Positions 1-56,445 of a DNA stretch of 56,445 bases are shown piece after piece. The stretch covers positions 1 through 56,445 of the forward strand of contig NZ_JAKZMM010000028.1 of assembly GCF_022809355.1 (NCBI RefSeq). The letters run 5' to 3'. The notes under the pieces were generated by a model that made no database searches, was not told the DNA's origin, and saw only the letters and a program-made list of their open reading frames with translations. The translations under genes and the position numbers were made by a program. Positions within the stretch are counted from its first letter, which is position 1. Each line of letters begins with the position of its first letter. This DNA is from Parabacteroides faecalis. GTDB lineage: Bacteria > Bacteroidota > Bacteroidia > Bacteroidales > Tannerellaceae.

Positions 1-12
1 TTTTTATCTTTG

Positions 13-20
13 CAAAGGTA
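13..20 (-). promoter_or_regulatory. Possible -7 promoter element reading out of the left edge
   Basis: On the minus strand this reads TACCTTTG, a match to the Bacteroidetes -7 consensus TAnnTTTG. It would drive a gene starting just beyond the left edge. The overlapping plus-strand reading TATCTTTG (5-12) also matches, but no plus-strand gene follows it. The promoter call is inferred from the motif alone. Confidence 0.3.
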
Positions 21-134
21 ATATGTAAAGCCTTTTAGTAAGACTTATTTTATCTGTAGAGTTTTTTAGTAACGTATCAAAAAAGTGTAAAGTAAATTTA
101 GGCATAGTCAATCTCAATTATCAATTCTCAAAAA

Positions 135-282
135 GCCGGCGTGTTTTTATCATTTCACGCCGGCTTTTCAGCAAAAGACGCCGGCTTTTTCTCTCTTTAT
201 GCCTACCTTTCTAAATCAAATAAACGAGAACCGATTTCGATCCTCGTTGGATCTGTTTTCGATTCTCGTTTAGTTTGATTGG
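135..282. repeat. Intergenic palindromic repeat arrays (GCCGGC array and 22-bp CGAGAATCG array)
   Basis: Three GCCGGC cores flanked by A or T tracts begin at 135, 159 and 180. The last two are in the same orientation with a 21-bp offset, and the first is inverted, so the first two form a hairpin. A second array lies at 225-270: the 11-mers at 238 (CGATCCTCGTT) and 260 (CGATTCTCGTT) are exactly 22 bp apart, with an inverted copy of the motif at 222-230. No gene lies between 1 and 396. The architecture resembles arrays elsewhere in this window. Function is unknown. Confidence 0.7.
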
Positions 283-308
283 TATTCTTCTATTATATAG
301 CTACTATA

Positions 309-382
309 CCATAGGCGATTTTTCTTTATACCCTTCACACACCTATTCATTTACCTAATTGTCAGTCACTTCCTGTGAAGGG
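309..382 (-). repeat. 74-bp dispersed element, copy A
   Basis: Read on the minus strand, this 74-bp block aligns without gaps to 39701-39774 (plus strand) at 57 of 74 positions counted by eye. The ends and the TGTGTGAAGGGTATAAA core are best conserved. Inside it, CCCTTCACA and TGTGAAGGG form a 9-bp inverted repeat about 34 bp apart. It lies just downstream of the ferredoxin gene and next to a GCCGGC palindrome array, as does the other copy. It may be a small MITE-like or structured-RNA element. No coding potential is seen. Confidence 0.65.
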
Positions 383-396
383 TGTGAAATCTTTCC

Positions 397-1182
397 TTAT
401 AAGAACATTTCTGGGGCTTTGCGGGCACTGAAATTCTTATATAAGTATTCCGCGAAAGGATTCGGGAAAGTTCTAGCCTCTTCCGGACACTCTTTCACAC
501 AGGCACAACACTTAATACAACGTGTCGGATCACTATACATCTCATCATTAACAATTGAAATAGCACTTACTGGACAAACACCTATACAGTGTCCACATAA
601 ATTACAACGAGATGCATCTACCAACGGAGCAGCAGGTGCCGACGGCTTCTTTTCTTTATAAGGTCGGTTGCCTTTTATCTGCAAAGAAGACAGAGATTCC
701 AACGAAGAACAAGCCTCCAACTTTTCCAATGCATGCTGACCGAAGAGGAAGGCTTCGTCATGATCTTTCTGATCCGGGCGACCCGATGCTACCGGATATT
801 GAGATGTACTGAATGAATGTTCACCCACAAAAGCAGCGGCAGCCAACAATGTAAAACCTTGCTGCACCAACAAATCCGACAACTCCAACAACGCATCTTC
901 ATAATCCCTGTTTCCGTAAACAACGACAGGAACAACCGGAGAATCTTTTCCCACAAACTTTTTCAAACGTTCTATTGCTGTATCGGCAACACGCCCGCCA
1001 TACACAGGCACTGCAACAACTGTCAATTCACGTTCTACCACTTCCTCAGAGTCCGGCATTTCATACGTCAAATCTGATTCTGAAAAAGATACCGCTCCCA
1101 TTCCTTCCACAATAGCATGAGCTATTTTAGCGGAAGTATGCGTGGGAGAAAAATAAATGACATGTACATGTTTATAATTCAT
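397..1182 (-). CDS. EFR1-type flavodoxin-like / 2x[4Fe-4S] ferredoxin
   Basis: The 261-residue protein has a flavodoxin-like N-terminal half, with the loop SPTHTS near residues 12-17 where flavodoxins hold the FMN phosphate. Its C-terminal half is a bacterial-type ferredoxin with two CxxCxxCxxxCP motifs (Cys193/196/199/203 and Cys222/225/228/232). It is a cytoplasmic electron carrier of the EFR1 type. It is the last gene of the iorA-iorB-thioredoxin operon and its start overlaps the previous stop by 4 bp. Because the IorA encoded here lacks its own ferredoxin domain, this protein is a plausible electron acceptor for IorAB. That pairing is inferred from position only. Confidence 0.85.
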   Translation of the reverse strand: MNYKHVHVIYFSPTHTSAKIAHAIVEGMGAVSFSESDLTYEMPDSEEVVERELTVVAVPVYGGRVADTAIERLKKFVGKDSPVVPVVVYGNRDYEDALLELSDLLVQQGFTLLAAAAFVGEHSFSTSQYPVASGRPDQKDHDEAFLFGQHALEKLEACSSLESLSSLQIKGNRPYKEKKPSAPAAPLVDASRCNLCGHCIGVCPVSAISIVNDEMYSDPTRCIKCCACVKECPEEARTFPNPFAEYLYKNFSARKAPEMFL

Positions 1183-1706
1183 TTCTTTAACGCTCCTTCT
1201 ATTTGATTCATCAACTCTGCAAATTCTTGATCTGTATATCCTTTGCTGGTATAAATCACTTTTCCGTCTTTTCCGATCAGATAACTGCGCGGAATCAGAT
1301 TTTTGGCAAAAGCATTAAAGATAGCCCGATTCTTATCCGGATACAGCGGGAAAGAAAACCCTTTCTTCTCGTTATATTTCTTCAAGTCGGCATCCGTGTG
1401 TTCCCGCCCGATCACCAGCATCACAAAATCTTTATTGTCTTTATATTTCGGCCAAAGCTGATCCTTTACTGCTGCCAATTCTTTCTGACAAGGCGGACAC
1501 CAGGTAGCAAACAGATTCACCAAAATAACTTTCCCTTTGAAAGAAGAGGAAGCCACTTGTGTCCCGTTGTCATGTACGATTGTGAAAGTAGGCATTGAAT
1601 CACCCACTTTGACAATATCGTTTGAATCATTCTGGGCCCAGGCAACACAGGCCAGCAAAAGAGCCATCGAAATAAATAAGAATTTCTTCATAGATGAACT
1701 ATTCAT
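1179..1706 (-). CDS. TlpA/ResA-like thioredoxin-fold protein, exported
   Basis: The 175-residue protein has an N-terminal signal sequence (hydrophobic stretch about residues 9-23, likely cleavage after AWA) followed by an AhpC/TSA-Redoxin fold with the active site WCPPC at residues 69-73. It also has the conserved cis-Pro region (LIPRSYLI). TlpA-like proteins reduce or isomerise thiols outside the cytoplasm. A second in-frame ATG lies at codon 6 and could be the real start. It sits between iorB (23-bp gap) and the ferredoxin (4-bp overlap), which is odd for an envelope protein in an operon of cytoplasmic redox enzymes. Either a shared thiol role or simple co-transcription is possible. Confidence 0.85.
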   Translation of the reverse strand: MNSSSMKKFLFISMALLLACVAWAQNDSNDIVKVGDSMPTFTIVHDNGTQVASSSFKGKVILVNLFATWCPPCQKELAAVKDQLWPKYKDNKDFVMLVIGREHTDADLKKYNEKKGFSFPLYPDKNRAIFNAFAKNLIPRSYLIGKDGKVIYTSKGYTDQEFAELMNQIEGALKK

Positions 1707-1729
1707 TTTAATACACCTTCTTCCTATCT

Positions 1730-2314
1730 TTACTGATTGTGCTTCTGGGCCAGTTCATATCCAGCCTTCAGCGCTTTCAGGTTCATGGCAACGATTTCTT
1801 CTCCCTTACGGGCAAAGATACTGCGAACCCCTTCTTCAATCTTTTCATATTCGATTCCCAAGAAAGGAGTTGCCGCTCCCAACATCACAATATTGGCAGC
1901 CCGAACTGAACCGGCTTCTTTGGCAATAGCCTCTACATCCAAAACTACTTTATGCGGCAGTTTATCCAATTCGGCATTTACCTTCTCCATTTCCGGATAA
2001 TTCGGAATATTGATAAACGGTTGAGAATTGGTAACCAACCAACCCTCTTTACTCAGATAAGGCAGATAACGCAGACTTTCCATCGGTTCGAGAGAAATAA
2101 TCAGATCGGCATGTCCCAACGGGATTAAATCCGAAGCAATTGGCTGATCAGACAAGCGCAGGTTTGACTGCACGTCACCTCCACGCTGGCTCATTCCGTG
2201 TACTTCCGCCTGCTTCATATACAAACCTTCCTTCAAAGCAGCTTCACCGATAGCGGCGGCAATTGAAAGAATACCTTGTCCGCCTACTCCTGACAATATA
2301 ATATCTGTTTTCAT
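1730..2314 (-). CDS. iorB: Indolepyruvate:ferredoxin oxidoreductase, beta subunit
   Basis: This 194-residue protein is the gamma-domain partner of a 2-oxoacid:ferredoxin oxidoreductase. The GVGGQGIL glycine motif at residues 10-17 and the HGMSQRGGDVQSNLR segment (about residues 39-53) are hallmarks of the POR gamma/IorB family. With IorA it decarboxylates aryl 2-oxoacids (indolepyruvate, phenylpyruvate and similar) to aryl-acetyl-CoA and reduces ferredoxin, or runs in reverse. It is translationally coupled to iorA, with start and stop overlapping by 4 bp. Its length is normal for the family. Confidence 0.92.
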   Translation of the reverse strand: MKTDIILSGVGGQGILSIAAAIGEAALKEGLYMKQAEVHGMSQRGGDVQSNLRLSDQPIASDLIPLGHADLIISLEPMESLRYLPYLSKEGWLVTNSQPFINIPNYPEMEKVNAELDKLPHKVVLDVEAIAKEAGSVRAANIVMLGAATPFLGIEYEKIEEGVRSIFARKGEEIVAMNLKALKAGYELAQKHNQ

Positions 2315-3909
2315 TTCTTATTTGCTTTTTTCTTTCTGGTTAATGTTTGAATACACTCTCGACGCGGAATCAATACGGAAACACCCTTATATTCAATTTC
2401 CTCACGGATAATGGCTTTCATTTCCTCATAATTCTTCTTCAACGGAATCATGACCCGAATATGAGCCGGATCAACACCAATACCTGCACAAATAGATTCC
2501 AAGCGACCTGTTCCGGCAGAGTCTTGTCCACCTGTCATGGCCGTCGTCTCATTGTCGGATATTACAATCGTAATATTCGTATTCTCATTGACACAATCCA
2601 GCAAACCTGTCATACCCGAATGCGTGAAAGTAGAATCACCGATCACGGAAACAGCCGGGAAAACACCCGCATCCGAAGCACCTTTTGCCATGGTGATTGA
2701 AGCACCCATGTCAATACAAGAATCAATTGCCCGGAATGGAGGCAAAGCGCCCAAGGTATAACAACCGATATCACCAAAGACTTTAGCCGTCGGATATTCT
2801 GCCAGTACTTCATTCAAGGCCTGATACATATCCCGGTGGCCACAACCCTGGCAAAGAGCAGGCGGACGTTGTTCTACGACTTCCGGTTTTGCATAATACT
2901 CGGTGATCTCCAAGCCCAAAGCAACACCTACAGCATCCGGAGTCAATTCGCCATCACGCTGCAAGGTTCCATCCAAACGACCATGCACCTTCAAACCTTT
3001 ACTCAGCAAGCCTTTCAACTGCTGTTCTACAACCGGATAACCTTCTTCCAATACCAGAATCTCATCGCAAGCATCAACCAAACGTTCCAGTTTCTCCTGA
3101 GGAACCGGATACTGCGTAATCTTCAATACCGGATGCTTGAATCCATTCGGACAGTTTTCAGAAAGATAGTTATAAGCAATACCTGTTGTAATAATACCTA
3201 AAGACTTATCCGGTCCATCGAAATATACATTATAGGGAGAATTTTCTGATTCCTGCATGAATATTTCCTGAGCCGCAATCAGCTTCTTATACCGCTGACG
3301 AGCCAAAGCCGGCAACAAGATAAAACACTGACGACCGTCTTCTGGACAATGCATTGGCAATTGTTCTTTCATCGGTTGCGTTTCCACACCAGCACGCGAA
3401 TGCGCCATACGTGTTGTTACACGCAACAAAATCGGATATCCTAATTTTTCTGATAGTTCGAAACCATGATAAACCATATCATATGCTTCCTGCTGACTGG
3501 AAGGTTCCAGCATCGGAATCATGGCAAAATTACCATACATACGGTTATCCTGTTCATTCTGTGAAGAGTGCATCGAAGGATCGTCGGCAGTCAGAATAAT
3601 CATACCTCCATTGATTCCACTCATAGCTGCATTCATAAAGCAATCGGCAGCTACATTCAGTCCGACATGCTTCATACAGCACAACGAACGCTTTCCCGCA
3701 TAACTCATACCCAACGCAGCTTCCATGGCTGTCTTTTCGTTAGCACTCCAGTTACAATGAATCTTCCGTTCACGAGCCACCGGAGAATTCTGGATATATT
3801 CAGTTACTTCAGTAGAAGGCGTTCCCGGATAGGCATATACACCCGAAAGACCAGCATCAATAGCCGCCTGGGCAATTGCCTCATCCCCTAAAAAAAGATG
3901 TTTTCCCAT
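2311..3909 (-). CDS. iorA: Indolepyruvate:ferredoxin oxidoreductase, alpha subunit, lacking the ferredoxin domain
   Basis: The 532-residue thiamine-pyrophosphate enzyme has the pyrimidine-binding domain first (YPGTPSTEVTEY near residue 27). The C-terminal TPP domain carries the CQGCGHRD motif and the GDSTF...SDNETTAMTG metal/TPP motif. Classical IorA proteins continue for about 70 more residues with a two-cluster ferredoxin domain. This one stops after a lysine-rich tail with no CxxCxxC motif, so the intramolecular iron-sulfur relay is missing. Electrons must leave through another carrier, perhaps the ferredoxin three genes downstream. It is the first gene of the operon, with a -7 promoter motif about 35 bp upstream. 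Confidence 0.92.
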   Translation of the reverse strand: MGKHLFLGDEAIAQAAIDAGLSGVYAYPGTPSTEVTEYIQNSPVARERKIHCNWSANEKTAMEAALGMSYAGKRSLCCMKHVGLNVAADCFMNAAMSGINGGMIILTADDPSMHSSQNEQDNRMYGNFAMIPMLEPSSQQEAYDMVYHGFELSEKLGYPILLRVTTRMAHSRAGVETQPMKEQLPMHCPEDGRQCFILLPALARQRYKKLIAAQEIFMQESENSPYNVYFDGPDKSLGIITTGIAYNYLSENCPNGFKHPVLKITQYPVPQEKLERLVDACDEILVLEEGYPVVEQQLKGLLSKGLKVHGRLDGTLQRDGELTPDAVGVALGLEITEYYAKPEVVEQRPPALCQGCGHRDMYQALNEVLAEYPTAKVFGDIGCYTLGALPPFRAIDSCIDMGASITMAKGASDAGVFPAVSVIGDSTFTHSGMTGLLDCVNENTNITIVISDNETTAMTGGQDSAGTGRLESICAGIGVDPAHIRVMIPLKKNYEEMKAIIREEIEYKGVSVLIPRRECIQTLTRKKKANKK

Positions 3910-3942
3910 GTTATTATGATATTAATGTCTTGTTTCAAACGT

Positions 3943-3950
3943 CAAAGATA
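3943..3950 (-). promoter_or_regulatory. Promoter (-7 element) of the iorAB operon
   Basis: On the minus strand this reads TATCTTTG, a perfect TAnnTTTG -7 element, 33 bp before the iorA start. The sequence about 19 bp further upstream (CTTT) is only a weak match to the -33 TTTG. Confidence 0.65.
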
Positions 3951-3980
3951 CGTTTTTTGTTATATATTGAAAGCTATTCA

Positions 3981-5021
3981 TCAGAAAATCTTTCTTCTGT
4001 TAAGTTCCGAACGGTATCTCGCAGCATTTCTATTGTGTTCTGCCAAAGTTACCGCAAAATTATGACGACCGGAAAAGTCCTCCTTCGCACACATATATAA
4101 ATAACGGTGTTTCGTATAATTCAAGACCGCATCCAATGCCTGAATCGAAGGAATCCGGATCGGTCCGGGAGGCAGACCTGCATATTTATACGTATTATAT
4201 GGAGAATCGACCTCCAGATGCTTATCTAATATGCGACGGAGAGAAAAATCACCTACGGCAAACTTCACGGTCGGATCAGCCTGCAAAGGAATACCTGCTT
4301 TCAGACGATTCAGATACAATCCGGCAATCACCGGATATTCATCTACAGCAGCCGATTCTTCTTCCACGATTGACGCCAATACCGAAACCTCAACCGGACT
4401 TAATCCGGCAGCCTGAGCTTTCTCTTGTCGGGAAGCATTCCAAAATACTTTATATTCCCGTTTCATCCGGGCCATAAACCGCTCGGGAGACACATTCCAA
4501 TACACTTCATAGGTATTAGGTATAAACATGGCGACTATGGTTTGCCTATTAAATCCCATAGAAGCACACCAGGCAGAATCATTCATCAGACGAAGCAAAG
4601 TATCACCTTTCAACATCAGCTCTTCATCCATTCTTTTTGCCAGTTCTTCCCGCGAACGCACACCTATAAACGTAAGCCGGATGGCTTCCTGATGCCCGCT
4701 TCGCAAACGCCGAACTAAATCCAGATTACTCATCTTCGGATCTACCCGATACCGTCCTGTCTTCAGATGCCCCTCATAATTCATCCAGGAAGCCAACTGA
4801 CGAAAACTTCCAATATGTAAACAAGCAGCCGAATCTTCCAGTTCCTGACATAACTGATCCCAATCTTTTTGTTCGTCAATATAAACATACACAGGTTTTT
4901 CGGAAAAGAAATTAGGAGCCCATACTATCCGATAAATCCAAAGACCACAACAAAATAGAATCAGGAATACCGCAATACTACAGATCCAAATCCAATGATG
5001 AAAGGAAAAGCGTTTATTCAT
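3981..5021 (-). CDS. mltG: Endolytic murein transglycosylase MltG
   Basis: The 346-residue inner-membrane protein has one N-terminal membrane segment (about residues 10-30) and a YceG/MltG domain outside. The catalytic region is clear: LASIVEEES with the general acid/base glutamate, then LQADPTVKFA and the YNTYKYAGLPPGPI segment near residue 280. MltG cleaves nascent glycan strands and is thought to set the end of peptidoglycan synthesis. The LysM-like N-terminal part is divergent, as is usual in Bacteroidetes. It appears monocistronic, 71 bp downstream of which the iorA start lies. Confidence 0.92.
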   Translation of the reverse strand: MNKRFSFHHWIWICSIAVFLILFCCGLWIYRIVWAPNFFSEKPVYVYIDEQKDWDQLCQELEDSAACLHIGSFRQLASWMNYEGHLKTGRYRVDPKMSNLDLVRRLRSGHQEAIRLTFIGVRSREELAKRMDEELMLKGDTLLRLMNDSAWCASMGFNRQTIVAMFIPNTYEVYWNVSPERFMARMKREYKVFWNASRQEKAQAAGLSPVEVSVLASIVEEESAAVDEYPVIAGLYLNRLKAGIPLQADPTVKFAVGDFSLRRILDKHLEVDSPYNTYKYAGLPPGPIRIPSIQALDAVLNYTKHRYLYMCAKEDFSGRHNFAVTLAEHNRNAARYRSELNRRKIF

Positions 5022-5055
5022 ATATATTTAATGAATTGATTTTCAGATTCAGCCA

Positions 5056-5063
5056 CAAAATTA
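5056..5063 (-). promoter_or_regulatory. Probable promoter (-7 element) of mltG
   Basis: The minus strand reads TAATTTTG (TAnnTTTG) 34 bp upstream of the mltG start. No good -33 TTTG is present at the expected distance. Confidence 0.45.
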
Positions 5064-5095
5064 GTATCTTTTTTCCGAAAAAACACGTCAAAAGT

Positions 5096-5126
5096 ATTGT
5101 TTATTAAAAAATAAGATTTACCTTTG
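5096..5126 (+). promoter_or_regulatory. Promoter of tRNA-Ser(GCU)
   Basis: ATTG at 5096-5099 (-33-like) is separated by 19 bp from TACCTTTG at 5119-5126 (-7). The tRNA begins 41 bp further on. Spacing and both boxes fit the Bacteroidetes housekeeping promoter. Confidence 0.7.
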
Positions 5127-5167
5127 CAACGCAATTCCAAAACAATTGCAGCAGTCATAAAAAACTT

Positions 5168-5254
5168 GGAAGTTTGGGTGAGTGGCTGAAACCAACAGTT
5201 TGCTAAACTGTCGTACGGGTAACCGTACCGGGGGTTCGAATCCCCCAGCTTCCG
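5168..5254 (+). tRNA. tRNA-Ser (anticodon GCU)
   Basis: The 87-nt sequence folds as a class II tRNA. The acceptor stem GGAAGTT pairs with AGCTTCC (one G-T pair). The anticodon stem ACAGT/ACTGT encloses the loop TTGCTAA with anticodon GCT. A long variable arm (TACGGGTAACCGTA) and the T-loop GTTCGAATC follow. The discriminator is G and CCA is not encoded. It decodes AGC and AGU. A minus-strand open frame that crosses it is spurious. Confidence 0.97.
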
Positions 5255-5256
5255 CA

Positions 5257-5289
5257 AAACGGTGATTATCCAAAAGATGATCACCGTTT
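5257..5289. terminator. Bidirectional terminator between tRNA-Ser and the C11 protease gene
   Basis: AAACGGTGAT and ATCACCGTTT form a perfect 10-bp stem around a 13-nt loop, followed by a T run on the plus strand. It would end the tRNA transcript and can also stop the protease transcript arriving from the right. Confidence 0.75.
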
Positions 5290-5299
5290 TTGTTTATCC

Positions 5300-6562
5300 T
5301 CACCACATTCCTAAACTTTCAGTCCAAGCCAAACCTTTATAATAGGTATTCCAATCGGTATATTTTGTATTGTTCTGAAAAGGGAAGTAAGACGAAAAGC
5401 CGGAAAAAGAATGAATAGGCATATTGCCGCCCCAACCACCATAATAAACCGAATAACAGGTAGGCGTATTGGCTTTATAAGGAACAGCTACATCAAGTGC
5501 TTGTTCCCAACGACTGTATTCTTCTTCGGTTGCCAACTGTTCTACCAAGTCTCCGAAGTCATAATAGGCCTGTTTATACACACCATTATACCGACGATCC
5601 GGATCATATACTTGTACATCCGCCAAATCTGCTTCTGTCAATGAATAGATTTTATCGGAATGTGCCTGATAAATCGCCCGGGTTTCGTCGGCCAAAGCAG
5701 TCAGACCCGAAGTCTGTACTACCGAAATAGCCGCACCAGAAGTCCAATGATTGTTACTTCCGCCTACACCTCCGGCATAAAGATCGGCATACGAATTATA
5801 ATACGCTTCAGCCATACCTACAACATCAGCCTGTGTATCGGCAAACAAAGGATCCAATACCAGATCATAAGGAGAACCCGGACCGGGAGTTTCCAATGGA
5901 CAAGCAACGATATAATTCGTATAATTCCTAAATTGATAAGCCACTTCTATACCTTGCATAAAGCAGGCATCAAAATAAATAAAGTCAAAACCGGAAGCTT
6001 TTCCCAAAAGCTCCGTACCTTTTGCCACAGCCTCTTCCAAATCCAAAATATCCATTTGCGGGCCACTGCTGCCACCATCCTGACCAAATGAACGAAGCGA
6101 TTTCGAAACAGGCAACCAGCCATCGCCGTGCGACCAGAGAACCAGTCCGTAACTTTTCGCCGGATAAGTTGAAAAAGCCCGCTGGAATACGTCCGTCATC
6201 CGTTCAACCGTTACCGATGAAGCATCCTGTTCCGGATACTCATATACCAACGTTTCCTCGACCAAGCCGGTTCGAGCATTCTTTCCGATATGTATTAACT
6301 GCGGTAAAGCCGTGTTTCCCTGTTTATCCTTATTCACATCCACATATACCAGCAAATGATTCTTTTCCGATACAGATTCCATACCTAAAAGCATCTCGTC
6401 ATAGTCATCCAATGCAAAGGAAGACAATGAGTTTTCGGCCGCCAGATAGACCAAAATCGTTCGATTGGGCAAATCCTCTTCCGAGAATTCCGGTTCTGAA
6501 TCCGAACATCCCAACCCTATAAAAGGAGTCAATAACAACAGGATTCGAAAAACAAGCTTCAT
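5300..6562 (-). CDS. Clostripain-like C11 cysteine peptidase, lipoprotein
   Basis: I chose the ATG at 6562 because it begins a lipoprotein signal peptide (LLLLTPFIGLGCSDS, with the lipobox LGC). A longer frame open to 6643 adds only non-signal residues. The 420-residue product contains the C11 catalytic dyad: His in VLWSHGDGW and Cys in FIYFDACFMQGIEVAY. The N-terminal LVYLAAENSLS strand is typical of the family. Gut Bacteroidales C11 peptidases are secreted, self-processing proteases cutting after Arg or Lys. Lipidation suggests a place on the membrane or cell surface. Substrate is unknown. Confidence 0.9.
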   Translation of the reverse strand: MKLVFRILLLLTPFIGLGCSDSEPEFSEEDLPNRTILVYLAAENSLSSFALDDYDEMLLGMESVSEKNHLLVYVDVNKDKQGNTALPQLIHIGKNARTGLVEETLVYEYPEQDASSVTVERMTDVFQRAFSTYPAKSYGLVLWSHGDGWLPVSKSLRSFGQDGGSSGPQMDILDLEEAVAKGTELLGKASGFDFIYFDACFMQGIEVAYQFRNYTNYIVACPLETPGPGSPYDLVLDPLFADTQADVVGMAEAYYNSYADLYAGGVGGSNNHWTSGAAISVVQTSGLTALADETRAIYQAHSDKIYSLTEADLADVQVYDPDRRYNGVYKQAYYDFGDLVEQLATEEEYSRWEQALDVAVPYKANTPTCYSVYYGGWGGNMPIHSFSGFSSYFPFQNNTKYTDWNTYYKGLAWTESLGMW

Positions 6563-6640
6563 TTTTATACAGATTTCCATTTCTAACATGACTTCGTGAG
6601 GAAATAATACCAGCAGCACAGCAGTTCCCCTCAAAGTCTC

Positions 6641-6672
6641 CAAAGATATTGAAATTCCAAACGATCCACAAA
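6641..6672 (-). promoter_or_regulatory. Promoter of the C11 peptidase gene
   Basis: Reading the minus strand, TTTG (6672-6669) is followed after 20 bp by TATCTTTG (6648-6641). Both match the Bacteroidetes -33/-7 consensus. This supports a start at 6562 with a leader of about 75 nt. Confidence 0.7.
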
Positions 6673-6790
6673 CAGAATGAATGATTTATAAGTTTGTCAT
6701 TATTCCCTGTTTCTAAAAAGAAAGAACAGATATCTATTTATCCGTTTTCTCTCACCTAAAGTTTTTATTCGGCCGAATCATTCTTTAATC

Positions 6791-6874
6791 CACGCCGCGG
6801 ATTACTTAGTTTACGTCGTGGATTAAGTAGTTCACGACGTGGATTACTTAGTTTACGCCGTGAACTAAAGAATT
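6791..6874. repeat. Four-unit tandem array, exact 21-bp period
   Basis: Units begin at 6791, 6812, 6833 and 6854. Each opens with a short quasi-palindrome (CACGCCGCGG, TACGTCGTGG, CACGACGTGG, TACGCCGTGA) and continues with an AT-rich half close to ATTACTTAGTT. No insertions break the 21-bp spacing, so each palindrome lies on the same helix face two turns apart. A weaker unit may precede it at 6770. It lies about 120 bp upstream of the C11 peptidase promoter and 75 bp beyond the toxin-antitoxin terminator. No gene lies between 6563 and 7001. Confidence 0.8.
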
Positions 6875-6950
6875 CATTGTTTATTTCACATAAAAAGGAA
6901 AAAGGATTTTTAATTTTCAGAACAAGAGAACACCTAAAAAATTGAACACA

Positions 6951-6983
6951 AAAAAACGGAGAGACCCGCAGATCTCTCCGTTC
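6951..6983 (-). terminator. Terminator of the HigBA-type operon; copy 1 of a 33-bp duplicate
   Basis: On the minus strand AACGGAGAGA and TCTCTCCGTT form a 10-bp stem around 8 nt, followed by six T: a rho-independent terminator. All 33 bases are identical to 7665-7697. Confidence 0.85.
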
Positions 6984-7001
6984 ATTATTATATATACCAC
7001 C

Positions 7002-7307
7002 TTAAAGAGGTCGAAGTTCGACAGTCAAACCCATAGCTGCAGCTATCTTATATAAAGTCGCAACAGAAGGGACTGTTAATCCTCGTTCTATTCTCGAAAT
7101 ATATCCTTTATCAGCACCAATACGCTTTGCTAATTCAGCTTGTGTCAAATGTGCATTCTTCCGAGCCTCCAGAAGTATCTGAGCATTATATTCTTCCCAT
7201 GCTTTTTCCCTATTTTTTTCTCGTTCAGCAGAACCTTCTTTACCCAGACCTTCATCCAGCCAAGTGTCGATATCATACAGATCTTTACCGATTTCCTTTA
7301 GTTCCAT
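7002..7307 (-). CDS. XRE-family antitoxin (HigA-type)
   Basis: This 101-residue protein has an acidic N-terminal segment rich in Glu and Lys, then a Cro/C1 helix-turn-helix (LTQAELAKRIGADKGYISRI, about residues 53-72) and a C-terminal hydrophobic end (MGLTVELRPL). Antitoxins of this kind bind and neutralise the RelE-fold toxin and repress the operon. It overlaps the 3' end of the toxin gene by 23 bp, in toxin-first order, as in higBA. A perfect 8-bp inverted repeat upstream of the toxin is its likely operator. Confidence 0.87.
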   Translation of the reverse strand: MELKEIGKDLYDIDTWLDEGLGKEGSAEREKNREKAWEEYNAQILLEARKNAHLTQAELAKRIGADKGYISRIERGLTVPSVATLYKIAAAMGLTVELRPL

Positions 7308-7617
7308 AATATTCCTCTTTTAATCTTAAAGCCTTTTCTATCTCACGTTCAGGTATTCTTTGTGTCTTTTTTCTAAAAGCATTAAATAAAATAACTACTG
7401 TATTCCCATCATATATGAAAAAGATTCTAAACTCATTGTTCCCATAATTAATCCTGAATTCATATAATCCATCTCTAATGAACTTAATAAAATGCCTCGG
7501 TAACTTATCTTCTACTTTAAACAAGTCCAAAGCTCTTCTTATTTTATTAACTTCATTTGGAGAAAGTGTTTTAATGAAATCAGAGAAGTATTGTTTATAT
7601 GCTATAATCTTTCTCAT
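7285..7617 (-). CDS. RelE/ParE-superfamily toxin (HigB / Gp49-like)
   Basis: I chose the ATG at 7617 (MRKIIAYKQ). The frame stays open to 7644, but that longer start lies inside the operator. The 110-residue protein has the pattern of the phage Gp49-like HigB group: helical N-terminus, then FIRDGLYEFRINYGNNEFRIFFIYDGNTVVILFNAFRKKTQ-type strands with basic residues. Such toxins cleave mRNA on the ribosome. It is co-transcribed with the XRE antitoxin. The -7 motif ends only five bases before the ATG, so the transcript may be nearly leaderless. Confidence 0.87.
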   Translation of the reverse strand: MRKIIAYKQYFSDFIKTLSPNEVNKIRRALDLFKVEDKLPRHFIKFIRDGLYEFRINYGNNEFRIFFIYDGNTVVILFNAFRKKTQRIPEREIEKALRLKEEYYGTKGNR

Positions 7618-7621
7618 AGGA

Positions 7622-7655
7622 CAAAAATAAGAAAAGTTGTACAATTATACAACTT
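7622..7655 (-). promoter_or_regulatory. Promoter and palindromic operator of the HigBA-type operon
   Basis: A perfect inverted repeat, AAGTTGTA (7634-7641) and TACAACTT (7648-7655) with a 6-bp spacer, lies directly upstream of a minus-strand TATTTTTG -7 motif (7629-7622). The palindrome covers the -33 region, where an XRE repressor would block RNA polymerase. Binding by the antitoxin is inferred. Confidence 0.65.
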
Positions 7656-7664
7656 AAAGGGTAT

Positions 7665-7697
7665 AAAAAACGGAGAGACCCGCAGATCTCTCCGTTC
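7665..7697 (-). terminator. Terminator of tRNA-Ser(CGA); copy 2 of a 33-bp duplicate
   Basis: It has the same sequence and hairpin as 6951-6983. It lies 17 bp beyond the 3' end of tRNA-Ser(CGA) on the same strand, so it ends that transcript. It separates the tRNA from the toxin promoter. Confidence 0.85.
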
Positions 7698-7714
7698 CTT
7701 ATAGCTGTATCTTG

Positions 7715-7802
7715 CGGAAAGACAGGGATTCGAACCCTGGATACAGCAGAGCCGTATAGCGGATTTCGAGTCCGCCCCGTTCGACCACTCCGGCATCTTT
7801 CC
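7715..7802 (-). tRNA. tRNA-Ser (anticodon CGA)
   Basis: This 88-nt class II tRNA lies on the minus strand. The acceptor stem GGAAAGA pairs with TCTTTCC. The anticodon stem GCGGA/TCCGC surrounds the loop CTCGAAA with anticodon CGA. A long variable arm and a GGTTCGAATCC T-arm follow. Discriminator G, no encoded CCA. It decodes UCG. Confidence 0.97.
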
Positions 7803-7825
7803 TTATGTTTGCCTTAAAACCGAGG

Positions 7826-7833
7826 CAAATATA
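7826..7833 (-). promoter_or_regulatory. Promoter (-7 element) of tRNA-Ser(CGA)
   Basis: The minus strand reads TATATTTG (TAnnTTTG) 24 bp before the tRNA 5' end. A clear -33 TTTG is not seen. The rest of 7834-8091 holds no gene I can support. Confidence 0.5.
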
Positions 7834-8091
7834 GTCAAGAATAGCTATCATTGTACTTTTTTCGGTAAGTTTTTTCCGAATAAACCCACAATCGATTTGC
7901 CTTCAAACAGTTCTTTTCTGATAAAAAAGCCGGGAAAAGCCCTTTGAAGGAGCAATTCATTCGGAAGAAATTTTAATCGTTAATATGAAGAAACATGAGT
8001 TATAAGAAAAAGACTATCCGCTTAGTTTAACCTCATTCTTTTCTTCAAAGGAAACTTTTCCCAGCTTTATTCTTTCAGTGATCCAATCGTT

Positions 8092-9459
8092 TTAGATCCG
8101 TCCGCCACCCAAAGCCTGATACAAATTGATCACACTCTGGATTTCTTTAAACTGATTGGCCACTTGTGACAACTCGGCACTCAGTAACGTTTGTTTTGCC
8201 GTCAATACTTCCAGATAAGTAGTCGTACCATGTTCCATCAACAACGTTGTACTTCGCAATGCATTTTCCAAAGAGACAATCTGCTGTTCATAATTACTAC
8301 GTTTATTTCTACTCGTCTGATAAGAAGTCAAGGCATCATTAACCTCGCTACCGGCACTCAACAGTTTTTGCTGAAATGCCAGGGAAGCTTCTTCCTGCTG
8401 CGCCTTGGCAATACGTTTCTGAGCAATCAATGTTCCTCTATTAAATAAAGGTTCCGTCAGCGAAGCTACAGCCGAAGCCAGGAACTTTCCTGGATTCGTA
8501 ATAAGAGCTCCTGCAGAATTTGTCCATCCTGCACTTCCACTGAGTGTAATCGACGGATAAAAGGCTGCGTTAGCCTGGTTCGTTACATAAAAAGCCTGCT
8601 CAAGCTGACGCTCAGCTTCCCGTACATCCGGACGGTTAGCCAAAAGTTGTATCGGCACACCCACCGAAAACTCTTCCGGAAATTCCTGATCAGCCAAACG
8701 CCCCCGATCAAAACTCTGCGGAGATTCAGCCAACAACAAAGCCAAACTGTTTTCTGCCTGATTAATCTGTTCCTTCAAATCAAGCACCGAATTCTCAACT
8801 TCAAAATAAGTTGCTTTCATTTGCGAAACAGCACTCTCGTTGGCTAAGCCGGCATTCATCAACGCCTCGGTCGATTGTACGGTTTCTTTCCACGAAACAG
8901 CAGTTTTTTCCGAAATAGCCAACTGCTCATCCAGCATCAGTAAAGTATAATACGTATTGGCTATATTAGCAATCAAACTGGAATGAACAGCCTGCTGGTA
9001 ATCTTCACTCTGTTCATAGGCTGCCTGAGCCTGTTTCTTGGCATTACGCAGTTTTCCAAAGATATCCAATTCCCAACTAGCCGAAACCGGAACCGTATAA
9101 GTCTTCGATGTCTCGCCGTCAAAACTACTTATTGTACCTTGTGGAGAGAAAGCCAACGAAGGCAAGAACGACAATTTAGCAGCCAATAAAGCAGCTTTTG
9201 CCTCTTCAACCCGGAGTTGTGCTGTCCGCAAATCCGTATTGTTCTGCAATCCTTTTTCAATCAGAGCCTGGAGTTGCGGGTCTTTAAATAATTCCCGCCA
9301 CTCCAAATTACCCAAGCTCACGGTATCCTCTGCCAAGAACTCTTCTCCATACAAGTTTTCCGGCACCGATGTCTGTGGCTTATAGGTAGAATATATACCG
9401 CAACTACTCAACATGCAAGTAGCGCCTATCATGAAAATCCATTTATTCATACGTTTCAT
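8092..9459 (-). CDS. Outer-membrane efflux channel, TolC/OprM (NodT) family lipoprotein
   Basis: The 455-residue protein starts with a lipoprotein signal (MLSSCGIYS, lipobox Cys near residue 20). It then has the two outer-membrane-factor repeats rich in long helices, including LLANRPDVREAERQLEQA (the family's RPDV signature). It ends with NLYQALGGG, close to the family's usual end. It forms the trimeric exit duct of a tripartite pump. It is the last gene of the operon, 8 bp after the RND permease, with the adaptor first, so the whole export machine is encoded here. Confidence 0.93.
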   Translation of the reverse strand: MKRMNKWIFMIGATCMLSSCGIYSTYKPQTSVPENLYGEEFLAEDTVSLGNLEWRELFKDPQLQALIEKGLQNNTDLRTAQLRVEEAKAALLAAKLSFLPSLAFSPQGTISSFDGETSKTYTVPVSASWELDIFGKLRNAKKQAQAAYEQSEDYQQAVHSSLIANIANTYYTLLMLDEQLAISEKTAVSWKETVQSTEALMNAGLANESAVSQMKATYFEVENSVLDLKEQINQAENSLALLLAESPQSFDRGRLADQEFPEEFSVGVPIQLLANRPDVREAERQLEQAFYVTNQANAAFYPSITLSGSAGWTNSAGALITNPGKFLASAVASLTEPLFNRGTLIAQKRIAKAQQEEASLAFQQKLLSAGSEVNDALTSYQTSRNKRSNYEQQIVSLENALRSTTLLMEHGTTTYLEVLTAKQTLLSAELSQVANQFKEIQSVINLYQALGGGRI

Positions 9460-9467
9460 TCTTTCAT

Positions 9468-12400
9468 TTACTTATTAGTATTCAACGCATCACGTTCTGC
9501 CTGAGTCTTTAGTTTTTCATACACAATCTGCATGTCTTCTTCTTCAGACAGCGGTTTACGCAACCTTTCCTGTAAATATTCAAAGAAAATAAAGAGAACA
9601 GGAACAACGAAAAGTATAGCCAACGTACCTATCGTAATACCACCCACAACACCCGTTGCCAATGAACTATTACCATTCGCTCCGGCACCAGTCGAGAACA
9701 TCAAAGGCAACATACCAAATACCATTGTCAGAACGGTCATCAGAATCGGACGCAAACGAGCCTGAGCGGCAGAATAAGCAGCCGAAACAATTCCCATACC
9801 TTTACGCCGGCGTTCAATGGCATATTCGGTAATCAAGATGGCCGTCTTTGCCAACAGACCAATCAACATAATCACACCTGTCTGCAAATAGATGTTGTTT
9901 TCCAGACCGGCAATCTTGGCAAACAAGAAACTACCCATCAAACCAAACGGAACGGATAAGATAACTGCCAACGGAACCCAGAAACTTTCATACAAACAAG
10001 CAAGAATCAGATAAATCAAGACAACGCAAAGAACATATACAAAGACCGTCTGTGCACCTCCACTTGAAGCCTCTTCACGAGCCATACCTCCATATTCATA
10101 ACCATAGCCGGTAGGAAGCATCTGTTCCGCAACTTCCTTGATGGCCTGCTGAACTTCACCTGTTGAATATCCTTCTGCCGCATTCACATTGACTGTAATG
10201 GTATTATACAAGTTGAAACGTTTGGCTACTTCAGCACCTAATACATTCTTAATCGTAACGAACTGACTGATCGGAGCCATTTCATCTCCATTACGTACAA
10301 ACATATTATCCAAGGCATGTTTATCCAATCGGGTCTCAGGCGATGCCTGCAGCATGACACGATATACTTTACCAAACTTATTGAAGTTAGACACATACGA
10401 ACCACCACAATAAGATCCTAAAGCATCCAATACCGTATTGGGAGAAATACCGGCACGCTTACATTTGGCAGCATCTACATCAACTGAAATCTGCGGGAAG
10501 TTCATGGCATACGAAGTATAAGCCATCGCTACTTCCGGCCGCTGGTTCAGCGCTCCCAAATATTGCATAGCCAATTGATAGAAAGTACCCATGTCGCCAC
10601 CCGTCTTGTCCTCCAGATACAATTCGGTTGAGTTACCCGTACCGTAACCCGGAATCATAGCCGGCTGGAAGCAGAAGATCTGCGCTTCTTTAATCAAGGC
10701 AAACTGAGCATTCAACTGTTTCATCACAGCATCCACCGTGTGTTCTTTGCCTTCTCGTTCTTCCCAGTTCCTTAATCGGACAATCAACGTTGCATACGAA
10801 GTTCCTTGTCCGGAAATCAATCCATAACCAGCCGTTCTTGAGTAATGTTCTACCTCTGGTGTATTCCTTAGTATATTCTCTACTTTATCCAATACTTTAT
10901 CTGTTTCTACCAACGTATTACCCGGCGACGTACTTACATTGACCATCATAACACCCTGGTCTTCCTGTGGAACCAATCCTGTTTTTGTGGTCGTCATCAG
11001 GTAAACCAATAAGACGATTACCACCGCAAATGAAGCCCAAGCCATCCACCGGTGATGGAACAAGAACATCAATCCTTTCTTATATTTACCTAACAGAGCA
11101 TTATAAGAAGCATTATAAGCCGCACGTACCCGACCGTTGAAACTTTTGGCACCTTTTTCTCCATCCGAAGGTTTCATCATCATGGCACACAAGGCCGGAC
11201 AAAGAGTCAATGCATTAATACAAGACAAACCAACAGCCACAGCCATTGTTACACCAAACTGCGTGTAGAAGACACCAGATGTTCCACCCATGAATGTAAC
11301 AGGGATAAATACAGCCATAAACACACCCGTACAAGAAATAACCGCCATGGTTACATCGCTCATAGCATCTTTTGTCGCCAGATAAGAAGACTTATAGCCA
11401 ACATCAAACTTCGCCTGCACCGCTTCTACCACAATAATGGCATCATCCACAACCGTACCAATGGCCAACACCAAGGCAAACAATGTCAGGATATTGATAC
11501 TGAAACCGGCAATTTGCAAGCAAGCGAATGTTCCGATCAAAGAAACGATAATCGAAATAGATGGTATCAACGTACTCTTGAAATCCTGCAAGAAGAAATA
11601 AACTACCAATACAACCAGGATAATGGCAATGACCAAAGTTTCCACTACATTATGAATAGAAGCAAACAAGAAATCATTGACACTCATCATCTGGATAAAT
11701 TCAGTTCCCGTCGGAAGTTCCTTAGACATATCATCCAACAACGCGGAGATTTCTTCATTAACCGCTGTTGCGTTGGCTCCAGCAACCTGGAATACCATAA
11801 AAATCACACCCGGAGCACCATCTACTTCACCATGATAACTATAAGAAAGACGTCCTAATTCAACTTCTGCTACATCCTTTAGACGTAAAACCGAACCATC
11901 GGACTGTGAACGGATTACAATATTCTCAAACTCTTCCGTACTTTTCAGACGTCCTTTATATTTCATCGTATATTGGAATACATGATCTGAATTTTCTCCC
12001 AATGAACCTGTTGGCGACTCAATGTTCTGTTCTCCTAACGCAGTTGTTACATCCGAAGGAACCAATCCATATTGAGCCATACGATCCGGCTTCATCCAAA
12101 TACGCATACTATAGGTATCACCTAATTCCAAGACATCACCAACGCCCTGAATACGTTTAATCTGTGGAATAACATTTATATCCAGATAATTGGCCAAGAA
12201 TGTTTCATCATAACGATTGTCCGGACTAACCAAGGCTCCAATCTGCAAGAAACTATTCTGACGTTTCGTCGTACTGACACCGATTTTTGTTACTTCAGAA
12301 GGTAATAAACCCTGAGCTTTGGAAACACGGTTCTGTACATTGACAGCCGCCATATCCGGATCCGTTCCCTGTTTGAAGTAAACCAAGATTTCTGCCGAAC

Positions 12401-12659
12401 CCGAGTTGGTTGCCGTTGATGTGATATAAATCATGTTTTCCACACCGTTGATACTTTCTTCCAACGGCATAATCACACTGTTCATAACGGCTTCCGCGTT
12501 GGCTCCTGTATAAGTTGCCTCCACACGAACAGTAGGCGGCGCAATATCCGGATACTGCTCAACAGGCAATGTTGCCAACGAAATAAATCCGACGATCAGG
12601 ATCAGAATAGAAATAGACAGGGCCATCACAGGCCGCTTAATAAATATATTTCCTTTCAT
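9468..12659 (-). CDS. RND multidrug efflux permease (AcrB/HAE1 family)
   Basis: The 1063-residue inner-membrane pump has normal family length. After the first membrane helix come two large periplasmic loops, and the proton relay is visible: the Asp-Asp pair in LAIGTVVDDAIIVVEAV (TM4) and the Lys in LLAKTAILITEYA (TM10). FIPVTFMGGTSG is also typical. It uses the proton gradient to pump hydrophobic or amphiphilic compounds through the adaptor and outer-membrane channel. Substrates cannot be read from sequence. It lies 12 bp after the adaptor gene and 8 bp before the channel gene. Confidence 0.95.
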   Translation of the reverse strand: MKGNIFIKRPVMALSISILILIVGFISLATLPVEQYPDIAPPTVRVEATYTGANAEAVMNSVIMPLEESINGVENMIYITSTATNSGSAEILVYFKQGTDPDMAAVNVQNRVSKAQGLLPSEVTKIGVSTTKRQNSFLQIGALVSPDNRYDETFLANYLDINVIPQIKRIQGVGDVLELGDTYSMRIWMKPDRMAQYGLVPSDVTTALGEQNIESPTGSLGENSDHVFQYTMKYKGRLKSTEEFENIVIRSQSDGSVLRLKDVAEVELGRLSYSYHGEVDGAPGVIFMVFQVAGANATAVNEEISALLDDMSKELPTGTEFIQMMSVNDFLFASIHNVVETLVIAIILVVLVVYFFLQDFKSTLIPSISIIVSLIGTFACLQIAGFSINILTLFALVLAIGTVVDDAIIVVEAVQAKFDVGYKSSYLATKDAMSDVTMAVISCTGVFMAVFIPVTFMGGTSGVFYTQFGVTMAVAVGLSCINALTLCPALCAMMMKPSDGEKGAKSFNGRVRAAYNASYNALLGKYKKGLMFLFHHRWMAWASFAVVIVLLVYLMTTTKTGLVPQEDQGVMMVNVSTSPGNTLVETDKVLDKVENILRNTPEVEHYSRTAGYGLISGQGTSYATLIVRLRNWEEREGKEHTVDAVMKQLNAQFALIKEAQIFCFQPAMIPGYGTGNSTELYLEDKTGGDMGTFYQLAMQYLGALNQRPEVAMAYTSYAMNFPQISVDVDAAKCKRAGISPNTVLDALGSYCGGSYVSNFNKFGKVYRVMLQASPETRLDKHALDNMFVRNGDEMAPISQFVTIKNVLGAEVAKRFNLYNTITVNVNAAEGYSTGEVQQAIKEVAEQMLPTGYGYEYGGMAREEASSGGAQTVFVYVLCVVLIYLILACLYESFWVPLAVILSVPFGLMGSFLFAKIAGLENNIYLQTGVIMLIGLLAKTAILITEYAIERRRKGMGIVSAAYSAAQARLRPILMTVLTMVFGMLPLMFSTGAGANGNSSLATGVVGGITIGTLAILFVVPVLFIFFEYLQERLRKPLSEEEDMQIVYEKLKTQAERDALNTNK

Positions 12660-12671
12660 AAAGCCATATCC

Positions 12672-13775
12672 TTATTTTATCTGAGTTCCTTCACGAAGCA
12701 TACCAGCTCCTTCCGAAACGATTTCATCTCCTTCTTTCAATCCGTCCAATACAATGTATTCACGTCCATCGTCAACACTAGCTACCTGAATCAAAGTAGA
12801 AGTAGCTTTACCATCTACAATCTTATACGTGATAATCTTATCCTGCAACTGAACTGTTGCTCCTTGAGGAATCAAAATACAATTCTTATAAGTACTTGGG
12901 ATCAGCACATTACCAGAAGATCCACTGTGTAACAGACGAGCTTCATTCGGGAATACAGCACGGACACCTACAGTTCCTGTGGTTTTGTCGATTACTCCAC
13001 TGATAGATTCGATCCGTCCCTTCTTCTCGTACATACTCTGATCGTTCAACTGAAGCTGGATTTCCGGCATATCTTTGATCGCCTGATCAACAGTTCCATA
13101 CTGCCGGGCTAATGCCAGTAACTGATTCTCGGTCATCGAGAAATATACATACATATCCGAATTATCAGAAACTGTCGTCAACGGTTGCGGAATAGAAGGA
13201 CTTACCAAAGCACCTTTTCGATAAGGCAACATTCCGATAACACCATCACTCGGACTTTTTACTTCCGTATACGATAAGTTATTCCGGGCGTTCACTTCTT
13301 CAGCTTTCGCCTGTGCCAGTTGAGCCTGTGCCGTGAGATAAGAATTCCGGCTAGTCTGTAAGTTATAATCCGAAACTACTTTCTGTTCAAACAAAGCCTT
13401 GGTACTGTTGTATGTCAGTTCAGCTGTAGCCAATGAGGCTTCTGCCACTTTCACATTTGCCAAGGCAGTCTCAAGAGCGGCTTTGTACGGGACTTGATCT
13501 ATTACAAACAGAATCTGTCCTTCACGCACTTTCTCACCCTCAGTTACACATAACTTTTCAATATAACCTGAAACTTGAGGATATATCGCTATATCCTGTT
13601 TCCCCTCAATAGTAGCTGAATAGGAAGTCATCACTTCTTTCTCGGCATTTGCGGAGATTTTCATCACCGAATACTTTGCCTCAGCTTGTCCTTTCTCCTC
13701 CTGTTTGCAGGAGATCAACCCTAACGTAAAGCAAATAAGAGCTATTTGCCAGCATTTTCTTCCTAATGTATTCAT
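12672..13775 (-). CDS. RND periplasmic adaptor (AcrA/MexA-type membrane fusion protein), lipoprotein
   Basis: The 367-residue protein carries a lipoprotein signal (TLGLISCKQEE, lipobox LISC). It then has the biotinyl-lipoyl-like segment (YPQVSGYIEKLCVTEGEKV), an alpha-helical hairpin rich in Ala/Glu/Gln, the second lipoyl half (YTEVKSPSDGVIG) and a beta-barrel domain. It bridges the RND pump and the outer-membrane channel. It is first in the operon and diverges from an AraC-type regulator 197 bp away, which probably controls it. Confidence 0.94.
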   Translation of the reverse strand: MNTLGRKCWQIALICFTLGLISCKQEEKGQAEAKYSVMKISANAEKEVMTSYSATIEGKQDIAIYPQVSGYIEKLCVTEGEKVREGQILFVIDQVPYKAALETALANVKVAEASLATAELTYNSTKALFEQKVVSDYNLQTSRNSYLTAQAQLAQAKAEEVNARNNLSYTEVKSPSDGVIGMLPYRKGALVSPSIPQPLTTVSDNSDMYVYFSMTENQLLALARQYGTVDQAIKDMPEIQLQLNDQSMYEKKGRIESISGVIDKTTGTVGVRAVFPNEARLLHSGSSGNVLIPSTYKNCILIPQGATVQLQDKIITYKIVDGKATSTLIQVASVDDGREYIVLDGLKEGDEIVSEGAGMLREGTQIK

Positions 13776-13972
13776 ATCAATAATTTAAAATTCGCGGCAA
13801 AAGTACCGTAAGAGGAAATCACACGAGTAATCTTTTTTCGCACAGGAATGATCCATTTCCCTTTTTGCCTTTTGAGGTTTGCCGCAAAGTGGAAAATAGA
13901 ACATTTTTGATAGCAAATTGAATGTAGAACTAGTATCTTTATTTCCCATCTTTGGCGACAAAAAATAGGAAT
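13776..13972. promoter_or_regulatory. Divergent regulatory region, efflux operon / AraC regulator
   Basis: On the minus strand TACTTTTG (plus coordinates 13798-13805) is a -7 element 22 bp before the adaptor start, with no good -33 TTTG, as expected for an activator-dependent promoter. On the plus strand TATCTTTA (13934-13941) and CATCTTTG (13947-13954) are near-consensus -7 elements for the regulator. The octamer TTTGCCGC occurs as an inverted pair (13801-13794 minus, 13878-13885 plus) and may be a pair of regulator sites. Binding is inferred. Confidence 0.5.
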
Positions 13973-14884
13973 ATGGAACAAGAAGAAATCATCAAAGTGA
14001 ATATTGAACAACTCAAAAGTTACAATCATGACAGTTATGCCGACGATTATTTGGTTGTAAGCAATAGTCTTGATCACCTTCTTTTAGGGCAAGAGAAGGT
14101 TAAACTTGATTTGTTCCTCATGTTATTCTGCACGGAAGGTCATATCCAGATCGAACTAAATAACCAAAGTTATTCTCTGGAGAAAAACGATTTGTTACTC
14201 AGTCCGCCGAATCTGATCATCAGTAAGGTTTTGGCCAGTCCAAACCATGCAACCGAATTTGCCTGTCTGTCTGCACCTTTTCTGGAACGTACTTTACAAT
14301 TCGATAAAGACCACTGGAAGGTCATGCACTATATTCATAAGAATCCGGTCAGACATCTCAGTCCGGATGAAGTCGAATCATTCGATCAATATCGGTTATT
14401 GATCAATTCGCGGATCAAAAGTAGCATGTTTGAAGAAAAGAAAGAAGTCTTACAACTTTTGTTTGGAGCATTCTTTTGTGAAATGATGGGAATCATCAAC
14501 ACAAAGATCAATTTACCGGATAATCCAATAGACACTTCTCAAAAACCTTTACAGGCTGATTATGTTTTCAAGCGGTTCATGGAAGAACTCATGTCGGATA
14601 ATGGACAACACCGGTCTGTTTCCTATTATGCCGATAAGCTTTGTTATTCTCCCAAATACTTATCGCGCATAGTCAAACAGATTCGAGGGAAAAATGCCTT
14701 ATCAATTATCAACGAACATGCCGTTGAATGCATCAAATATGAACTCAAGTATTCAAGCAAGAGTATTAAGGAAATTGCACTGGATCTGGATTTTCCGAAT
14801 CTGTCATTTTTCACGAAGTATACGAAAAAACACTTAGGCATGACACCTACACAATTCCGGTCCAAGAAAGATCTATCACAATAG
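13973..14884 (+). CDS. AraC-family transcriptional regulator
   Basis: I chose the ATG at 13973. An in-frame TTG at 13952 adds seven residues but lies in the promoter. The 303-residue protein has an N-terminal cupin-like sensor domain (IQIELNNQSYSLEKNDLLLSP). Its C-terminal double helix-turn-helix domain (YYADKLCYSPKYLSRIVKQ and SIKEIALDLDFPNLSFFTKY) ends with the family's MTPTQFR motif. It is divergent from the RND efflux operon and is its likely local regulator. The inducing molecule is unknown. Confidence 0.9.
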   Translation: MEQEEIIKVNIEQLKSYNHDSYADDYLVVSNSLDHLLLGQEKVKLDLFLMLFCTEGHIQIELNNQSYSLEKNDLLLSPPNLIISKVLASPNHATEFACLSAPFLERTLQFDKDHWKVMHYIHKNPVRHLSPDEVESFDQYRLLINSRIKSSMFEEKKEVLQLLFGAFFCEMMGIINTKINLPDNPIDTSQKPLQADYVFKRFMEELMSDNGQHRSVSYYADKLCYSPKYLSRIVKQIRGKNALSIINEHAVECIKYELKYSSKSIKEIALDLDFPNLSFFTKYTKKHLGMTPTQFRSKKDLSQ

Positions 14885-14938
14885 ACATTCAATTATCCAG
14901 GAATAACCCAAAATCATTCTGAAGCAATAAAAAACAAG

Positions 14939-14977
14939 AAGTCCGGTTACCTTGCCATAAAGCTTGCAACCGGACTT
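14939..14977. terminator. Bidirectional terminator between the AraC gene and the Nfn-like gene
   Basis: AAGTCCGGTT (14939-14948) pairs with AACCGGACTT (14968-14977) around a 19-nt loop between two convergent genes. An A run on the left gives a U tract for minus-strand transcripts. Confidence 0.75.
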
Positions 14978-15009
14978 CCTTTATCTCAGTATAAAATCAA
15001 CCCAATATA

Positions 15010-17301
15010 TTATTTATTCTTCGTCAACTGTTGATGCATGGCTGCTGCCGCACGACGACCGTCGCCCATTGCCAAGATAACCGTAGCACCTCCACGGACA
15101 ATATCTCCTCCGGCATAAATCATCGGAATGGAAGATTCCATATTCTCATTAACAGCAATCGTACCTTTTCGTCCTAATTCCAACCCCGGAATAGAATGTG
15201 GAACTATCGGATTCGGCGAAACACCTACACTGACAATTGCCAAGTCAATATCCAATGTTTCGATAGCACCCGGAATCGGTACCGGACTCCGGCGACCAGA
15301 AGCATCCGGTTCGCCCAGTTCCATCTTCTGCAGTACGACTTGTTTAACACGACCTTTCTCGTCAGCCTTGTATTCAATCGGATTATGTAAAGTCAGGAAC
15401 TCGACTCCTTCTTCCTTTGCATGTTTTACTTCTTCCAGACGCGCCGGCATTTCCTGCTCTGAACGACGATAAATAATCATCGCCTTCTCTGCACCCAGAC
15501 GTTTCGCAGTACGGACAGAATCCATCGCCGTATTACCTCCGCCAATCACAGCTACACGTTTGCCAAACGCAACCGGTGTATCTGATTCCGGATTCGCCGC
15601 GTCCATCAAGTTCACACGAGTCAGATATTCATTAGATGACATAATATTGATAGAGTTCTCGCCCGGAATATTCATAAAGTTAGGCAGACCAGCACCCGAA
15701 GCGACAAAGATCCCTTGGAAACCATCAGCTTTCAGATCTTCCACACTGATTGTCTTTCCAACGATACAATCTTTCACAAAGGTTACACCCAACTTGGAAA
15801 GATTCTCGATCTCCACATCTACGATCTTATTGGGTAAACGGAATTCCGGGATACCATACTTCAGCACTCCGCCAATCTCATGCAAAGCTTCAAACACAGT
15901 TACTTCATATCCCAACTTCGCCATATCACCTGCAAATGAAAGACCGGCAGGACCCGAACCAATAACCGCAACCTTAATACCATTAGGCTGAGCTACTTCT
16001 GGCAAGGAAATCTGTCCACTTTCCCGTTCATAGTCGGCAGCAAAGCGTTCCAAATAACCAATAGCAACCGCTTCGTGTCCCATCTTCAAATGGATACACT
16101 TCGATTCACATTGCTTTTCCTGTGGACAAACGCGACCACAAACAGCCGGCAGTGCACTCGTTTCCTTCAGAACTTTAGCAGCTTCCAAAAATTCTCCACG
16201 TTCAATATTCTTGATAAAAGATGGAATATTAATACCTACCGGACAACCCGTCATACATGTCGGATTCGCACAGTCCAGACAACGGCTTGCCTCTGTACGA
16301 GCCTGTTCAGCCGTTAATCCCTGATTTACTTCTTCCAGACGCGTATGTGAACGATATTCCGGATCCAGTTCATTCATCTTGACACGCGGAATCGCTGTAC
16401 GTTCCTTAGGCTTCATCGCTTTCCGCAATTCTTCCCGCCACGGAGCTGTACGGTCGTTCAACGCTGCCGCATGCGCCTCTTCCAGATGATCCAGCTTATG
16501 GATTTCTTCCCGTTCAATCTCCTTGAAAGCCCCCATACGTTTGAGCATCTCGTCGAAATCCACCTGATGACCATCAAACTCCGGTCCATCTACACAAACA
16601 AACTTCGTCTTTCCACCCACTGTAATACGGCATGCACCACACATTCCCGTACCATCCACCATGATCGTATTCAAAGAAACATCTGTCGGGATATCATATT
16701 TCTTGGTCAGCAGGCAGACAAACTTCATCATGATAGCCGGACCAATAGCAAAGCACTTGTCCACTTTCTCCCTTAAAATGACAGCTTCTACTCCCTCTGT
16801 TACCAAACCTTTCTGTCCATACGAACCGTCATCCGTCATGATAATCACCTCATCCGAACTGGCTCGCATTTCCTTTTCCAAAATAATCAGTTCTTTTGTC
16901 CGGCCGGCCAAAACCGTAATCACTCGGTTTCCTGCAGCCTTCAGTGCCTGCACAATCGGTAACATCGGAGCAACACCCACACCTCCACCGGCGCAAACCA
17001 CTGTACCAAACTTTTCGATATGCGTTGCCTGTCCCAGCGGACCTACCACATCCGTTATGTAGTCACCTACTTCCAACTGACACAGTTTGGTAGAAGAGAG
17101 ACCAACTTCTTGAACAACCAGTGTAATTGTACCCTTCTTCACATCAGCTTCTGCAATGGTTAAAGGCATACGCTCACCTTTTTCACCTACGCGCACAATC
17201 ACAAAATGCCCGGCTTTCCGAGAACGGGCAATCAGCGGAGCTTCGACTTCAAGCTTCACGACTTTTTCCGAGAAAAACTCTTTACCAACTATCTTATTCA
17301 T
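15010..17301 (-). CDS. Fused NfnAB-type ferredoxin/NAD(P)H oxidoreductase (PyrK-like + GltD-like)
   Basis: I chose the ATG at 17301 (MNKIVGKEF); an upstream in-frame ATG at 17346 overlaps the promoter. The 763-residue protein joins two units. The first 290 or so residues are a PyrK/NfnA-like FAD-NAD domain ending in a [2Fe-2S] site (VDGTGMCGACRI ... FVCVDGP). The rest is a GltD/NfnB-like unit with two Cys clusters (CLDCANPTCMTGCP and CGRVCPQEKQCESKC) and two nucleotide folds (VIGSGPAGLS, VIGGGNTAMD). NfnAB bifurcates electrons between NADPH, NADH and ferredoxin; some homologues are called SudAB or glutamate synthase small subunit. No gltB lies nearby, so the Nfn role is more likely. Confidence 0.85.
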   Translation of the reverse strand: MNKIVGKEFFSEKVVKLEVEAPLIARSRKAGHFVIVRVGEKGERMPLTIAEADVKKGTITLVVQEVGLSSTKLCQLEVGDYITDVVGPLGQATHIEKFGTVVCAGGGVGVAPMLPIVQALKAAGNRVITVLAGRTKELIILEKEMRASSDEVIIMTDDGSYGQKGLVTEGVEAVILREKVDKCFAIGPAIMMKFVCLLTKKYDIPTDVSLNTIMVDGTGMCGACRITVGGKTKFVCVDGPEFDGHQVDFDEMLKRMGAFKEIEREEIHKLDHLEEAHAAALNDRTAPWREELRKAMKPKERTAIPRVKMNELDPEYRSHTRLEEVNQGLTAEQARTEASRCLDCANPTCMTGCPVGINIPSFIKNIERGEFLEAAKVLKETSALPAVCGRVCPQEKQCESKCIHLKMGHEAVAIGYLERFAADYERESGQISLPEVAQPNGIKVAVIGSGPAGLSFAGDMAKLGYEVTVFEALHEIGGVLKYGIPEFRLPNKIVDVEIENLSKLGVTFVKDCIVGKTISVEDLKADGFQGIFVASGAGLPNFMNIPGENSINIMSSNEYLTRVNLMDAANPESDTPVAFGKRVAVIGGGNTAMDSVRTAKRLGAEKAMIIYRRSEQEMPARLEEVKHAKEEGVEFLTLHNPIEYKADEKGRVKQVVLQKMELGEPDASGRRSPVPIPGAIETLDIDLAIVSVGVSPNPIVPHSIPGLELGRKGTIAVNENMESSIPMIYAGGDIVRGGATVILAMGDGRRAAAAMHQQLTKNK

Positions 17302-17343
17302 ATAATCGCATTTTATCGAAAGTTTGTATTGATTAACAGAAAG

Positions 17344-17351
17344 CAAATATA
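17344..17351 (-). promoter_or_regulatory. Promoter (-7 element) of the Nfn-like gene
   Basis: The minus strand reads TATATTTG, 42 bp upstream of the ATG at 17301. This supports the shorter start, because the longer reading would begin within a few bases of this element. Confidence 0.55.
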
Positions 17352-17396
17352 CGCTATTAAATTAGATAAAACGACTTTTGTCAAGAAAAAATCTAA

Positions 17397-17780
17397 TTAT
17401 TCAAACAATCCTTCATCCCGAACCAACATTAGAATAGCAGAATGAGGTACTATCAGATACTTTTCTTCATTAAAATTGATCTCGTAGGCGGCATTCTGCA
17501 AATAAACAGCCAAGTCACCTTCTTGGGCCTGCAACGGCAAGTAACGGACTTCTTCTTCTTTCTTTTCCCAAACTTCCCGTTCCTCATTCTGTGCCGGAAG
17601 TGGATATCCCGGTCCTACCTTTATAATATAACCGACCTGTATTTTCTCCTTCTCCTGTACCGAAGGCGGCAAATAAAGTCCAGTCTTTGTCTGGCTTTGT
17701 GGATTCTTCGGTTTAATCAGTACTTTATCTCCTATCATCAGGAATTTATGAATGTCTTTTTGTTCTAAAGATAACTGCAT
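17397..17780 (-). CDS. GroES-like co-chaperonin domain protein
   Basis: The 127-residue protein has the Cpn10 fold pattern: IGDKVLIKPKNPQSQTKTGLYLPPS near residues 17-40 (a GroES-like first strand and mobile loop), VGYIIKVGPG, GDLAVYLQNAAYEINFNEEKYLIVPHSAILMLV. It is longer than typical GroES (about 90-97 residues), because of an N-terminal extension and an insert rich in Glu and Lys after VGPGYPLP. No groEL is adjacent, so this is a stand-alone divergent homologue and its partner is unknown. It has its own promoter motif. Confidence 0.8.
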   Translation of the reverse strand: MQLSLEQKDIHKFLMIGDKVLIKPKNPQSQTKTGLYLPPSVQEKEKIQVGYIIKVGPGYPLPAQNEEREVWEKKEEEVRYLPLQAQEGDLAVYLQNAAYEINFNEEKYLIVPHSAILMLVRDEGLFE

Positions 17781-17805
17781 AACGTAAAATCATTTGTTTG
17801 GACAA

Positions 17806-17813
17806 CAAAGCTA
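17806..17813 (-). promoter_or_regulatory. Promoter (-7 element) of the GroES-like gene
   Basis: The minus strand reads TAGCTTTG (TAnnTTTG), 25 bp before the start codon and just beyond the terminator of the upstream gene. Confidence 0.55.
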
Positions 17814-17828
17814 CGAAAGTTTACAAAA

Positions 17829-17870
17829 AAAGTCACGAGAATCGATTTTAATTCTCGTGACTTTCTTTTT
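17829..17870 (-). terminator. Terminator of the DUF4251 gene
   Basis: AAAGTCACGAGAAT and ATTCTCGTGACTTT form a perfect 14-bp stem with an 8-nt loop. For minus-strand transcription the A run at 17825-17830 becomes a U tract. Confidence 0.85.
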
Positions 17871-17919
17871 TAGAATTCGTTAGTTCCCGAATCCTGTACT
17901 TATAAACTCCTGACCGATA

Positions 17920-18486
17920 TTACAAAGTTCGTCCTTTAAAGACAGATGATTCCGCACTTGGATAAACCGTTCCGGTAAAAGAAATCCGGTTGCTATTGAA
18001 GTTTGGTGAAACAGTCGCCGTACATTTGGACGATCCTTCTATCATCCGTATGGTAATAGAAGCGGAAATACCTATTCCCTGTACCATCATCTTAAAGTTT
18101 ACATTTCCTTTCTTATCGGTTTCAACTTCTACATTCGAAGGAGTTCCTTCCACTGTAATTCCGCCTATTCCGTTCGGTCCGGAAAAAGCTCCGTCGAACG
18201 ACAACTGTACCGTTGCCTTTCCATCTATTAAAGAGACAAAATTCGTACTCGGTGTTACATATTTAAAATTACCTCGCTTGAATTCAACCCGGTCGGCTTC
18301 CAAAACGAAATCTTTATCGAATATAGCTTTCTTAGCCGTTTCAAACGCCTGCATCTCGGCTGCTTCTTGAGCAGCTTTTTCAGCTTCCTTAGCCGCTTTT
18401 CTAGCAGCTCTCGTATCTTCTTGAGCAAACATGGCTCCTGTTCCTACCAACAGGAATGCAACCAACATCATTACTAATCTTTTCAT
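17920..18486 (-). CDS. DUF4251 family exported protein
   Basis: The 188-residue protein has a signal peptide (residues 1-21, ending AMFAQ). An Ala/Glu/Lys-rich helix (about 25-52) follows, then a beta-rich domain with FVLEADRVEFKRG, SLIDGKATVQLSFDG and ASITIRMIEGSSKCTATVSP. This matches the Bacteroidetes DUF4251 family, which is periplasmic or outer-membrane associated and of unknown function. It is flanked by its own terminator and has no operon partner. Confidence 0.8.
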   Translation of the reverse strand: MKRLVMMLVAFLLVGTGAMFAQEDTRAARKAAKEAEKAAQEAAEMQAFETAKKAIFDKDFVLEADRVEFKRGNFKYVTPSTNFVSLIDGKATVQLSFDGAFSGPNGIGGITVEGTPSNVEVETDKKGNVNFKMMVQGIGISASITIRMIEGSSKCTATVSPNFNSNRISFTGTVYPSAESSVFKGRTL

Positions 18487-18562
18487 ACTTTTCTTCCTGT
18501 TTAAATATTTAATATATACTATATAGACAGTTTTTACCCCTCAAAAGTTGCATGTTATTCTG

Positions 18563-19591
18563 TTAATTATGGATAAAGGAAGACATATCTTTCAAATATT
18601 CCATCAATGAAGCAACAGAAGTAAAAGTCTGAGGTTCCCGGCCCACTTGATGCAAAAGCATACGAGAAGAAGTCTGAGCCGTAATCTCGATATCCGCATG
18701 ATCATTTTCCATCGGATCAAAGCCATTACGTTTCAAGGCATTGCCCAACCAATAGACTAAATTCGATTCGCCTCTCACTAATACAGGCTGATTCTTTTGT
18801 ACCAAATTCAATTTACCCGTCAGGGAATCAAAATGAATCATGCCCCGATCAAAGAAAGAAGTAAATGCACCTTGCAGAATCAGGTCTTCAGGAGAACCTG
18901 CAACCATCGGTTTGTCTTTTGCCAACAGCCATAAACAATCTGCCATCTGGATTGCCAAATCCAAATCGTGGGTAGACAACAAAATAGCCTTTTGTTGCTC
19001 TACTGCCAGACGATGCAGAAGAGCCATCGTTTCAATCCGGCTGGTCACATCCAGAAATGCGGTCGGTTCATCCAATAAAATAACCGGGCACTGCTGAGCC
19101 AATACTTTAGCAATCATAGCCTTCTGGCGTTCTCCATCGCTCAGTTCCGAAACGAACTGAGAGGCTTTATGCGTAATACCTACAGCCTCCATCGAATCTT
19201 CTATGATTTGTCTATCCGCTTCCCGTAATCTACCCCAAAAGCCTGTATAAGGATGCCTGCCCAAAGAAACCAGTTCATAAACAGTCAATCCTCCGGCATT
19301 CGTTTTCTCGGTCAATACAACTCCCAGTGTCATGGCAAACGAAGCCCTGGAGTAGCTATCCAAAGCCTTCCCTGACAAATAAATTTCTCCTTGCAACGGT
19401 GGTTGAAAACCACATAATGTACGAAGTAATGTTGACTTACCGGCCCCATTCAATCCCAAAAGACAAGTTACCTCTCCTGCTCGTAACTGCAAGTCCAAAC
19501 CTTCGTGTACAACTTTCCTCCGTCCACCTTTCAACAGATAGCCTATCGCCAAAGCATTTGTCGTGATAACCGGATTCTGTTTCATCCTCAA
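18563..19591 (-). CDS. ABC transporter ATP-binding protein, FecE/BtuD type, with C-terminal extension
   Basis: The 342-residue ATPase has Walker A (GLNGAGKST, about residues 46-54), a signature loop written LSDGERQK, Walker B (VILLDEPTAFLD) and the H-loop (STHDLD). Together with the FecCD permease encoded just upstream (4-bp overlap) it would power import of a siderophore, haem or cobalamin. FecE-type ATPases are about 255 residues. Here about 85 extra residues follow, with the pattern LVYWLGNALKRNGFDP and no family I recognise. No substrate-binding protein or TonB receptor gene is adjacent. Confidence 0.9.
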   Translation of the reverse strand: MRMKQNPVITTNALAIGYLLKGGRRKVVHEGLDLQLRAGEVTCLLGLNGAGKSTLLRTLCGFQPPLQGEIYLSGKALDSYSRASFAMTLGVVLTEKTNAGGLTVYELVSLGRHPYTGFWGRLREADRQIIEDSMEAVGITHKASQFVSELSDGERQKAMIAKVLAQQCPVILLDEPTAFLDVTSRIETMALLHRLAVEQQKAILLSTHDLDLAIQMADCLWLLAKDKPMVAGSPEDLILQGAFTSFFDRGMIHFDSLTGKLNLVQKNQPVLVRGESNLVYWLGNALKRNGFDPMENDHADIEITAQTSSRMLLHQVGREPQTFTSVASLMEYLKDMSSFIHN

Positions 19592-20619
19592 TTAAAATAC
19601 TGAATGTTTTTACGATTGATAATAACATAAATGATGACCGGCGCACCCAACATTGGTGTAACAGCATTCAAAGGTAATATTGTATTGCTGCCCGGAACAA
19701 CCATCAGCAAATTACATAACAAAGCTACACACGAACCAGCCAATATCGTTGCCGGAACTAATAACTTATGATTGGATGTGCCTAACAGCAGACGTGCTAT
19801 ATGAGGTACAGCCAATCCGATAAAAGAGATGGGACCACAAAAAGCAGTCACAATGGCTGTCAGTAATCCGGTACAGAATAAGATTTGCATACGTGCCTGC
19901 TTTACTTTTACTCCCAAATTGGCTGCATACATTTCTCCCAGCAGCAAAGCATTCAATGGTTTGATAAGCAATACCGATAATAAAAGTCCAGTTACTGAAA
20001 CTATCGAGAAGAAAGGTAATTGTTCCATAGAAACAGCCGAGAAGTTACCTAACCCCCACATCACAAAAGCATGTACACGATCGGCTGCTGCATAATAATT
20101 CAAGATTGAAATCAGAGAAGATGCCATATAACCGATCATTATTCCGATAATCAGCAGCATGACATTGTTTTTCACCTTCGAGGAGAAATAGATAATGATA
20201 CCTAAAATAGCAAATGCTCCCAATAAAGCAGCCAAGATCACGGCTACATATCCGGTAATGGGGAAGTCGGATACCTGACTGATACTTCCTCCCCAATATA
20301 ATAATACAGCCGCTACCCCCAGATTAGCACCATCACTGATACCCAATATGGAAGGACCAGCCAACGGATTCCTAAACAACGTCTGTAACAGCAATCCACT
20401 TACAGCCAAGGAGGCTCCTGCAAAAAGAGCTGTCACCACCTGAGGTAACCTGGCCTGCCATACAATATATTCCCATGCCGGCGAAGAAGAGCCCTTGCCG
20501 CATAAAATATCGATAACTTCCCGTAAAGGAATAGAGACGGCGCCATAAACCAGGCTCAAGCCAAACAGCAAAACCAGACAGACCGACAATAATGGTAATA
20601 AGGCAATACGATTCTTCAT
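19588..20619 (-). CDS. FecCD-family ABC transporter permease
   Basis: I chose the ATG at 20619 (MKNRIALLPLLSVCL), which lies 13 bp after the fbp stop; an in-frame upstream start would overlap fbp. The 343-residue protein has about ten membrane segments and the FecCD landmarks: ARLPQVVTALFAGASLAVSGLLLQTLFRNPLAGPSILGISDGA and GPISFIGLAVPHIARLL. It forms the channel for iron-siderophore, haem or cobalamin import with the ATPase that follows. The substrate is not readable from these genes alone. Confidence 0.92.
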   Translation of the reverse strand: MKNRIALLPLLSVCLVLLFGLSLVYGAVSIPLREVIDILCGKGSSSPAWEYIVWQARLPQVVTALFAGASLAVSGLLLQTLFRNPLAGPSILGISDGANLGVAAVLLYWGGSISQVSDFPITGYVAVILAALLGAFAILGIIIYFSSKVKNNVMLLIIGIMIGYMASSLISILNYYAAADRVHAFVMWGLGNFSAVSMEQLPFFSIVSVTGLLLSVLLIKPLNALLLGEMYAANLGVKVKQARMQILFCTGLLTAIVTAFCGPISFIGLAVPHIARLLLGTSNHKLLVPATILAGSCVALLCNLLMVVPGSNTILPLNAVTPMLGAPVIIYVIINRKNIQYFN

Positions 20620-20632
20620 ACCCAAGAACCGA

Positions 20633-22648
20633 CTAATATCTGTAATAATAACGGAGTTCTCGTTCGCGTTCCTGAAGCAAACCGTTCCGATAAGCATACA
20701 AAAGATTCTCCAAATCGTGTATCTGTTGCTTCAGTTCAGCCCCTTTATCAGTATCTTTTACCATCTGACGGTGTGCACTCAGCTCGACAACGATCGTTGT
20801 TGAGCGAATATCCAAGCCTTCTTCAATAGCTTTTGTCGTTGACTGAAAAGGTTCATGCTGTACCAGTTGAAATCCACGTGAATGATAAACCAACGTATAA
20901 CCGGCAATTCCCGTCTCCGAATGGTAAGCTTTCGAGAATCCGCCATCAATAACCAACAGTTTTCCATTGGCCTTAATCGGATTTTCACCCTTGATGGAAC
21001 GAACCGGTACATGACCGTTGACGATGTGTCGGTGTTCACCAGTTACTCCAAATTCATCCAACAACATATCGCACACCGATTCTTCTTCGCGCAAGGTATA
21101 ATAAGCTCCTTTTTCTTCCTTTTGAAGTTCCTTTTCTGACAAGAAACAACGTTCGAATGTAGCCATCCGGCTTTTATCAAACAAAGGAGAATCCTTACCA
21201 CACCACAAATACCAAATATAATCCATGGCAAACTGTTTCTGAGGCGAATCCTCTGGATCAAAATAAGCAGTCCGTACCAACTGATCAACTTTATCCAACA
21301 AGGCTTTACCCTTGAAATATTCACCGTCCACTTTTACTTCTTTCAAGGTTCCATCACTATTCATCGGAACAGAAGCATGAAACAGCAGGTTGGAATTACA
21401 AACCTTATACATACTGCCATGACGGAACAGGCAAAGCATATGCTTACGTAGTTTCTCGCTCCCTTCAAAAGAACGCTGGATACGACGTAACATATCTTCT
21501 TCTTCTATCGACAGACGATACGGATCTTTAGGATCTAAAGTCGGCCAATATTTATCTTTCAATTCATAATCCTTCCCATTCAAATGAATCGTTCCTTTCT
21601 CCAGGTTAATCCGATGAAGCAGCATCCGGTCATCCATACCAAATTCCGGACGACGGCGAATGATTTCTCCTTCAACCTTATATTGAACGACAGAGATGGC
21701 TTTATTCATCTGGGCTATCAGGCGAACGGTCTTGGCATCATACATCGTATCTCCCGCTGTTATTTTGGGAACAAACAGCTCACAGGGATCATCGGCATAA
21801 GTTTCCATGGCAAATGTAGCCAAAGGCAACAGGTTAATTCCATAACCGTCTTCCAATGTAGCTAAATTACCATATCGCAAACACATTCGTACTACGTTCG
21901 TCATGCTCCCCAGATTTCCGGCAGCAGCCCCCATCCAAAGCATATCGTGGTTTCCCCACTGGATGTCACAATTATGATAATCACAAAGAGTATCCATGAT
22001 GATATGGGCACCCGGACCACGGTCATAAATATCCCCAATGATATGTAACGAGTCAATCGTCAGTCGCTGAATCAGGTTACACATAGCAATGATAAAGTCG
22101 TCAGCCCGACCGGTCGATATAATCGTATGAATAATCTGATCTACATAAGCCGACTTATTCGGTTCCAGCAACGATTCATGCAATAACTCCTGTATGATAT
22201 AGGAAAACTCACGAGGTAAAGCCTTCCGTACTTTTGAACGGGTATATTTAGAAGAGACATTACGGCATACCTTCACCAGCTGGTTTAAGGTAATCATATA
22301 CCAATCGTCCAGATCTTTTTCAGCAGACTTTACCCGTACCAGCTTTTCTTCCGGGTAATAAATCAACGTACAGAGCTCTTTCTTCTCTCCTTCCCGCATG
22401 GTATTGTTGAAGATCTCATCCACTTTCCTTTTGATGGAGCCAGAAGCATTCTTCAACACATGATTGAATGCCTGATACTCACCATGAACATCCGACAAGA
22501 AATGCTCAGTACCTTTCGGCAAGTTCAAGATAGCTTCCAAATTGATAATCTCTGTACTGGCATCTGCAATTGTCGGAAAACTACGCGACAATAATTGCAA
22601 ATAGCGCAGATCATCTGTTACTTTATCGGTTGTAATATCTTTCGTCAT
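20633..22648 (-). CDS. fbp: Fructose-1,6-bisphosphatase class III
   Basis: The 671-residue enzyme belongs to the class III FBPase family, whose core is a metallophosphoesterase. Its metal-binding motifs are DVHGEY (near residue 53), IGDIYDRGPGAH and WGNHDMLWMG, with NGHVPV nearer the C-terminus. It removes the 1-phosphate of fructose-1,6-bisphosphate, the committed step of gluconeogenesis. Length is normal for the class. It lies 74 bp after a glycosyltransferase and 13 bp before the FecCD permease, so the unrelated transporter genes may be read from the same message. Confidence 0.95.
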   Translation of the reverse strand: MTKDITTDKVTDDLRYLQLLSRSFPTIADASTEIINLEAILNLPKGTEHFLSDVHGEYQAFNHVLKNASGSIKRKVDEIFNNTMREGEKKELCTLIYYPEEKLVRVKSAEKDLDDWYMITLNQLVKVCRNVSSKYTRSKVRKALPREFSYIIQELLHESLLEPNKSAYVDQIIHTIISTGRADDFIIAMCNLIQRLTIDSLHIIGDIYDRGPGAHIIMDTLCDYHNCDIQWGNHDMLWMGAAAGNLGSMTNVVRMCLRYGNLATLEDGYGINLLPLATFAMETYADDPCELFVPKITAGDTMYDAKTVRLIAQMNKAISVVQYKVEGEIIRRRPEFGMDDRMLLHRINLEKGTIHLNGKDYELKDKYWPTLDPKDPYRLSIEEEDMLRRIQRSFEGSEKLRKHMLCLFRHGSMYKVCNSNLLFHASVPMNSDGTLKEVKVDGEYFKGKALLDKVDQLVRTAYFDPEDSPQKQFAMDYIWYLWCGKDSPLFDKSRMATFERCFLSEKELQKEEKGAYYTLREEESVCDMLLDEFGVTGEHRHIVNGHVPVRSIKGENPIKANGKLLVIDGGFSKAYHSETGIAGYTLVYHSRGFQLVQHEPFQSTTKAIEEGLDIRSTTIVVELSAHRQMVKDTDKGAELKQQIHDLENLLYAYRNGLLQERERELRYYYRY

Positions 22649-22722
22649 TTTTTACTTCTTAAGTTTGTAAGTTTTTGAGTCTGTATGTTTTTTAGTTGAT
22701 TCCGGCTTTCCGCTTTACAGGC

Positions 22723-23682
22723 TTATTTCTTCAACTTCCATTTCCACCATGCCCGGATGAAACCGGTACCATAACCAAACAATTGAGTAAAGGCAGCTGC
22801 AACAGATAGCATACCAATCCAAATATTCCCCTTGTATTGATAAGTCGCATCTATAAACAGCAACAGAACATAAAGCAGTAGTAACAGGTACAGCCAAGGG
22901 CATAAAATACCCAAGAGACACAGGCCTATCACCCCTATAACAAATACGGCTGGCAGACAATGAACGATCTTTAAGGTTGAAGGGTATTTCTGTGTTAAAG
23001 CAATACGGGCTTCACCCGAATGTTCCACCTGACGGAAGAATTGGATCAAACGCGTACGCCGCTTATGATAAACGTATGCTTCCGGAAATAACCGGGTGGT
23101 ATATCCTCCCTGAATGATACGTGTACTAAAATCAATATCCTCTCCATAACGCATGGAAGTATCAAATCCATCCAGCTTTATAAAGACATCCCGCCGAATA
23201 CCCATATTAAAACTCCGGGGATAGAACTGATCCAGTTTCTTCTTGCCTCCCCGAATGCCTCCGGTCGTGAAGAAGGAAGTCATGGCATAACTAATAGCCT
23301 TCTGAATCGCATTAAACGATGGATGCGCACAATCCGGTCCACCGAAAGCATCTGCCTCAGTTTCATTCAACGAACGTTCTACTGCCTCCAGGTAGGTTTC
23401 GGGCAAGATACAGTCCGAATCCAGGATCAACAGATATTCGCCTTCACTGATACGCGCACCATAATTACGTGCCCCGCTGGGTCCGCCATTCGGTATCACA
23501 AAATAACGGATCTTCAGTTTCTTCTCATAACGCTGAACTACTGTCTCACAAGGTACCGTCGAGCCATCCTCAATAATAAGGACCTCAAAATTCGTATAGG
23601 TCTGCAAAGTCAGACTATACAACAAATCATCCACTTCGTCCGGACGATTATAGACCGGGATTATAATCGAGTAGTAACGCAT
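22723..23682 (-). CDS. Glycosyltransferase family 2, membrane anchored
   Basis: The 319-residue protein has a GT-A fold: YSIIIPVYNRPDEVDDLL at the N-terminus, IIEDGS, the metal-binding DSD in LLILDSDC (about residue 92), and the acceptor-side GEDIDFSTRI motif (about residue 180). Two hydrophobic segments near residues 240-300 likely place it in the inner membrane. Such enzymes extend cell-surface glycans or glycolipids. No polysaccharide cluster is nearby. It is the first gene of the run leading into fbp. Confidence 0.88.
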   Translation of the reverse strand: MRYYSIIIPVYNRPDEVDDLLYSLTLQTYTNFEVLIIEDGSTVPCETVVQRYEKKLKIRYFVIPNGGPSGARNYGARISEGEYLLILDSDCILPETYLEAVERSLNETEADAFGGPDCAHPSFNAIQKAISYAMTSFFTTGGIRGGKKKLDQFYPRSFNMGIRRDVFIKLDGFDTSMRYGEDIDFSTRIIQGGYTTRLFPEAYVYHKRRTRLIQFFRQVEHSGEARIALTQKYPSTLKIVHCLPAVFVIGVIGLCLLGILCPWLYLLLLLYVLLLFIDATYQYKGNIWIGMLSVAAAFTQLFGYGTGFIRAWWKWKLKK

Positions 23683-23703
23683 ATCCTTCCTTTTTTAATG
23701 TCA

Positions 23704-23711
23704 CAAATGTA
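23704..23711 (-). promoter_or_regulatory. Promoter (-7 element) of the glycosyltransferase-fbp run
   Basis: The minus strand reads TACATTTG, 21 bp upstream of the start codon. TTTC lies 19 bp further upstream as an imperfect -33. Confidence 0.55.
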
Positions 23712-23822
23712 CATATTTATCGGCAAAAGCGAAAGGAGCTAAGAAAGGGAAATGAACAAAAACAAAGACTTCCTTGTTTATTGTGCGGAAACGCCCAAAA
23801 GGAAACAGAATTTCTCCTACAT

Positions 23823-23856
23823 AAAAAGAGGAGAAAGACCGAAGTCTCTCTCCTCT
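23823..23856 (-). terminator. Terminator with UUCG tetraloop, downstream of the large MBG-like gene
   Basis: On the minus strand the arms AGAGGAGAGAGAC and GTCTTTCTCCTCT enclose TTCG, and five T follow. It lies about 170 bp after the stop of the large secreted protein and would give a long 3' UTR that contains both 18-bp repeats. Confidence 0.75.
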
Positions 23857-23871
23857 CCATTAATTCATGTT

Positions 23872-23975
23872 CCCGCGTTTCGCAACGGAGGAAAAACATT
23901 TTTTCATATACTAAAAAAACGGAAACAAGTAAAACATAAAGTTTTCTTGCCGCTATACCCGCGTTTCGCAACGGA
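23872..23975. repeat. Pair of 18-bp direct repeats in a 3' UTR
   Basis: CCCGCGTTTCGCAACGGA occurs perfectly at 23872-23889 and 23958-23975, 86 bp apart start to start. The core GCGTTTCGC is a palindrome around TTT. Both lie in the 345-bp gap between the glycosyltransferase and the large MBG-like gene, where I see no credible gene. Confidence 0.75.
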
Positions 23976-24027
23976 AGCATAGCTGATTGTATAAAAAAGA
24001 AATATTAATTATAATAAAACGATCTTG

Positions 24028-27000
24028 TTATTTAACGCGTACTTTGAATACCTGTTCGCCTACGCGTACTACATAGATGCCCTGGTTCAACGGATAAGAC
24101 TGTAAGCCAGTCTGTTGTGTGCGTTTTACAACTGCACCAACCATCGAGATTACTGAAACTTCTTCCTGTTGAGCTGTATAGACGTACAACATACCATCTT
24201 GTGTATAAACACGGGTTGTTTCAGAAAGAGTATCTTCCGTACCTGTTGGAACAGCATCTGTTCCCTTCAAGTAAATATCACTCTCAATACCTGTTATCAC
24301 AAAGACATTGGCTTCTGTTGACAGAGTCAGTTCTTCCCAAGCTTCGTCAATACCACGTCTGAACATATAGTGAGCATTCTTAGCATTACAGTTCGGCTCG
24401 ATAGTCAGATAAACCTTCGTCGTACCGTTATTGTCAACCATCTTACGGTCTGCATCCAAGTACAAGCCTTCGCAAGTTACAGACAAATCACTATAAACAT
24501 GGTGTGCTTCTTTTGCGGTTTCAGGATCTTCTGCCTGATCTGCCAAATAAGCTCTTACAAAGATATCGTTTGTAACATTCCAGATCATAAACTCACCTGC
24601 CTTTCCGGAAGCCTTCAATTCTTTCCATGCACCGAAGCGGGTTACTTTGTATTCATACTTGATAGCCTTGTTCTGATTTTCTTTGCTTACCTCGGCCTTG
24701 ATCAATACATCTCCACCGTTTTCTACGATTTCGCGGTCTGCATCCAGTTTAATACCGTCCTTTGTGCATGACAAGTCGATATACACATGGTTCTCATTCG
24801 GTTCTGCATCCAACAAAACTGCATCTACTTCGGCTTTCAGGTAGATATGTGTGTTGATGTCCTTGATGGTGTACTTCTTGGTTACTTCATCCATTGTCAA
24901 AGCTTCCCATGCGCCATCACCACGTCTGAATGTCAATTTCACATCTTCTGTTCCGATTTCATCCGGGATAACAACATCGACCGTGATCTTACCTACAGCT
25001 TCTACAACTCTACGGCTCGGGTTGAATTGGATAAACGGACTTGATCCTTCTGCCACATAAATATTACAGAAGTTCTTTGAAGGCTGTTGACCTCCTTCAC
25101 CACCTCCATGATCCGGATCAACAACTGTACCACCACCCGGTTCATTAGGATTATTTGGATCTGGGTTTTCAGGATCTATAATAGTTATATCACCTCCCTT
25201 ATAATCAACATACTTACCCTTTTCTGCATCCCATATCTGCAAACGATAATTAGCCGGGTTAAATTTACCTGTCTTAGCCAAAGCAAAGTCTGACACGGTT
25301 ACAGCACATTTGTTTTCTGCATTCGGTTTACCAAACAAGAATTGCCCTTTCGCTACTGCCAATGGAGCTTCCCCCTTCACCAAACCTCTATCACCCTTCT
25401 GTGCTTCCGGCATTAAATGATCAGCCTGAATAGCTATCGGTGCCAAAGTTTCAATCTGGGTAGGCACATTAAATGCCATGTACATCGGACGTTGTAACAC
25501 TGTGAATGTTATTTGTGCAGGATTATACAACGCAGCATCTGTGAATTTAACCGTAAAGGTGTAAACGCCTGCATCTTTTATAACTTTACCTTTATCTGCT
25601 CCTTGTCTTTCCAGTGTAAAGTCTTTGCCTTCCTCCATGGCAAAGGTCTTATCGCCAACAGTTACCTTCAATGTTTGCAATTCATAAGATTGACCGTCAT
25701 ATACTTTTTTGAAGCCATTTGCTGTTAATGTCCAACCATCAGGAACTTCTATTTCTGGATCACTTGGCTCAGGTTTCGGCTCTTCAATAGAAACTTTACC
25801 TTTAACAGAACCCGCAATATAGTAGTTTCCAGCTTTTGAACCTGTTAATACCACATTTTCATATACATGATTTTCGTGTATACCCGGAGTCATTGTACTG
25901 ACATCAAGTGTTTGATCTTTTACAAATACTTGAGTTTGGTCTGAAGATACTAATCCACTTGTAATTACAAACTCAACCGTCTTCTTCGGATCTTCTCCTA
26001 ATTTCCATACTACGTCTTCTGCTGCAACATATAACGATTTTTTATTAATTACAAATTCCACATCTTTTGTTTCAGCAACAAGATTTGTACCATCACCTGT
26101 CACCTCTACTTTATATTCTCCTGCATCTATTGGTGCAGCAACTTTTGCCCATTGGTCGTTACCAATATTCTGATAGAATGTAGCCTTATACCATGCTGGA
26201 TTTGCGATTTTATTATCCTCACCATAAAGAACACTTAATGCAATAGCATTAGAGTTTCCACTATAATTCAAGCCATCCTCCATAAGGATATTAAAATCAG
26301 ATGCAGTTACCGGGGCTTTCTTTACATGAAGTATGCCACTAACATCTGTACTATAATTATAATTACGCAGAATTCCTTGACCTTGATCATCTATTTTTAC
26401 ATTTTGATACTGAAATGGGTAATCACCTTCTTTACCACCGCTTATCTTTTGTGCATCTACAGGATCAGCTGTTACAGTAAGGAAGTTACCATCAGAGCCA
26501 CATATACTGCTACCGTCTAATTGTAAATTACTTTCTAATAGATGAGGTTCTTCTCCGATTGTCCAATACAGATTGTCGCCACCTTTAATTGTCAGTGTAG
26601 CCTTCTTTATAATGAATTCAACCTCTCTGGTTCCTTTCAAACGGCCTCCAACTGCATCTCCATCAATCTTTATGAGATAGGTTCCAACATTTTTAAACCC
26701 TTGCTCTGGAAGTGGAACCCACGACATAACCTGCTTATAGGTTAACTTATATTCTGTCGGATCAAATTCTATCGTATTACCATCCTTTACATAAGAAACT
26801 TTCAAGTTTACTTTTTGGTTATCACCATTATATATAACCGGAGAATTAGTCTCTATTATAATATTTCCATCATCCAAATTAAATTCCTTACCCTCAACAT
26901 TTGCTACAATTTTACCACTAGCGTTGTCTGGAGTTGTATAGCTAAGAGCGAACTCATAAACTCCTGCTGTTGCTTTTCCATTTCCTGACACTTGGTTTCC

Positions 27001-28176
27001 ATTAACAGTTAAACCTGCAGCAGCAAATTGTTCTTTATCAATTGTCGCAGTAAACGGTAGTTTTTCCGGATAACCTAAAAAGAAACGTCCCTTAAATCCT
27101 TCTGAATCATCATACGTTAAATTTGCTTTGCTTAGATACCAAGCAGCTTGATATGTTAAAGTATTAACGCCTTTAGGTGTTTCATTTTCTTTCTGAATAG
27201 AAGTAAGGGATTGGTATGATTCTCCTAAAAACCATCCAGTTTTTTCTGTATGAGCATATAATAAGTCACCATTACCTCCAAAAGAATTTTTATTCATTTC
27301 AAAACCTGCTTCCCATGGTGAAAGAGTATAACCTGCACCATAATATTTATTATTTACAGGTAGAGGATTTGTACTTATTCCAAAATGAGACATATACACC
27401 ACATCATAAGCATTCAAGTTTTGCAAATCACCTTGAACTTGGTTTTTATTAATGCTATTTCCTTCACCAATGGTTAATGTTTTAGTAAGATCAACAACAT
27501 AACCTTCGGGTAACGGAGAGTTCAAGGTAACATCACCATACATTTTTCCAGTTGTTGAATTTTCGAAGAGGATTCCGCCGTTAATTGATTTTTTTGCATT
27601 ATTCCAATCTATTTCCTTAGTAATAAGGACGGCATTACCAGACATTGTAAAATCTCTATCTAATGTAGCACCATTACTTATTTTTCCATTTGTTTGAATA
27701 GTACCTCCATTGATGGTTATATCACCGCATTGCCACCCTGTTTTAGCACCAATCGCTGTACCTCCATTGTTCACTTGGATATTTAACAAACCTGTACTTG
27801 CTTCAGAAAAAACAATACCGGTTCTTAACGACCATTCTGCGTCTCTAGCGACTTTAATCGCAGGTCCTTCTTCTGACACAATTTTATTTACACCTTTCAA
27901 TATGAAAGTTGGATTAGCTCCACGGTCTAGAACAATAGCTGCACCATGTACAGAAATTTCAACTCCATCCAAAGTAATTTCAGGAGAAAGTTTTTTATCC
28001 ACAATAATTCCATGTGAATTTGAACCATAGAAGCGATAAGATAAATCATCTTCTATTTTATAAGATTTAGTTAATGATGATAGATTAATTTCTTTATCAT
28101 ACTTCTTCTGCCCCCACACGGCACCACTCAACGTCGCCAAAAACGCGACTAAAAAAGTAAATAATTTTCGTTTCAT
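24028..28176 (-). CDS. Very large secreted protein with MBG-like repeats and a C-terminal sorting-like domain
   Basis: I chose the ATG at 28176 because it opens a clean signal peptide (MKRKLFTFLVAFLATLSGAVWG); an in-frame start at 28236 does not. The 1382-residue product has, in order: a beta-helix-like region rich in Asn/Gly (about 40-250), several MBG-like beta domains (about 430-1000, with the recurring YNGDNQ / KATLTI / AGEYKVEV pattern), and a Pro/Gly/Asn linker near 1040. Three repeats of about 85 residues follow (LDADREIVENGG, LDADRKMVDNNG), then a terminal domain of about 60 residues with VYTAQQEEVSVISMVGAVV and GIYVVRVGEQVFKVRV. That end resembles secretion-sorting or DUF6383-like domains. 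It is probably a surface or extracellular adhesin-like protein; function unproven. Confidence 0.8.
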   Translation of the reverse strand: MKRKLFTFLVAFLATLSGAVWGQKKYDKEINLSSLTKSYKIEDDLSYRFYGSNSHGIIVDKKLSPEITLDGVEISVHGAAIVLDRGANPTFILKGVNKIVSEEGPAIKVARDAEWSLRTGIVFSEASTGLLNIQVNNGGTAIGAKTGWQCGDITINGGTIQTNGKISNGATLDRDFTMSGNAVLITKEIDWNNAKKSINGGILFENSTTGKMYGDVTLNSPLPEGYVVDLTKTLTIGEGNSINKNQVQGDLQNLNAYDVVYMSHFGISTNPLPVNNKYYGAGYTLSPWEAGFEMNKNSFGGNGDLLYAHTEKTGWFLGESYQSLTSIQKENETPKGVNTLTYQAAWYLSKANLTYDDSEGFKGRFFLGYPEKLPFTATIDKEQFAAAGLTVNGNQVSGNGKATAGVYEFALSYTTPDNASGKIVANVEGKEFNLDDGNIIIETNSPVIYNGDNQKVNLKVSYVKDGNTIEFDPTEYKLTYKQVMSWVPLPEQGFKNVGTYLIKIDGDAVGGRLKGTREVEFIIKKATLTIKGGDNLYWTIGEEPHLLESNLQLDGSSICGSDGNFLTVTADPVDAQKISGGKEGDYPFQYQNVKIDDQGQGILRNYNYSTDVSGILHVKKAPVTASDFNILMEDGLNYSGNSNAIALSVLYGEDNKIANPAWYKATFYQNIGNDQWAKVAAPIDAGEYKVEVTGDGTNLVAETKDVEFVINKKSLYVAAEDVVWKLGEDPKKTVEFVITSGLVSSDQTQVFVKDQTLDVSTMTPGIHENHVYENVVLTGSKAGNYYIAGSVKGKVSIEEPKPEPSDPEIEVPDGWTLTANGFKKVYDGQSYELQTLKVTVGDKTFAMEEGKDFTLERQGADKGKVIKDAGVYTFTVKFTDAALYNPAQITFTVLQRPMYMAFNVPTQIETLAPIAIQADHLMPEAQKGDRGLVKGEAPLAVAKGQFLFGKPNAENKCAVTVSDFALAKTGKFNPANYRLQIWDAEKGKYVDYKGGDITIIDPENPDPNNPNEPGGGTVVDPDHGGGEGGQQPSKNFCNIYVAEGSSPFIQFNPSRRVVEAVGKITVDVVIPDEIGTEDVKLTFRRGDGAWEALTMDEVTKKYTIKDINTHIYLKAEVDAVLLDAEPNENHVYIDLSCTKDGIKLDADREIVENGGDVLIKAEVSKENQNKAIKYEYKVTRFGAWKELKASGKAGEFMIWNVTNDIFVRAYLADQAEDPETAKEAHHVYSDLSVTCEGLYLDADRKMVDNNGTTKVYLTIEPNCNAKNAHYMFRRGIDEAWEELTLSTEANVFVITGIESDIYLKGTDAVPTGTEDTLSETTRVYTQDGMLYVYTAQQEEVSVISMVGAVVKRTQQTGLQSYPLNQGIYVVRVGEQVFKVRVK

Positions 28177-28282
28177 AACTTTATGTATTAATAATAGTGA
28201 ATATTGAATTTCCTGATCTATATCGGTTACTCCCACCTTCGGGAGTTATGGGGCTCGACTGTTTGCCCCGGTTGGTTTTGGT

Positions 28283-29137
28283 TTATCGGTTGGGGGGGTA
28301 ATCCACCGGGACGAACTCCAGGTCGCCGCCCTCGCCCCCTTCAGGATTCTGGTCACTCTCACCGGTTGTATCGCCCTCTTCTTTTTTCTTGCGGGCTTCC
28401 TTTTGCGCCAGGCTCTGCTTGTAGCTGGTCTTGTAGTTGGCAATGACGCGGTTCATCTCGTTGATGATCGAAACGCAAAACTCCCGGTCCTCATCACCCG
28501 TAGCCATCAGGGCCGAAGCATACACCAGCGTGCAGATATCCTGATACATGCTGTCGGTCTTCTTGCGCACCTCAACCGTCGTTTCCGTTTCGCCTGTCGA
28601 ATTCTCTTCCGCCCGTTTGTTTTTCGCCTGATCAAACGCGTTGTTGGTCGTTTCGAGGCTGGCGAGCGTAGGCTCCAGGTTCAAAGCCGTTACCGCTTCG
28701 GTGTTCTCCTCTTTCCTCAAGTCGCCCAGCAAGCCTCTGATCAAAGCCGTCTCGGCATCATCCGCCTGATTCTGGATTCCTTTATACGGACGGAGCACGA
28801 CATCCAGCCGTTGGGCAGCCGCCTTGGTAGCCGCTTTCGAAGATGCCAGCGCATTTGCCACCAGGAAGAACAACATTGACAACAAGCGATCACGCTCAGC
28901 CTCTTCCTCGTCCATGGTAATAGTCAAAGTACTGGCGAGACTCTTTCTATTTAATTCTGATTCTTGATCAATTGATTTTTTATAGCTATTCAAAAGATCT
29001 TCCGAAATGTGCAGTTTAGCCAGCACATCACTCAAAAGCGTCTCAAAAATAACCAATATGTGTTGGTGAAAACCCACATGCAAGGCATTGCTATACCGTT
29101 GGCAGGAACTTCCTTCTATTTTCGTAATATTACTCAT
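28283..29137 (-). CDS. DUF6261-like protein of unknown function
   Basis: The 284-residue protein is mostly helical, without signal peptide or membrane segment. It resembles the Bacteroidales DUF6261 family (YSNALHVGFHQHILVIFETL near residue 15; DAETALIRGLLGDLRK; TLVYASALMATGDEDREFCVSIINEMN). The C-terminal 45 residues are charged and low complexity, ending in EGGEGGDLEFVPVDYPPNR. Homologues are often scattered singly and no role is established. Its GC content is visibly higher than its AT-rich neighbours, which hints at separate ancestry. It lies between the 42-bp array and the MBG-like gene. Confidence 0.7.
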   Translation of the reverse strand: MSNITKIEGSSCQRYSNALHVGFHQHILVIFETLLSDVLAKLHISEDLLNSYKKSIDQESELNRKSLASTLTITMDEEEAERDRLLSMLFFLVANALASSKAATKAAAQRLDVVLRPYKGIQNQADDAETALIRGLLGDLRKEENTEAVTALNLEPTLASLETTNNAFDQAKNKRAEENSTGETETTVEVRKKTDSMYQDICTLVYASALMATGDEDREFCVSIINEMNRVIANYKTSYKQSLAQKEARKKKEEGDTTGESDQNPEGGEGGDLEFVPVDYPPNR

Positions 29138-29231
29138 AACTAATCTATTATAAAGTCATTATAAATCGATTTTTACTTTAAGCTACAAACTCTTTGGCGA
29201 TAAAATGATCTTTTCATTACTTTATGCAGGC

Positions 29232-29525
29232 GACAAAAGCTGTGTTATTTTTCATTTTATACTTCTATTAGCCAGCAAAAGGACCTTTTTCTAAAAAATC
29301 AAACTCTTGATAGCCAACAAAAGGTGTGTTTTTACAATTACAAGGGTTTTGTCAGGCAACAAAAGGACTGTTTTTATGGTAACAGTGGTTTTGTCGGGTG
29401 GCAAAAAGATTGTTTCTACCGCAACTATGCATTTGTTTGATAACAAAAGGACTGTTTTTATGGTAACGGTGGTTTTGTCTGATAACAAAAGCATAATTTT
29501 TTCGGCAACACGACTTTTGTAACGA
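29232..29525. repeat. Seven-unit degenerate tandem array, exact 42-bp period
   Basis: Units begin at 29232, 29274, 29316, 29358, 29400, 29442 and 29484 with no indels. The best-conserved pair (29358-29383 and 29442-29467) shares 26 identical bases. Each unit is an imperfect inverted repeat of two 21-bp halves (ACAAAAGGACTG ... CAGTGGTTTTGTC). The units contain few stop codons, so frames stay open on both strands and spell 14-residue repeats (KTVLLLSDKTTVTI-like on the minus strand, NKRTVFMVTVVLSG-like on the plus strand). I see no promoter or ribosome site for them. It fills the 564-bp gap 29138-29701. Confidence 0.8.
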
Positions 29526-29701
29526 GCTGAAAGAAAAACTGTCAAATATCCCTCCTTGCATTAAAAAAAGAGAAACATAGTTTCGCCAGAACTCTATATT
29601 TTCAATGCTGCTACAAAAGTAGGAATTAAAATTCCAACTCCAACTTTTTTTATACAAAAATTTCACAATCAATATTTTTTCTTCCAGACGGGCATTTGTC
29701 T

Positions 29702-30031
29702 TTATTCATTTTCAGCAGATAGATCCGCATCCATATCCTGCGGATTGCGTCGTGTATCCCACAAGGCCACTACATAGACAGTATCCTCGACTTCGGATAC
29801 CCGATAAATCAGTTTGCAGTGATTATGTACCACCAGACTGCGGTACTCTTTGGATGAACCAGACAAAAAATATTCTACTTTCCCCATATACGGGAATGTA
29901 GCCAATCGAGCGTCATAATCCCAAATATGCGCAAAAAAACGTTTTGCAACCTTCTCTCCAAACCTAACTAATCCATCCAGAAAAGCGGTTTCAATATCAT
30001 GTTGTACTGATTCCTGCCAAATCACTTTCAT
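29702..30031 (-). CDS. RelE/ParE-family toxin
   Basis: The 109-residue protein has the ParE/RelE fold pattern: two N-terminal helices (VQHDIETAFLDGLVRFGEKVAKRFFAHIW), then strands EYRSLVVHNHCKLIYRV and DTVYVVALWDTRRNP with the C-terminal basic residues of the family. It is encoded after its antitoxin, with a 4-bp overlap. ParE members poison gyrase and RelE members cut mRNA; sequence alone does not decide between them. The acidic tail DMDADLSAENE is a small extension. Confidence 0.85.
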   Translation of the reverse strand: MKVIWQESVQHDIETAFLDGLVRFGEKVAKRFFAHIWDYDARLATFPYMGKVEYFLSGSSKEYRSLVVHNHCKLIYRVSEVEDTVYVVALWDTRRNPQDMDADLSAENE

Positions 30032-30288
30032 AAGAATGGATATTTACGTTTCATCGTTTCAAAAAACACACTACCGGGAGTTCCTTTTCCAGCTTCCGAC
30101 AATGCAATCTTTTGTTTCAACTCCTCTACCGTATATTGCAGAGAAGGCGATTCAAAATCCACATCTTCCCTTTTACCTCTCCAGGCATCCACTACCTCTT
30201 TCAGCTGCTGGAGCAATTCACGGCTATCGGTTTCCACCACCTGGCGAATGATTTCCATCCGTTCCATTTCAAGTTCTGTTGATTCCAT
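30028..30288 (-). CDS. Antitoxin of the RelE/ParE pair
   Basis: The 86-residue protein is highly charged and helical at its N-terminus (MEIIRQVVETDSRELLQQLKEVVDAW) with a C-terminal segment (TVEELKQKIALSEAGKGTPGS) of the kind that wraps a toxin. I do not recognise a DNA-binding family with certainty. The start at 30288 is fixed by a strong AAAGGAGG ribosome site 5 bases upstream, which is unusual for Bacteroidetes. Antitoxin-first order and a 4-bp overlap with the toxin support the pairing. A palindrome over the promoter suggests self-repression. Confidence 0.8.
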   Translation of the reverse strand: MESTELEMERMEIIRQVVETDSRELLQQLKEVVDAWRGKREDVDFESPSLQYTVEELKQKIALSEAGKGTPGSVFFETMKRKYPFL

Positions 30289-30293
30289 ATAGA

Positions 30294-30334
30294 CCTCCTT
30301 TGATATTTACGATCCGTTACTTCGCAAAAGTAAC
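30294..30334 (-). promoter_or_regulatory. Promoter, palindromic operator and strong ribosome site of the second toxin-antitoxin operon
   Basis: The inverted repeat GTTACTT (30316-30322) / AAGTAAC (30328-30334) covers a minus-strand TACTTTTG -7 element (30332-30325). AAAGGAGG follows at 30301-30294, five bases before the ATG. Repression by the toxin-antitoxin complex is inferred from the overlap. Confidence 0.65.
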
Positions 30335-30359
30335 TTTATTTTCCGTATTTCCCAACAAG

Positions 30360-31783
30360 TTAAAACGACTTATCAGGTATATGTTGTCCGTCCGTAATCC
30401 AAGCCAGATTAAAGCAGTAATACAGACGGCTGCTCACCAGATGTATCAGATTGTCCGGGCTTTGTGTGGCTGCCATATAACCGCGTGGTTCAGCATGCGT
30501 CGCATCCATCAGGAAATGTTTGGTCCAGGCACCACCATCCAGAAAGCGGATTATGCCATCTGTCAGCAACCGTCTTACCGGCCAAGTCTTGCCTTCATCA
30601 TACGATACAGCGGCATACAGACCATACCCCCGGTAATTATTCCCTTCCCGATCAGGGAAAATCAGGCCACGTTCGGCTTCGGGCATACGCAACGGATGAT
30701 CTGTAAATGAAATGAGTAACAGCGGACCTTCATTCAGGCGCATAAAGACCAGACGCTGACCACCATCAATCGGTGGGAACTCGGAAGCATAATAAGTCCA
30801 CGTCTTTCCCATATCTCTCGAGATACTCATCGGCATCCGTAATTTTCCTTCCTTATTCAAGATACTGTTACCTCGTGCCAACGCCATAAGCGAACCATCC
30901 TTCAATTGCACCACTCCGGCATGAATACCGGATCTTTCACGACCTTCCAGGTATAATTTGTCTGATTGACTTCTTGCTGATTAGCCGGAGGAAGTGCCGG
31001 TGCGACCGTTGCTACCGGAGTAAACGCCGATTCCACAATCCGGAAACCGGTCTGTGCATGCTTATCATCCGGAATCATCGCCATCCGATTGCCCGAACGC
31101 AGGTATTTATCCGGCGTATTATGGCTGCCGCCACGTGTTACCCGGAAATCACCCGTAGTTCTACCTGCCGGATCGTTTTGCTCGCCCGGCAAATAAGGGC
31201 CATACCAATCCAAGCACCATTCTTCCACATTCCCGTGCATGTCACAAAGCCCGAATGCATTCGGTGGTGTTTGTCCTACCTTCAGCGAGACCGGTTTCAA
31301 GTCGCGGGCCGTCTGTTGATTCTTCCGATATGCTTCCGGCAAACCGTCACCCGTATTATATAAGTAATACGTACCTGCCCGGCAGGCATATTCCCATTCC
31401 GCTTCGGTAGGCAGACGATAGTGTTTCCCTTCTTTCCGGCTGAGCCACTCACAGAAAGCCACTGCATCCGCATAGCTGACGTATACCACGGCCTCATCAT
31501 CTTCTAGCGAAAGGCCGTTCTTCCCTCGCAATACCTTATGTTCCGGCCGGAAAGCTTCAAACTGCGCATTGGTAATCTCCGTCACACTCATCTTGAACGG
31601 ATGGGTGATATTTACTTTATGAATTGGCAGTTCATCATAATCTTCTCCGGTACCTTCACCGCCCATATAGAAAGAACCCGCCGGAATATCCACCATCCGG
31701 ATTTCCGGCAGTTGCTGAGCCGAAAGTAGCTGTACCAGCCATATACCCGTTACAGCTAATATCCATCTACCTATATTTTTCAT
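30360..31783 (-). pseudogene. SUMF1/FGE-domain protein fused to a sialidase-like domain, interrupted by a frameshift
   Basis: Two frames join at 30902-30914. Frame one (293 codons, from 31783) encodes a signal peptide and a formylglycine-generating-enzyme/SUMF1-like domain (IPAGSFYMGG, YRLPTEAEWEYACRAG, GLCDMHGNVEEWC, RGGSHNTP, TGFRIV), then ends MPEWCN-stop. Frame two continues as VQLKDGSLMALARG and carries two Asp-boxes (SRDMGKTW, SYDEGKTW), typical of sialidase-type beta-propellers. Restoring one base gives a single product of 474 residues. The FGE-like part may still be made; the sialidase part has only a GTG start and no ribosome site. It follows a small TPR gene by 16 bp. Confidence 0.75.
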
Positions 31784-31799
31784 AGTACCCTCTTTTACA

Positions 31800-32063
31800 T
31801 CACTGGTTATACATTTCTTTATAATAGAAGTCCAGAATATCCATCAGCATATCATAGGCATTCTTGGCCGGACTGTCCGGATTCCGGTGAATGGCTTCCA
31901 GATAATTATTCAGGGCTTGGCGGTTGTCTCCCTTTTTCCGCCAAGCATTTCCCAATAAATAATAGGCTTCATCACTATCCGGGTGCTCTTGTATATAAGC
32001 GTTCAATTGTTGAATGGCGTCATCTACCTTGCCAGCATAAATCAGATTCTTTATTTCTTCCAT
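31800..32063 (-). CDS. Small tetratricopeptide-repeat protein
   Basis: The 87-residue protein consists of about two TPR units (IKNLIYAGKVDDAIQQLNAYIQEHPDSDEAYYLLGNAWRKKGD and NNYLEAIHRNPDSPAKNAYDML) and a short aromatic tail. There is no signal peptide, so it is likely a cytoplasmic protein-binding module. It is the first gene before the SUMF1/sialidase gene (16-bp gap) and is divergent from topA. Confidence 0.85.
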   Translation of the reverse strand: MEEIKNLIYAGKVDDAIQQLNAYIQEHPDSDEAYYLLGNAWRKKGDNRQALNNYLEAIHRNPDSPAKNAYDMLMDILDFYYKEMYNQ

Positions 32064-32092
32064 ACTTGTGTCAGCTTTTAAATAACTACGTA

Positions 32093-32100
32093 CAAATGTA
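32093..32100 (-). promoter_or_regulatory. Promoter (-7 element) of the TPR-SUMF1 operon
   Basis: The minus strand reads TACATTTG, 29 bp upstream of the TPR start and back to back with the topA promoter. Confidence 0.55.
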
Positions 32101-32116
32101 TAAAAAAAGAAGGCAA

Positions 32117-32149
32117 TTTGTTTTATTTAAAGATTATCTTGTACATTTG
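32117..32149 (+). promoter_or_regulatory. Promoter of topA
   Basis: TTTG (32117-32120) and TACATTTG (32142-32149) are separated by 21 bp, a good Bacteroidetes promoter. It lies 30 bp before the ATG at 32180 and rules out the longer in-frame start at 32066. Confidence 0.65.
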
Positions 32150-32179
32150 CAGCCGATTCCAATCAGAAATAAAACAATT

Positions 32180-34525
32180 ATGCAAAAGAATCTGGTAATA
32201 GTGGAGTCTCCGGCCAAGGCAAAAACCATTGAAAAGTTCTTGGGTAAAGACTACAAGGTATTGTCGAGCTACGGACACATCCGCGACTTGAAAACGAAAC
32301 AGTTCAGTATTGATATCGAGCACAATTACGCTCCGCAATACGAAATTCCGGCCGATAAAAAGAAGCTGGTTTCCGAACTCAAGGCTGAATCGAAAGCCGC
32401 CGAAATGGTATGGCTCGCATCCGATGAGGACCGCGAAGGAGAAGCCATATCATGGCATTTATATGAAGTTTTAGGATTAAAACCTGAAAATACACGCCGT
32501 ATCGTTTTCCACGAGATTACCAAGACAGCTATCTTACATGCTATTGAAACGCCACGCAGCATCGATATGAATCTGGTCAACGCCCAACAGGCGCGCCGTG
32601 TATTGGATCGTATCGTCGGCTTCCAGCTTTCTCCGATCTTGTGGAGAAAAGTCAAGCCCGCCTTATCTGCCGGCCGTGTGCAATCGGTAGCAGTCCGGCT
32701 GATCGTGGAACGTGAGCGTGAAATTCAGGACTTCGTATCCGAAGCAGCTTATCGGGTAACAGCTAATTTCATCCTTCCCGACGGTAAGACTATATTGAAA
32801 GCCGAGCTAAACCGCCGTTTGAAGACCAAGGAAGAAGCGCAAGCCTTCCTGAAGGCTTGCCAACAGGCAACATTTACGATTGATGATATCAGTAAGAAAC
32901 CGGTACGTAAGTCTCCGGCTCCTCCGTTTACAACATCAACCTTGCAACAGGAAGCTGCCCGTAAATTGGGGTATTCGGTTTCTCAAACCATGATGATCGC
33001 CCAGCGGTTGTATGAATCCGGATTCATTACTTACATGCGTACGGACTCATTCAACTTGAGTGACCTGGCATTGGGCACAGCCAAAGAAGCTATTTTGGAA
33101 TCATACGGAGAAAAATATTACAAGTTCCGTCAATATCATACGAAGAGTAAAGGAGCGCAGGAAGCCCACGAAGCCATCCGTCCGACCTATATTGCCAAGG
33201 CAGAAATCGACGGTACAGCTCAGGAACGTAAGTTATATGATTTGATCCGCAAACGGACCATCGCTTGCCAGATGGCTGATGCCGAACTGGAACGGACAAC
33301 CATCTCTGTGGATATAAGTGGAGTGAAAGAGAAATTCGTCGCTACGGGAGAAGTCGTTGTATTCGACGGATTCTTACAAGTATATCACGAAAGTACGGAT
33401 GATGATCAGGAAAAGGAACAAGGAAACACCTTGCTGCCCGTTGTCCACCTGCAAGATACCTTGCAACTGAAAGAGGCGACTGCCACAGAGCGTTTCACCC
33501 AGCGTCCGGCTCGTTATACAGAAGCTACGTTGGTCCGTCGTTTGGAAGAACTGGGTATTGGCCGTCCTTCTACGTATGCACCGACTATCCAGACCATTCA
33601 GAACCGGGAATATGTCATTAAAGGAGACAAAGAAGGAACCGAACGTGCTTATTCTATCCTAACTCTAAATAAAAAAGGAATTCAGGAAAGCACTAAGACT
33701 GAAATGGTGGGAGCCGACCGGAACAAGTTAATGCCTACCGATATCGGTATCGTGGTAAATGACTTCCTGATGGAATATTTCCAATTGGTCATGGACTACA
33801 ACTTTACTGCCAAAGTAGAGAAGGAGTTCGATGCCATTGCGGAAGGAGAAGAAAACTGGACAAAAGTCATCGACAATTTCTACCAGGTTTTCCATCCGGT
33901 AGTCGAACAGACAGCCGCTATCCGCACAGAGCATAAAGTGGGAGAACGCCAATTAGGTATTGACCCGAAAAGCGGAAAACCTGTATTCGTTAAGATCGGC
34001 CGATTCGGACCAGTGGCTCAAATTGGAGAATCGAATGCCGAAAAAGATAATGAAAAGCCTCAGTTCGCTACCTTGCTAAAAGGTCAGTCTATTGAGACGA
34101 TCACCTTAGAAGAAGCCTTGAAGTTGTTTGAATTGCCTCGTACGGTTGGAGAATACGAAGGAAAAGTTGTAGTAGCAGCTATCGGTCGGTTTGGTCCGTT
34201 CATCCGTCATGACGGGAAGTTCGTTTCCATTCCGAAAGACAAGAACCCGATTTCCATCACGTTGGAGGAAGCGATCGAATTGATTCAGCAAAAGCGCGAG
34301 AAAGATGAGAACCGCTTCATCAAGAAGTTTGAAGAAGATCCTGAGCTGGAAATCCTGAACGGACGTTATGGCCCTTATATTGCCTACAAAGGCAAAAACT
34401 ACCGAATACCGAAAACGGGTTATACACCTGCCGAGATGACCTTGGCCGATTGTATGAAGCTGGTCAGCGAAGCAGATCAGAAACCGGCAACGAAGAAACG
34501 GGTTACACGAAAGAAAGCGGAATAA
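32180..34525 (+). CDS. topA: DNA topoisomerase I
   Basis: I chose the ATG at 32180, where the protein begins MQKNLVIVESPAKAKTIEKFLG; the frame is open from 32066 but the promoter lies in between. The 781-residue type IA enzyme has the TOPRIM domain (SDEDREGEAISWH) and the catalytic tyrosine in GFITYMRTDSFNLS. Instead of zinc fingers it ends with topoisomerase C-terminal repeats (GRFGPVAQIG, GRFGPFIRHDGKFV, GRYGPYIAYKGKNYR) and a basic tail. It relaxes negative supercoils and is essential in most bacteria. Confidence 0.96.
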   Translation: MQKNLVIVESPAKAKTIEKFLGKDYKVLSSYGHIRDLKTKQFSIDIEHNYAPQYEIPADKKKLVSELKAESKAAEMVWLASDEDREGEAISWHLYEVLGLKPENTRRIVFHEITKTAILHAIETPRSIDMNLVNAQQARRVLDRIVGFQLSPILWRKVKPALSAGRVQSVAVRLIVEREREIQDFVSEAAYRVTANFILPDGKTILKAELNRRLKTKEEAQAFLKACQQATFTIDDISKKPVRKSPAPPFTTSTLQQEAARKLGYSVSQTMMIAQRLYESGFITYMRTDSFNLSDLALGTAKEAILESYGEKYYKFRQYHTKSKGAQEAHEAIRPTYIAKAEIDGTAQERKLYDLIRKRTIACQMADAELERTTISVDISGVKEKFVATGEVVVFDGFLQVYHESTDDDQEKEQGNTLLPVVHLQDTLQLKEATATERFTQRPARYTEATLVRRLEELGIGRPSTYAPTIQTIQNREYVIKGDKEGTERAYSILTLNKKGIQESTKTEMVGADRNKLMPTDIGIVVNDFLMEYFQLVMDYNFTAKVEKEFDAIAEGEENWTKVIDNFYQVFHPVVEQTAAIRTEHKVGERQLGIDPKSGKPVFVKIGRFGPVAQIGESNAEKDNEKPQFATLLKGQSIETITLEEALKLFELPRTVGEYEGKVVVAAIGRFGPFIRHDGKFVSIPKDKNPISITLEEAIELIQQKREKDENRFIKKFEEDPELEILNGRYGPYIAYKGKNYRIPKTGYTPAEMTLADCMKLVSEADQKPATKKRVTRKKAE

Positions 34526-34542
34526 GTTTTTCTATCAGATAC

Positions 34543-34587
34543 AAAAAAGCCCTCGGATTTAGGAAGTGTAAATCCGAGGGCTTTCTT
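34543..34587. terminator. Bidirectional terminator between topA and the outer-membrane barrel gene
   Basis: AAAGCCCTCGGATTT (34546-34560) pairs perfectly with AAATCCGAGGGCTTT (34570-34584) around 9 nt. Flanking A and T runs serve both convergent genes. Confidence 0.88.
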
Positions 34588-34606
34588 ATGATCAGTCATG
34601 AAGATA

Positions 34607-37087
34607 TTACATCATACCTTCATTTCCACCTCCATTATTACTATCTACATCGTCATTGCTGATACCACGTTTTACTTTCTTGATAGCATCTTTCAACGTA
34701 CCGAAACGATAAGTCAGGCTGATGCGGAAATCGCGTGCCCGCATATAGTTGACCGTTGTCATGTCAAATGCCGGGTCTTCGGTTGTACTTTCCATCTTAA
34801 TGGTCTTCCAGAACGGATTACGGCATGTCAGAGATACCGTCAGTTTCTTCTTCAGGAAGCTCTTGTTAATAGCAAAGTCGGTAAAGTACATCGGAGAACG
34901 TTTTCCCTGCAAAGAAATTCTCGGTGAGAAGTAGCCACCACGCAAGTCTACCCGGAAATCTTTCGGTAAATTGAACTGAACACCGGTGAACATACGTCCG
35001 CTAAATCCAGTATTTCCCAAAGCCATTTCCGAACTGGACAAATCAGAATAATCAGCACCTCCGTTAAACATGATCCGCAACAAAGGTATCGGTGTATAGC
35101 TGGCATACAGAGAAAGACCAACCCGCTTACTCTTACCGATATTGTCGTAGGTCGTTTCTGAAACCCCATTGTTCATCTTGACAATCTGTTCGATGGCATT
35201 ATTCTCAAAGCGATAACTCAAATTGGCATTGAAATTGAACTTGGAATTAAAGAAGCTATAATTCATGTGCAAACGATTACTCTTTTCCGGGTCCAAGTTC
35301 GGATTACCATAACTGATATTTTCTGGGTCGGTTGTATTCACGTATGGATTCAAGTTCCAAATGCTCGGACGACGGATACGCATGTTATAGCCCACCCGGA
35401 TTTGCTGCGCCATATCGATCTGATAAGACAAGGTCAAGTTCGGTACTACATTAAAATAACTGGTACTAAAATCCATATCTGGCTCGTAGGCAAAATGAGC
35501 ATTCAAAGAAGTTCCTTCGGCACGGGCTCCCGCCTTGATACCCAATTTATCGACCTTCAACGTATAACCCAAATAAGCGGAATAGATATGCTGGTTATGA
35601 CGGAAATCACTGTTCGCATCATATTCCGGATCCCAAACATTCGTAGAATCGTTATAATACTGCCGTAACGTCTCACTATCACTCTGGCGGAAAATATATT
35701 TAGCTCCTACTTCCAAGGTATGATCTTTCCACAAAGGAGTTGTATAATCGATCTGCGCTGTATGTTCAGCAGAGGCAGCATCGTTGATATCCCAACGTGG
35801 ATACAAATCATCCTGCGGATAATTTCCTTCTATATTTTCCAGATCGGTATAACTTTCGTTATTGTTCGGTGTATGACTAAAACGATAAGAGAACGTCAGT
35901 AACTCATCCTTCTTATGCGTAGAATGCTGGTAATCGACATTGACATCTGTTGAACCGAAAACCGAAGTAGAACTACTGTTTCGGTCAAATCCATACACGA
36001 AATTGGAAAGATCACTACCATCCATCATCGTCACATCATATTCCGTCTTGTTGGTTGCATCACCGCGGAACAAGTTTACACCCACACTCAGCAAATTCAA
36101 CGAGTCGATCTCATAACTTCCTTCCAAATAACCAAACTGGAAAGGTCCTTGTCGTTTGCTACGTCCATATTGGTTTAATAAAGTAGCTGGATTCGTTCCG
36201 GATGCATAAGTCTCACGAATGGAATAAGATTCACTCCAAGGCGAATTCTCATGATTATATTTATAATTCCCTGTAAGACCGAACTTACCGAATTTAGCCG
36301 ATACATACGCTCCGGCACCCATACGTCCTAATACACTGGCATCCGCATTGATAGAAGCCGTATAACCTTCCAAAACATTTCGTGTAGTAATGATATTAAT
36401 GATACCACCAACACCTTCAGCGTCATATTTCGCACCCGGATCAGTAATCACCTCTATATCTTTCACCGAATTGGCCGGCATACTTTTCAATACATCAGCC
36501 GGATTATTATTCATCATATTGGAAGGCTTTCCATTCACATAAATCTTGAAGTTGGTTGATCCTTGCAACTGGATTTCATCATTACCATCTACCGTAATCA
36601 TCGGGACCTTACGCAACATATCCAATGTATTACTGGTCTGCGCTTCCGGATCTTCATCCAAACTATAGGTCAATTTATCCAGTTCCACTTTCACCAGTTT
36701 CTTTTGGGCTGTTACCGTTACTTCGCCCAATTGCTTACTGTCATCGTGCATATAGAGAATTCCCAAATCCAGGACTTTCTTTTTAGCCGAAAGCGTAAAG
36801 TTCTTTTGGGCAGGAACCTTTCCTATCGATTGTAAAGAAAGAATATACTTACCAGCACTCTTCAGATCAGTCTCAAATTTTCCATCGATATCACAAGCCA
36901 ACAGCTTCAGCGATTTCTGAGGAGCCGCAGAAGAGGCAATACTTATTGTCGCATAAGGAACTGTTTCATTACTTAAAGAATCGATTACTTGGCCTTTGAT
37001 CACAAATTCACCCGATGTCTGGGCTTGTACTTTTAATGGTAAAGATATCAACAACAAACACAACAAAGCAAAAAAACTACATTTCAT
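34607..37087 (-). CDS. Outer-membrane beta-barrel protein (TonB-receptor-like, OMP_b-brl_3 type)
   Basis: The 826-residue protein has a signal peptide (residues 1-22, ending VQAQ). A carboxypeptidase-regulatory-like domain follows (about 27-110, VIKGQVIDSLSNETVPYATISI), then a plug-like domain (about 130-235, ending EVITDPGAKYDAEGVGGIINIIT) and a long barrel. It belongs to the outer-membrane beta-barrel family common in Bacteroidetes rather than to SusC, and no SusD gene is adjacent. After the last barrel strand (ISLTYRFG) there is an unusual Asn/Gly-rich tail of about 27 residues. Substrate is unknown. Confidence 0.88.
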   Translation of the reverse strand: MKCSFFALLCLLLISLPLKVQAQTSGEFVIKGQVIDSLSNETVPYATISIASSAAPQKSLKLLACDIDGKFETDLKSAGKYILSLQSIGKVPAQKNFTLSAKKKVLDLGILYMHDDSKQLGEVTVTAQKKLVKVELDKLTYSLDEDPEAQTSNTLDMLRKVPMITVDGNDEIQLQGSTNFKIYVNGKPSNMMNNNPADVLKSMPANSVKDIEVITDPGAKYDAEGVGGIINIITTRNVLEGYTASINADASVLGRMGAGAYVSAKFGKFGLTGNYKYNHENSPWSESYSIRETYASGTNPATLLNQYGRSKRQGPFQFGYLEGSYEIDSLNLLSVGVNLFRGDATNKTEYDVTMMDGSDLSNFVYGFDRNSSSTSVFGSTDVNVDYQHSTHKKDELLTFSYRFSHTPNNNESYTDLENIEGNYPQDDLYPRWDINDAASAEHTAQIDYTTPLWKDHTLEVGAKYIFRQSDSETLRQYYNDSTNVWDPEYDANSDFRHNQHIYSAYLGYTLKVDKLGIKAGARAEGTSLNAHFAYEPDMDFSTSYFNVVPNLTLSYQIDMAQQIRVGYNMRIRRPSIWNLNPYVNTTDPENISYGNPNLDPEKSNRLHMNYSFFNSKFNFNANLSYRFENNAIEQIVKMNNGVSETTYDNIGKSKRVGLSLYASYTPIPLLRIMFNGGADYSDLSSSEMALGNTGFSGRMFTGVQFNLPKDFRVDLRGGYFSPRISLQGKRSPMYFTDFAINKSFLKKKLTVSLTCRNPFWKTIKMESTTEDPAFDMTTVNYMRARDFRISLTYRFGTLKDAIKKVKRGISNDDVDSNNGGGNEGMM

Positions 37088-37138
37088 ACCGTTTTACACA
37101 TTTTATGATTAGAATTATAAGTTAGTCAATAGTTGCAC

Positions 37139-37146
37139 AAAAGTAG
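37139..37146 (-). promoter_or_regulatory. Promoter (-7 element) of the outer-membrane barrel gene
   Basis: The minus strand reads TACTTTTG, 51 bp upstream of the start codon. No clear -33 element is seen. Confidence 0.5.
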
Positions 37147-37251
37147 TAGAATAAAGGACACAATATTATCCGATCCTTTTTAAAGAAGACTAAAAAATGT
37201 ATTAGCCTGTTTTTAGCTTGTCTGCTCAAACGGACATAAGCCACTTTTCAT

Positions 37252-37259
37252 TACTTTTG
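37252..37259 (+). promoter_or_regulatory. Promoter (-7 element) of the metallophosphoesterase pair
   Basis: TACTTTTG lies 39 bp before the first start codon. It is divergent from the barrel-protein promoter about 105 bp away. Confidence 0.5.
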
Positions 37260-37298
37260 TCTTGAATTAAAACATGTTGGATTCATAACAGGAATTTT

Positions 37299-38390
37299 AT
37301 GCCTCTATTCTTTCTCATTCTGGCCGCTTTATACTTGATTGGAAACGGCTATATTTATCTCCGGAGCTGGGAAATATTACATACGTTCCCGCTTATCTGG
37401 AAATGGATCTTCTCTGTAGGTTATTGGGCAGGAACATTCTCTTTCTTTTATATTTTCGGACATCGGGAGTTACCCGACTTCAATCCCTTCCTGCATATAT
37501 TGTATTACATCGGAACAGGTTGGCTGATCTTTACCTTATACATGGTACTACTGCTTTTATCCACCGATTTACTTCGAGTTTTCAACATCTGTTTCAACTA
37601 CCGGTTCATAACCTGTCTTGGTCTGACTATCTTATCATTAACCGGTGGATATATTCATTATTCACATCCCAAGAAGGAAGTTATCAACATAGATATTAAC
37701 AAGGAAATAACCGGAAAAAAGCAAATACGAGTGGCAGCCATCAGCGATATTCACATCGGATACGGGACAACCAAAGAACGGCTTCAGCGGTATGTACGGA
37801 TGATCCAGGCTGAAAAACCGGATTTAATCCTTATTTCCGGAGATTTAATCGACAGTAACTTAAAACCCGTACGGGAACAACACCTGGAACAGGAGCTTAA
37901 TCAGTTACAAGCGCCGTTAGGTGTATTTATGATTCCGGGAAATCATGAATACATCAGCGGTATCGGGAAAAGCCGTACCTTCATTCAACAGCAAACATCC
38001 ATCCAATGGTTGCAAGATTCGGTTGTAACCCTGGCGAACGGGATTCAATTGATCGGACGGGACGACCGGCATAATCCGAGAAGAAAGTCAATTGCCCAAC
38101 TGACGGATACCTTATCATCCAACCGCCCTTTATTCCTGCTCGATCATCAGCCATACCAGTTGGATGAATCGGCACAAGCAAATATTGATTTACAATTCAG
38201 CGGGCATACGCACAACGGACAAGTATGGCCATTGAACCTGATTACCGGTCATCTGTTTGAAGTCAGTCACGGATATAAACAAAAAGAGAATACGCATATT
38301 TATGTTTCTTCAGGACTTTCTCTTTGGGGACCTCCTTTCAGGATCGGAACTCGCAGTGAAATGGTTATCTTTGACATCAATTTCCAATAA
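37299..38390 (+). CDS. Membrane-anchored metallophosphoesterase 1
   Basis: The 363-residue protein has about four N-terminal membrane segments (residues 1-125) and then a calcineurin-like phosphoesterase domain: ISDIHIGYG, LISGDLIDS, IPGNHEYISG, DHQP and FSGHTHNGQVWP. This is the YkuE/YaeI-like group, some of which act on UDP-diacylglucosamine or lipid substrates. The catalytic domain probably lies at the membrane surface. It is followed after 12 bp by a close paralogue, so the pair is one operon and probably arose by tandem duplication. Confidence 0.87.
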   Translation: MPLFFLILAALYLIGNGYIYLRSWEILHTFPLIWKWIFSVGYWAGTFSFFYIFGHRELPDFNPFLHILYYIGTGWLIFTLYMVLLLLSTDLLRVFNICFNYRFITCLGLTILSLTGGYIHYSHPKKEVINIDINKEITGKKQIRVAAISDIHIGYGTTKERLQRYVRMIQAEKPDLILISGDLIDSNLKPVREQHLEQELNQLQAPLGVFMIPGNHEYISGIGKSRTFIQQQTSIQWLQDSVVTLANGIQLIGRDDRHNPRRKSIAQLTDTLSSNRPLFLLDHQPYQLDESAQANIDLQFSGHTHNGQVWPLNLITGHLFEVSHGYKQKENTHIYVSSGLSLWGPPFRIGTRSEMVIFDINFQ

Positions 38391-38402
38391 ACGATTTTAC
38401 GT

Positions 38403-39524
38403 ATGAAAGTATTTATCCAGTCGATCGTAGCACAGCTATTACTGAATCCTTATATTTACTGGCGAGGCCATCAGGCTTTACCGCGGCAGAAGAAGTGGCA
38501 GGTTACTTATTTTCTGTTATTCCTGTTCGAAATCTGCCTGTACTTGTTCGGGTTCTTTTTCCGAAAAGATTTACCGGATTCGGTATTCATTCCCATTATG
38601 AATATCTGCAATACTTGGTATATCGGAAGTATCTATATTACGTTAGGTCTTTTATGTCTGGAAGTTATCCGCATCAGCCAGCGGAAATGGAAATGGTTAC
38701 CCGGCATTATTGCCAAGCATTGGGAGGAAAGCAAACGGATTCTGTTCGCTCTCTTCCTGGCAGGAACAGGCATCTTGCTATATAAAGCCCATCTTCATGT
38801 TACACATCCCATTGTGAAACATCTTTATATTGATCTACCCAAAGGAAGCAGCAGCCGCGACAGTCTGAAGATAGTCATGGTTTCAGACACACACTTCGGA
38901 GAAGTAATCGGCAAGCAACAAGCACAGAATCTAGTTCGGTTAAGCAACGAACAACAACCGGATCTGGTCGTTTTTGTTGGTGATATATTGGATTATGAAT
39001 CCCGTTTTGCCGAGAATGACCATATTGAAGAAGACATGCAACAACTGATTGCTCCGTTGGGTGTCTATACGATCTACGGGAACCATGAATACCGTGCCAA
39101 CCGTTTTGCCAAAGAACACTGGATCCGTAAGTTCTCTACCTTATTAAAAGACTCGGTAGCTTCGCCCGATTCATCCTTTTACCTGATCGGACGGGACGAC
39201 TTTATCCATAAGCAGCGTCTTCCTTTACATCAACTCCTGGCCGGATTGGATACCACCAAACCACTGATTGTTTTAGACCATCAGCCCTGGAGCTTCGCAG
39301 AAATGCGAATGAATCATATCGATTTGGGATTACACGGCCATACACACAACGGACAATTATGGCCTTATCCGTTATTGATGAAACTTATTTACGAATGCCC
39401 TTATGGCTATTATAGCAAAGGAGGAACACAACATTATGTGTCATCCGGCTTTGGTTGTGCCGGACCGGCTTATCGTGTCGGCACCTATTCCGAACTGATT
39501 GTATTGCACATCCGCTTTGTTTAG
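38403..39524 (+). CDS. Membrane-anchored metallophosphoesterase 2 (paralogue)
   Basis: The 373-residue paralogue has the same layout: four hydrophobic N-terminal segments, then VSDTHFGEV, FVGDILDYE, IYGNHEYRANRF, DHQPWS and LHGHTHNGQLWP. All metal ligands are present. It keeps the spacing and order of its neighbour but differs clearly in sequence, so the duplication is old. It is the last gene of the pair, and a long repeat-rich intergenic region follows. Confidence 0.87.
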   Translation: MKVFIQSIVAQLLLNPYIYWRGHQALPRQKKWQVTYFLLFLFEICLYLFGFFFRKDLPDSVFIPIMNICNTWYIGSIYITLGLLCLEVIRISQRKWKWLPGIIAKHWEESKRILFALFLAGTGILLYKAHLHVTHPIVKHLYIDLPKGSSSRDSLKIVMVSDTHFGEVIGKQQAQNLVRLSNEQQPDLVVFVGDILDYESRFAENDHIEEDMQQLIAPLGVYTIYGNHEYRANRFAKEHWIRKFSTLLKDSVASPDSSFYLIGRDDFIHKQRLPLHQLLAGLDTTKPLIVLDHQPWSFAEMRMNHIDLGLHGHTHNGQLWPYPLLMKLIYECPYGYYSKGGTQHYVSSGFGCAGPAYRVGTYSELIVLHIRFV

Positions 39525-39654
39525 AAGGCAAGTGCATTTATGATCGGAGATCCAAGAGACAGAAAGAAATTCAATAAAACGATCTTTCACAAGCCCTACA
39601 TCTTCCTGTATATCTGTCAGTTCTTGTGATTCAAAGACCAATCGGCAAGTAGAG

Positions 39655-39700
39655 GCGTAGCGTGCTGCGCCTCCAGCAGGCTAAAGGATGTACCTTCACA
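39655..39700. repeat. Tandem hairpins after the metallophosphoesterase operon
   Basis: GAGGCGTAGC and GCTGCGCCTC form a 10-bp stem (one G-T pair) nearly without a loop at about 39653-39674. AGGATGT/ACATCCT follows at about 39685-39703. They lead straight into the 74-bp dispersed element. They could end the upstream transcript. Outside these repeats I see no gene in 39525-39990. Confidence 0.5.
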
Positions 39701-39774
39701 TCCTTCACAGGAAGTTACAGAATATGAGATAAATAGGGGCGTGTGTGAAGGGTATAAAAGAAAATCGGATATGG
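39701..39774 (+). repeat. 74-bp dispersed element, copy B
   Basis: It aligns without gaps to the minus strand of 309-382 at 57 of 74 positions. The segment GTGTGTGAAGGGTATAAA and the last bases ATATGG / CTATGG are nearly identical. Near-inverted CCTTCACA and TGTGAAGGG lie inside it. As at copy A, a CGCCGG palindrome array follows downstream. Confidence 0.65.
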
Positions 39775-39814
39775 GTATATTTTCCAAAATTCATGCCTAT
39801 GTTTTGATCAATAC

Positions 39815-39877
39815 ACGCCGGGAATTTATCCATTTACGCCGGCTTTTGATGCAAACACGCCGGCTTTTGGAGATACT
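39815..39877 (+). repeat. Three-unit tandem array, exact 21-bp period (ACGCCGG)
   Basis: ACGCCGG begins at 39815, 39836 and 39857, each followed by an AT-rich stretch (GCTTTTGATGCAAAC in the middle unit). The same ACGCCGGCTTTT core makes up the array at 135-190, on the far side of the window. Confidence 0.75.
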
Positions 39878-39916
39878 TGAAATCGGGTGTTTTGTGACAA
39901 TGAATTTTTATTTTTA

Positions 39917-39947
39917 CTTGCTCTTTTTTTATTTATTCCTAAATTTG
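39917..39947 (+). promoter_or_regulatory. Promoter of the Rpn-type gene
   Basis: CTTG (39917-39920) and TAAATTTG (39940-39947) are 19 bp apart, and the start codon follows 43 bp later. Confidence 0.6.
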
Positions 39948-39990
39948 CATATCCTGCTATTGGGACAAAACATTCTAAACAACCTTTTCT

Positions 39991-40865
39991 ATGAAAAAGA
40001 GCGTATTTATCAATCCCTTTGTGGATCGGGGATTTAAGATTCTGTTCGGACAGGAATCAAGTAAGGATTTATTAATCGAGTTAATCAATGATTTGTTGGA
40101 AGGCGAGCACCATGTAGAAGACCTTTCTTATATGGATAAGGAAAATCCGAGTGAGACAACAGACGGTCGGGGTGTTATCTTTGACTTATTGTGTAAGGAC
40201 CTGGACGGGACGATTTTCATTGTAGAACTTCAAAATGCCCGTCAAGATTATTTTTATGAGCGGCATTGTATTATCTTTGCCGTATGATCGCCTCGCAAGG
40301 CGAGAAAGGCGAGTCTTGGAAGTTTAAACTTTTACCGGTTTATGGAATTTTCCTATTGAATTTCAAGTCGGGCGAGACGGATAAAGTCCGTACCGATCTG
40401 GTGATAGCCGACCGTGATACGGGTGAACAGAAAGGGCGTAATTTCCGAGAGATATTCATCGAGTTTCCGTTGTTCAACAAAACGGAAGCAGAATGTGAAA
40501 CCCCACTGGATTACTGGTTATATAATTTGAAACATATGGAACAGTTGGAACATTTATCATTCAAAGGTCAGAAAGCCTTGTTTAACCGTCTGGAAGAATT
40601 GGCACGTATCGCCAATATGAACAAGAAGGAACGGGCTGAATACGAGGCTGCCCTGAAGATATACCGGGATAATGAGAATGTTATGGACTATGCTGTTAAG
40701 ACGGCAGAAAAAAAAGGATTAGAGAAGGGAATAGCAATTGGTGAGGAGAGAGGTCGGGCAGAAGGTATATTAATAACCGCCCGCTTGATGAAACAGAACG
40801 GTATTTCTTTTGAGCAAATCAAATTATGTACGGGCCTATCTGACGAGGAAATTGAGAATTTATAA
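39991..40865 (+). pseudogene. Rpn/PD-(D/E)XK nuclease-transposase family gene, frameshifted
   Basis: Two overlapping frames together spell one Rpn-family protein. The first 98 codons have FINPFVDRGFKILFGQE, then the nuclease core with Asp in GVIFDLLCKD and the catalytic-type VELQNARQDYFYER. The second frame resumes YYLCRMIASQGEKGE and runs to the usual acidic/basic C-terminal coiled region (KGLEKGIAIGEERGRAEG, then ISFEQIKLCTGLSDEEIENL). The break is near 40262-40266 and one restored base gives 291 residues. Rpn proteins promote recombination or act in defence. The first frame keeps the core residues but lacks the C-terminal half. Confidence 0.82.
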
Positions 40866-40873
40866 AGAAAAGC

Positions 40874-40906
40874 ATAAAAAACCGGGAGTCAAAACAGATT
40901 CCCGGT
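40874..40906. terminator. Hairpin terminator after the Rpn pseudogene
   Basis: ACCGGGA (40881-40887) pairs with TCCCGGT (40900-40906). The A run before it would be a U tract only for minus-strand transcripts, so it may be a back-up terminator for the S41 peptidase gene. Confidence 0.5.
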
Positions 40907-41054
40907 AAAAAGATCTTATCTTTCACATAGCCTCAGCTTTGGTCAGGCGTCTTTTTTAAGGTGTTAATGTCTGGTATCCGATCTCCACTGTGGAGATATT
41001 GTCATGTTGCAAACGTAGGTATTCTTTATTTTCCCAGAAACTGGAACTATACCC

Positions 41055-41097
41055 AAAACCCCTTCGATTCACCATAACGGTCATCGAAGGGGCTTTC
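41055..41097 (-). terminator. Terminator of the S41 peptidase gene
   Basis: CCCCTTCGAT (41059-41068) pairs with ATCGAAGGGG (41083-41092) around 14 nt. On the minus strand the hairpin is followed by TTTTGGG. Confidence 0.7.
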
Positions 41098-41148
41098 CTT
41101 ATACATTATATAGATATCCGAAGGAAAGAATAACGGATCAGCGCTCTC

Positions 41149-42825
41149 TTATTTTCCTTCCGGAGTACTCAAAGTCTGTTGATAGAGAGTCCGGTTGGCT
41201 AATACTTCCAAAGCCTTCTCCAAGACTTTGTCATCTTTCAGACTGGCCAGCAACTCTCCTTTCTGATAATAATAACGTTTGACGATTTCCGACTCGAGCA
41301 TGCGGGTTACTTCCTTCTTGAAACGATCGAAATCCCGTTCCAGATTCGGAGTCAGCTTAGCTTCCAATGTTTTAAACCAAGTAGAATCGCCTTCCAGATA
41401 TCCTTCAAACTCAGCAACCTCTTTCAGGTTCTTCAAGACTTTCTCACTCTGGCGGTCGTAAGTAAACCCTTTTTCTTTCGCATAAGCCTTGAACGCTTCG
41501 AAGTCTGCATCACTGATTGAGAATTCTTCTACCGGAGGAATCGTCGGATGCTTCTGAGCCCAATTGGTTACAAAGTCGCAGAAGACCGTATCAACGGCCA
41601 AATAATACATCATGGTAGGCATTTTATCTTCTTTGACTTCAAACTCAGGACGAACACCACCGCCATCACGAACCGGACGACCTTTTGCCGTATAAAATAC
41701 TTTGGTCAAACTATCCGGGATCGCAGCCACCGAACCATCTGCCTTACGATGTGTATAGTCTAACTGCTGGATACAACGGCCACTTGGAATATAATATTTA
41801 CTGATCGTAACCTTCAGACTACCATTATATGGCAGATCGCGCGTAGATTGTACCAAGCCTTTTCCGTATGAACGTTGCCCGATCAACACGGCACGGTCCA
41901 TATCCTGCAAAGAACCCGAAACAATTTCGGCAGCCGAAGCCGAGTTCCCGTTAATCAATACCGCCAAAGGCATAACGGTATCAATCGGATCACTCGACGT
42001 ACGATACGTACGATCCATCTGCGCATGCTTGGATTTGGTAGAAAGAACAACGCTTCCTTTCGGTACAAACATGCCGACAATCTGAACAGCCGACTCCAAA
42101 ACACCACCGCCATTATTGCGCAAATCCAAAATCAAACTTTTTACATGGTGATTATCCCGCAAATCCAGGAAAGCATCTTTCACTTCCTGAGCACATTTAT
42201 CGGTAAAGCTCTTCAAATAGATGTAACCGACACTGTCGCCACGCACGCCATACCACGTAACCTGATTAATTTGAACCTGTTTACGAATGATATCAAACTT
42301 CCGAGGCTTCTTTTCTCCCGGCCGCTGGATCGTAAGCGTCATCTTCGAGTTTGGAACACCTTTCAACAGTTCACTTACCTTGTCGTTGGTAAATGAAGAG
42401 ACATTCGTTGTATCAATAGCCAAAATCTGATCGCCGGCTTTCAATCCGGCTTCTGCTGCCGGCATTCCTTCAAACGGCTCAATGATCATGACATTTCCCT
42501 TCTCATTACGCTGACGAATATAAGCACCGATACCACCATATTCACCTGTTACCATTTGCTTAAAGTCGCCCATTTCCTGTTCGGGTATATATTCGGTATA
42601 TGGATCCAAGCCACCTAACATGGCATCGATACCACGGCGGACAGTCTTCTCTACATCAACCGTATCCACATAGAACATTTCCATCTCTTTTACCAAAGAA
42701 TTGAAAATCTCTAAATTCTTACTTACCTCGAAATGGTTATCTTTCTTCTCTTGCGCCTGCACCGGGAATAAAGTACCGGCACACAACAAGGCACAAATCC
42801 AACCAATCAAACCTTTACGCTGCAT
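41149..42825 (-). CDS. S41-family carboxy-terminal processing protease
   Basis: The 558-residue protein has a signal peptide (ending VQAQE), a PDZ domain (GGIGAYIRQRNEKGNVMIIEPFEGMPAAEAGLKAGDQIL, about residues 95-135) and the tail-specific protease domain. The catalytic Ser lies in NSASAAEIVSG and the Lys in RSYGKGLVQST. About 150 further residues follow, rich in charged helices. CtpA-like enzymes trim periplasmic proteins from their C-termini. It is probably monocistronic, with its own downstream terminator. Confidence 0.93.
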   Translation of the reverse strand: MQRKGLIGWICALLCAGTLFPVQAQEKKDNHFEVSKNLEIFNSLVKEMEMFYVDTVDVEKTVRRGIDAMLGGLDPYTEYIPEQEMGDFKQMVTGEYGGIGAYIRQRNEKGNVMIIEPFEGMPAAEAGLKAGDQILAIDTTNVSSFTNDKVSELLKGVPNSKMTLTIQRPGEKKPRKFDIIRKQVQINQVTWYGVRGDSVGYIYLKSFTDKCAQEVKDAFLDLRDNHHVKSLILDLRNNGGGVLESAVQIVGMFVPKGSVVLSTKSKHAQMDRTYRTSSDPIDTVMPLAVLINGNSASAAEIVSGSLQDMDRAVLIGQRSYGKGLVQSTRDLPYNGSLKVTISKYYIPSGRCIQQLDYTHRKADGSVAAIPDSLTKVFYTAKGRPVRDGGGVRPEFEVKEDKMPTMMYYLAVDTVFCDFVTNWAQKHPTIPPVEEFSISDADFEAFKAYAKEKGFTYDRQSEKVLKNLKEVAEFEGYLEGDSTWFKTLEAKLTPNLERDFDRFKKEVTRMLESEIVKRYYYQKGELLASLKDDKVLEKALEVLANRTLYQQTLSTPEGK

Positions 42826-42871
42826 TCGTCTTATTCTTTATTAATTCACATATAGAATGTAAAAGTAGAAA

Positions 42872-43861
42872 TTAATCTTTTGTGCCAGCCAAAATAGTCT
42901 TTACTTTTAACTTTATTTGTTCCCATTTATCGGCCGGTACTTGCGGACCTACTACATCAATCACATATCCCGACAACATCGAACCAATCTGTGCCGATTG
43001 TACCAGCGACGCACCAACCGACTGACCATACAAGAAGCCGGCAGCAAAGTTATCACCTGCGCCAGTCGTATCAACCGGTTTTCCGCCTTCTGCATCCACA
43101 TGATAGAATTTACCTTCGCTACCAATCAAAGAACCGTCTTTACCTAGAGTAACCAAAGCCACATGTACTTGCTTTTCCAAAGCCTTAACAGCTTCCTGGG
43201 CAGGAAGTCCGGTAAATGCCTCCGCTTCGCTGGCATTGGCAAAAAGAATATCTACATACTGTGGTATCACTTCTTCCAACAATCCTTTATAGGCATTTAC
43301 AATATTATAATTAGCCAAATCAAGAGCCACTTTCAAACCAAGACGTTTGGCTTTCTTCATCGTCTCGCGTACCAGCTCTTCATTGACAATCAAATAACCT
43401 TCTATATGGATACAATCGTAGCCACTCAATACATCTTCCGTAATTTCATCCGGCGAAATGGTTGGAGCCGGACCTAAAAATGTTCCCATCGTACGCTCTC
43501 CATCCGGAGAAATAAACACCGTACAAGCGCCCGACGGACCTTCTGTCTTGATCAGATAAGAAGCAACACCCGCTTTCAGCAAAGCTTCTTCATAAAACTG
43601 GCCCAAATTATCATCGCCTACCTTTCCGATAAATCCGGATTGACCACCTAAAAGTGCAATGGCTCGCATTGTATTACAATTAGCTCCACCCGGAGCCTGA
43701 GTTGTTTCTGTATTTGCCTGATATTTCCGGATTACATACATTTGTTCTCTGGAAATCATATCCATAGCACCTTTCTGAATACCTATTTTTACCAATGTTT
43801 CATCACTGTCTAACTTCGATAAAACATCGACTAACGCATTGCCGAGTCCTAAAATCTTCAT
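42872..43861 (-). CDS. PfkB-family carbohydrate kinase, adenosine-kinase-like
   Basis: I chose the ATG at 43861 (MKILGLGNALVDVLSKL); the frame is open to 43954 but crosses both promoters. The 329-residue protein has the ribokinase-fold signatures PGGANCNTMRAIALLGG (N-terminal) and DTTGAGDNFAAGFLYG (C-terminal, with the catalytic Asp). Bacteroidetes homologues are usually annotated as adenosine kinase, making AMP from adenosine. Other sugar-nucleoside substrates cannot be excluded from sequence. Confidence 0.88.
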   Translation of the reverse strand: MKILGLGNALVDVLSKLDSDETLVKIGIQKGAMDMISREQMYVIRKYQANTETTQAPGGANCNTMRAIALLGGQSGFIGKVGDDNLGQFYEEALLKAGVASYLIKTEGPSGACTVFISPDGERTMGTFLGPAPTISPDEITEDVLSGYDCIHIEGYLIVNEELVRETMKKAKRLGLKVALDLANYNIVNAYKGLLEEVIPQYVDILFANASEAEAFTGLPAQEAVKALEKQVHVALVTLGKDGSLIGSEGKFYHVDAEGGKPVDTTGAGDNFAAGFLYGQSVGASLVQSAQIGSMLSGYVIDVVGPQVPADKWEQIKLKVKTILAGTKD

Positions 43862-43880
43862 TTTTCTCAAAATTTTTCTG

Positions 43881-43888
43881 CAAATATA
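43881..43888 (-). promoter_or_regulatory. Promoter (-7 element) of the PfkB kinase gene
   Basis: The minus strand reads TATATTTG, 19 bp before the kinase ATG. It abuts the divergent tRNA-Asn promoter. Confidence 0.55.
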
Positions 43889-43919
43889 TTGCATATTTCG
43901 AAAATACACCGTACTTTTG
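43888..43919 (+). promoter_or_regulatory. Promoter of the tRNA-Asn cluster
   Basis: ATTG (43888-43891) and TACTTTTG (43912-43919) are 20 bp apart, 46 bp before the first tRNA. Confidence 0.65.
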
Positions 43920-43965
43920 CAGTGCAATTTCAGAGAGGTACTTTGGAAAAGCAAATAAATAACAT

Positions 43966-44039
43966 TCTTCCTTAGCTCAGTTGGTTAGAGCATCTGACTG
44001 TTAATCAGAGGGTCCTTGGTTCAAGCCCAAGAGGAAGAG
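43966..44039 (+). tRNA. tRNA-Asn (anticodon GUU), copy 1
   Basis: 74 nt. The acceptor stem TCTTCCT pairs with AGGAAGA. The D-arm is GCTC/GAGC. The anticodon arm CTGAC/ATCAG-type stem carries the loop CTGTTAA with anticodon GTT. The T-arm is CTTGG/CCAAG. Discriminator G, no encoded CCA. Confidence 0.97.
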
Positions 44040-44046
44040 CAAACAT

Positions 44047-44120
44047 TCTTCTTTAGCTCAGTTGGTTAGAGCATCTGACTGTTAATCAGAGGGTCCTTGG
44101 TTCAAGTCCAAGAAGAAGAG
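44047..44120 (+). tRNA. tRNA-Asn (anticodon GUU), copy 2
   Basis: It is the same tRNA 7 bp after copy 1, but acceptor pair 6-67 is T-A (TCTTCTT/AAGAAGA) instead of C-G, a compensated double change. One T-loop base also differs (AAGT instead of AAGC). Anticodon GTT is unchanged. Confidence 0.97.
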
Positions 44121-44132
44121 CAAAACATACAT

Positions 44133-44206
44133 TCTTCCTTAGCTCAGTTGGTTAGAGCATCTGACTGTTAATCAGAGGGTCCTTGGTTCAAGCCCAAGAG
44201 GAAGAG
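44133..44206 (+). tRNA. tRNA-Asn (anticodon GUU), copy 3
   Basis: It is identical to copy 1 in the tRNA body, 12 bp after copy 2. It ends the three-tRNA transcription unit, and a terminator follows. Confidence 0.97.
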
Positions 44207-44212
44207 CTTTCG

Positions 44213-44245
44213 AAAAGAGACATAATCAGATATGTCTCTTTTTTC
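44213..44245 (+). terminator. Terminator of the tRNA-Asn cluster
   Basis: AAAAGAGACATA pairs with TATGTCTCTTTT around six bases, followed by more T. It begins 7 bp after the last tRNA. Confidence 0.85.
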
Positions 44246-44274
44246 ATGTACAGACTTCTCGTTTTCCCACCCAC

Positions 44275-44340
44275 TTATCAACAAGTTATTTACTATTCAC
44301 AGGCTTTTCAACAGGGTTATCAACAGATTTATCCACATAC
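44275..44340 (+). other. Cluster of DnaA-box-like 9-mers with 12-bp phasing (candidate origin or DnaA-binding element)
   Basis: Four contiguous 12-bp units run from 44293 to 44340. Each starts with a DnaA-box-like 9-mer: CTATTCACA (44293), TTTTCAACA (44305), TTATCAACA (44317) and the perfect TTATCCACA (44329). A fifth, TTATCAACA, lies at 44275. All point the same way. AT-rich DNA follows (44341-44380). The region is bounded by the tRNA-Asn terminator and the typA terminator, so it is not needed by either gene. It could be oriC or a DnaA-titration site. dnaA is not in the window and gene orientation shows no clean switch here. Confidence 0.6.
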
Positions 44341-44371
44341 TGGCAGATAAATCCTATATGAGTTTATTGCA

Positions 44372-44413
44372 TAAAAAATAACCGGTGTAGCATTTCTACA
44401 AACACTACACCGG
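44372..44413 (-). terminator. Terminator of typA
   Basis: CCGGTGTAG (44382-44390) pairs with CTACACCGG (44405-44413). On the minus strand the hairpin is followed by TTATTTTTTA. Confidence 0.8.
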
Positions 44414-44440
44414 CATACCTATTAACTATTCAGAGAATTT

Positions 44441-46240
44441 TTAATTTCTATTCTGACGTTTACGTTCTGTTTCATCCAAAATAATCTTACGCATACGCAT
44501 ATAATTCGGAGTGATTTCAACGTATTCATCACCTTTAATATATTCCAACGCATCTTCCAGACTGAAAATAGTTGGCGGAGCCAGAGAAACTTTTTCATCA
44601 GACCCAGAAGCACGCATATTCGTCAACTTCTTAGACTTCGTTACGTTAACCACCAAGTCATTATCTTTTGTATGTTCTCCAACTACCTGACCTGCATAAA
44701 CTTCTTCTCCCGGAGCAATGAAGAAACGACCGCGAGACTGCAAGTTATTCAAGGCATAAGCATAAGCCGTTCCGGTTTCCATTGCAATGATAGAACCGTT
44801 GGTACGACGTTCGATATCACCTTTCCAAGGTTGATATTCCAAGAAGCGGTGAGCAATGATTGCCTCACCGGCAGAAGCCGTCAGAGCCGCATTATTCAGA
44901 CCGATGATACCACGAGAAGGAATTGTAAATTCCAAATGCATACGTCCGTTCTTGCTTTCCATCATCGTCATCTCACCTTTACGTTTGGTCACCATATCGA
45001 TGATACGACTTGAACATTCTTCCGGCAAATTAATAGTCAGTTGCTCAACCGGCTCGCATTTTACACCATCAATTTCCTTGATGATAACCTGCGGCTGACC
45101 TACTTGCAATTCGTATCCTTCACGACGCATCGTCTCGATCAAGACAGACAAGTGCAATACACCACGTCCGTAAACCAACCATGAATCCGCTGAATCAGTC
45201 GGTCTTACACGCAAAGCCAAGTTCTTATCCAATTCTTTCTGCAGACGTTCATAAATATGACGAGAAGTCACATATTTACCATCTTTACCGAAGAAAGGCG
45301 AGTTATTGATTGTAAAGAGCATAGACATCGTCGGCTCATCAATGGCAATGGTAGGCAAAGCTTCAGGTTCCAGAGCATCGGCAATTGTCTCACCAATTTC
45401 AAAACCTTCAATACCGATTACGGCACAGATATCACCTGATTTCACAGACTGCACTTTCGTACGGCCCAATCCTTCGAATACATCGATTTCCTTGATCTTT
45501 GACTTTACCTGCGAGCCATCCCGCTTACACAAAACGATATCTTGTCCTTCACGTAATTCTCCGCGATGAACACGTCCCACAGCAATTCGCCCTACGTATT
45601 TAGAATAATCCAATGAAGTAATCAACATTTGTGACGGACCTTCCAATACTTGCGGTTCCGGAATATATTTGATAATGGCATCCAATAACGCCGTTATATC
45701 CGTAGTAGGCTTTTCCCAATCTTCCGACATCCAACCTTGTTTGGCAGAACCATAAATAGTCGGGAAATCCAATTGTTCTTCGGTAGCATCCAAGCTGAAC
45801 ATCAAATCGAATACCATCTCTTGTACTTCCGAAGGACGACAGTTCGGTTTATCTACCTTATTAATGACAACAATAGGCTTCAGACCAATCTGAATGGCTT
45901 TCTGAAGCACGAAACGAGTCTGCGGCATCGGGCCTTCGAAGGCATCCACCAATAACAAACAGCCATCAGCCATATTCAATACACGTTCTACTTCCCCTCC
46001 AAAATCAGCGTGCCCCGGAGTATCGATAATATTAATCTTATATCCTTTGTAATTAATAGACACATTTTTGGCAAGGATTGTAATACCTCTTTCCCTTTCC
46101 AAATCATTGTTGTCAAGGAACTGATCCGGCTCAGCCTGTCCTTCCCGGAAAAGCTTACCAGCCAATAACATCTTATCCACGAGCGTTGTCTTTCCGTGGT
46201 CCACGTGCGCAATAATCGCAATGTTTCTTATCTTTTGCAT
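44441..46240 (-). CDS. typA: Ribosome-associated translational GTPase TypA/BipA
   Basis: The 599-residue protein begins with the translational GTPase G1 motif AHVDHGKTT (near residue 10). [11 protein letters not shown] (G2), [10 protein letters not shown] (G3) and NKVDKP (G4) follow, then the EF-G-like domains and the BipA-specific C-terminal domain ([19 protein letters not shown]). It binds the ribosome and helps 50S assembly and stress adaptation. Length is typical. It is monocistronic, with a promoter motif upstream and a terminator downstream, and divergent from rpsO. Confidence 0.96.
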
Positions 46241-46261
46241 TGAAGACTAATTTATTGGGTG

Positions 46262-46269
46262 CAAAAATA
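46262..46269 (-). promoter_or_regulatory. Promoter (-7 element) of typA
   Basis: The minus strand reads TATTTTTG, 21 bp upstream of the typA start. No convincing -33 box. Confidence 0.5.
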
Positions 46270-46331
46270 CGACATTTCTCAGAATGTAGAAGGAATATTA
46301 TACCCAAAAAATAAAAAAAGAGCAAGAAATC

Positions 46332-46362
46332 ATTGCAGATCAAAAAGAAACACCTATCTTTG
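46332..46362 (+). promoter_or_regulatory. Promoter of rpsO
   Basis: ATTG (46332-46335) and TATCTTTG (46355-46362) are 19 bp apart, giving a leader of about 45 nt before the rpsO ATG. Confidence 0.7.
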
Positions 46363-46413
46363 CATCCGCTTAAATAACATAGTATAGTATTAATTTATTA
46401 AAGTAAGAGAATC

Positions 46414-46683
46414 ATGTATTTAGATTCAGAAAAGAAAAAAGAAATCTTCGAAAAGTACGGTAAATCAGCTACTAACACAGGTTCTGCTGAAAGCCAGATC
46501 GCATTGTTTACTTACCGTATCGCTCACTTGACTGAGCACCTGAAAGAAAATCACAAAGACTTCGCTACTGAACGTGCGTTGAAAATGTTGGTAGGTAAGC
46601 GTCGTCGTCTGTTGGATTATCTGACAAAAGTTGATATCGAAAGATATCGTGCTATCATCAAAGAACTGGGTATCAGAAAGTAA
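46414..46683 (+). CDS. rpsO: 30S ribosomal protein S15
   Basis: The 89-residue protein is a full-length S15, with the conserved TGSAESQIALFTYRIAHLTEHL segment and RRRLLDYLTKVDIERYRAIIKELGIRK end. It binds 16S rRNA and nucleates the central 30S domain. The gene stands alone, with a strong promoter and a bidirectional terminator. In many bacteria S15 represses its own mRNA; the short leader here shows no obvious structure that I can prove. Confidence 0.98.
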   Translation: MYLDSEKKKEIFEKYGKSATNTGSAESQIALFTYRIAHLTEHLKENHKDFATERALKMLVGKRRRLLDYLTKVDIERYRAIIKELGIRK

Positions 46684-46705
46684 TTTTACTTCTCCTATAA
46701 GTTCA

Positions 46706-46740
46706 TAAAAAGGTCACTTCTTTTCGGAGTGACCTTTTTT
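46706..46740. terminator. Bidirectional terminator after rpsO
   Basis: AAAAAGGTCACT and AGTGACCTTTTT form a 12-bp stem around nine bases, with T and A runs outside. It ends rpsO and the convergent YbjQ-like gene. Confidence 0.88.
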
Positions 46741-46762
46741 ATTTCCTTTTGTTTTCCCGTTA

Positions 46763-47083
46763 TTATTCATAACGAACGGCTGTTCCGGCTGCCGTAACCA
46801 TCAGCATACTTCCTTCGCCGCCTACGGTTTCATAATCAAGATCGATGGCAATCACCGCATTGGCACCCAAAGCGGCTGCCTGTTGTGACATCTCCTGCAA
46901 AGCCGTTTCCTTGGCTTCCCGCAATACTTTCTCGTACGAACCCGAACGTCCACCCACAATATCCCGGATGCTGGCAAAGAAATCTCTGAAAATATTCGCA
47001 CCAATGATTGTTTCGCCCGAAACAATTCCATAATAAGCCGTAATCCGCCGGCCTTCAATGTTGTTTGTTGTAGTCAGTAACAT
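46763..47083 (-). CDS. YbjQ/UPF0145 family protein
   Basis: The 106-residue protein matches the YbjQ (heavy-metal-binding-domain-like) family over its full length: [48 protein letters not shown] in fragments near the N-terminus, then [17 protein letters not shown]. Structures of the family form pentamers; the function is unknown. It is a single gene, convergent with rpsO. Confidence 0.9.
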
Positions 47084-47105
47084 AATTGTATTTCTATTTT
47101 TATCC

Positions 47106-47135
47106 AGGCATCAAAGGTCTGAACCTCTGATGCCT
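47106..47135 (-). terminator. Terminator of the GH92 gene
   Basis: AGGCATCA and TGATGCCT pair around 14 bases (inner GAGGTTC/GACCTTT partly pairing). It lies 26 bp beyond the GH92 stop. Confidence 0.6.
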
Positions 47136-47160
47136 TGCTTATTGATTGTTTTTTATTGAA

Positions 47161-49419
47161 TTACGGATGAACTGCCGTCATCTCGATTTCCAAGGTTCCG
47201 CCTTTCACCAGGTCGGCATGCGGGAAGAACAAGGAATCCAGGACTTTTCCGTTCAACTTAGCCTCTTTCATATACTTATTTTCCGGAGAATTGTTCTTGA
47301 CAATAATCTCGAAATTTCCTCCGGCAACCGGGATTGTCGCCTTATCTATCATCGGACGACCGATTGCATACACCGGAATTCCCGGACAAACCTGATAAAA
47401 GCCTAATGCACTCAATACATACCAGGCAGACATCTGACCACAGTCTTCGTTTCCGATGATTCCGTCCGGCTGGTTCGTATAGAAATTACGCATGATAAAG
47501 TCCAAACGTTCCGCTCCCTTCCAAGGCGCATCCGTCCAATTGTACAAATAGGCCATGTGGTGACTGGGTTCGTTTCCATGTGCATACTGACCGATCAGCC
47601 CCGTAATATCACCCGAAGCCTCAGCTCCGTCGATTTGAGAAGAAGTCGTAAACAAAGTATCCAACCGTGTTTCCAATTCTTTCTTACCACCAATCTCGGC
47701 AATGAAATTATCCATATCATGCGGAACAAAGAAACTCCATTGGAACGCATTTCCTTCGGTATAATCACTCTTCATATGAGATGAATAACGCGGATTAAAC
47801 GGTGTACGGAAAGAACCGTCGGCCATCACACCGCGCATCAGCTTCGTTTCCGGATCCAGATAACGCTTATAATAGGAAGCTTTCTCCTGATAAGCTTTGG
47901 CCAACGTATCATTTCCGGCTTTAGCCGCTATCTGAGCGATACACCAATCGTAATAAGCCATTTCCAATCCCCACGAAACGGATTCCGGAATCGAGTCGGC
48001 AGGGACAAATCCAAACTTATCTTTATAATACACATGCCGGGTGATCAGATCCAGTTCGCGTGTACCTTTGAACTTTTCTGCCAGGTCTGCCCGATAAACA
48101 GAAGAACGGGCTCCGGCTTCAGCCCAAAGATTCAAATCTCCTTTTGCCAAATCCTTGGCTACCAGATCAGCCAATACGGATACCGCCGGATAACCAACCA
48201 TACATCCGGTATAACTGGAAGCCAACGGCCATTTCGGCAAGATGGTTCCTTCCATATAACCCTGCACCAACGCATTTCCCATATCCGAAGCCAACGACGG
48301 ATTGATAATCGTCATCAACGGATGCAAGGCACGGAACGTATCCCACAAAGAGAACGCCGTATAATTCGTATAACCGGCAGCAGCAGTATGTACTTTCTTG
48401 TCCATACCCAAATAACGGCCATCCACATCCTGATAAGCAAACGGAGCAATCATCGTATGGTAAAGCGCTGTATAGAAGTTCTTCCGGATCACCGGATCGT
48501 TGGTTTCGATCTGGATCTTGTTCAATGCCTTGTTCCAGATATCAGCCGATTCGGCACGAACCTGATCGAAGTCCCATCCCGGCAATTCGGCTTCCATATT
48601 CTTTTCCGCTCCTTCCACATCAACCGGAGAAAGTGCTACTTTTACCAACAAAGGCTTATCCGATTCCTTGAACCGATAGTGGAACTTCAGATCTTTATCG
48701 GAATGCAATTTGAGGAACAAGGAATCCGAACGCATCTTTCCATCTATATACTGATAGATCTTAGTCATCGGTTCAGAGAAAGTCACCCGGTAAGAAACAG
48801 AATGGAAATGTGCCCAACCCTGTGTCTTATACGTTCCTTCTACCGTTGAGTCGTTGACCAGCTGATAATCATTGCTCACCAATTTGTGTCCCCAGTTGGG
48901 TTGAAGTACATGCCCCAAGTCCAGCATCACCCGACGGTCTTTCGGATTATCGAAAGTATACCGGTGAAAGCCCACTCGGTCGGTAGAAGTCAGCTCGACA
49001 TTCACACCCAAGTTTTCCAACCGTACGGCATAATAGCCCGGAGTTGCCTTCTCTGTCTCCTTCTTGAAGGTAGCCACCGGCTTGATCGAATCGCCTCCAC
49101 TGAACGGGAGCAGCATGATATCGCCCAGATCTCCGATACCTGTTCCCGACAAATGCGTATGACTGAAGCCATAAATCTGATGATCGTCATAATGATAGCC
49201 GCTGCTGGCGTCCCAGCCCATGATATGTGTATCCGGACTTAACTGCACCATCGCGTACGGACGCGTAGCTCCCGGGAATGTATGCCCATGAAAGCCGGTT
49301 CCGATAAACGGATCTACATACTGGATTTCGTCGGCCAACGGCTGCGACTCCGGTTTCTGCTGACAACTCGTTGCCAAACCCATCACGGCAACGGATAATA
49401 AAAATAGTTTCGTCTTCAC
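47161..49419 (-). CDS. GH92 exo-alpha-mannosidase, lipoprotein
   Basis: The 752-residue protein has a lipoprotein signal (VMGLATSCQQK). It then has the GH92 beta-sandwich and (alpha/alpha)6 domains: VDPFIGTGFHGHTFPGATRPYAMVQLSPD at the start, EGNAFQWSFFVPHD with the catalytic acid, and GNEDCGQMSAWYVLSALGFYQVCPG near the end. GH92 enzymes are calcium-dependent inverting alpha-mannosidases that trim N-glycans or fungal mannan. It stands alone, without SusCD partners, so it is probably a periplasmic or surface trimming enzyme. Linkage specificity cannot be read. Confidence 0.93.
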   Translation of the reverse strand: MKTKLFLLSVAVMGLATSCQQKPESQPLADEIQYVDPFIGTGFHGHTFPGATRPYAMVQLSPDTHIMGWDASSGYHYDDHQIYGFSHTHLSGTGIGDLGDIMLLPFSGGDSIKPVATFKKETEKATPGYYAVRLENLGVNVELTSTDRVGFHRYTFDNPKDRRVMLDLGHVLQPNWGHKLVSNDYQLVNDSTVEGTYKTQGWAHFHSVSYRVTFSEPMTKIYQYIDGKMRSDSLFLKLHSDKDLKFHYRFKESDKPLLVKVALSPVDVEGAEKNMEAELPGWDFDQVRAESADIWNKALNKIQIETNDPVIRKNFYTALYHTMIAPFAYQDVDGRYLGMDKKVHTAAAGYTNYTAFSLWDTFRALHPLMTIINPSLASDMGNALVQGYMEGTILPKWPLASSYTGCMVGYPAVSVLADLVAKDLAKGDLNLWAEAGARSSVYRADLAEKFKGTRELDLITRHVYYKDKFGFVPADSIPESVSWGLEMAYYDWCIAQIAAKAGNDTLAKAYQEKASYYKRYLDPETKLMRGVMADGSFRTPFNPRYSSHMKSDYTEGNAFQWSFFVPHDMDNFIAEIGGKKELETRLDTLFTTSSQIDGAEASGDITGLIGQYAHGNEPSHHMAYLYNWTDAPWKGAERLDFIMRNFYTNQPDGIIGNEDCGQMSAWYVLSALGFYQVCPGIPVYAIGRPMIDKATIPVAGGNFEIIVKNNSPENKYMKEAKLNGKVLDSLFFPHADLVKGGTLEIEMTAVHP

Positions 49420-49547
49420 TGTGTTATAGATTTAGTATTAGTTATTGTCAAATCTTATTCAGCAAACTTACATATTTTTATTGACTTACTCAGTATTCCG
49501 GAGTCAAAAAAGAGAAATGTAAAGCAAAGATCAGATGAATTATTTCC

Positions 49548-49555
49548 TACCTTTG
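49548..49555 (+). promoter_or_regulatory. Promoter (-7 element) of the split lysO operon
   Basis: TACCTTTG lies 23 bp before the first start codon. No clear -33 TTTG is seen. Confidence 0.5.
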
Positions 49556-49578
49556 CAGCTCATTTATACAAATCAGCT

Positions 49579-49860
49579 ATGTTTACTGTCATTGGCATCA
49601 TGTTTGCCGGTATTGCTGCCGGATACTTATTAAGAAGTGTTTCTATCTTGCAAAAGATAGGGAAACCTATTTCGTACACCATATTCGCCCTGCTCTTTTT
49701 ATTGGGCGCTTCCGTCGGGACAAACCCGCAAATCATCAATAACTTGAGTACATTGGGCCTGCAAGCCTTGCTGATTGCAGTTGCCACGACTCTAGGCAGC
49801 GTTTGCATGGCGAAGATCGTCTATCACTTTTTCTTTGAGAAGAAAGGAGGAGAGAAATGA
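49579..49860 (+). CDS. LysO-type exporter, N-terminal subunit
   Basis: The 93-residue protein has about three membrane segments and matches the N-terminal third of the lysine exporter LysO (YbjE/DUF340): MFAGIAAGYLLR, FALLFLLGASVGTNPQII. In E. coli LysO is a single chain of about 300 residues. Here the two parts are separate genes with a 4-bp overlap (ATGA), so they are translationally coupled and probably assemble. It exports lysine, or thialysine as a toxic analogue, across the inner membrane. Confidence 0.85.
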   Translation: MFTVIGIMFAGIAAGYLLRSVSILQKIGKPISYTIFALLFLLGASVGTNPQIINNLSTLGLQALLIAVATTLGSVCMAKIVYHFFFEKKGGEK

Positions 49861-50483
49861 TTGGCAGTATCATTGTTGTAGGATTCTTCATCTTGGGTTG
49901 CCTGCTGGGCTGGGCCGGTCTTTTACCCGACTGGATCATGGATGCCGACCTTTCGATGTACGTATTATATGCCCTGATGTTTCAAGTCGGACTCAGTATC
50001 GGCAGCGATAAGAAACTGAAAGACATCCTTCGAAGCATCCGTCCGAAATTATTGCTCGTGCCTTTGGCTACAATCAGCGGCTCTTTACTATTTGCCGCCC
50101 TGATCAGTCTGGTAATCAGCCGTTGGAGTGTATTCGACTGCCTGGCGTTAGGTAGCGGATTCGCTTATTATTCTCTCTCTTCCATCCTGATTACTCAGCT
50201 GAAAGAACCATCTTTAGGTATTCAGATCGCTTCCGAATTAGGAACCATTGCACTGATCGCCAATATTCTCCGGGAGATTTTCGCCCTGTTGGGTGCACCC
50301 ATCTTCCTCAAATACTTCGGGCGTCTGGCACCAATCTGTGCCGGAGGAGCCACAACCATGGATACAACGCTGCCCATTATCACCCGCTACTGTGGCAACG
50401 ACCTGGTGTTTGTTTCCATCTTCCACGGGATTCTGGTCGATTTCAGCGTACCTTTTCTGGTATCCTTCTTCTGCCAGTTATAA
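49857..50483 (+). CDS. LysO-type exporter, C-terminal subunit
   Basis: The 208-residue membrane protein carries the rest of LysO: MFQVGLSIGSDKK, the charged-residue helices GFAYYSLSSILITQ and ELGTIALIANILREIFAL, and the loop APICAGGATTMDTTLPII. About six membrane segments. All signature motifs of the family are present between the two genes, so the split looks functional rather than a frameshift. A 22-bp array follows 47 bp after the stop. Confidence 0.88.
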   Translation: MIGSIIVVGFFILGCLLGWAGLLPDWIMDADLSMYVLYALMFQVGLSIGSDKKLKDILRSIRPKLLLVPLATISGSLLFAALISLVISRWSVFDCLALGSGFAYYSLSSILITQLKEPSLGIQIASELGTIALIANILREIFALLGAPIFLKYFGRLAPICAGGATTMDTTLPIITRYCGNDLVFVSIFHGILVDFSVPFLVSFFCQL

Positions 50484-50530
50484 CGAAGTCATCAAGATTT
50501 CCAGTCAAACCTTTTTATTTTATATCGTTT

Positions 50531-50618
50531 CACCCGGGTGATTCGATCGTCCCACCTAGGTGAAACGATCATTCCACAAGGGTGAAACGATCGTTCCACA
50601 GTCGTGGAACGGTAAAAA
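50531..50618. repeat. Four-unit tandem array, exact 22-bp period
   Basis: Units start at 50531, 50553, 50575 and 50597. Each begins with a 10-bp palindrome with a variable centre (CACCCGGGTG, CACCTAGGTG, CACAAGGGTG, CACAGTCGTG) and the first three continue with a GAAACGATCGTTC-like half. A partial earlier unit (ATCGTTT) ends at 50530. It lies between convergent genes. 22 bp is two helical turns. Confidence 0.8.
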
Positions 50619-50653
50619 GGTAACGAGAATCAGATTTAATTGTGCCTAAAATA

Positions 50654-50694
50654 AATAACCACCCGCATGCTACATGACAATACAGGTGGTTATT
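50654..50694. terminator. Bidirectional terminator between lysO and the acyltransferase gene
   Basis: AATAACCACC and GGTGGTTATT form a 10-bp stem around a 21-nt loop, placed between two convergent genes. U tracts are weak. Confidence 0.6.
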
Positions 50695-50716
50695 CATATC
50701 TGGTCTATTCAAGAGA

Positions 50717-51805
50717 TTATCCAATAATCCATTTACTTTTCGGGAGATAAGATAGGATCTTTGTAGCGACATAGCAACTCACAAATGTAGCTACAGCAAT
50801 AAAAGGTATAGCAGCCACAGTAGGCAAAGCCAGAACTTCCTTACAGATACTAGTCCACATGCCCAGCCAGAAGATATGCATCAAATACATTCCATAGCTC
50901 AACTTGGAGATGTCAAGAATCAGACGCGGCGTTTCCTGCTGCTGTATGCACGAGAACATAAGAAACATTCCGGTAGTGAGTAAAACACAATTAATCGTAC
51001 AGAAAGCCCATCCTATCTCTAAAACCGGAGTAGAATGGATTACACCCGGAACAGCCTGAACATAGAATGACAATATCGTCCATACAGCACCAATCACCGT
51101 TAAAAGCAAGCCTACATTCAAGCGTTTGCTCCGGCTCCAGTCAAGATGCACACGTATGTAATGAGCCAAAACGAGATAACCAAGATATCCAGAAAAATAC
51201 CAAAGCATATGATATTCATTCCAGAAACATTGTCCCCATACTTCTCCGAAGAACCTGTTCAGATAAGGAATACAGGTAGATATTAAAAACAACAGGATAA
51301 AGAAACGCTCTTCTTTAGCCGTTGCTTTATTTATCCAGGGTGAAATCATTGGAATAAATAAATAGAGACTAATTAGCGGATACATAAACCAAAGATGTCC
51401 GGCCAACGTCGGGAAGTTCAACAGGATACGGGATAAATCTTTGACCGAGGTTTCCGTATGAATCTGTCCCCATAACAAGGGAAGAGTACTGTACAAGATC
51501 ATAAAGATGAACATGGGTGGTAGAATGTGCGTAAACCTACGTTTATAAAATTGCCACATGTTCTGCTCAGCTTTCATAGGAACAAGAAGAAATGCCGAGA
51601 CAATCATAAATAAAGGAACAGACATTCTTGAAAATCCATCGTATATGGAGACCCAAAGTCTGTCCGTCTCGTTATTCAGTAAAGCCTGAGGACCAACCAT
51701 ATCTGTTGAACCGGGTGCTCCATAAAAGTTCTCACTCGCGTGTACCAACATAACCAGAAAACAGGCAAATACACGCACATAATCAAGGAATACAACTCTC
51801 TTCAT
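50717..51805 (-). CDS. Membrane acyltransferase (acyltransferase family 3, OafA/WecH-like)
   Basis: The 362-residue protein has about ten membrane segments and the acyltransferase_3 start FLDYVRVFACFLVMLVHASENF, whose His is the likely catalytic residue. RMSVPLFMIVSAFLL follows. Such enzymes O-acetylate surface polysaccharides or other glycans. No glycan cluster is adjacent, so the target is unknown. It lies between the 22-bp array and the acyl-CoA synthetase, with terminators on both sides, and appears monocistronic. Confidence 0.87.
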   Translation of the reverse strand: MKRVVFLDYVRVFACFLVMLVHASENFYGAPGSTDMVGPQALLNNETDRLWVSIYDGFSRMSVPLFMIVSAFLLVPMKAEQNMWQFYKRRFTHILPPMFIFMILYSTLPLLWGQIHTETSVKDLSRILLNFPTLAGHLWFMYPLISLYLFIPMISPWINKATAKEERFFILLFLISTCIPYLNRFFGEVWGQCFWNEYHMLWYFSGYLGYLVLAHYIRVHLDWSRSKRLNVGLLLTVIGAVWTILSFYVQAVPGVIHSTPVLEIGWAFCTINCVLLTTGMFLMFSCIQQQETPRLILDISKLSYGMYLMHIFWLGMWTSICKEVLALPTVAAIPFIAVATFVSCYVATKILSYLPKSKWIIG

Positions 51806-51881
51806 TATAAATAAATAGGTCTAATAAATTGTTTTCAATTAAGTCTTACTATCGAGCCTTGATGCCTCATCTGAATCAAAT

Positions 51882-51922
51882 ATAAGCTTATCCTTCGTCA
51901 CCCAGACGAAGAATAAGCTTAT
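51882..51922 (-). terminator. Terminator of the acyl-CoA synthetase gene
   Basis: ATAAGCTTAT occurs at 51882-51891 and 51913-51922, and with inner CTTCGT/ACGAAG forms a long interrupted stem directly after the stop codon region. Confidence 0.7.
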
Positions 51923-51926
51923 GCTA

Positions 51927-53579
51927 TTATACTGGAATAATTCCTTTTTCTGCCAATAACTTCAATCCCAAGTCTTTCAACTTGAACTTCTGAATCTTTC
52001 CACTACCTGTCATCGGGAAGGTATCGACAAAGAAGATATATTTCGGAATCTTATGACGGGCAATCTTTCCACAGCAGAAGTCTTTCACCACATCCTCTGT
52101 CATGGTTACACCATCATGCAAGATAATAAAGGCACCGACTTCTTCTCCATACTTCTTCGAAGGCACGGCTGCCACCTGTACATCTTTCACTCCTTCCAGA
52201 TGATATAGGAATTCTTCCAATTCGCGCGGATAAATATTCTCACCCCCACGAATAATCATATCTTTGATACGACCGGTAATCCGATAATTACCGTTTTCGT
52301 CCTTTACTCCCAAGTCACCGCTATGCAGGAAGCCATTCTCATCAATGACTTCGGCTGTTGCTTCCGGATTGTTATAATATCCTTTCATCGTATTATAACC
52401 GCGGTTACACATTTCGCCCTGCACACCAACCGGACATTCTTCGCCCGTTTCCGGATCGATCACGCGTACTTCGGTAAATTCAAAATCACGTCCTACGGTT
52501 GTATAACGTACTTCTGCCGGATCATCAATCCGAGAATGTGTCATACCCGGAGAAGCTTCAGTCAGTCCATACACACTCGTTACCCGCATGAACATCTTCT
52601 CTTCTACCTGCTTCATCAATTCAATCGGACACAACGAACCTGCCATAATACCGGTACGAAGTGAACTCAAATCAAACATATTGAACATCGGATGATTCAA
52701 TTCGGCAATAAACATCGTCGGAACCCCGTAAAGAGCTGTACAACGTTCCTTATGTACGGAAGCCAAAACCACCAGCGGATCAAACTTCTCGACCATTACC
52801 TGTGTACAACCATGAGTCAATACGTTCATGGATGCTAATACCACACCAAAGCAATGGAAAAGCGGCACACAGCAACACAGCTTATCTTCGGAAGTAAACT
52901 TCATGTGTTCTCCTGTCAGGAAACCGTTATTCGTAATATTGTAATGCGTCAGCATCACACCTTTCGGGAATCCGGTTGTACCCGAAGTATATTGCATATT
53001 CACAACATCCTGACAATCGACTTTAGCTTTTACCTCATCCAAGATCTCATCGCTGATATTCTCACCCAAGAGCAGCAATTCCGGTGTATTATACATACCA
53101 CGGAACTTCTCCTGACCGATATATACCACATTCTTCAGTTTCGGGAAACGTTTGCTCTTCAGGTAACCGCGCTGCGATTCCTTCAGTTCAGGAAGCATCG
53201 TATAAACCATGTCAATATAGCTGCCATCGAAGACACCATCAGTAATACACATGGTATGAATATCTGCATTCTCAACCAAAAATTCCAGCTCGTTCTGCTT
53301 GTAATTCGTATTGATCGTAACCGCAACCGCACCAATCTTGGCTGCCGCAAACAGGAATGTCAACCAATCCGGCACGTTGGTAGCCCAAATGCCGACATGC
53401 GTGCCATGTTCCACACCAATGGACAACATACCTTTTGCCATCCGGTCAACCCGTTCATTAAACTCTTTCCACGTAAACCGAAGATCACGGTCTGAATACA
53501 CAATATATTCCTTGTCTGGCGTAACAGCAGCCCAATGTTCCAGCCACTGTCCTAATGTCTTATTCTGTAAAGCTAACAT
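51927..53579 (-). CDS. AMP-forming acyl-CoA synthetase
   Basis: The 550-residue enzyme belongs to the ANL (adenylate-forming) superfamily. P-loop motif [14 protein letters not shown]5 motif [15 protein letters not shown]8 hinge [18 protein letters not shown] and the A10 lysine in [12 protein letters not shown] are all intact. It activates a carboxylic acid with ATP and joins it to CoA; the chain length or aryl substrate is not readable. It follows an XRE-cupin regulator by 13 bp, and they form one operon. Confidence 0.92.
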
Positions 53580-53592
53580 AACCTGATCCCAA

Positions 53593-54174
53593 TTAATACG
53601 GAGTATAAATCACACCCAGAATCCGAGCCGAGGCATCCTTGGCTGCATGAACATGGTGAGCTACAATCGAATCATAATAAATACTGTCACCGGCTTCCAG
53701 CTGATAGGTATTCTTTCCATATACAATTTCCAGCTTACCTTCCAAGACATAGATAAACTCTTCACCTTCGTGCGAAGATGTAACGAAGCTTTCGCCTTCA
53801 GCCGACGGAGCCACATCGATCATAAACGGTTCCATGTGACGTCCCGACTTGTCTTGTGACAAAGAGTGATAAGCCATATGCTTACGACCTTCCGTATTGT
53901 TGTTGGTAAATCCAATACCGTCGCCAGCCATGTCTCCTTTGCGGCAAACTACCGGTCCTAATTGAGATTGGTCATCCAAGAAAGTTCCCAGACGAACGCC
54001 CAAAACACGCGCTATCTTAATAAGCGGAGCTAGTGATGGGAAATCAACATTTCCTTCAATCCGCTGAATCTGTTCTACACTTAAACCTGATCTTTCAGCT
54101 ACATCTTCAATAGAAAGCTGCTTCGTCTCACGTATATGTTGGATCTTTGATCCGATAATTTTGTTGTCTTTCAT
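53593..54174 (-). CDS. XRE-family regulator with cupin sensor domain
   Basis: I chose the ATG at 54174 ([16 protein letters not shown]); a start at 54204 lies in the promoter. The 193-residue protein has a helix-turn-helix ([20 protein letters not shown]) and a C-terminal cupin ([18 protein letters not shown], then [20 protein letters not shown]). Family members sense small metabolites and often control a neighbouring pathway. It is co-transcribed with the acyl-CoA synthetase, so the acid or its CoA ester may be the ligand (inference). Confidence 0.9.
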
Positions 54175-54201
54175 TTTTGTACTATTATTATTTAGGCAAG
54201 A

Positions 54202-54209
54202 CAAAAGTA
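54202..54209 (-). promoter_or_regulatory. Promoter (-7 element) of the XRE-cupin / acyl-CoA synthetase operon
   Basis: The minus strand reads TACTTTTG, 27 bp upstream of the ATG at 54174. The surrounding AT-rich DNA (54215-54240) contains TTATTTATTATT runs. Confidence 0.55.
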
Positions 54210-54291
54210 TATTATTTATTTATTATTTCAAACATTTTGTCTGATTTATCTTTTAAATCATTATTGATTCACCAAATATTCAGATAAAAAT

Positions 54292-54320
54292 AAAGCAGTC
54301 AACATTCATTGACTGCTTTT
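54292..54320 (-). terminator. Terminator of the GH97 gene
   Basis: AAAGCAGTCA pairs with TGACTGCTTT around eight bases, 16 bp after the GH97 stop on the minus strand, followed by TATTTTTA. Confidence 0.8.
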
Positions 54321-54335
54321 AACTTTAAATTCATA

Positions 54336-56321
54336 TCACTTCTGAATAAGAGATAGAGCGAATCCGCCTCCAGGAGCGAGGTCTATCTGTAAAGAACTGC
54401 TACGCTCTACGGTTTGTTCCGTCTTCTTATAATCAGCAGCCTGCTTACCGGCATTCACACCATCCGAGAATAATACGGCTTCATAGTTGCCTTCTCCCAA
54501 GAAAGATAAATCCAGTTTGACAGTCCGGGCATTCCAGTCAGTCAAACCTCCTACATACCAATTCTTTCCTACCCGACGGGCTGTAACAATATATTCACCC
54601 ATCTTTCCCTGAAGCACTCGTGTCTCCTCAATACCGGTATTGGGAACAGAACAGATAAAATCAACACAAGGCTGTTCCTGTCTGTAAATCGTAGGATTAT
54701 CAGCCAGCATCGTCAGAGGTGAATCATGAACGATATACGTAGCCAGCTGATGACAGCGTGTTCCCTGACTCATCGGATTGTAATAAATCGGTTGGAAATC
54801 TTTTTTCGTTGCATTGCGCATGGCGCCAGGAGTATAATCAATCGGTCCGCACATCATGCGGATAAACGGCATCGTGACATCATATTCCATCATATCTTTT
54901 TCCACCGTGCTCCATTTCATTTCTTCCATACCAAACACCGATTCGAAGTTGATAATATTCGGGAAAGTCCGGTTCAAACCTGTCGGCTTATAAATACCAT
55001 GCAGATCCAGTGTCAGATGATATTTCGCTGTCATCTCGGCAATCCGATAAACCATTTCAACGCCTGTCTGATCATCCCGGTCCAGAAAATCTACTTTAAA
55101 CCCACTGATACCCATTTCTGAATACTTCTTGCAGGCTTCTTCCAGCTGATCGTCCAACACATTAAACACTGTCCAAAGAATCAGGTCAACACCTTTGGAT
55201 TTTCCATAAGCGATCAATTCTTCCAAATTCAATTCCGGAATGACAGTCAGCATATCACCACTCTTCGGATTATACCAGCCTTCGTCCAGCACGACATAAC
55301 CAATCTTGTTCTCCGCGGCAAAGTCAATATAATGTTTATAAGTGTCCATATTAATGCCTGCCTTGAAATCGACATTCCAAATGCCCCAGTCGTTCCACCA
55401 GTCCCAAGCAACCTTACCTGATTTTACCCACGAATAATCACCGATCCGATTCGGAGAAGCCAAGGCATAAACCAGATTATTCACCGGCATCTGCGTATCA
55501 TCACTCGTAATCGCCATGATTCGCCAAGGGAAAGAACGCGTACCTTGACAACGAGCTATATCATCACTCCGCTTCGTTACATATTTCATGGCACGTGTAC
55601 TGTTCACCGCATATTCTTCCGGATATTCAGCAAAGTCGGCCTTCAAAGCACGAGCTTTCGGATCTGCTAGCACAAACATACCCGGATAATTCTCCAGATC
55701 AGATTCCAGAATCGTCACCTTAACGCCATCACCACAATCAGCTGTTACCGGCAAGAAGGCAACTTTACTGTTATCCGCCTCACTGATTTTGCTTACTGAA
55801 TAAATATTCTGAAAAGCCATGGCGTATGGATCCTTCTTGGATGTTGTAAACGGAAGATAAACAACATAATCTTCTGCCCAATTGAAATCCGCCTGCTCAT
55901 TGCGGACAACAATGTCTTCCTTCATCTTCGTTTCCCACCGATAGGCTACCCCATCATTATACACCCGAAAGACCAAGGCATAATCACCTTTAAAGGTCAC
56001 ATACATCTCATTGTAAGACACATCGAACGACGGACACCGATAATTAAAGCAATCCACATGCTCTTGAAAGGCCTTCTGTTTTACTTTCTTCACTACAGGC
56101 GATTGCCCCAAAACACCATTACTCAGTTCCAACGCAATCTGATTCTGTTTCATCAATGTTTTCCCATGATACATGACATCATACGAAATGTCCTCTTCCA
56201 CTACAAGCTTCATCTGAATCGCTTTATCGGGCGATGAGACTACATACTCTTTGGCATTCAATACGTTTCCGAGAGATAAGACCAACAGGGAAACCAGGGT
56301 TAACAAACTTTTCTGTACCAT
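54336..56321 (-). CDS. GH97 glycosidase, retaining (alpha-galactosidase-like) type
   Basis: The 661-residue protein has a signal peptide (residues 1-23, ending LNAKE), an N-terminal GH97 beta-super-sandwich (about 25-290), a central barrel and a C-terminal beta domain. GFKVDFLDRDDQ at about residues 407-418 places an Asp (residue 411) where retaining GH97 alpha-galactosidases have their nucleophile. Inverting SusB-type enzymes lack it. INFESVFGMEE follows with candidate acid/base Glu residues. It likely acts in the periplasm on alpha-galactosides or related sugars. No SusCD pair is adjacent. The 124 bp to the right edge hold no gene I can support. Confidence 0.92.
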   Translation of the reverse strand: MVQKSLLTLVSLLVLSLGNVLNAKEYVVSSPDKAIQMKLVVEEDISYDVMYHGKTLMKQNQIALELSNGVLGQSPVVKKVKQKAFQEHVDCFNYRCPSFDVSYNEMYVTFKGDYALVFRVYNDGVAYRWETKMKEDIVVRNEQADFNWAEDYVVYLPFTTSKKDPYAMAFQNIYSVSKISEADNSKVAFLPVTADCGDGVKVTILESDLENYPGMFVLADPKARALKADFAEYPEEYAVNSTRAMKYVTKRSDDIARCQGTRSFPWRIMAITSDDTQMPVNNLVYALASPNRIGDYSWVKSGKVAWDWWNDWGIWNVDFKAGINMDTYKHYIDFAAENKIGYVVLDEGWYNPKSGDMLTVIPELNLEELIAYGKSKGVDLILWTVFNVLDDQLEEACKKYSEMGISGFKVDFLDRDDQTGVEMVYRIAEMTAKYHLTLDLHGIYKPTGLNRTFPNIINFESVFGMEEMKWSTVEKDMMEYDVTMPFIRMMCGPIDYTPGAMRNATKKDFQPIYYNPMSQGTRCHQLATYIVHDSPLTMLADNPTIYRQEQPCVDFICSVPNTGIEETRVLQGKMGEYIVTARRVGKNWYVGGLTDWNARTVKLDLSFLGEGNYEAVLFSDGVNAGKQAADYKKTEQTVERSSSLQIDLAPGGGFALSLIQK

Positions 56322-56445
56322 AATTAATTATATGACCCGTTGGCGGAATTAAATTGATAAAATAAATATGTATAAAAGGTTGTGCTTATCGCTGATTATT
56401 AGTAGATTAGAAGTGATCAAACTATTAATTTACAATAAAGCTATG

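What the first reader, a model, noticed from the sequence alone, without database searches (positions are those of the whole stretch)
120..50618. A class of intergenic arrays with the same architecture but different sequences
At five places the intergenic DNA contains 3-7 tandem units with exact 21-, 22- or 42-bp periods (one or two units at the first site). Most units hold an 8-10 bp palindrome with a variable centre plus an AT-rich half. Sequences differ between loci (ACGCCGGC, YACGNCGTGG, ACAAAAGGACTG, CACCNNGGTG), but spacing of two helical turns is kept without indels. They lie upstream, downstream and between genes, so a single operator role does not fit. Possible roles: binding sites for a nucleoid-associated or recombination protein, cruciform or insulator elements, or products of a local repeat-generating process. 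Shared origin is inference; periods are directly seen.
Basis: partly seen in the sequence, partly recalled or inferred. Interest (0 to 1): 0.75.

Follow-up and report, generated by a model that had tools for sequence, protein, structure and literature searches.

The report
Histone-like regulators with private repeat arrays
The odd 21- and 22-base repeat arrays scattered between genes look like docking strips for a family of histone-like proteins in gut Bacteroidales, each protein seeming to have its own private set of strips, including one in front of its own gene.

Summary
The arrays are real, and larger than seen. The 21-bp array (6780-6873) is one of 25 places of a dispersed ~94-bp element (A); the 22-bp array (50524-50611) is one of 22 of a second (B); sites 1 and 5 belong to a third (C); the 42-bp array is unique in the genome. 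Key result: the seven HU-HIG genes with a winged-HTH-like tail found in this genome each have a 21/22-bp array just upstream, each of a different family (A, B, E-I). Sixteen of 18 arrays found blind in 400 kb have one of those promoter arrays as clear best match. Replication: 19 of 19 fetched HU-wHTH genes of Parabacteroides, Phocaeicola and Bacteroides have such an array upstream, 18 of 19 at the stricter cut-off, against 5.2% of 830 control genes. Period follows protein subgroup (7/7 at 21; 23/25 at 22). I infer that paralogous, autoregulated, sequence-specific HU-like proteins tile these arrays. Binding, regulatory outcome and spread of copies are not shown. Family C and the 42-bp array have no known partner.

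The parts
6780..6873 (+). Family A core: 94 bp, four 21-bp units with ACGNCG centres, ends ATTCTTTA..TAAAGAAT; dispersed, 23 copies of 3-5 units plus 2 partial in the genome
   Evidence: matches the array upstream of HU-wHTH gene L363 (G000:C1:28361-28897) with z 40
6714..6779 (.). Left shoulder of family A: sequence not conserved between copies, A/T triplets in 22-bp phase
   Evidence: 46 flanks of 23 copies
6874..6939 (.). Right shoulder of family A, same 22-bp A/T phase
50524..50611 (+). Family B array: four CAC-N4-GTG dyads at 22 bp; one of 22 places in the genome
   Evidence: matches arrays upstream of HU-wHTH genes L341 (own), L339, L340, L376, z 19-27
126..189 (.). Family C units (GCCGGCGT / ACGCCGGC), spacing 24 and 22; dispersed family, no partner protein found
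1..110 (+). End of an IS3-like insertion sequence beside the family C array; the centre of the first C unit lies 31-32 bp from this end at 9 of 16 genomic places (31 here) and 42 bp at one more
218..275 (.). Family D units (..AACGAGAATCG..), two 22-bp units; also beside other C arrays
39802..39863 (+). Family C array, three 21-bp units
29268..29500 (+). 42-bp array of alternately inverted 21-bp half-units; single copy in the genome; unassigned

Best explanation
Arrays of families A, B, E, F, G, H and I are operator strips for paralogous HU-HIG proteins that carry a C-terminal winged-HTH-like region (HU-wHTH). Each paralog has its own family: one array in front of its own gene (autoregulation, inferred) and, for all but family I in what I sampled, further copies dispersed between other genes. 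SHOWN here: arrays exist; most arrays have the promoter array of one HU-wHTH gene as clear best match; the gene-array association repeats in other Bacteroidales; the period (21 or 22) follows protein subgroup; most promoter arrays have about 4-5 units; the A/T phase runs about 66 bp past the family A core; one repeat inserts at 22-bp-quantised distances from family B. INFERRED: HU-wHTH dimers bind one per 21/22-bp unit on one face of the helix, the wHTH reading the half-site and the HU part bending the AT-rich junction; neighbours bind cooperatively and spread into the shoulders; the complex represses or shapes nearby transcription and local DNA architecture. UNKNOWN: the regulatory outcome, and how copies spread.
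For: (1) Gene-array pairing: 14 HU ORFs of >=175 aa in four Parabacteroides genomes; 13 have a 21/22-bp array scoring >=0.55 and 11 >=0.60 within 300 bp upstream (12 once the start of L362 is corrected); 830 control genes: 9.3% and 5.2%; control periods 19/20 reach 0.60 in 0.7%; binomial 2e-12 for 11 of 14. The exception, L352, ends in a Gly-rich tail. (2) Replication not selected by arrays: 19 of 19 fetched loci >=0.55, 18 of 19 >=0.60. (3) Specificity: 16 of 18 blind arrays have one of the seven own-genome promoter arrays as best match, z 10-98 against mononucleotide shuffles; two of the 16 are themselves promoter arrays, so 14 of 16 others. (4) Period by subgroup: 7/7 group 2 at 21; 23/25 group 1 at 22; p 1e-5. 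(5) HU-HIG in all seven own proteins; the group 1 profile hits HU/IHF over residues 29-119 and, weakly, wHTH regulators over 131-189. (6) Shoulders: A/T at +20 and +21 in 46 of 46 flanks, at +42 in 44 of 44. (7) 14 of 15 RB junctions at 14-16 or 36-37 bp from the first CAC.
Against: Autoregulation is inferred from position. The wHTH is not strictly required for an array: of 16 shorter HU ORFs in the four genomes, 6 reach 0.55 and 4 reach 0.60, above the control rate, though one of these is a truncated gene and one is low-complexity; of eight own-genome HU ORFs without wHTH two reach 0.55. In one search one array (L112) fits E (18.3) but also A (11.1), and two more have second-best z of about 7. 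Family I was not found elsewhere in the sample. Two group 1 proteins (L386, L394) have 21-bp arrays. Family A's cognate belongs to subgroup 2, whose profile found no PDB match. The window's family A copy is 80-95% identical to those at 24 other places, more than operator selection alone would predict, so a copying process is also needed. Orthologous thyA and glnN upstream regions carry 21/22-bp arrays in only 3 and 4 of 29 relatives, so sites turn over.
Confidence: 0.82

Rival explanations
1. They are non-autonomous mobile elements (MITEs with a trapped minisatellite, like BrickBuilt of P. gingivalis) without a host function; the HU-wHTH link would be a preferred landing place.
For: Families A, B and C are dispersed and mostly intergenic; some B arrays lie between inverted copies of the RB repeat; BrickBuilt is a 23-nt tandem array inside a MITE, 19 copies, always intergenic (PMC4596501, abstract, one section and passages).
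Against: No target-site duplication seen by eye at family A ends. One array family per HU-wHTH paralog in seven of seven own genes and the same gene-array link in other genera is not expected of free insertion. The RB repeat lies at variable, quantised distances, so it is not a fixed part of the element.
Confidence: 0.08
2. RNA-level elements: hairpins, terminators or REP-type structures acting in transcripts.
For: Units are imperfect palindromes; one strand of family A could pair with G-U wobbles (read); B-type arrays of STD2_99 favour convergent gene pairs (11 of 20).
Against: Within family B the arms of inner units are less complementary inside an array than between arrays (z -3.9), and so are the long-hairpin pairs (z -2.9) (outer units z +1.5). 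Rfam at gathering cut-offs finds only tRNAs in the window. Family A lies upstream of a gene at 22 of 23 sites.
Confidence: 0.03
3. The arrays are ordinary operators: each HU-wHTH is a conventional repressor with a modest regulon, with no filament or nucleoid role.
For: 22 of 23 family A sites lie upstream of a gene; 27 of 33 start-facing genes begin 100-190 bp away; an array lies in each own paralog's promoter.
Against: A/T phase extends about 66 bp beyond the core on both sides without sequence conservation; neighbouring genes look diverse (judged by eye, not annotated); B-type arrays often lie between convergent genes. None of this excludes it: it differs from the best explanation mainly in the filament step, so the two odds overlap.
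Confidence: 0.4
4. Local slippage produces minisatellites that mean nothing.
For: Tandem repeats can arise by slippage; the 42-bp array is unique.
Against: About four units, two exact periods, dispersed families, pairing with paralogs, at most 2 arrays of this strength at any other period in 155 regions.
Confidence: 0.02

Closest known systems
HU-HIG proteins (Pfam PF18291; NCBIfam TIGR01201 HU_rel)
   Same: The partner proteins belong here: all seven own-genome proteins pass the Pfam cut-off, and the one relative scanned passes the NCBIfam cut-off.
   Different: The library lines seen give domain architecture only; no DNA target or array is mentioned. The defining paper (Burroughs et al. 2017, recalled) is not held.
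BrickBuilt and 464/PgRS elements of Porphyromonas gingivalis (PMC4596501; abstract, Background section and passages seen)
   Same: Intergenic dispersed tandem arrays in a Bacteroidales species: 23- and 41-nt units, 19 BrickBuilt copies; other 22-nt repeats noted there without locations.
   Different: Described as MITEs with leader, tail and TIRs like those of an IS5-family element, 1-23 units; here mostly 4-5 units, no TSD seen, and a partner gene. Whether P. gingivalis arrays pair with an HU-wHTH gene was not tested.
BldC-type cooperative binding to direct repeats (PMC5859096; passages seen)
   Same: Works like: a small wHTH protein covering a variable number of repeats, distorting DNA.
   Different: BldC is MerR-like, head-to-tail, without an HU domain; its repeats are shorter. 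Not the same family.
REP / BIME palindromes as IS targets (PMC1525189; passages seen)
   Same: Dispersed intergenic palindromes that specific ISs, including IS3-family ones, use as targets.
   Different: No Y1 transposase (RAYT domain) in this genome; units are 21/22-bp arrays tied to HU-wHTH genes.

Membership tests
HU-HIG (PF18291), for the partner proteins | Profile match above the curated cut-off | tested here: met
   7 of 7 own-genome HU-wHTH proteins, 56-134 bits against cut-off 26.2; 3 of 3 from three genera
HU-HIG (PF18291), for the partner proteins | C-terminal winged HTH fused to HU | tested here: inconclusive
   Group 1 profile hits wHTH regulators over 131-189 only weakly (E 0.0027-0.003); group 2 no PDB hit; no structure available
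REP / BIME with RAYT | REP-associated Y1 transposase in the genome | tested here: not met
   PF01797: 0 matches in G000; 5 of 14 control genomes positive
MITE | Target-site duplication at element ends | tested here: inconclusive
   None seen by eye beside the family A ends; no formal test; not looked at for B and C
MITE | Terminal inverted repeats shared with an IS | not tested
   Family A core ends are inverted (ATTCTTTA/TAAAGAAT) but were not compared with an IS library
Intrinsic terminators / known structured RNAs | Rfam match or conserved pairing | tested here: not met
   Only tRNAs in the window at gathering cut-offs; family B inner arms anti-correlate; the terminator scan was not run
Operator arrays of an autoregulated DNA-binding protein | Array in the protein's own promoter region | tested here: met
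   7 of 7 in G000 (scores 0.55-1.00); 19 of 19 fetched replication loci
Operator arrays of an autoregulated DNA-binding protein | Physical binding and regulation | not testable with these tools
   Needs EMSA, DAP-seq or ChIP-seq and mutants

The most novel reading that the evidence does not exclude
Bacteroidales carry a chromosome-wide addressing system: a set of paralogous sequence-specific histones (HU fused to a wHTH), each with its own private, rapidly diverging family of 4-5-unit 21/22-bp strips, tiling DNA as short filaments that spread into structurally matched shoulders and mark intergenic regions as regulatory nodes and insertion-sequence landing sites. Pairs of protein and strip family co-diversify from species to species.
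Probability: 0.4. Interest if true: 0.92.

Novelty: new variant of a known kind. Interest (0 to 1): 0.82.

Why it matters
HU-HIG proteins are named in Pfam by architecture, and I found no DNA target for them in print (searches, in the open-access library only, listings seen). If right, each HU-wHTH gene now comes with a predicted target: read the array in its promoter, then find the rest of its sites by sequence. That would make several uncharacterised regulators per gut Bacteroidales genome (seven in this one) directly testable, explain a class of dispersed intergenic repeats, and offer a natural set of protein-DNA pairs for studying how specificity and helical spacing co-evolve. It also shows insertion sequences landing at quantised distances from such arrays.

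Tried and rejected
Hairpin or cruciform function: disfavoured for family B. An earlier version that fixed the orientation agreed for unit 2, but orientation choice can bias it, so I rely.

REP/RAYT mobilisation: no Y1 transposase. General 22-bp A/T periodicity of all intergenic DNA: not supported once array-bearing regions are removed (G000 lags 42 and 44 z 3.2, lag 22 z -2.3; my detrending distorts these lags). Dyad-centre autocorrelation was too noisy to use.

Positional conservation: mixed. ThyA: 3 of 29 relatives with 21/22-bp arrays >=0.58 (G015 and G016 with the same one) and one 24-bp low-complexity case; GlnN: 4 of 29 (three GlnN loci had under 300 bp of upstream sequence); near the base rate, so not claimed. 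One search scored the wrong side for minus-strand loci and is superseded. Two P. distasonis B arrays share neighbours with STD2_99 arrays.

Exact family A 24-mer in 84,980 species: 0 hits, own genome possibly left out. Family A in 40 relatives: 1 weak hit. HU-wHTH in viral contigs: none confirmed. Phage-collection hits (4 records, 24-30% identity) were not followed. Partner for family C, D or the 42-bp array: none found. One search crashed half-way; one search replaces it, except that the tail of L352 is taken. The family B pattern scan gave 54 stretches from 13 assemblies, 53 of them from 12 Bacteroidales assemblies, one from a Mycobacterium with too few units.

In one search I entered the periods of the first 26 proteins by hand; for L362 one search had printed period 22 (0.55) from a wrongly called start, and I entered 21 by eye, with the start corrected, gives 21 (0.79).
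Full report
WHAT WAS SEEN. The window is contig C28 of a 4.31-Mb, 104-contig genome. Site 1 is the least regular (24 then 22 bp).

DISPERSED FAMILIES. The 21-bp array belongs to a family of 23 copies of 3-5 units plus two partial ones; the others are 80-95% identical to it over a sharply bounded core of usually 94 bp (20 of 23). The 22-bp array belongs to a second family, 22 places; all 21 copies analysed fit four CAC-N4-GTG dyads at 22 bp. Matches with E of 0.4 or more were dropped from both counts. Sites 1 and 5 belong to family C, whose units flip orientation in register. The 42-bp array has no second copy. Family A is nearly private to the species: 1 weak match in 40 relatives. Family B has diverged cousins in 6 of 37 congeners. 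A degenerate B pattern (20 fixed bases) scanned over 257 Gb gave 54 stretches, 53 of them from 12 Bacteroidales assemblies: Parabacteroides, Tannerellaceae, Tannerella, Prevotella, Bacteroides, Azobacteroides and others, usually with four or five dyads, more in the Prevotella (by eye).

IT IS A CLASS. In 400 kb of the own genome, 18 arrays with period 21 or 22 turned up in 155 intergenic regions, none in shuffles. They fall into many sequence families with one architecture. Four congeners sampled have others; two outgroup families showed none, in 62 and 52 kb.

WHAT IT IS PROBABLY NOT. In family B the two arms of inner dyads are less complementary within an array than between arrays (z -3.9), the long-hairpin pairs too (z -2.9), and the four-base centres avoid repeating each other (z -3.9); outer units do not show this (z +1.5). 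Selection for hairpins predicts the reverse. There is no Y1 transposase. No target duplication is visible by eye at family A ends.

STRUCTURE BEYOND THE CORE. In 46 flanks of 23 family A copies, sequence is not conserved, yet positions +20 and +21 are A/T in 46 of 46 and +42 in 44 of 44; +64 to +66 remain rich in A/T. Both sides show it, facing gene starts or gene ends. With 65.7% A/T in intergenic DNA, 46 of 46 has a chance of 4e-9 per position.

THE PARTNER PROTEINS. Clustering the ORFs beside the 54 arrays, a DNA-binding family stood out in three genera, immediately downstream of the array (65, 109 and 145 bp): an HU-HIG protein with a C-terminal wHTH-like region; response-regulator-like and other clusters also recurred. 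A profile search of four Parabacteroides genomes followed. In the own genome all seven HU-wHTH genes have an array upstream, and each array is of a different family: L363-A, L341-B, L343-E, L359-F, L355-G, L351-H, L347-I. L341's is weak (0.55) but is itself a family B match. Over the four genomes, 13 of 14 HU ORFs of at least 175 aa reach 0.55 and 11 reach 0.60 (12 with one start corrected), against 9.3% and 5.2% of 830 control genes. The 14th has a Gly-rich tail instead of a wHTH. Of the 16 shorter HU ORFs, 6 reach 0.55 and 4 reach 0.60: L345, truncated by a stop (0.66), L346 (0.64), L348 (0.77) and the low-complexity L368 (0.60). Of eight own-genome HU ORFs without wHTH, L373 reaches 0.60 inside coding sequence and L375 0.55 with D-like units. 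So the wHTH form is strongly, not exclusively, linked to arrays.

ONE-TO-ONE MATCH. Aligning the 18 blind arrays to the seven promoter regions, 16 have one family as clear best match, z 10 to 98 (two of the 16 are promoter arrays themselves); L112 fits E (18.3) and, less well, A (11.1); the other two arrays are C and D and match none. No blind array fell to family I. The window's 21-bp array matches L363's promoter (z 40) and its 22-bp array matches L339, L340, L376 and L341 (z 19-27); the two C sites, site D and the 42-bp array match none clearly (z up to 4.2, 1.0 and 5.5; a control stretch 2.8).

INDEPENDENT TEST. tblastn with two of these proteins against the plasmid collection, with no regard to arrays, found HU-wHTH genes in Parabacteroides distasonis, Phocaeicola massiliensis, Bacteroides finegoldii and Bacteroides sp. 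CACC 737. All 13 loci of the first set with at least 80% coverage score >=0.55, 12 of them >=0.60; in two of the 13 another period also reached 0.60. Six of 6 fetched from the second score >=0.69. Some are orthologs of loci already seen (L376/L340, L393/L344, L390/L362), so 19 is not 19 independent events. Array sequences otherwise differ from gene to gene.

PERIOD FOLLOWS PROTEIN. Subgroup 2 (starting MAEYIKQEM or similar) has 21-bp arrays in 7 of 7; subgroup 1 has 22-bp arrays in 23 of 25, the exceptions being L386 and L394 (p 1e-5). The two exact periods thus have a likely cause in the protein.

INSERTION SEQUENCES. A repeat (RB) occurs at 13 places in the genome, all beside family B arrays; its end lies 14-16 bp (7 junctions) or 36-37 bp (7 junctions) from the first CAC, with one at 24. 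The two classes differ by 22 bp. The end of an IS3-like element (integrase end at L110, recognised by eye) occurs at 16 places; 10 have a C unit within 120 bp, its centre 31-32 bp away in 9 and 42 in one; 6 have none on that side. IS targeting of REPs, also by IS3 members, is known (PMC1525189, passages).

MECHANISM. HU dimers bend DNA through the minor groove and wHTH domains read sequence (established knowledge of these folds). A dimer per 21/22-bp unit would sit on one face of the helix; the AT-rich junction suits the HU part and the half-site the wHTH. Four or five adjacent dimers would nucleate a short filament that spreads into A/T-phased shoulders. The array in the paralog's own promoter suggests feedback control. 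The placement of other copies differs by family: A upstream of a gene at 22 of 23 sites; own B copies 4 convergent, 4 tandem, 4 divergent, 2 in ORFs, 7 at contig edges; STD2_99 B-type arrays 11 convergent, 8 tandem, 1 divergent (A against STD2_99-B, divergent versus convergent, p 1e-4). Apart from these counts, this paragraph is inference.

LIMITS. No experiment; simple ORF calling in scripts; scores rest on a fixed window; controls are genes in general, not other HTH regulators. How near-identical copies spread is unsolved.

Noticed in passing
window 1-117; L110:1-411: The window begins inside an IS3-like insertion sequence end; 15 of 16 copies of this end lie at or within 200 bp of contig ends, so the IS itself is probably collapsed in the assembly.
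   Followed up: partly
L254-L268 (RB repeat): A near-identical repeat of unknown type was found only beside family B arrays (13 of 13 places), at 22-bp-quantised distances, sometimes on both sides.
   Followed up: partly
window 43966-44206: Three tandem, nearly identical tRNA genes (anticodon loop CTGTTAA, probably tRNA-Asn by eye).
   Followed up: no
window 7002-7644 and 29702-30031: An HTH_3 gene with a small ORF behind it (perhaps a toxin-antitoxin pair) next to the family A array, and a ParE-type toxin gene near the 42-bp array.
   Followed up: no
window 325-388 and 39687-39766: Similar inverted repeats (CTTCACA..TGTGAAGGG) occur near both family C sites.
   Followed up: no
L095 (G024): The lone distant relative of family A has four units inside long outer inverted repeats, unlike the own-genome copies.
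   Followed up: no
L376 (P. distasonis record NZ_OY725757): An HU-wHTH gene with its array lies directly before rpsL.
   Followed up: no
L345 (G012): An HU gene interrupted by a stop codon still has a 22-bp array upstream.
   Followed up: no
family B half-sites: GTTTCAC/GTTCCAC resembles the ParB parS half-site (recalled), but with a four-base centre.
   Followed up: no
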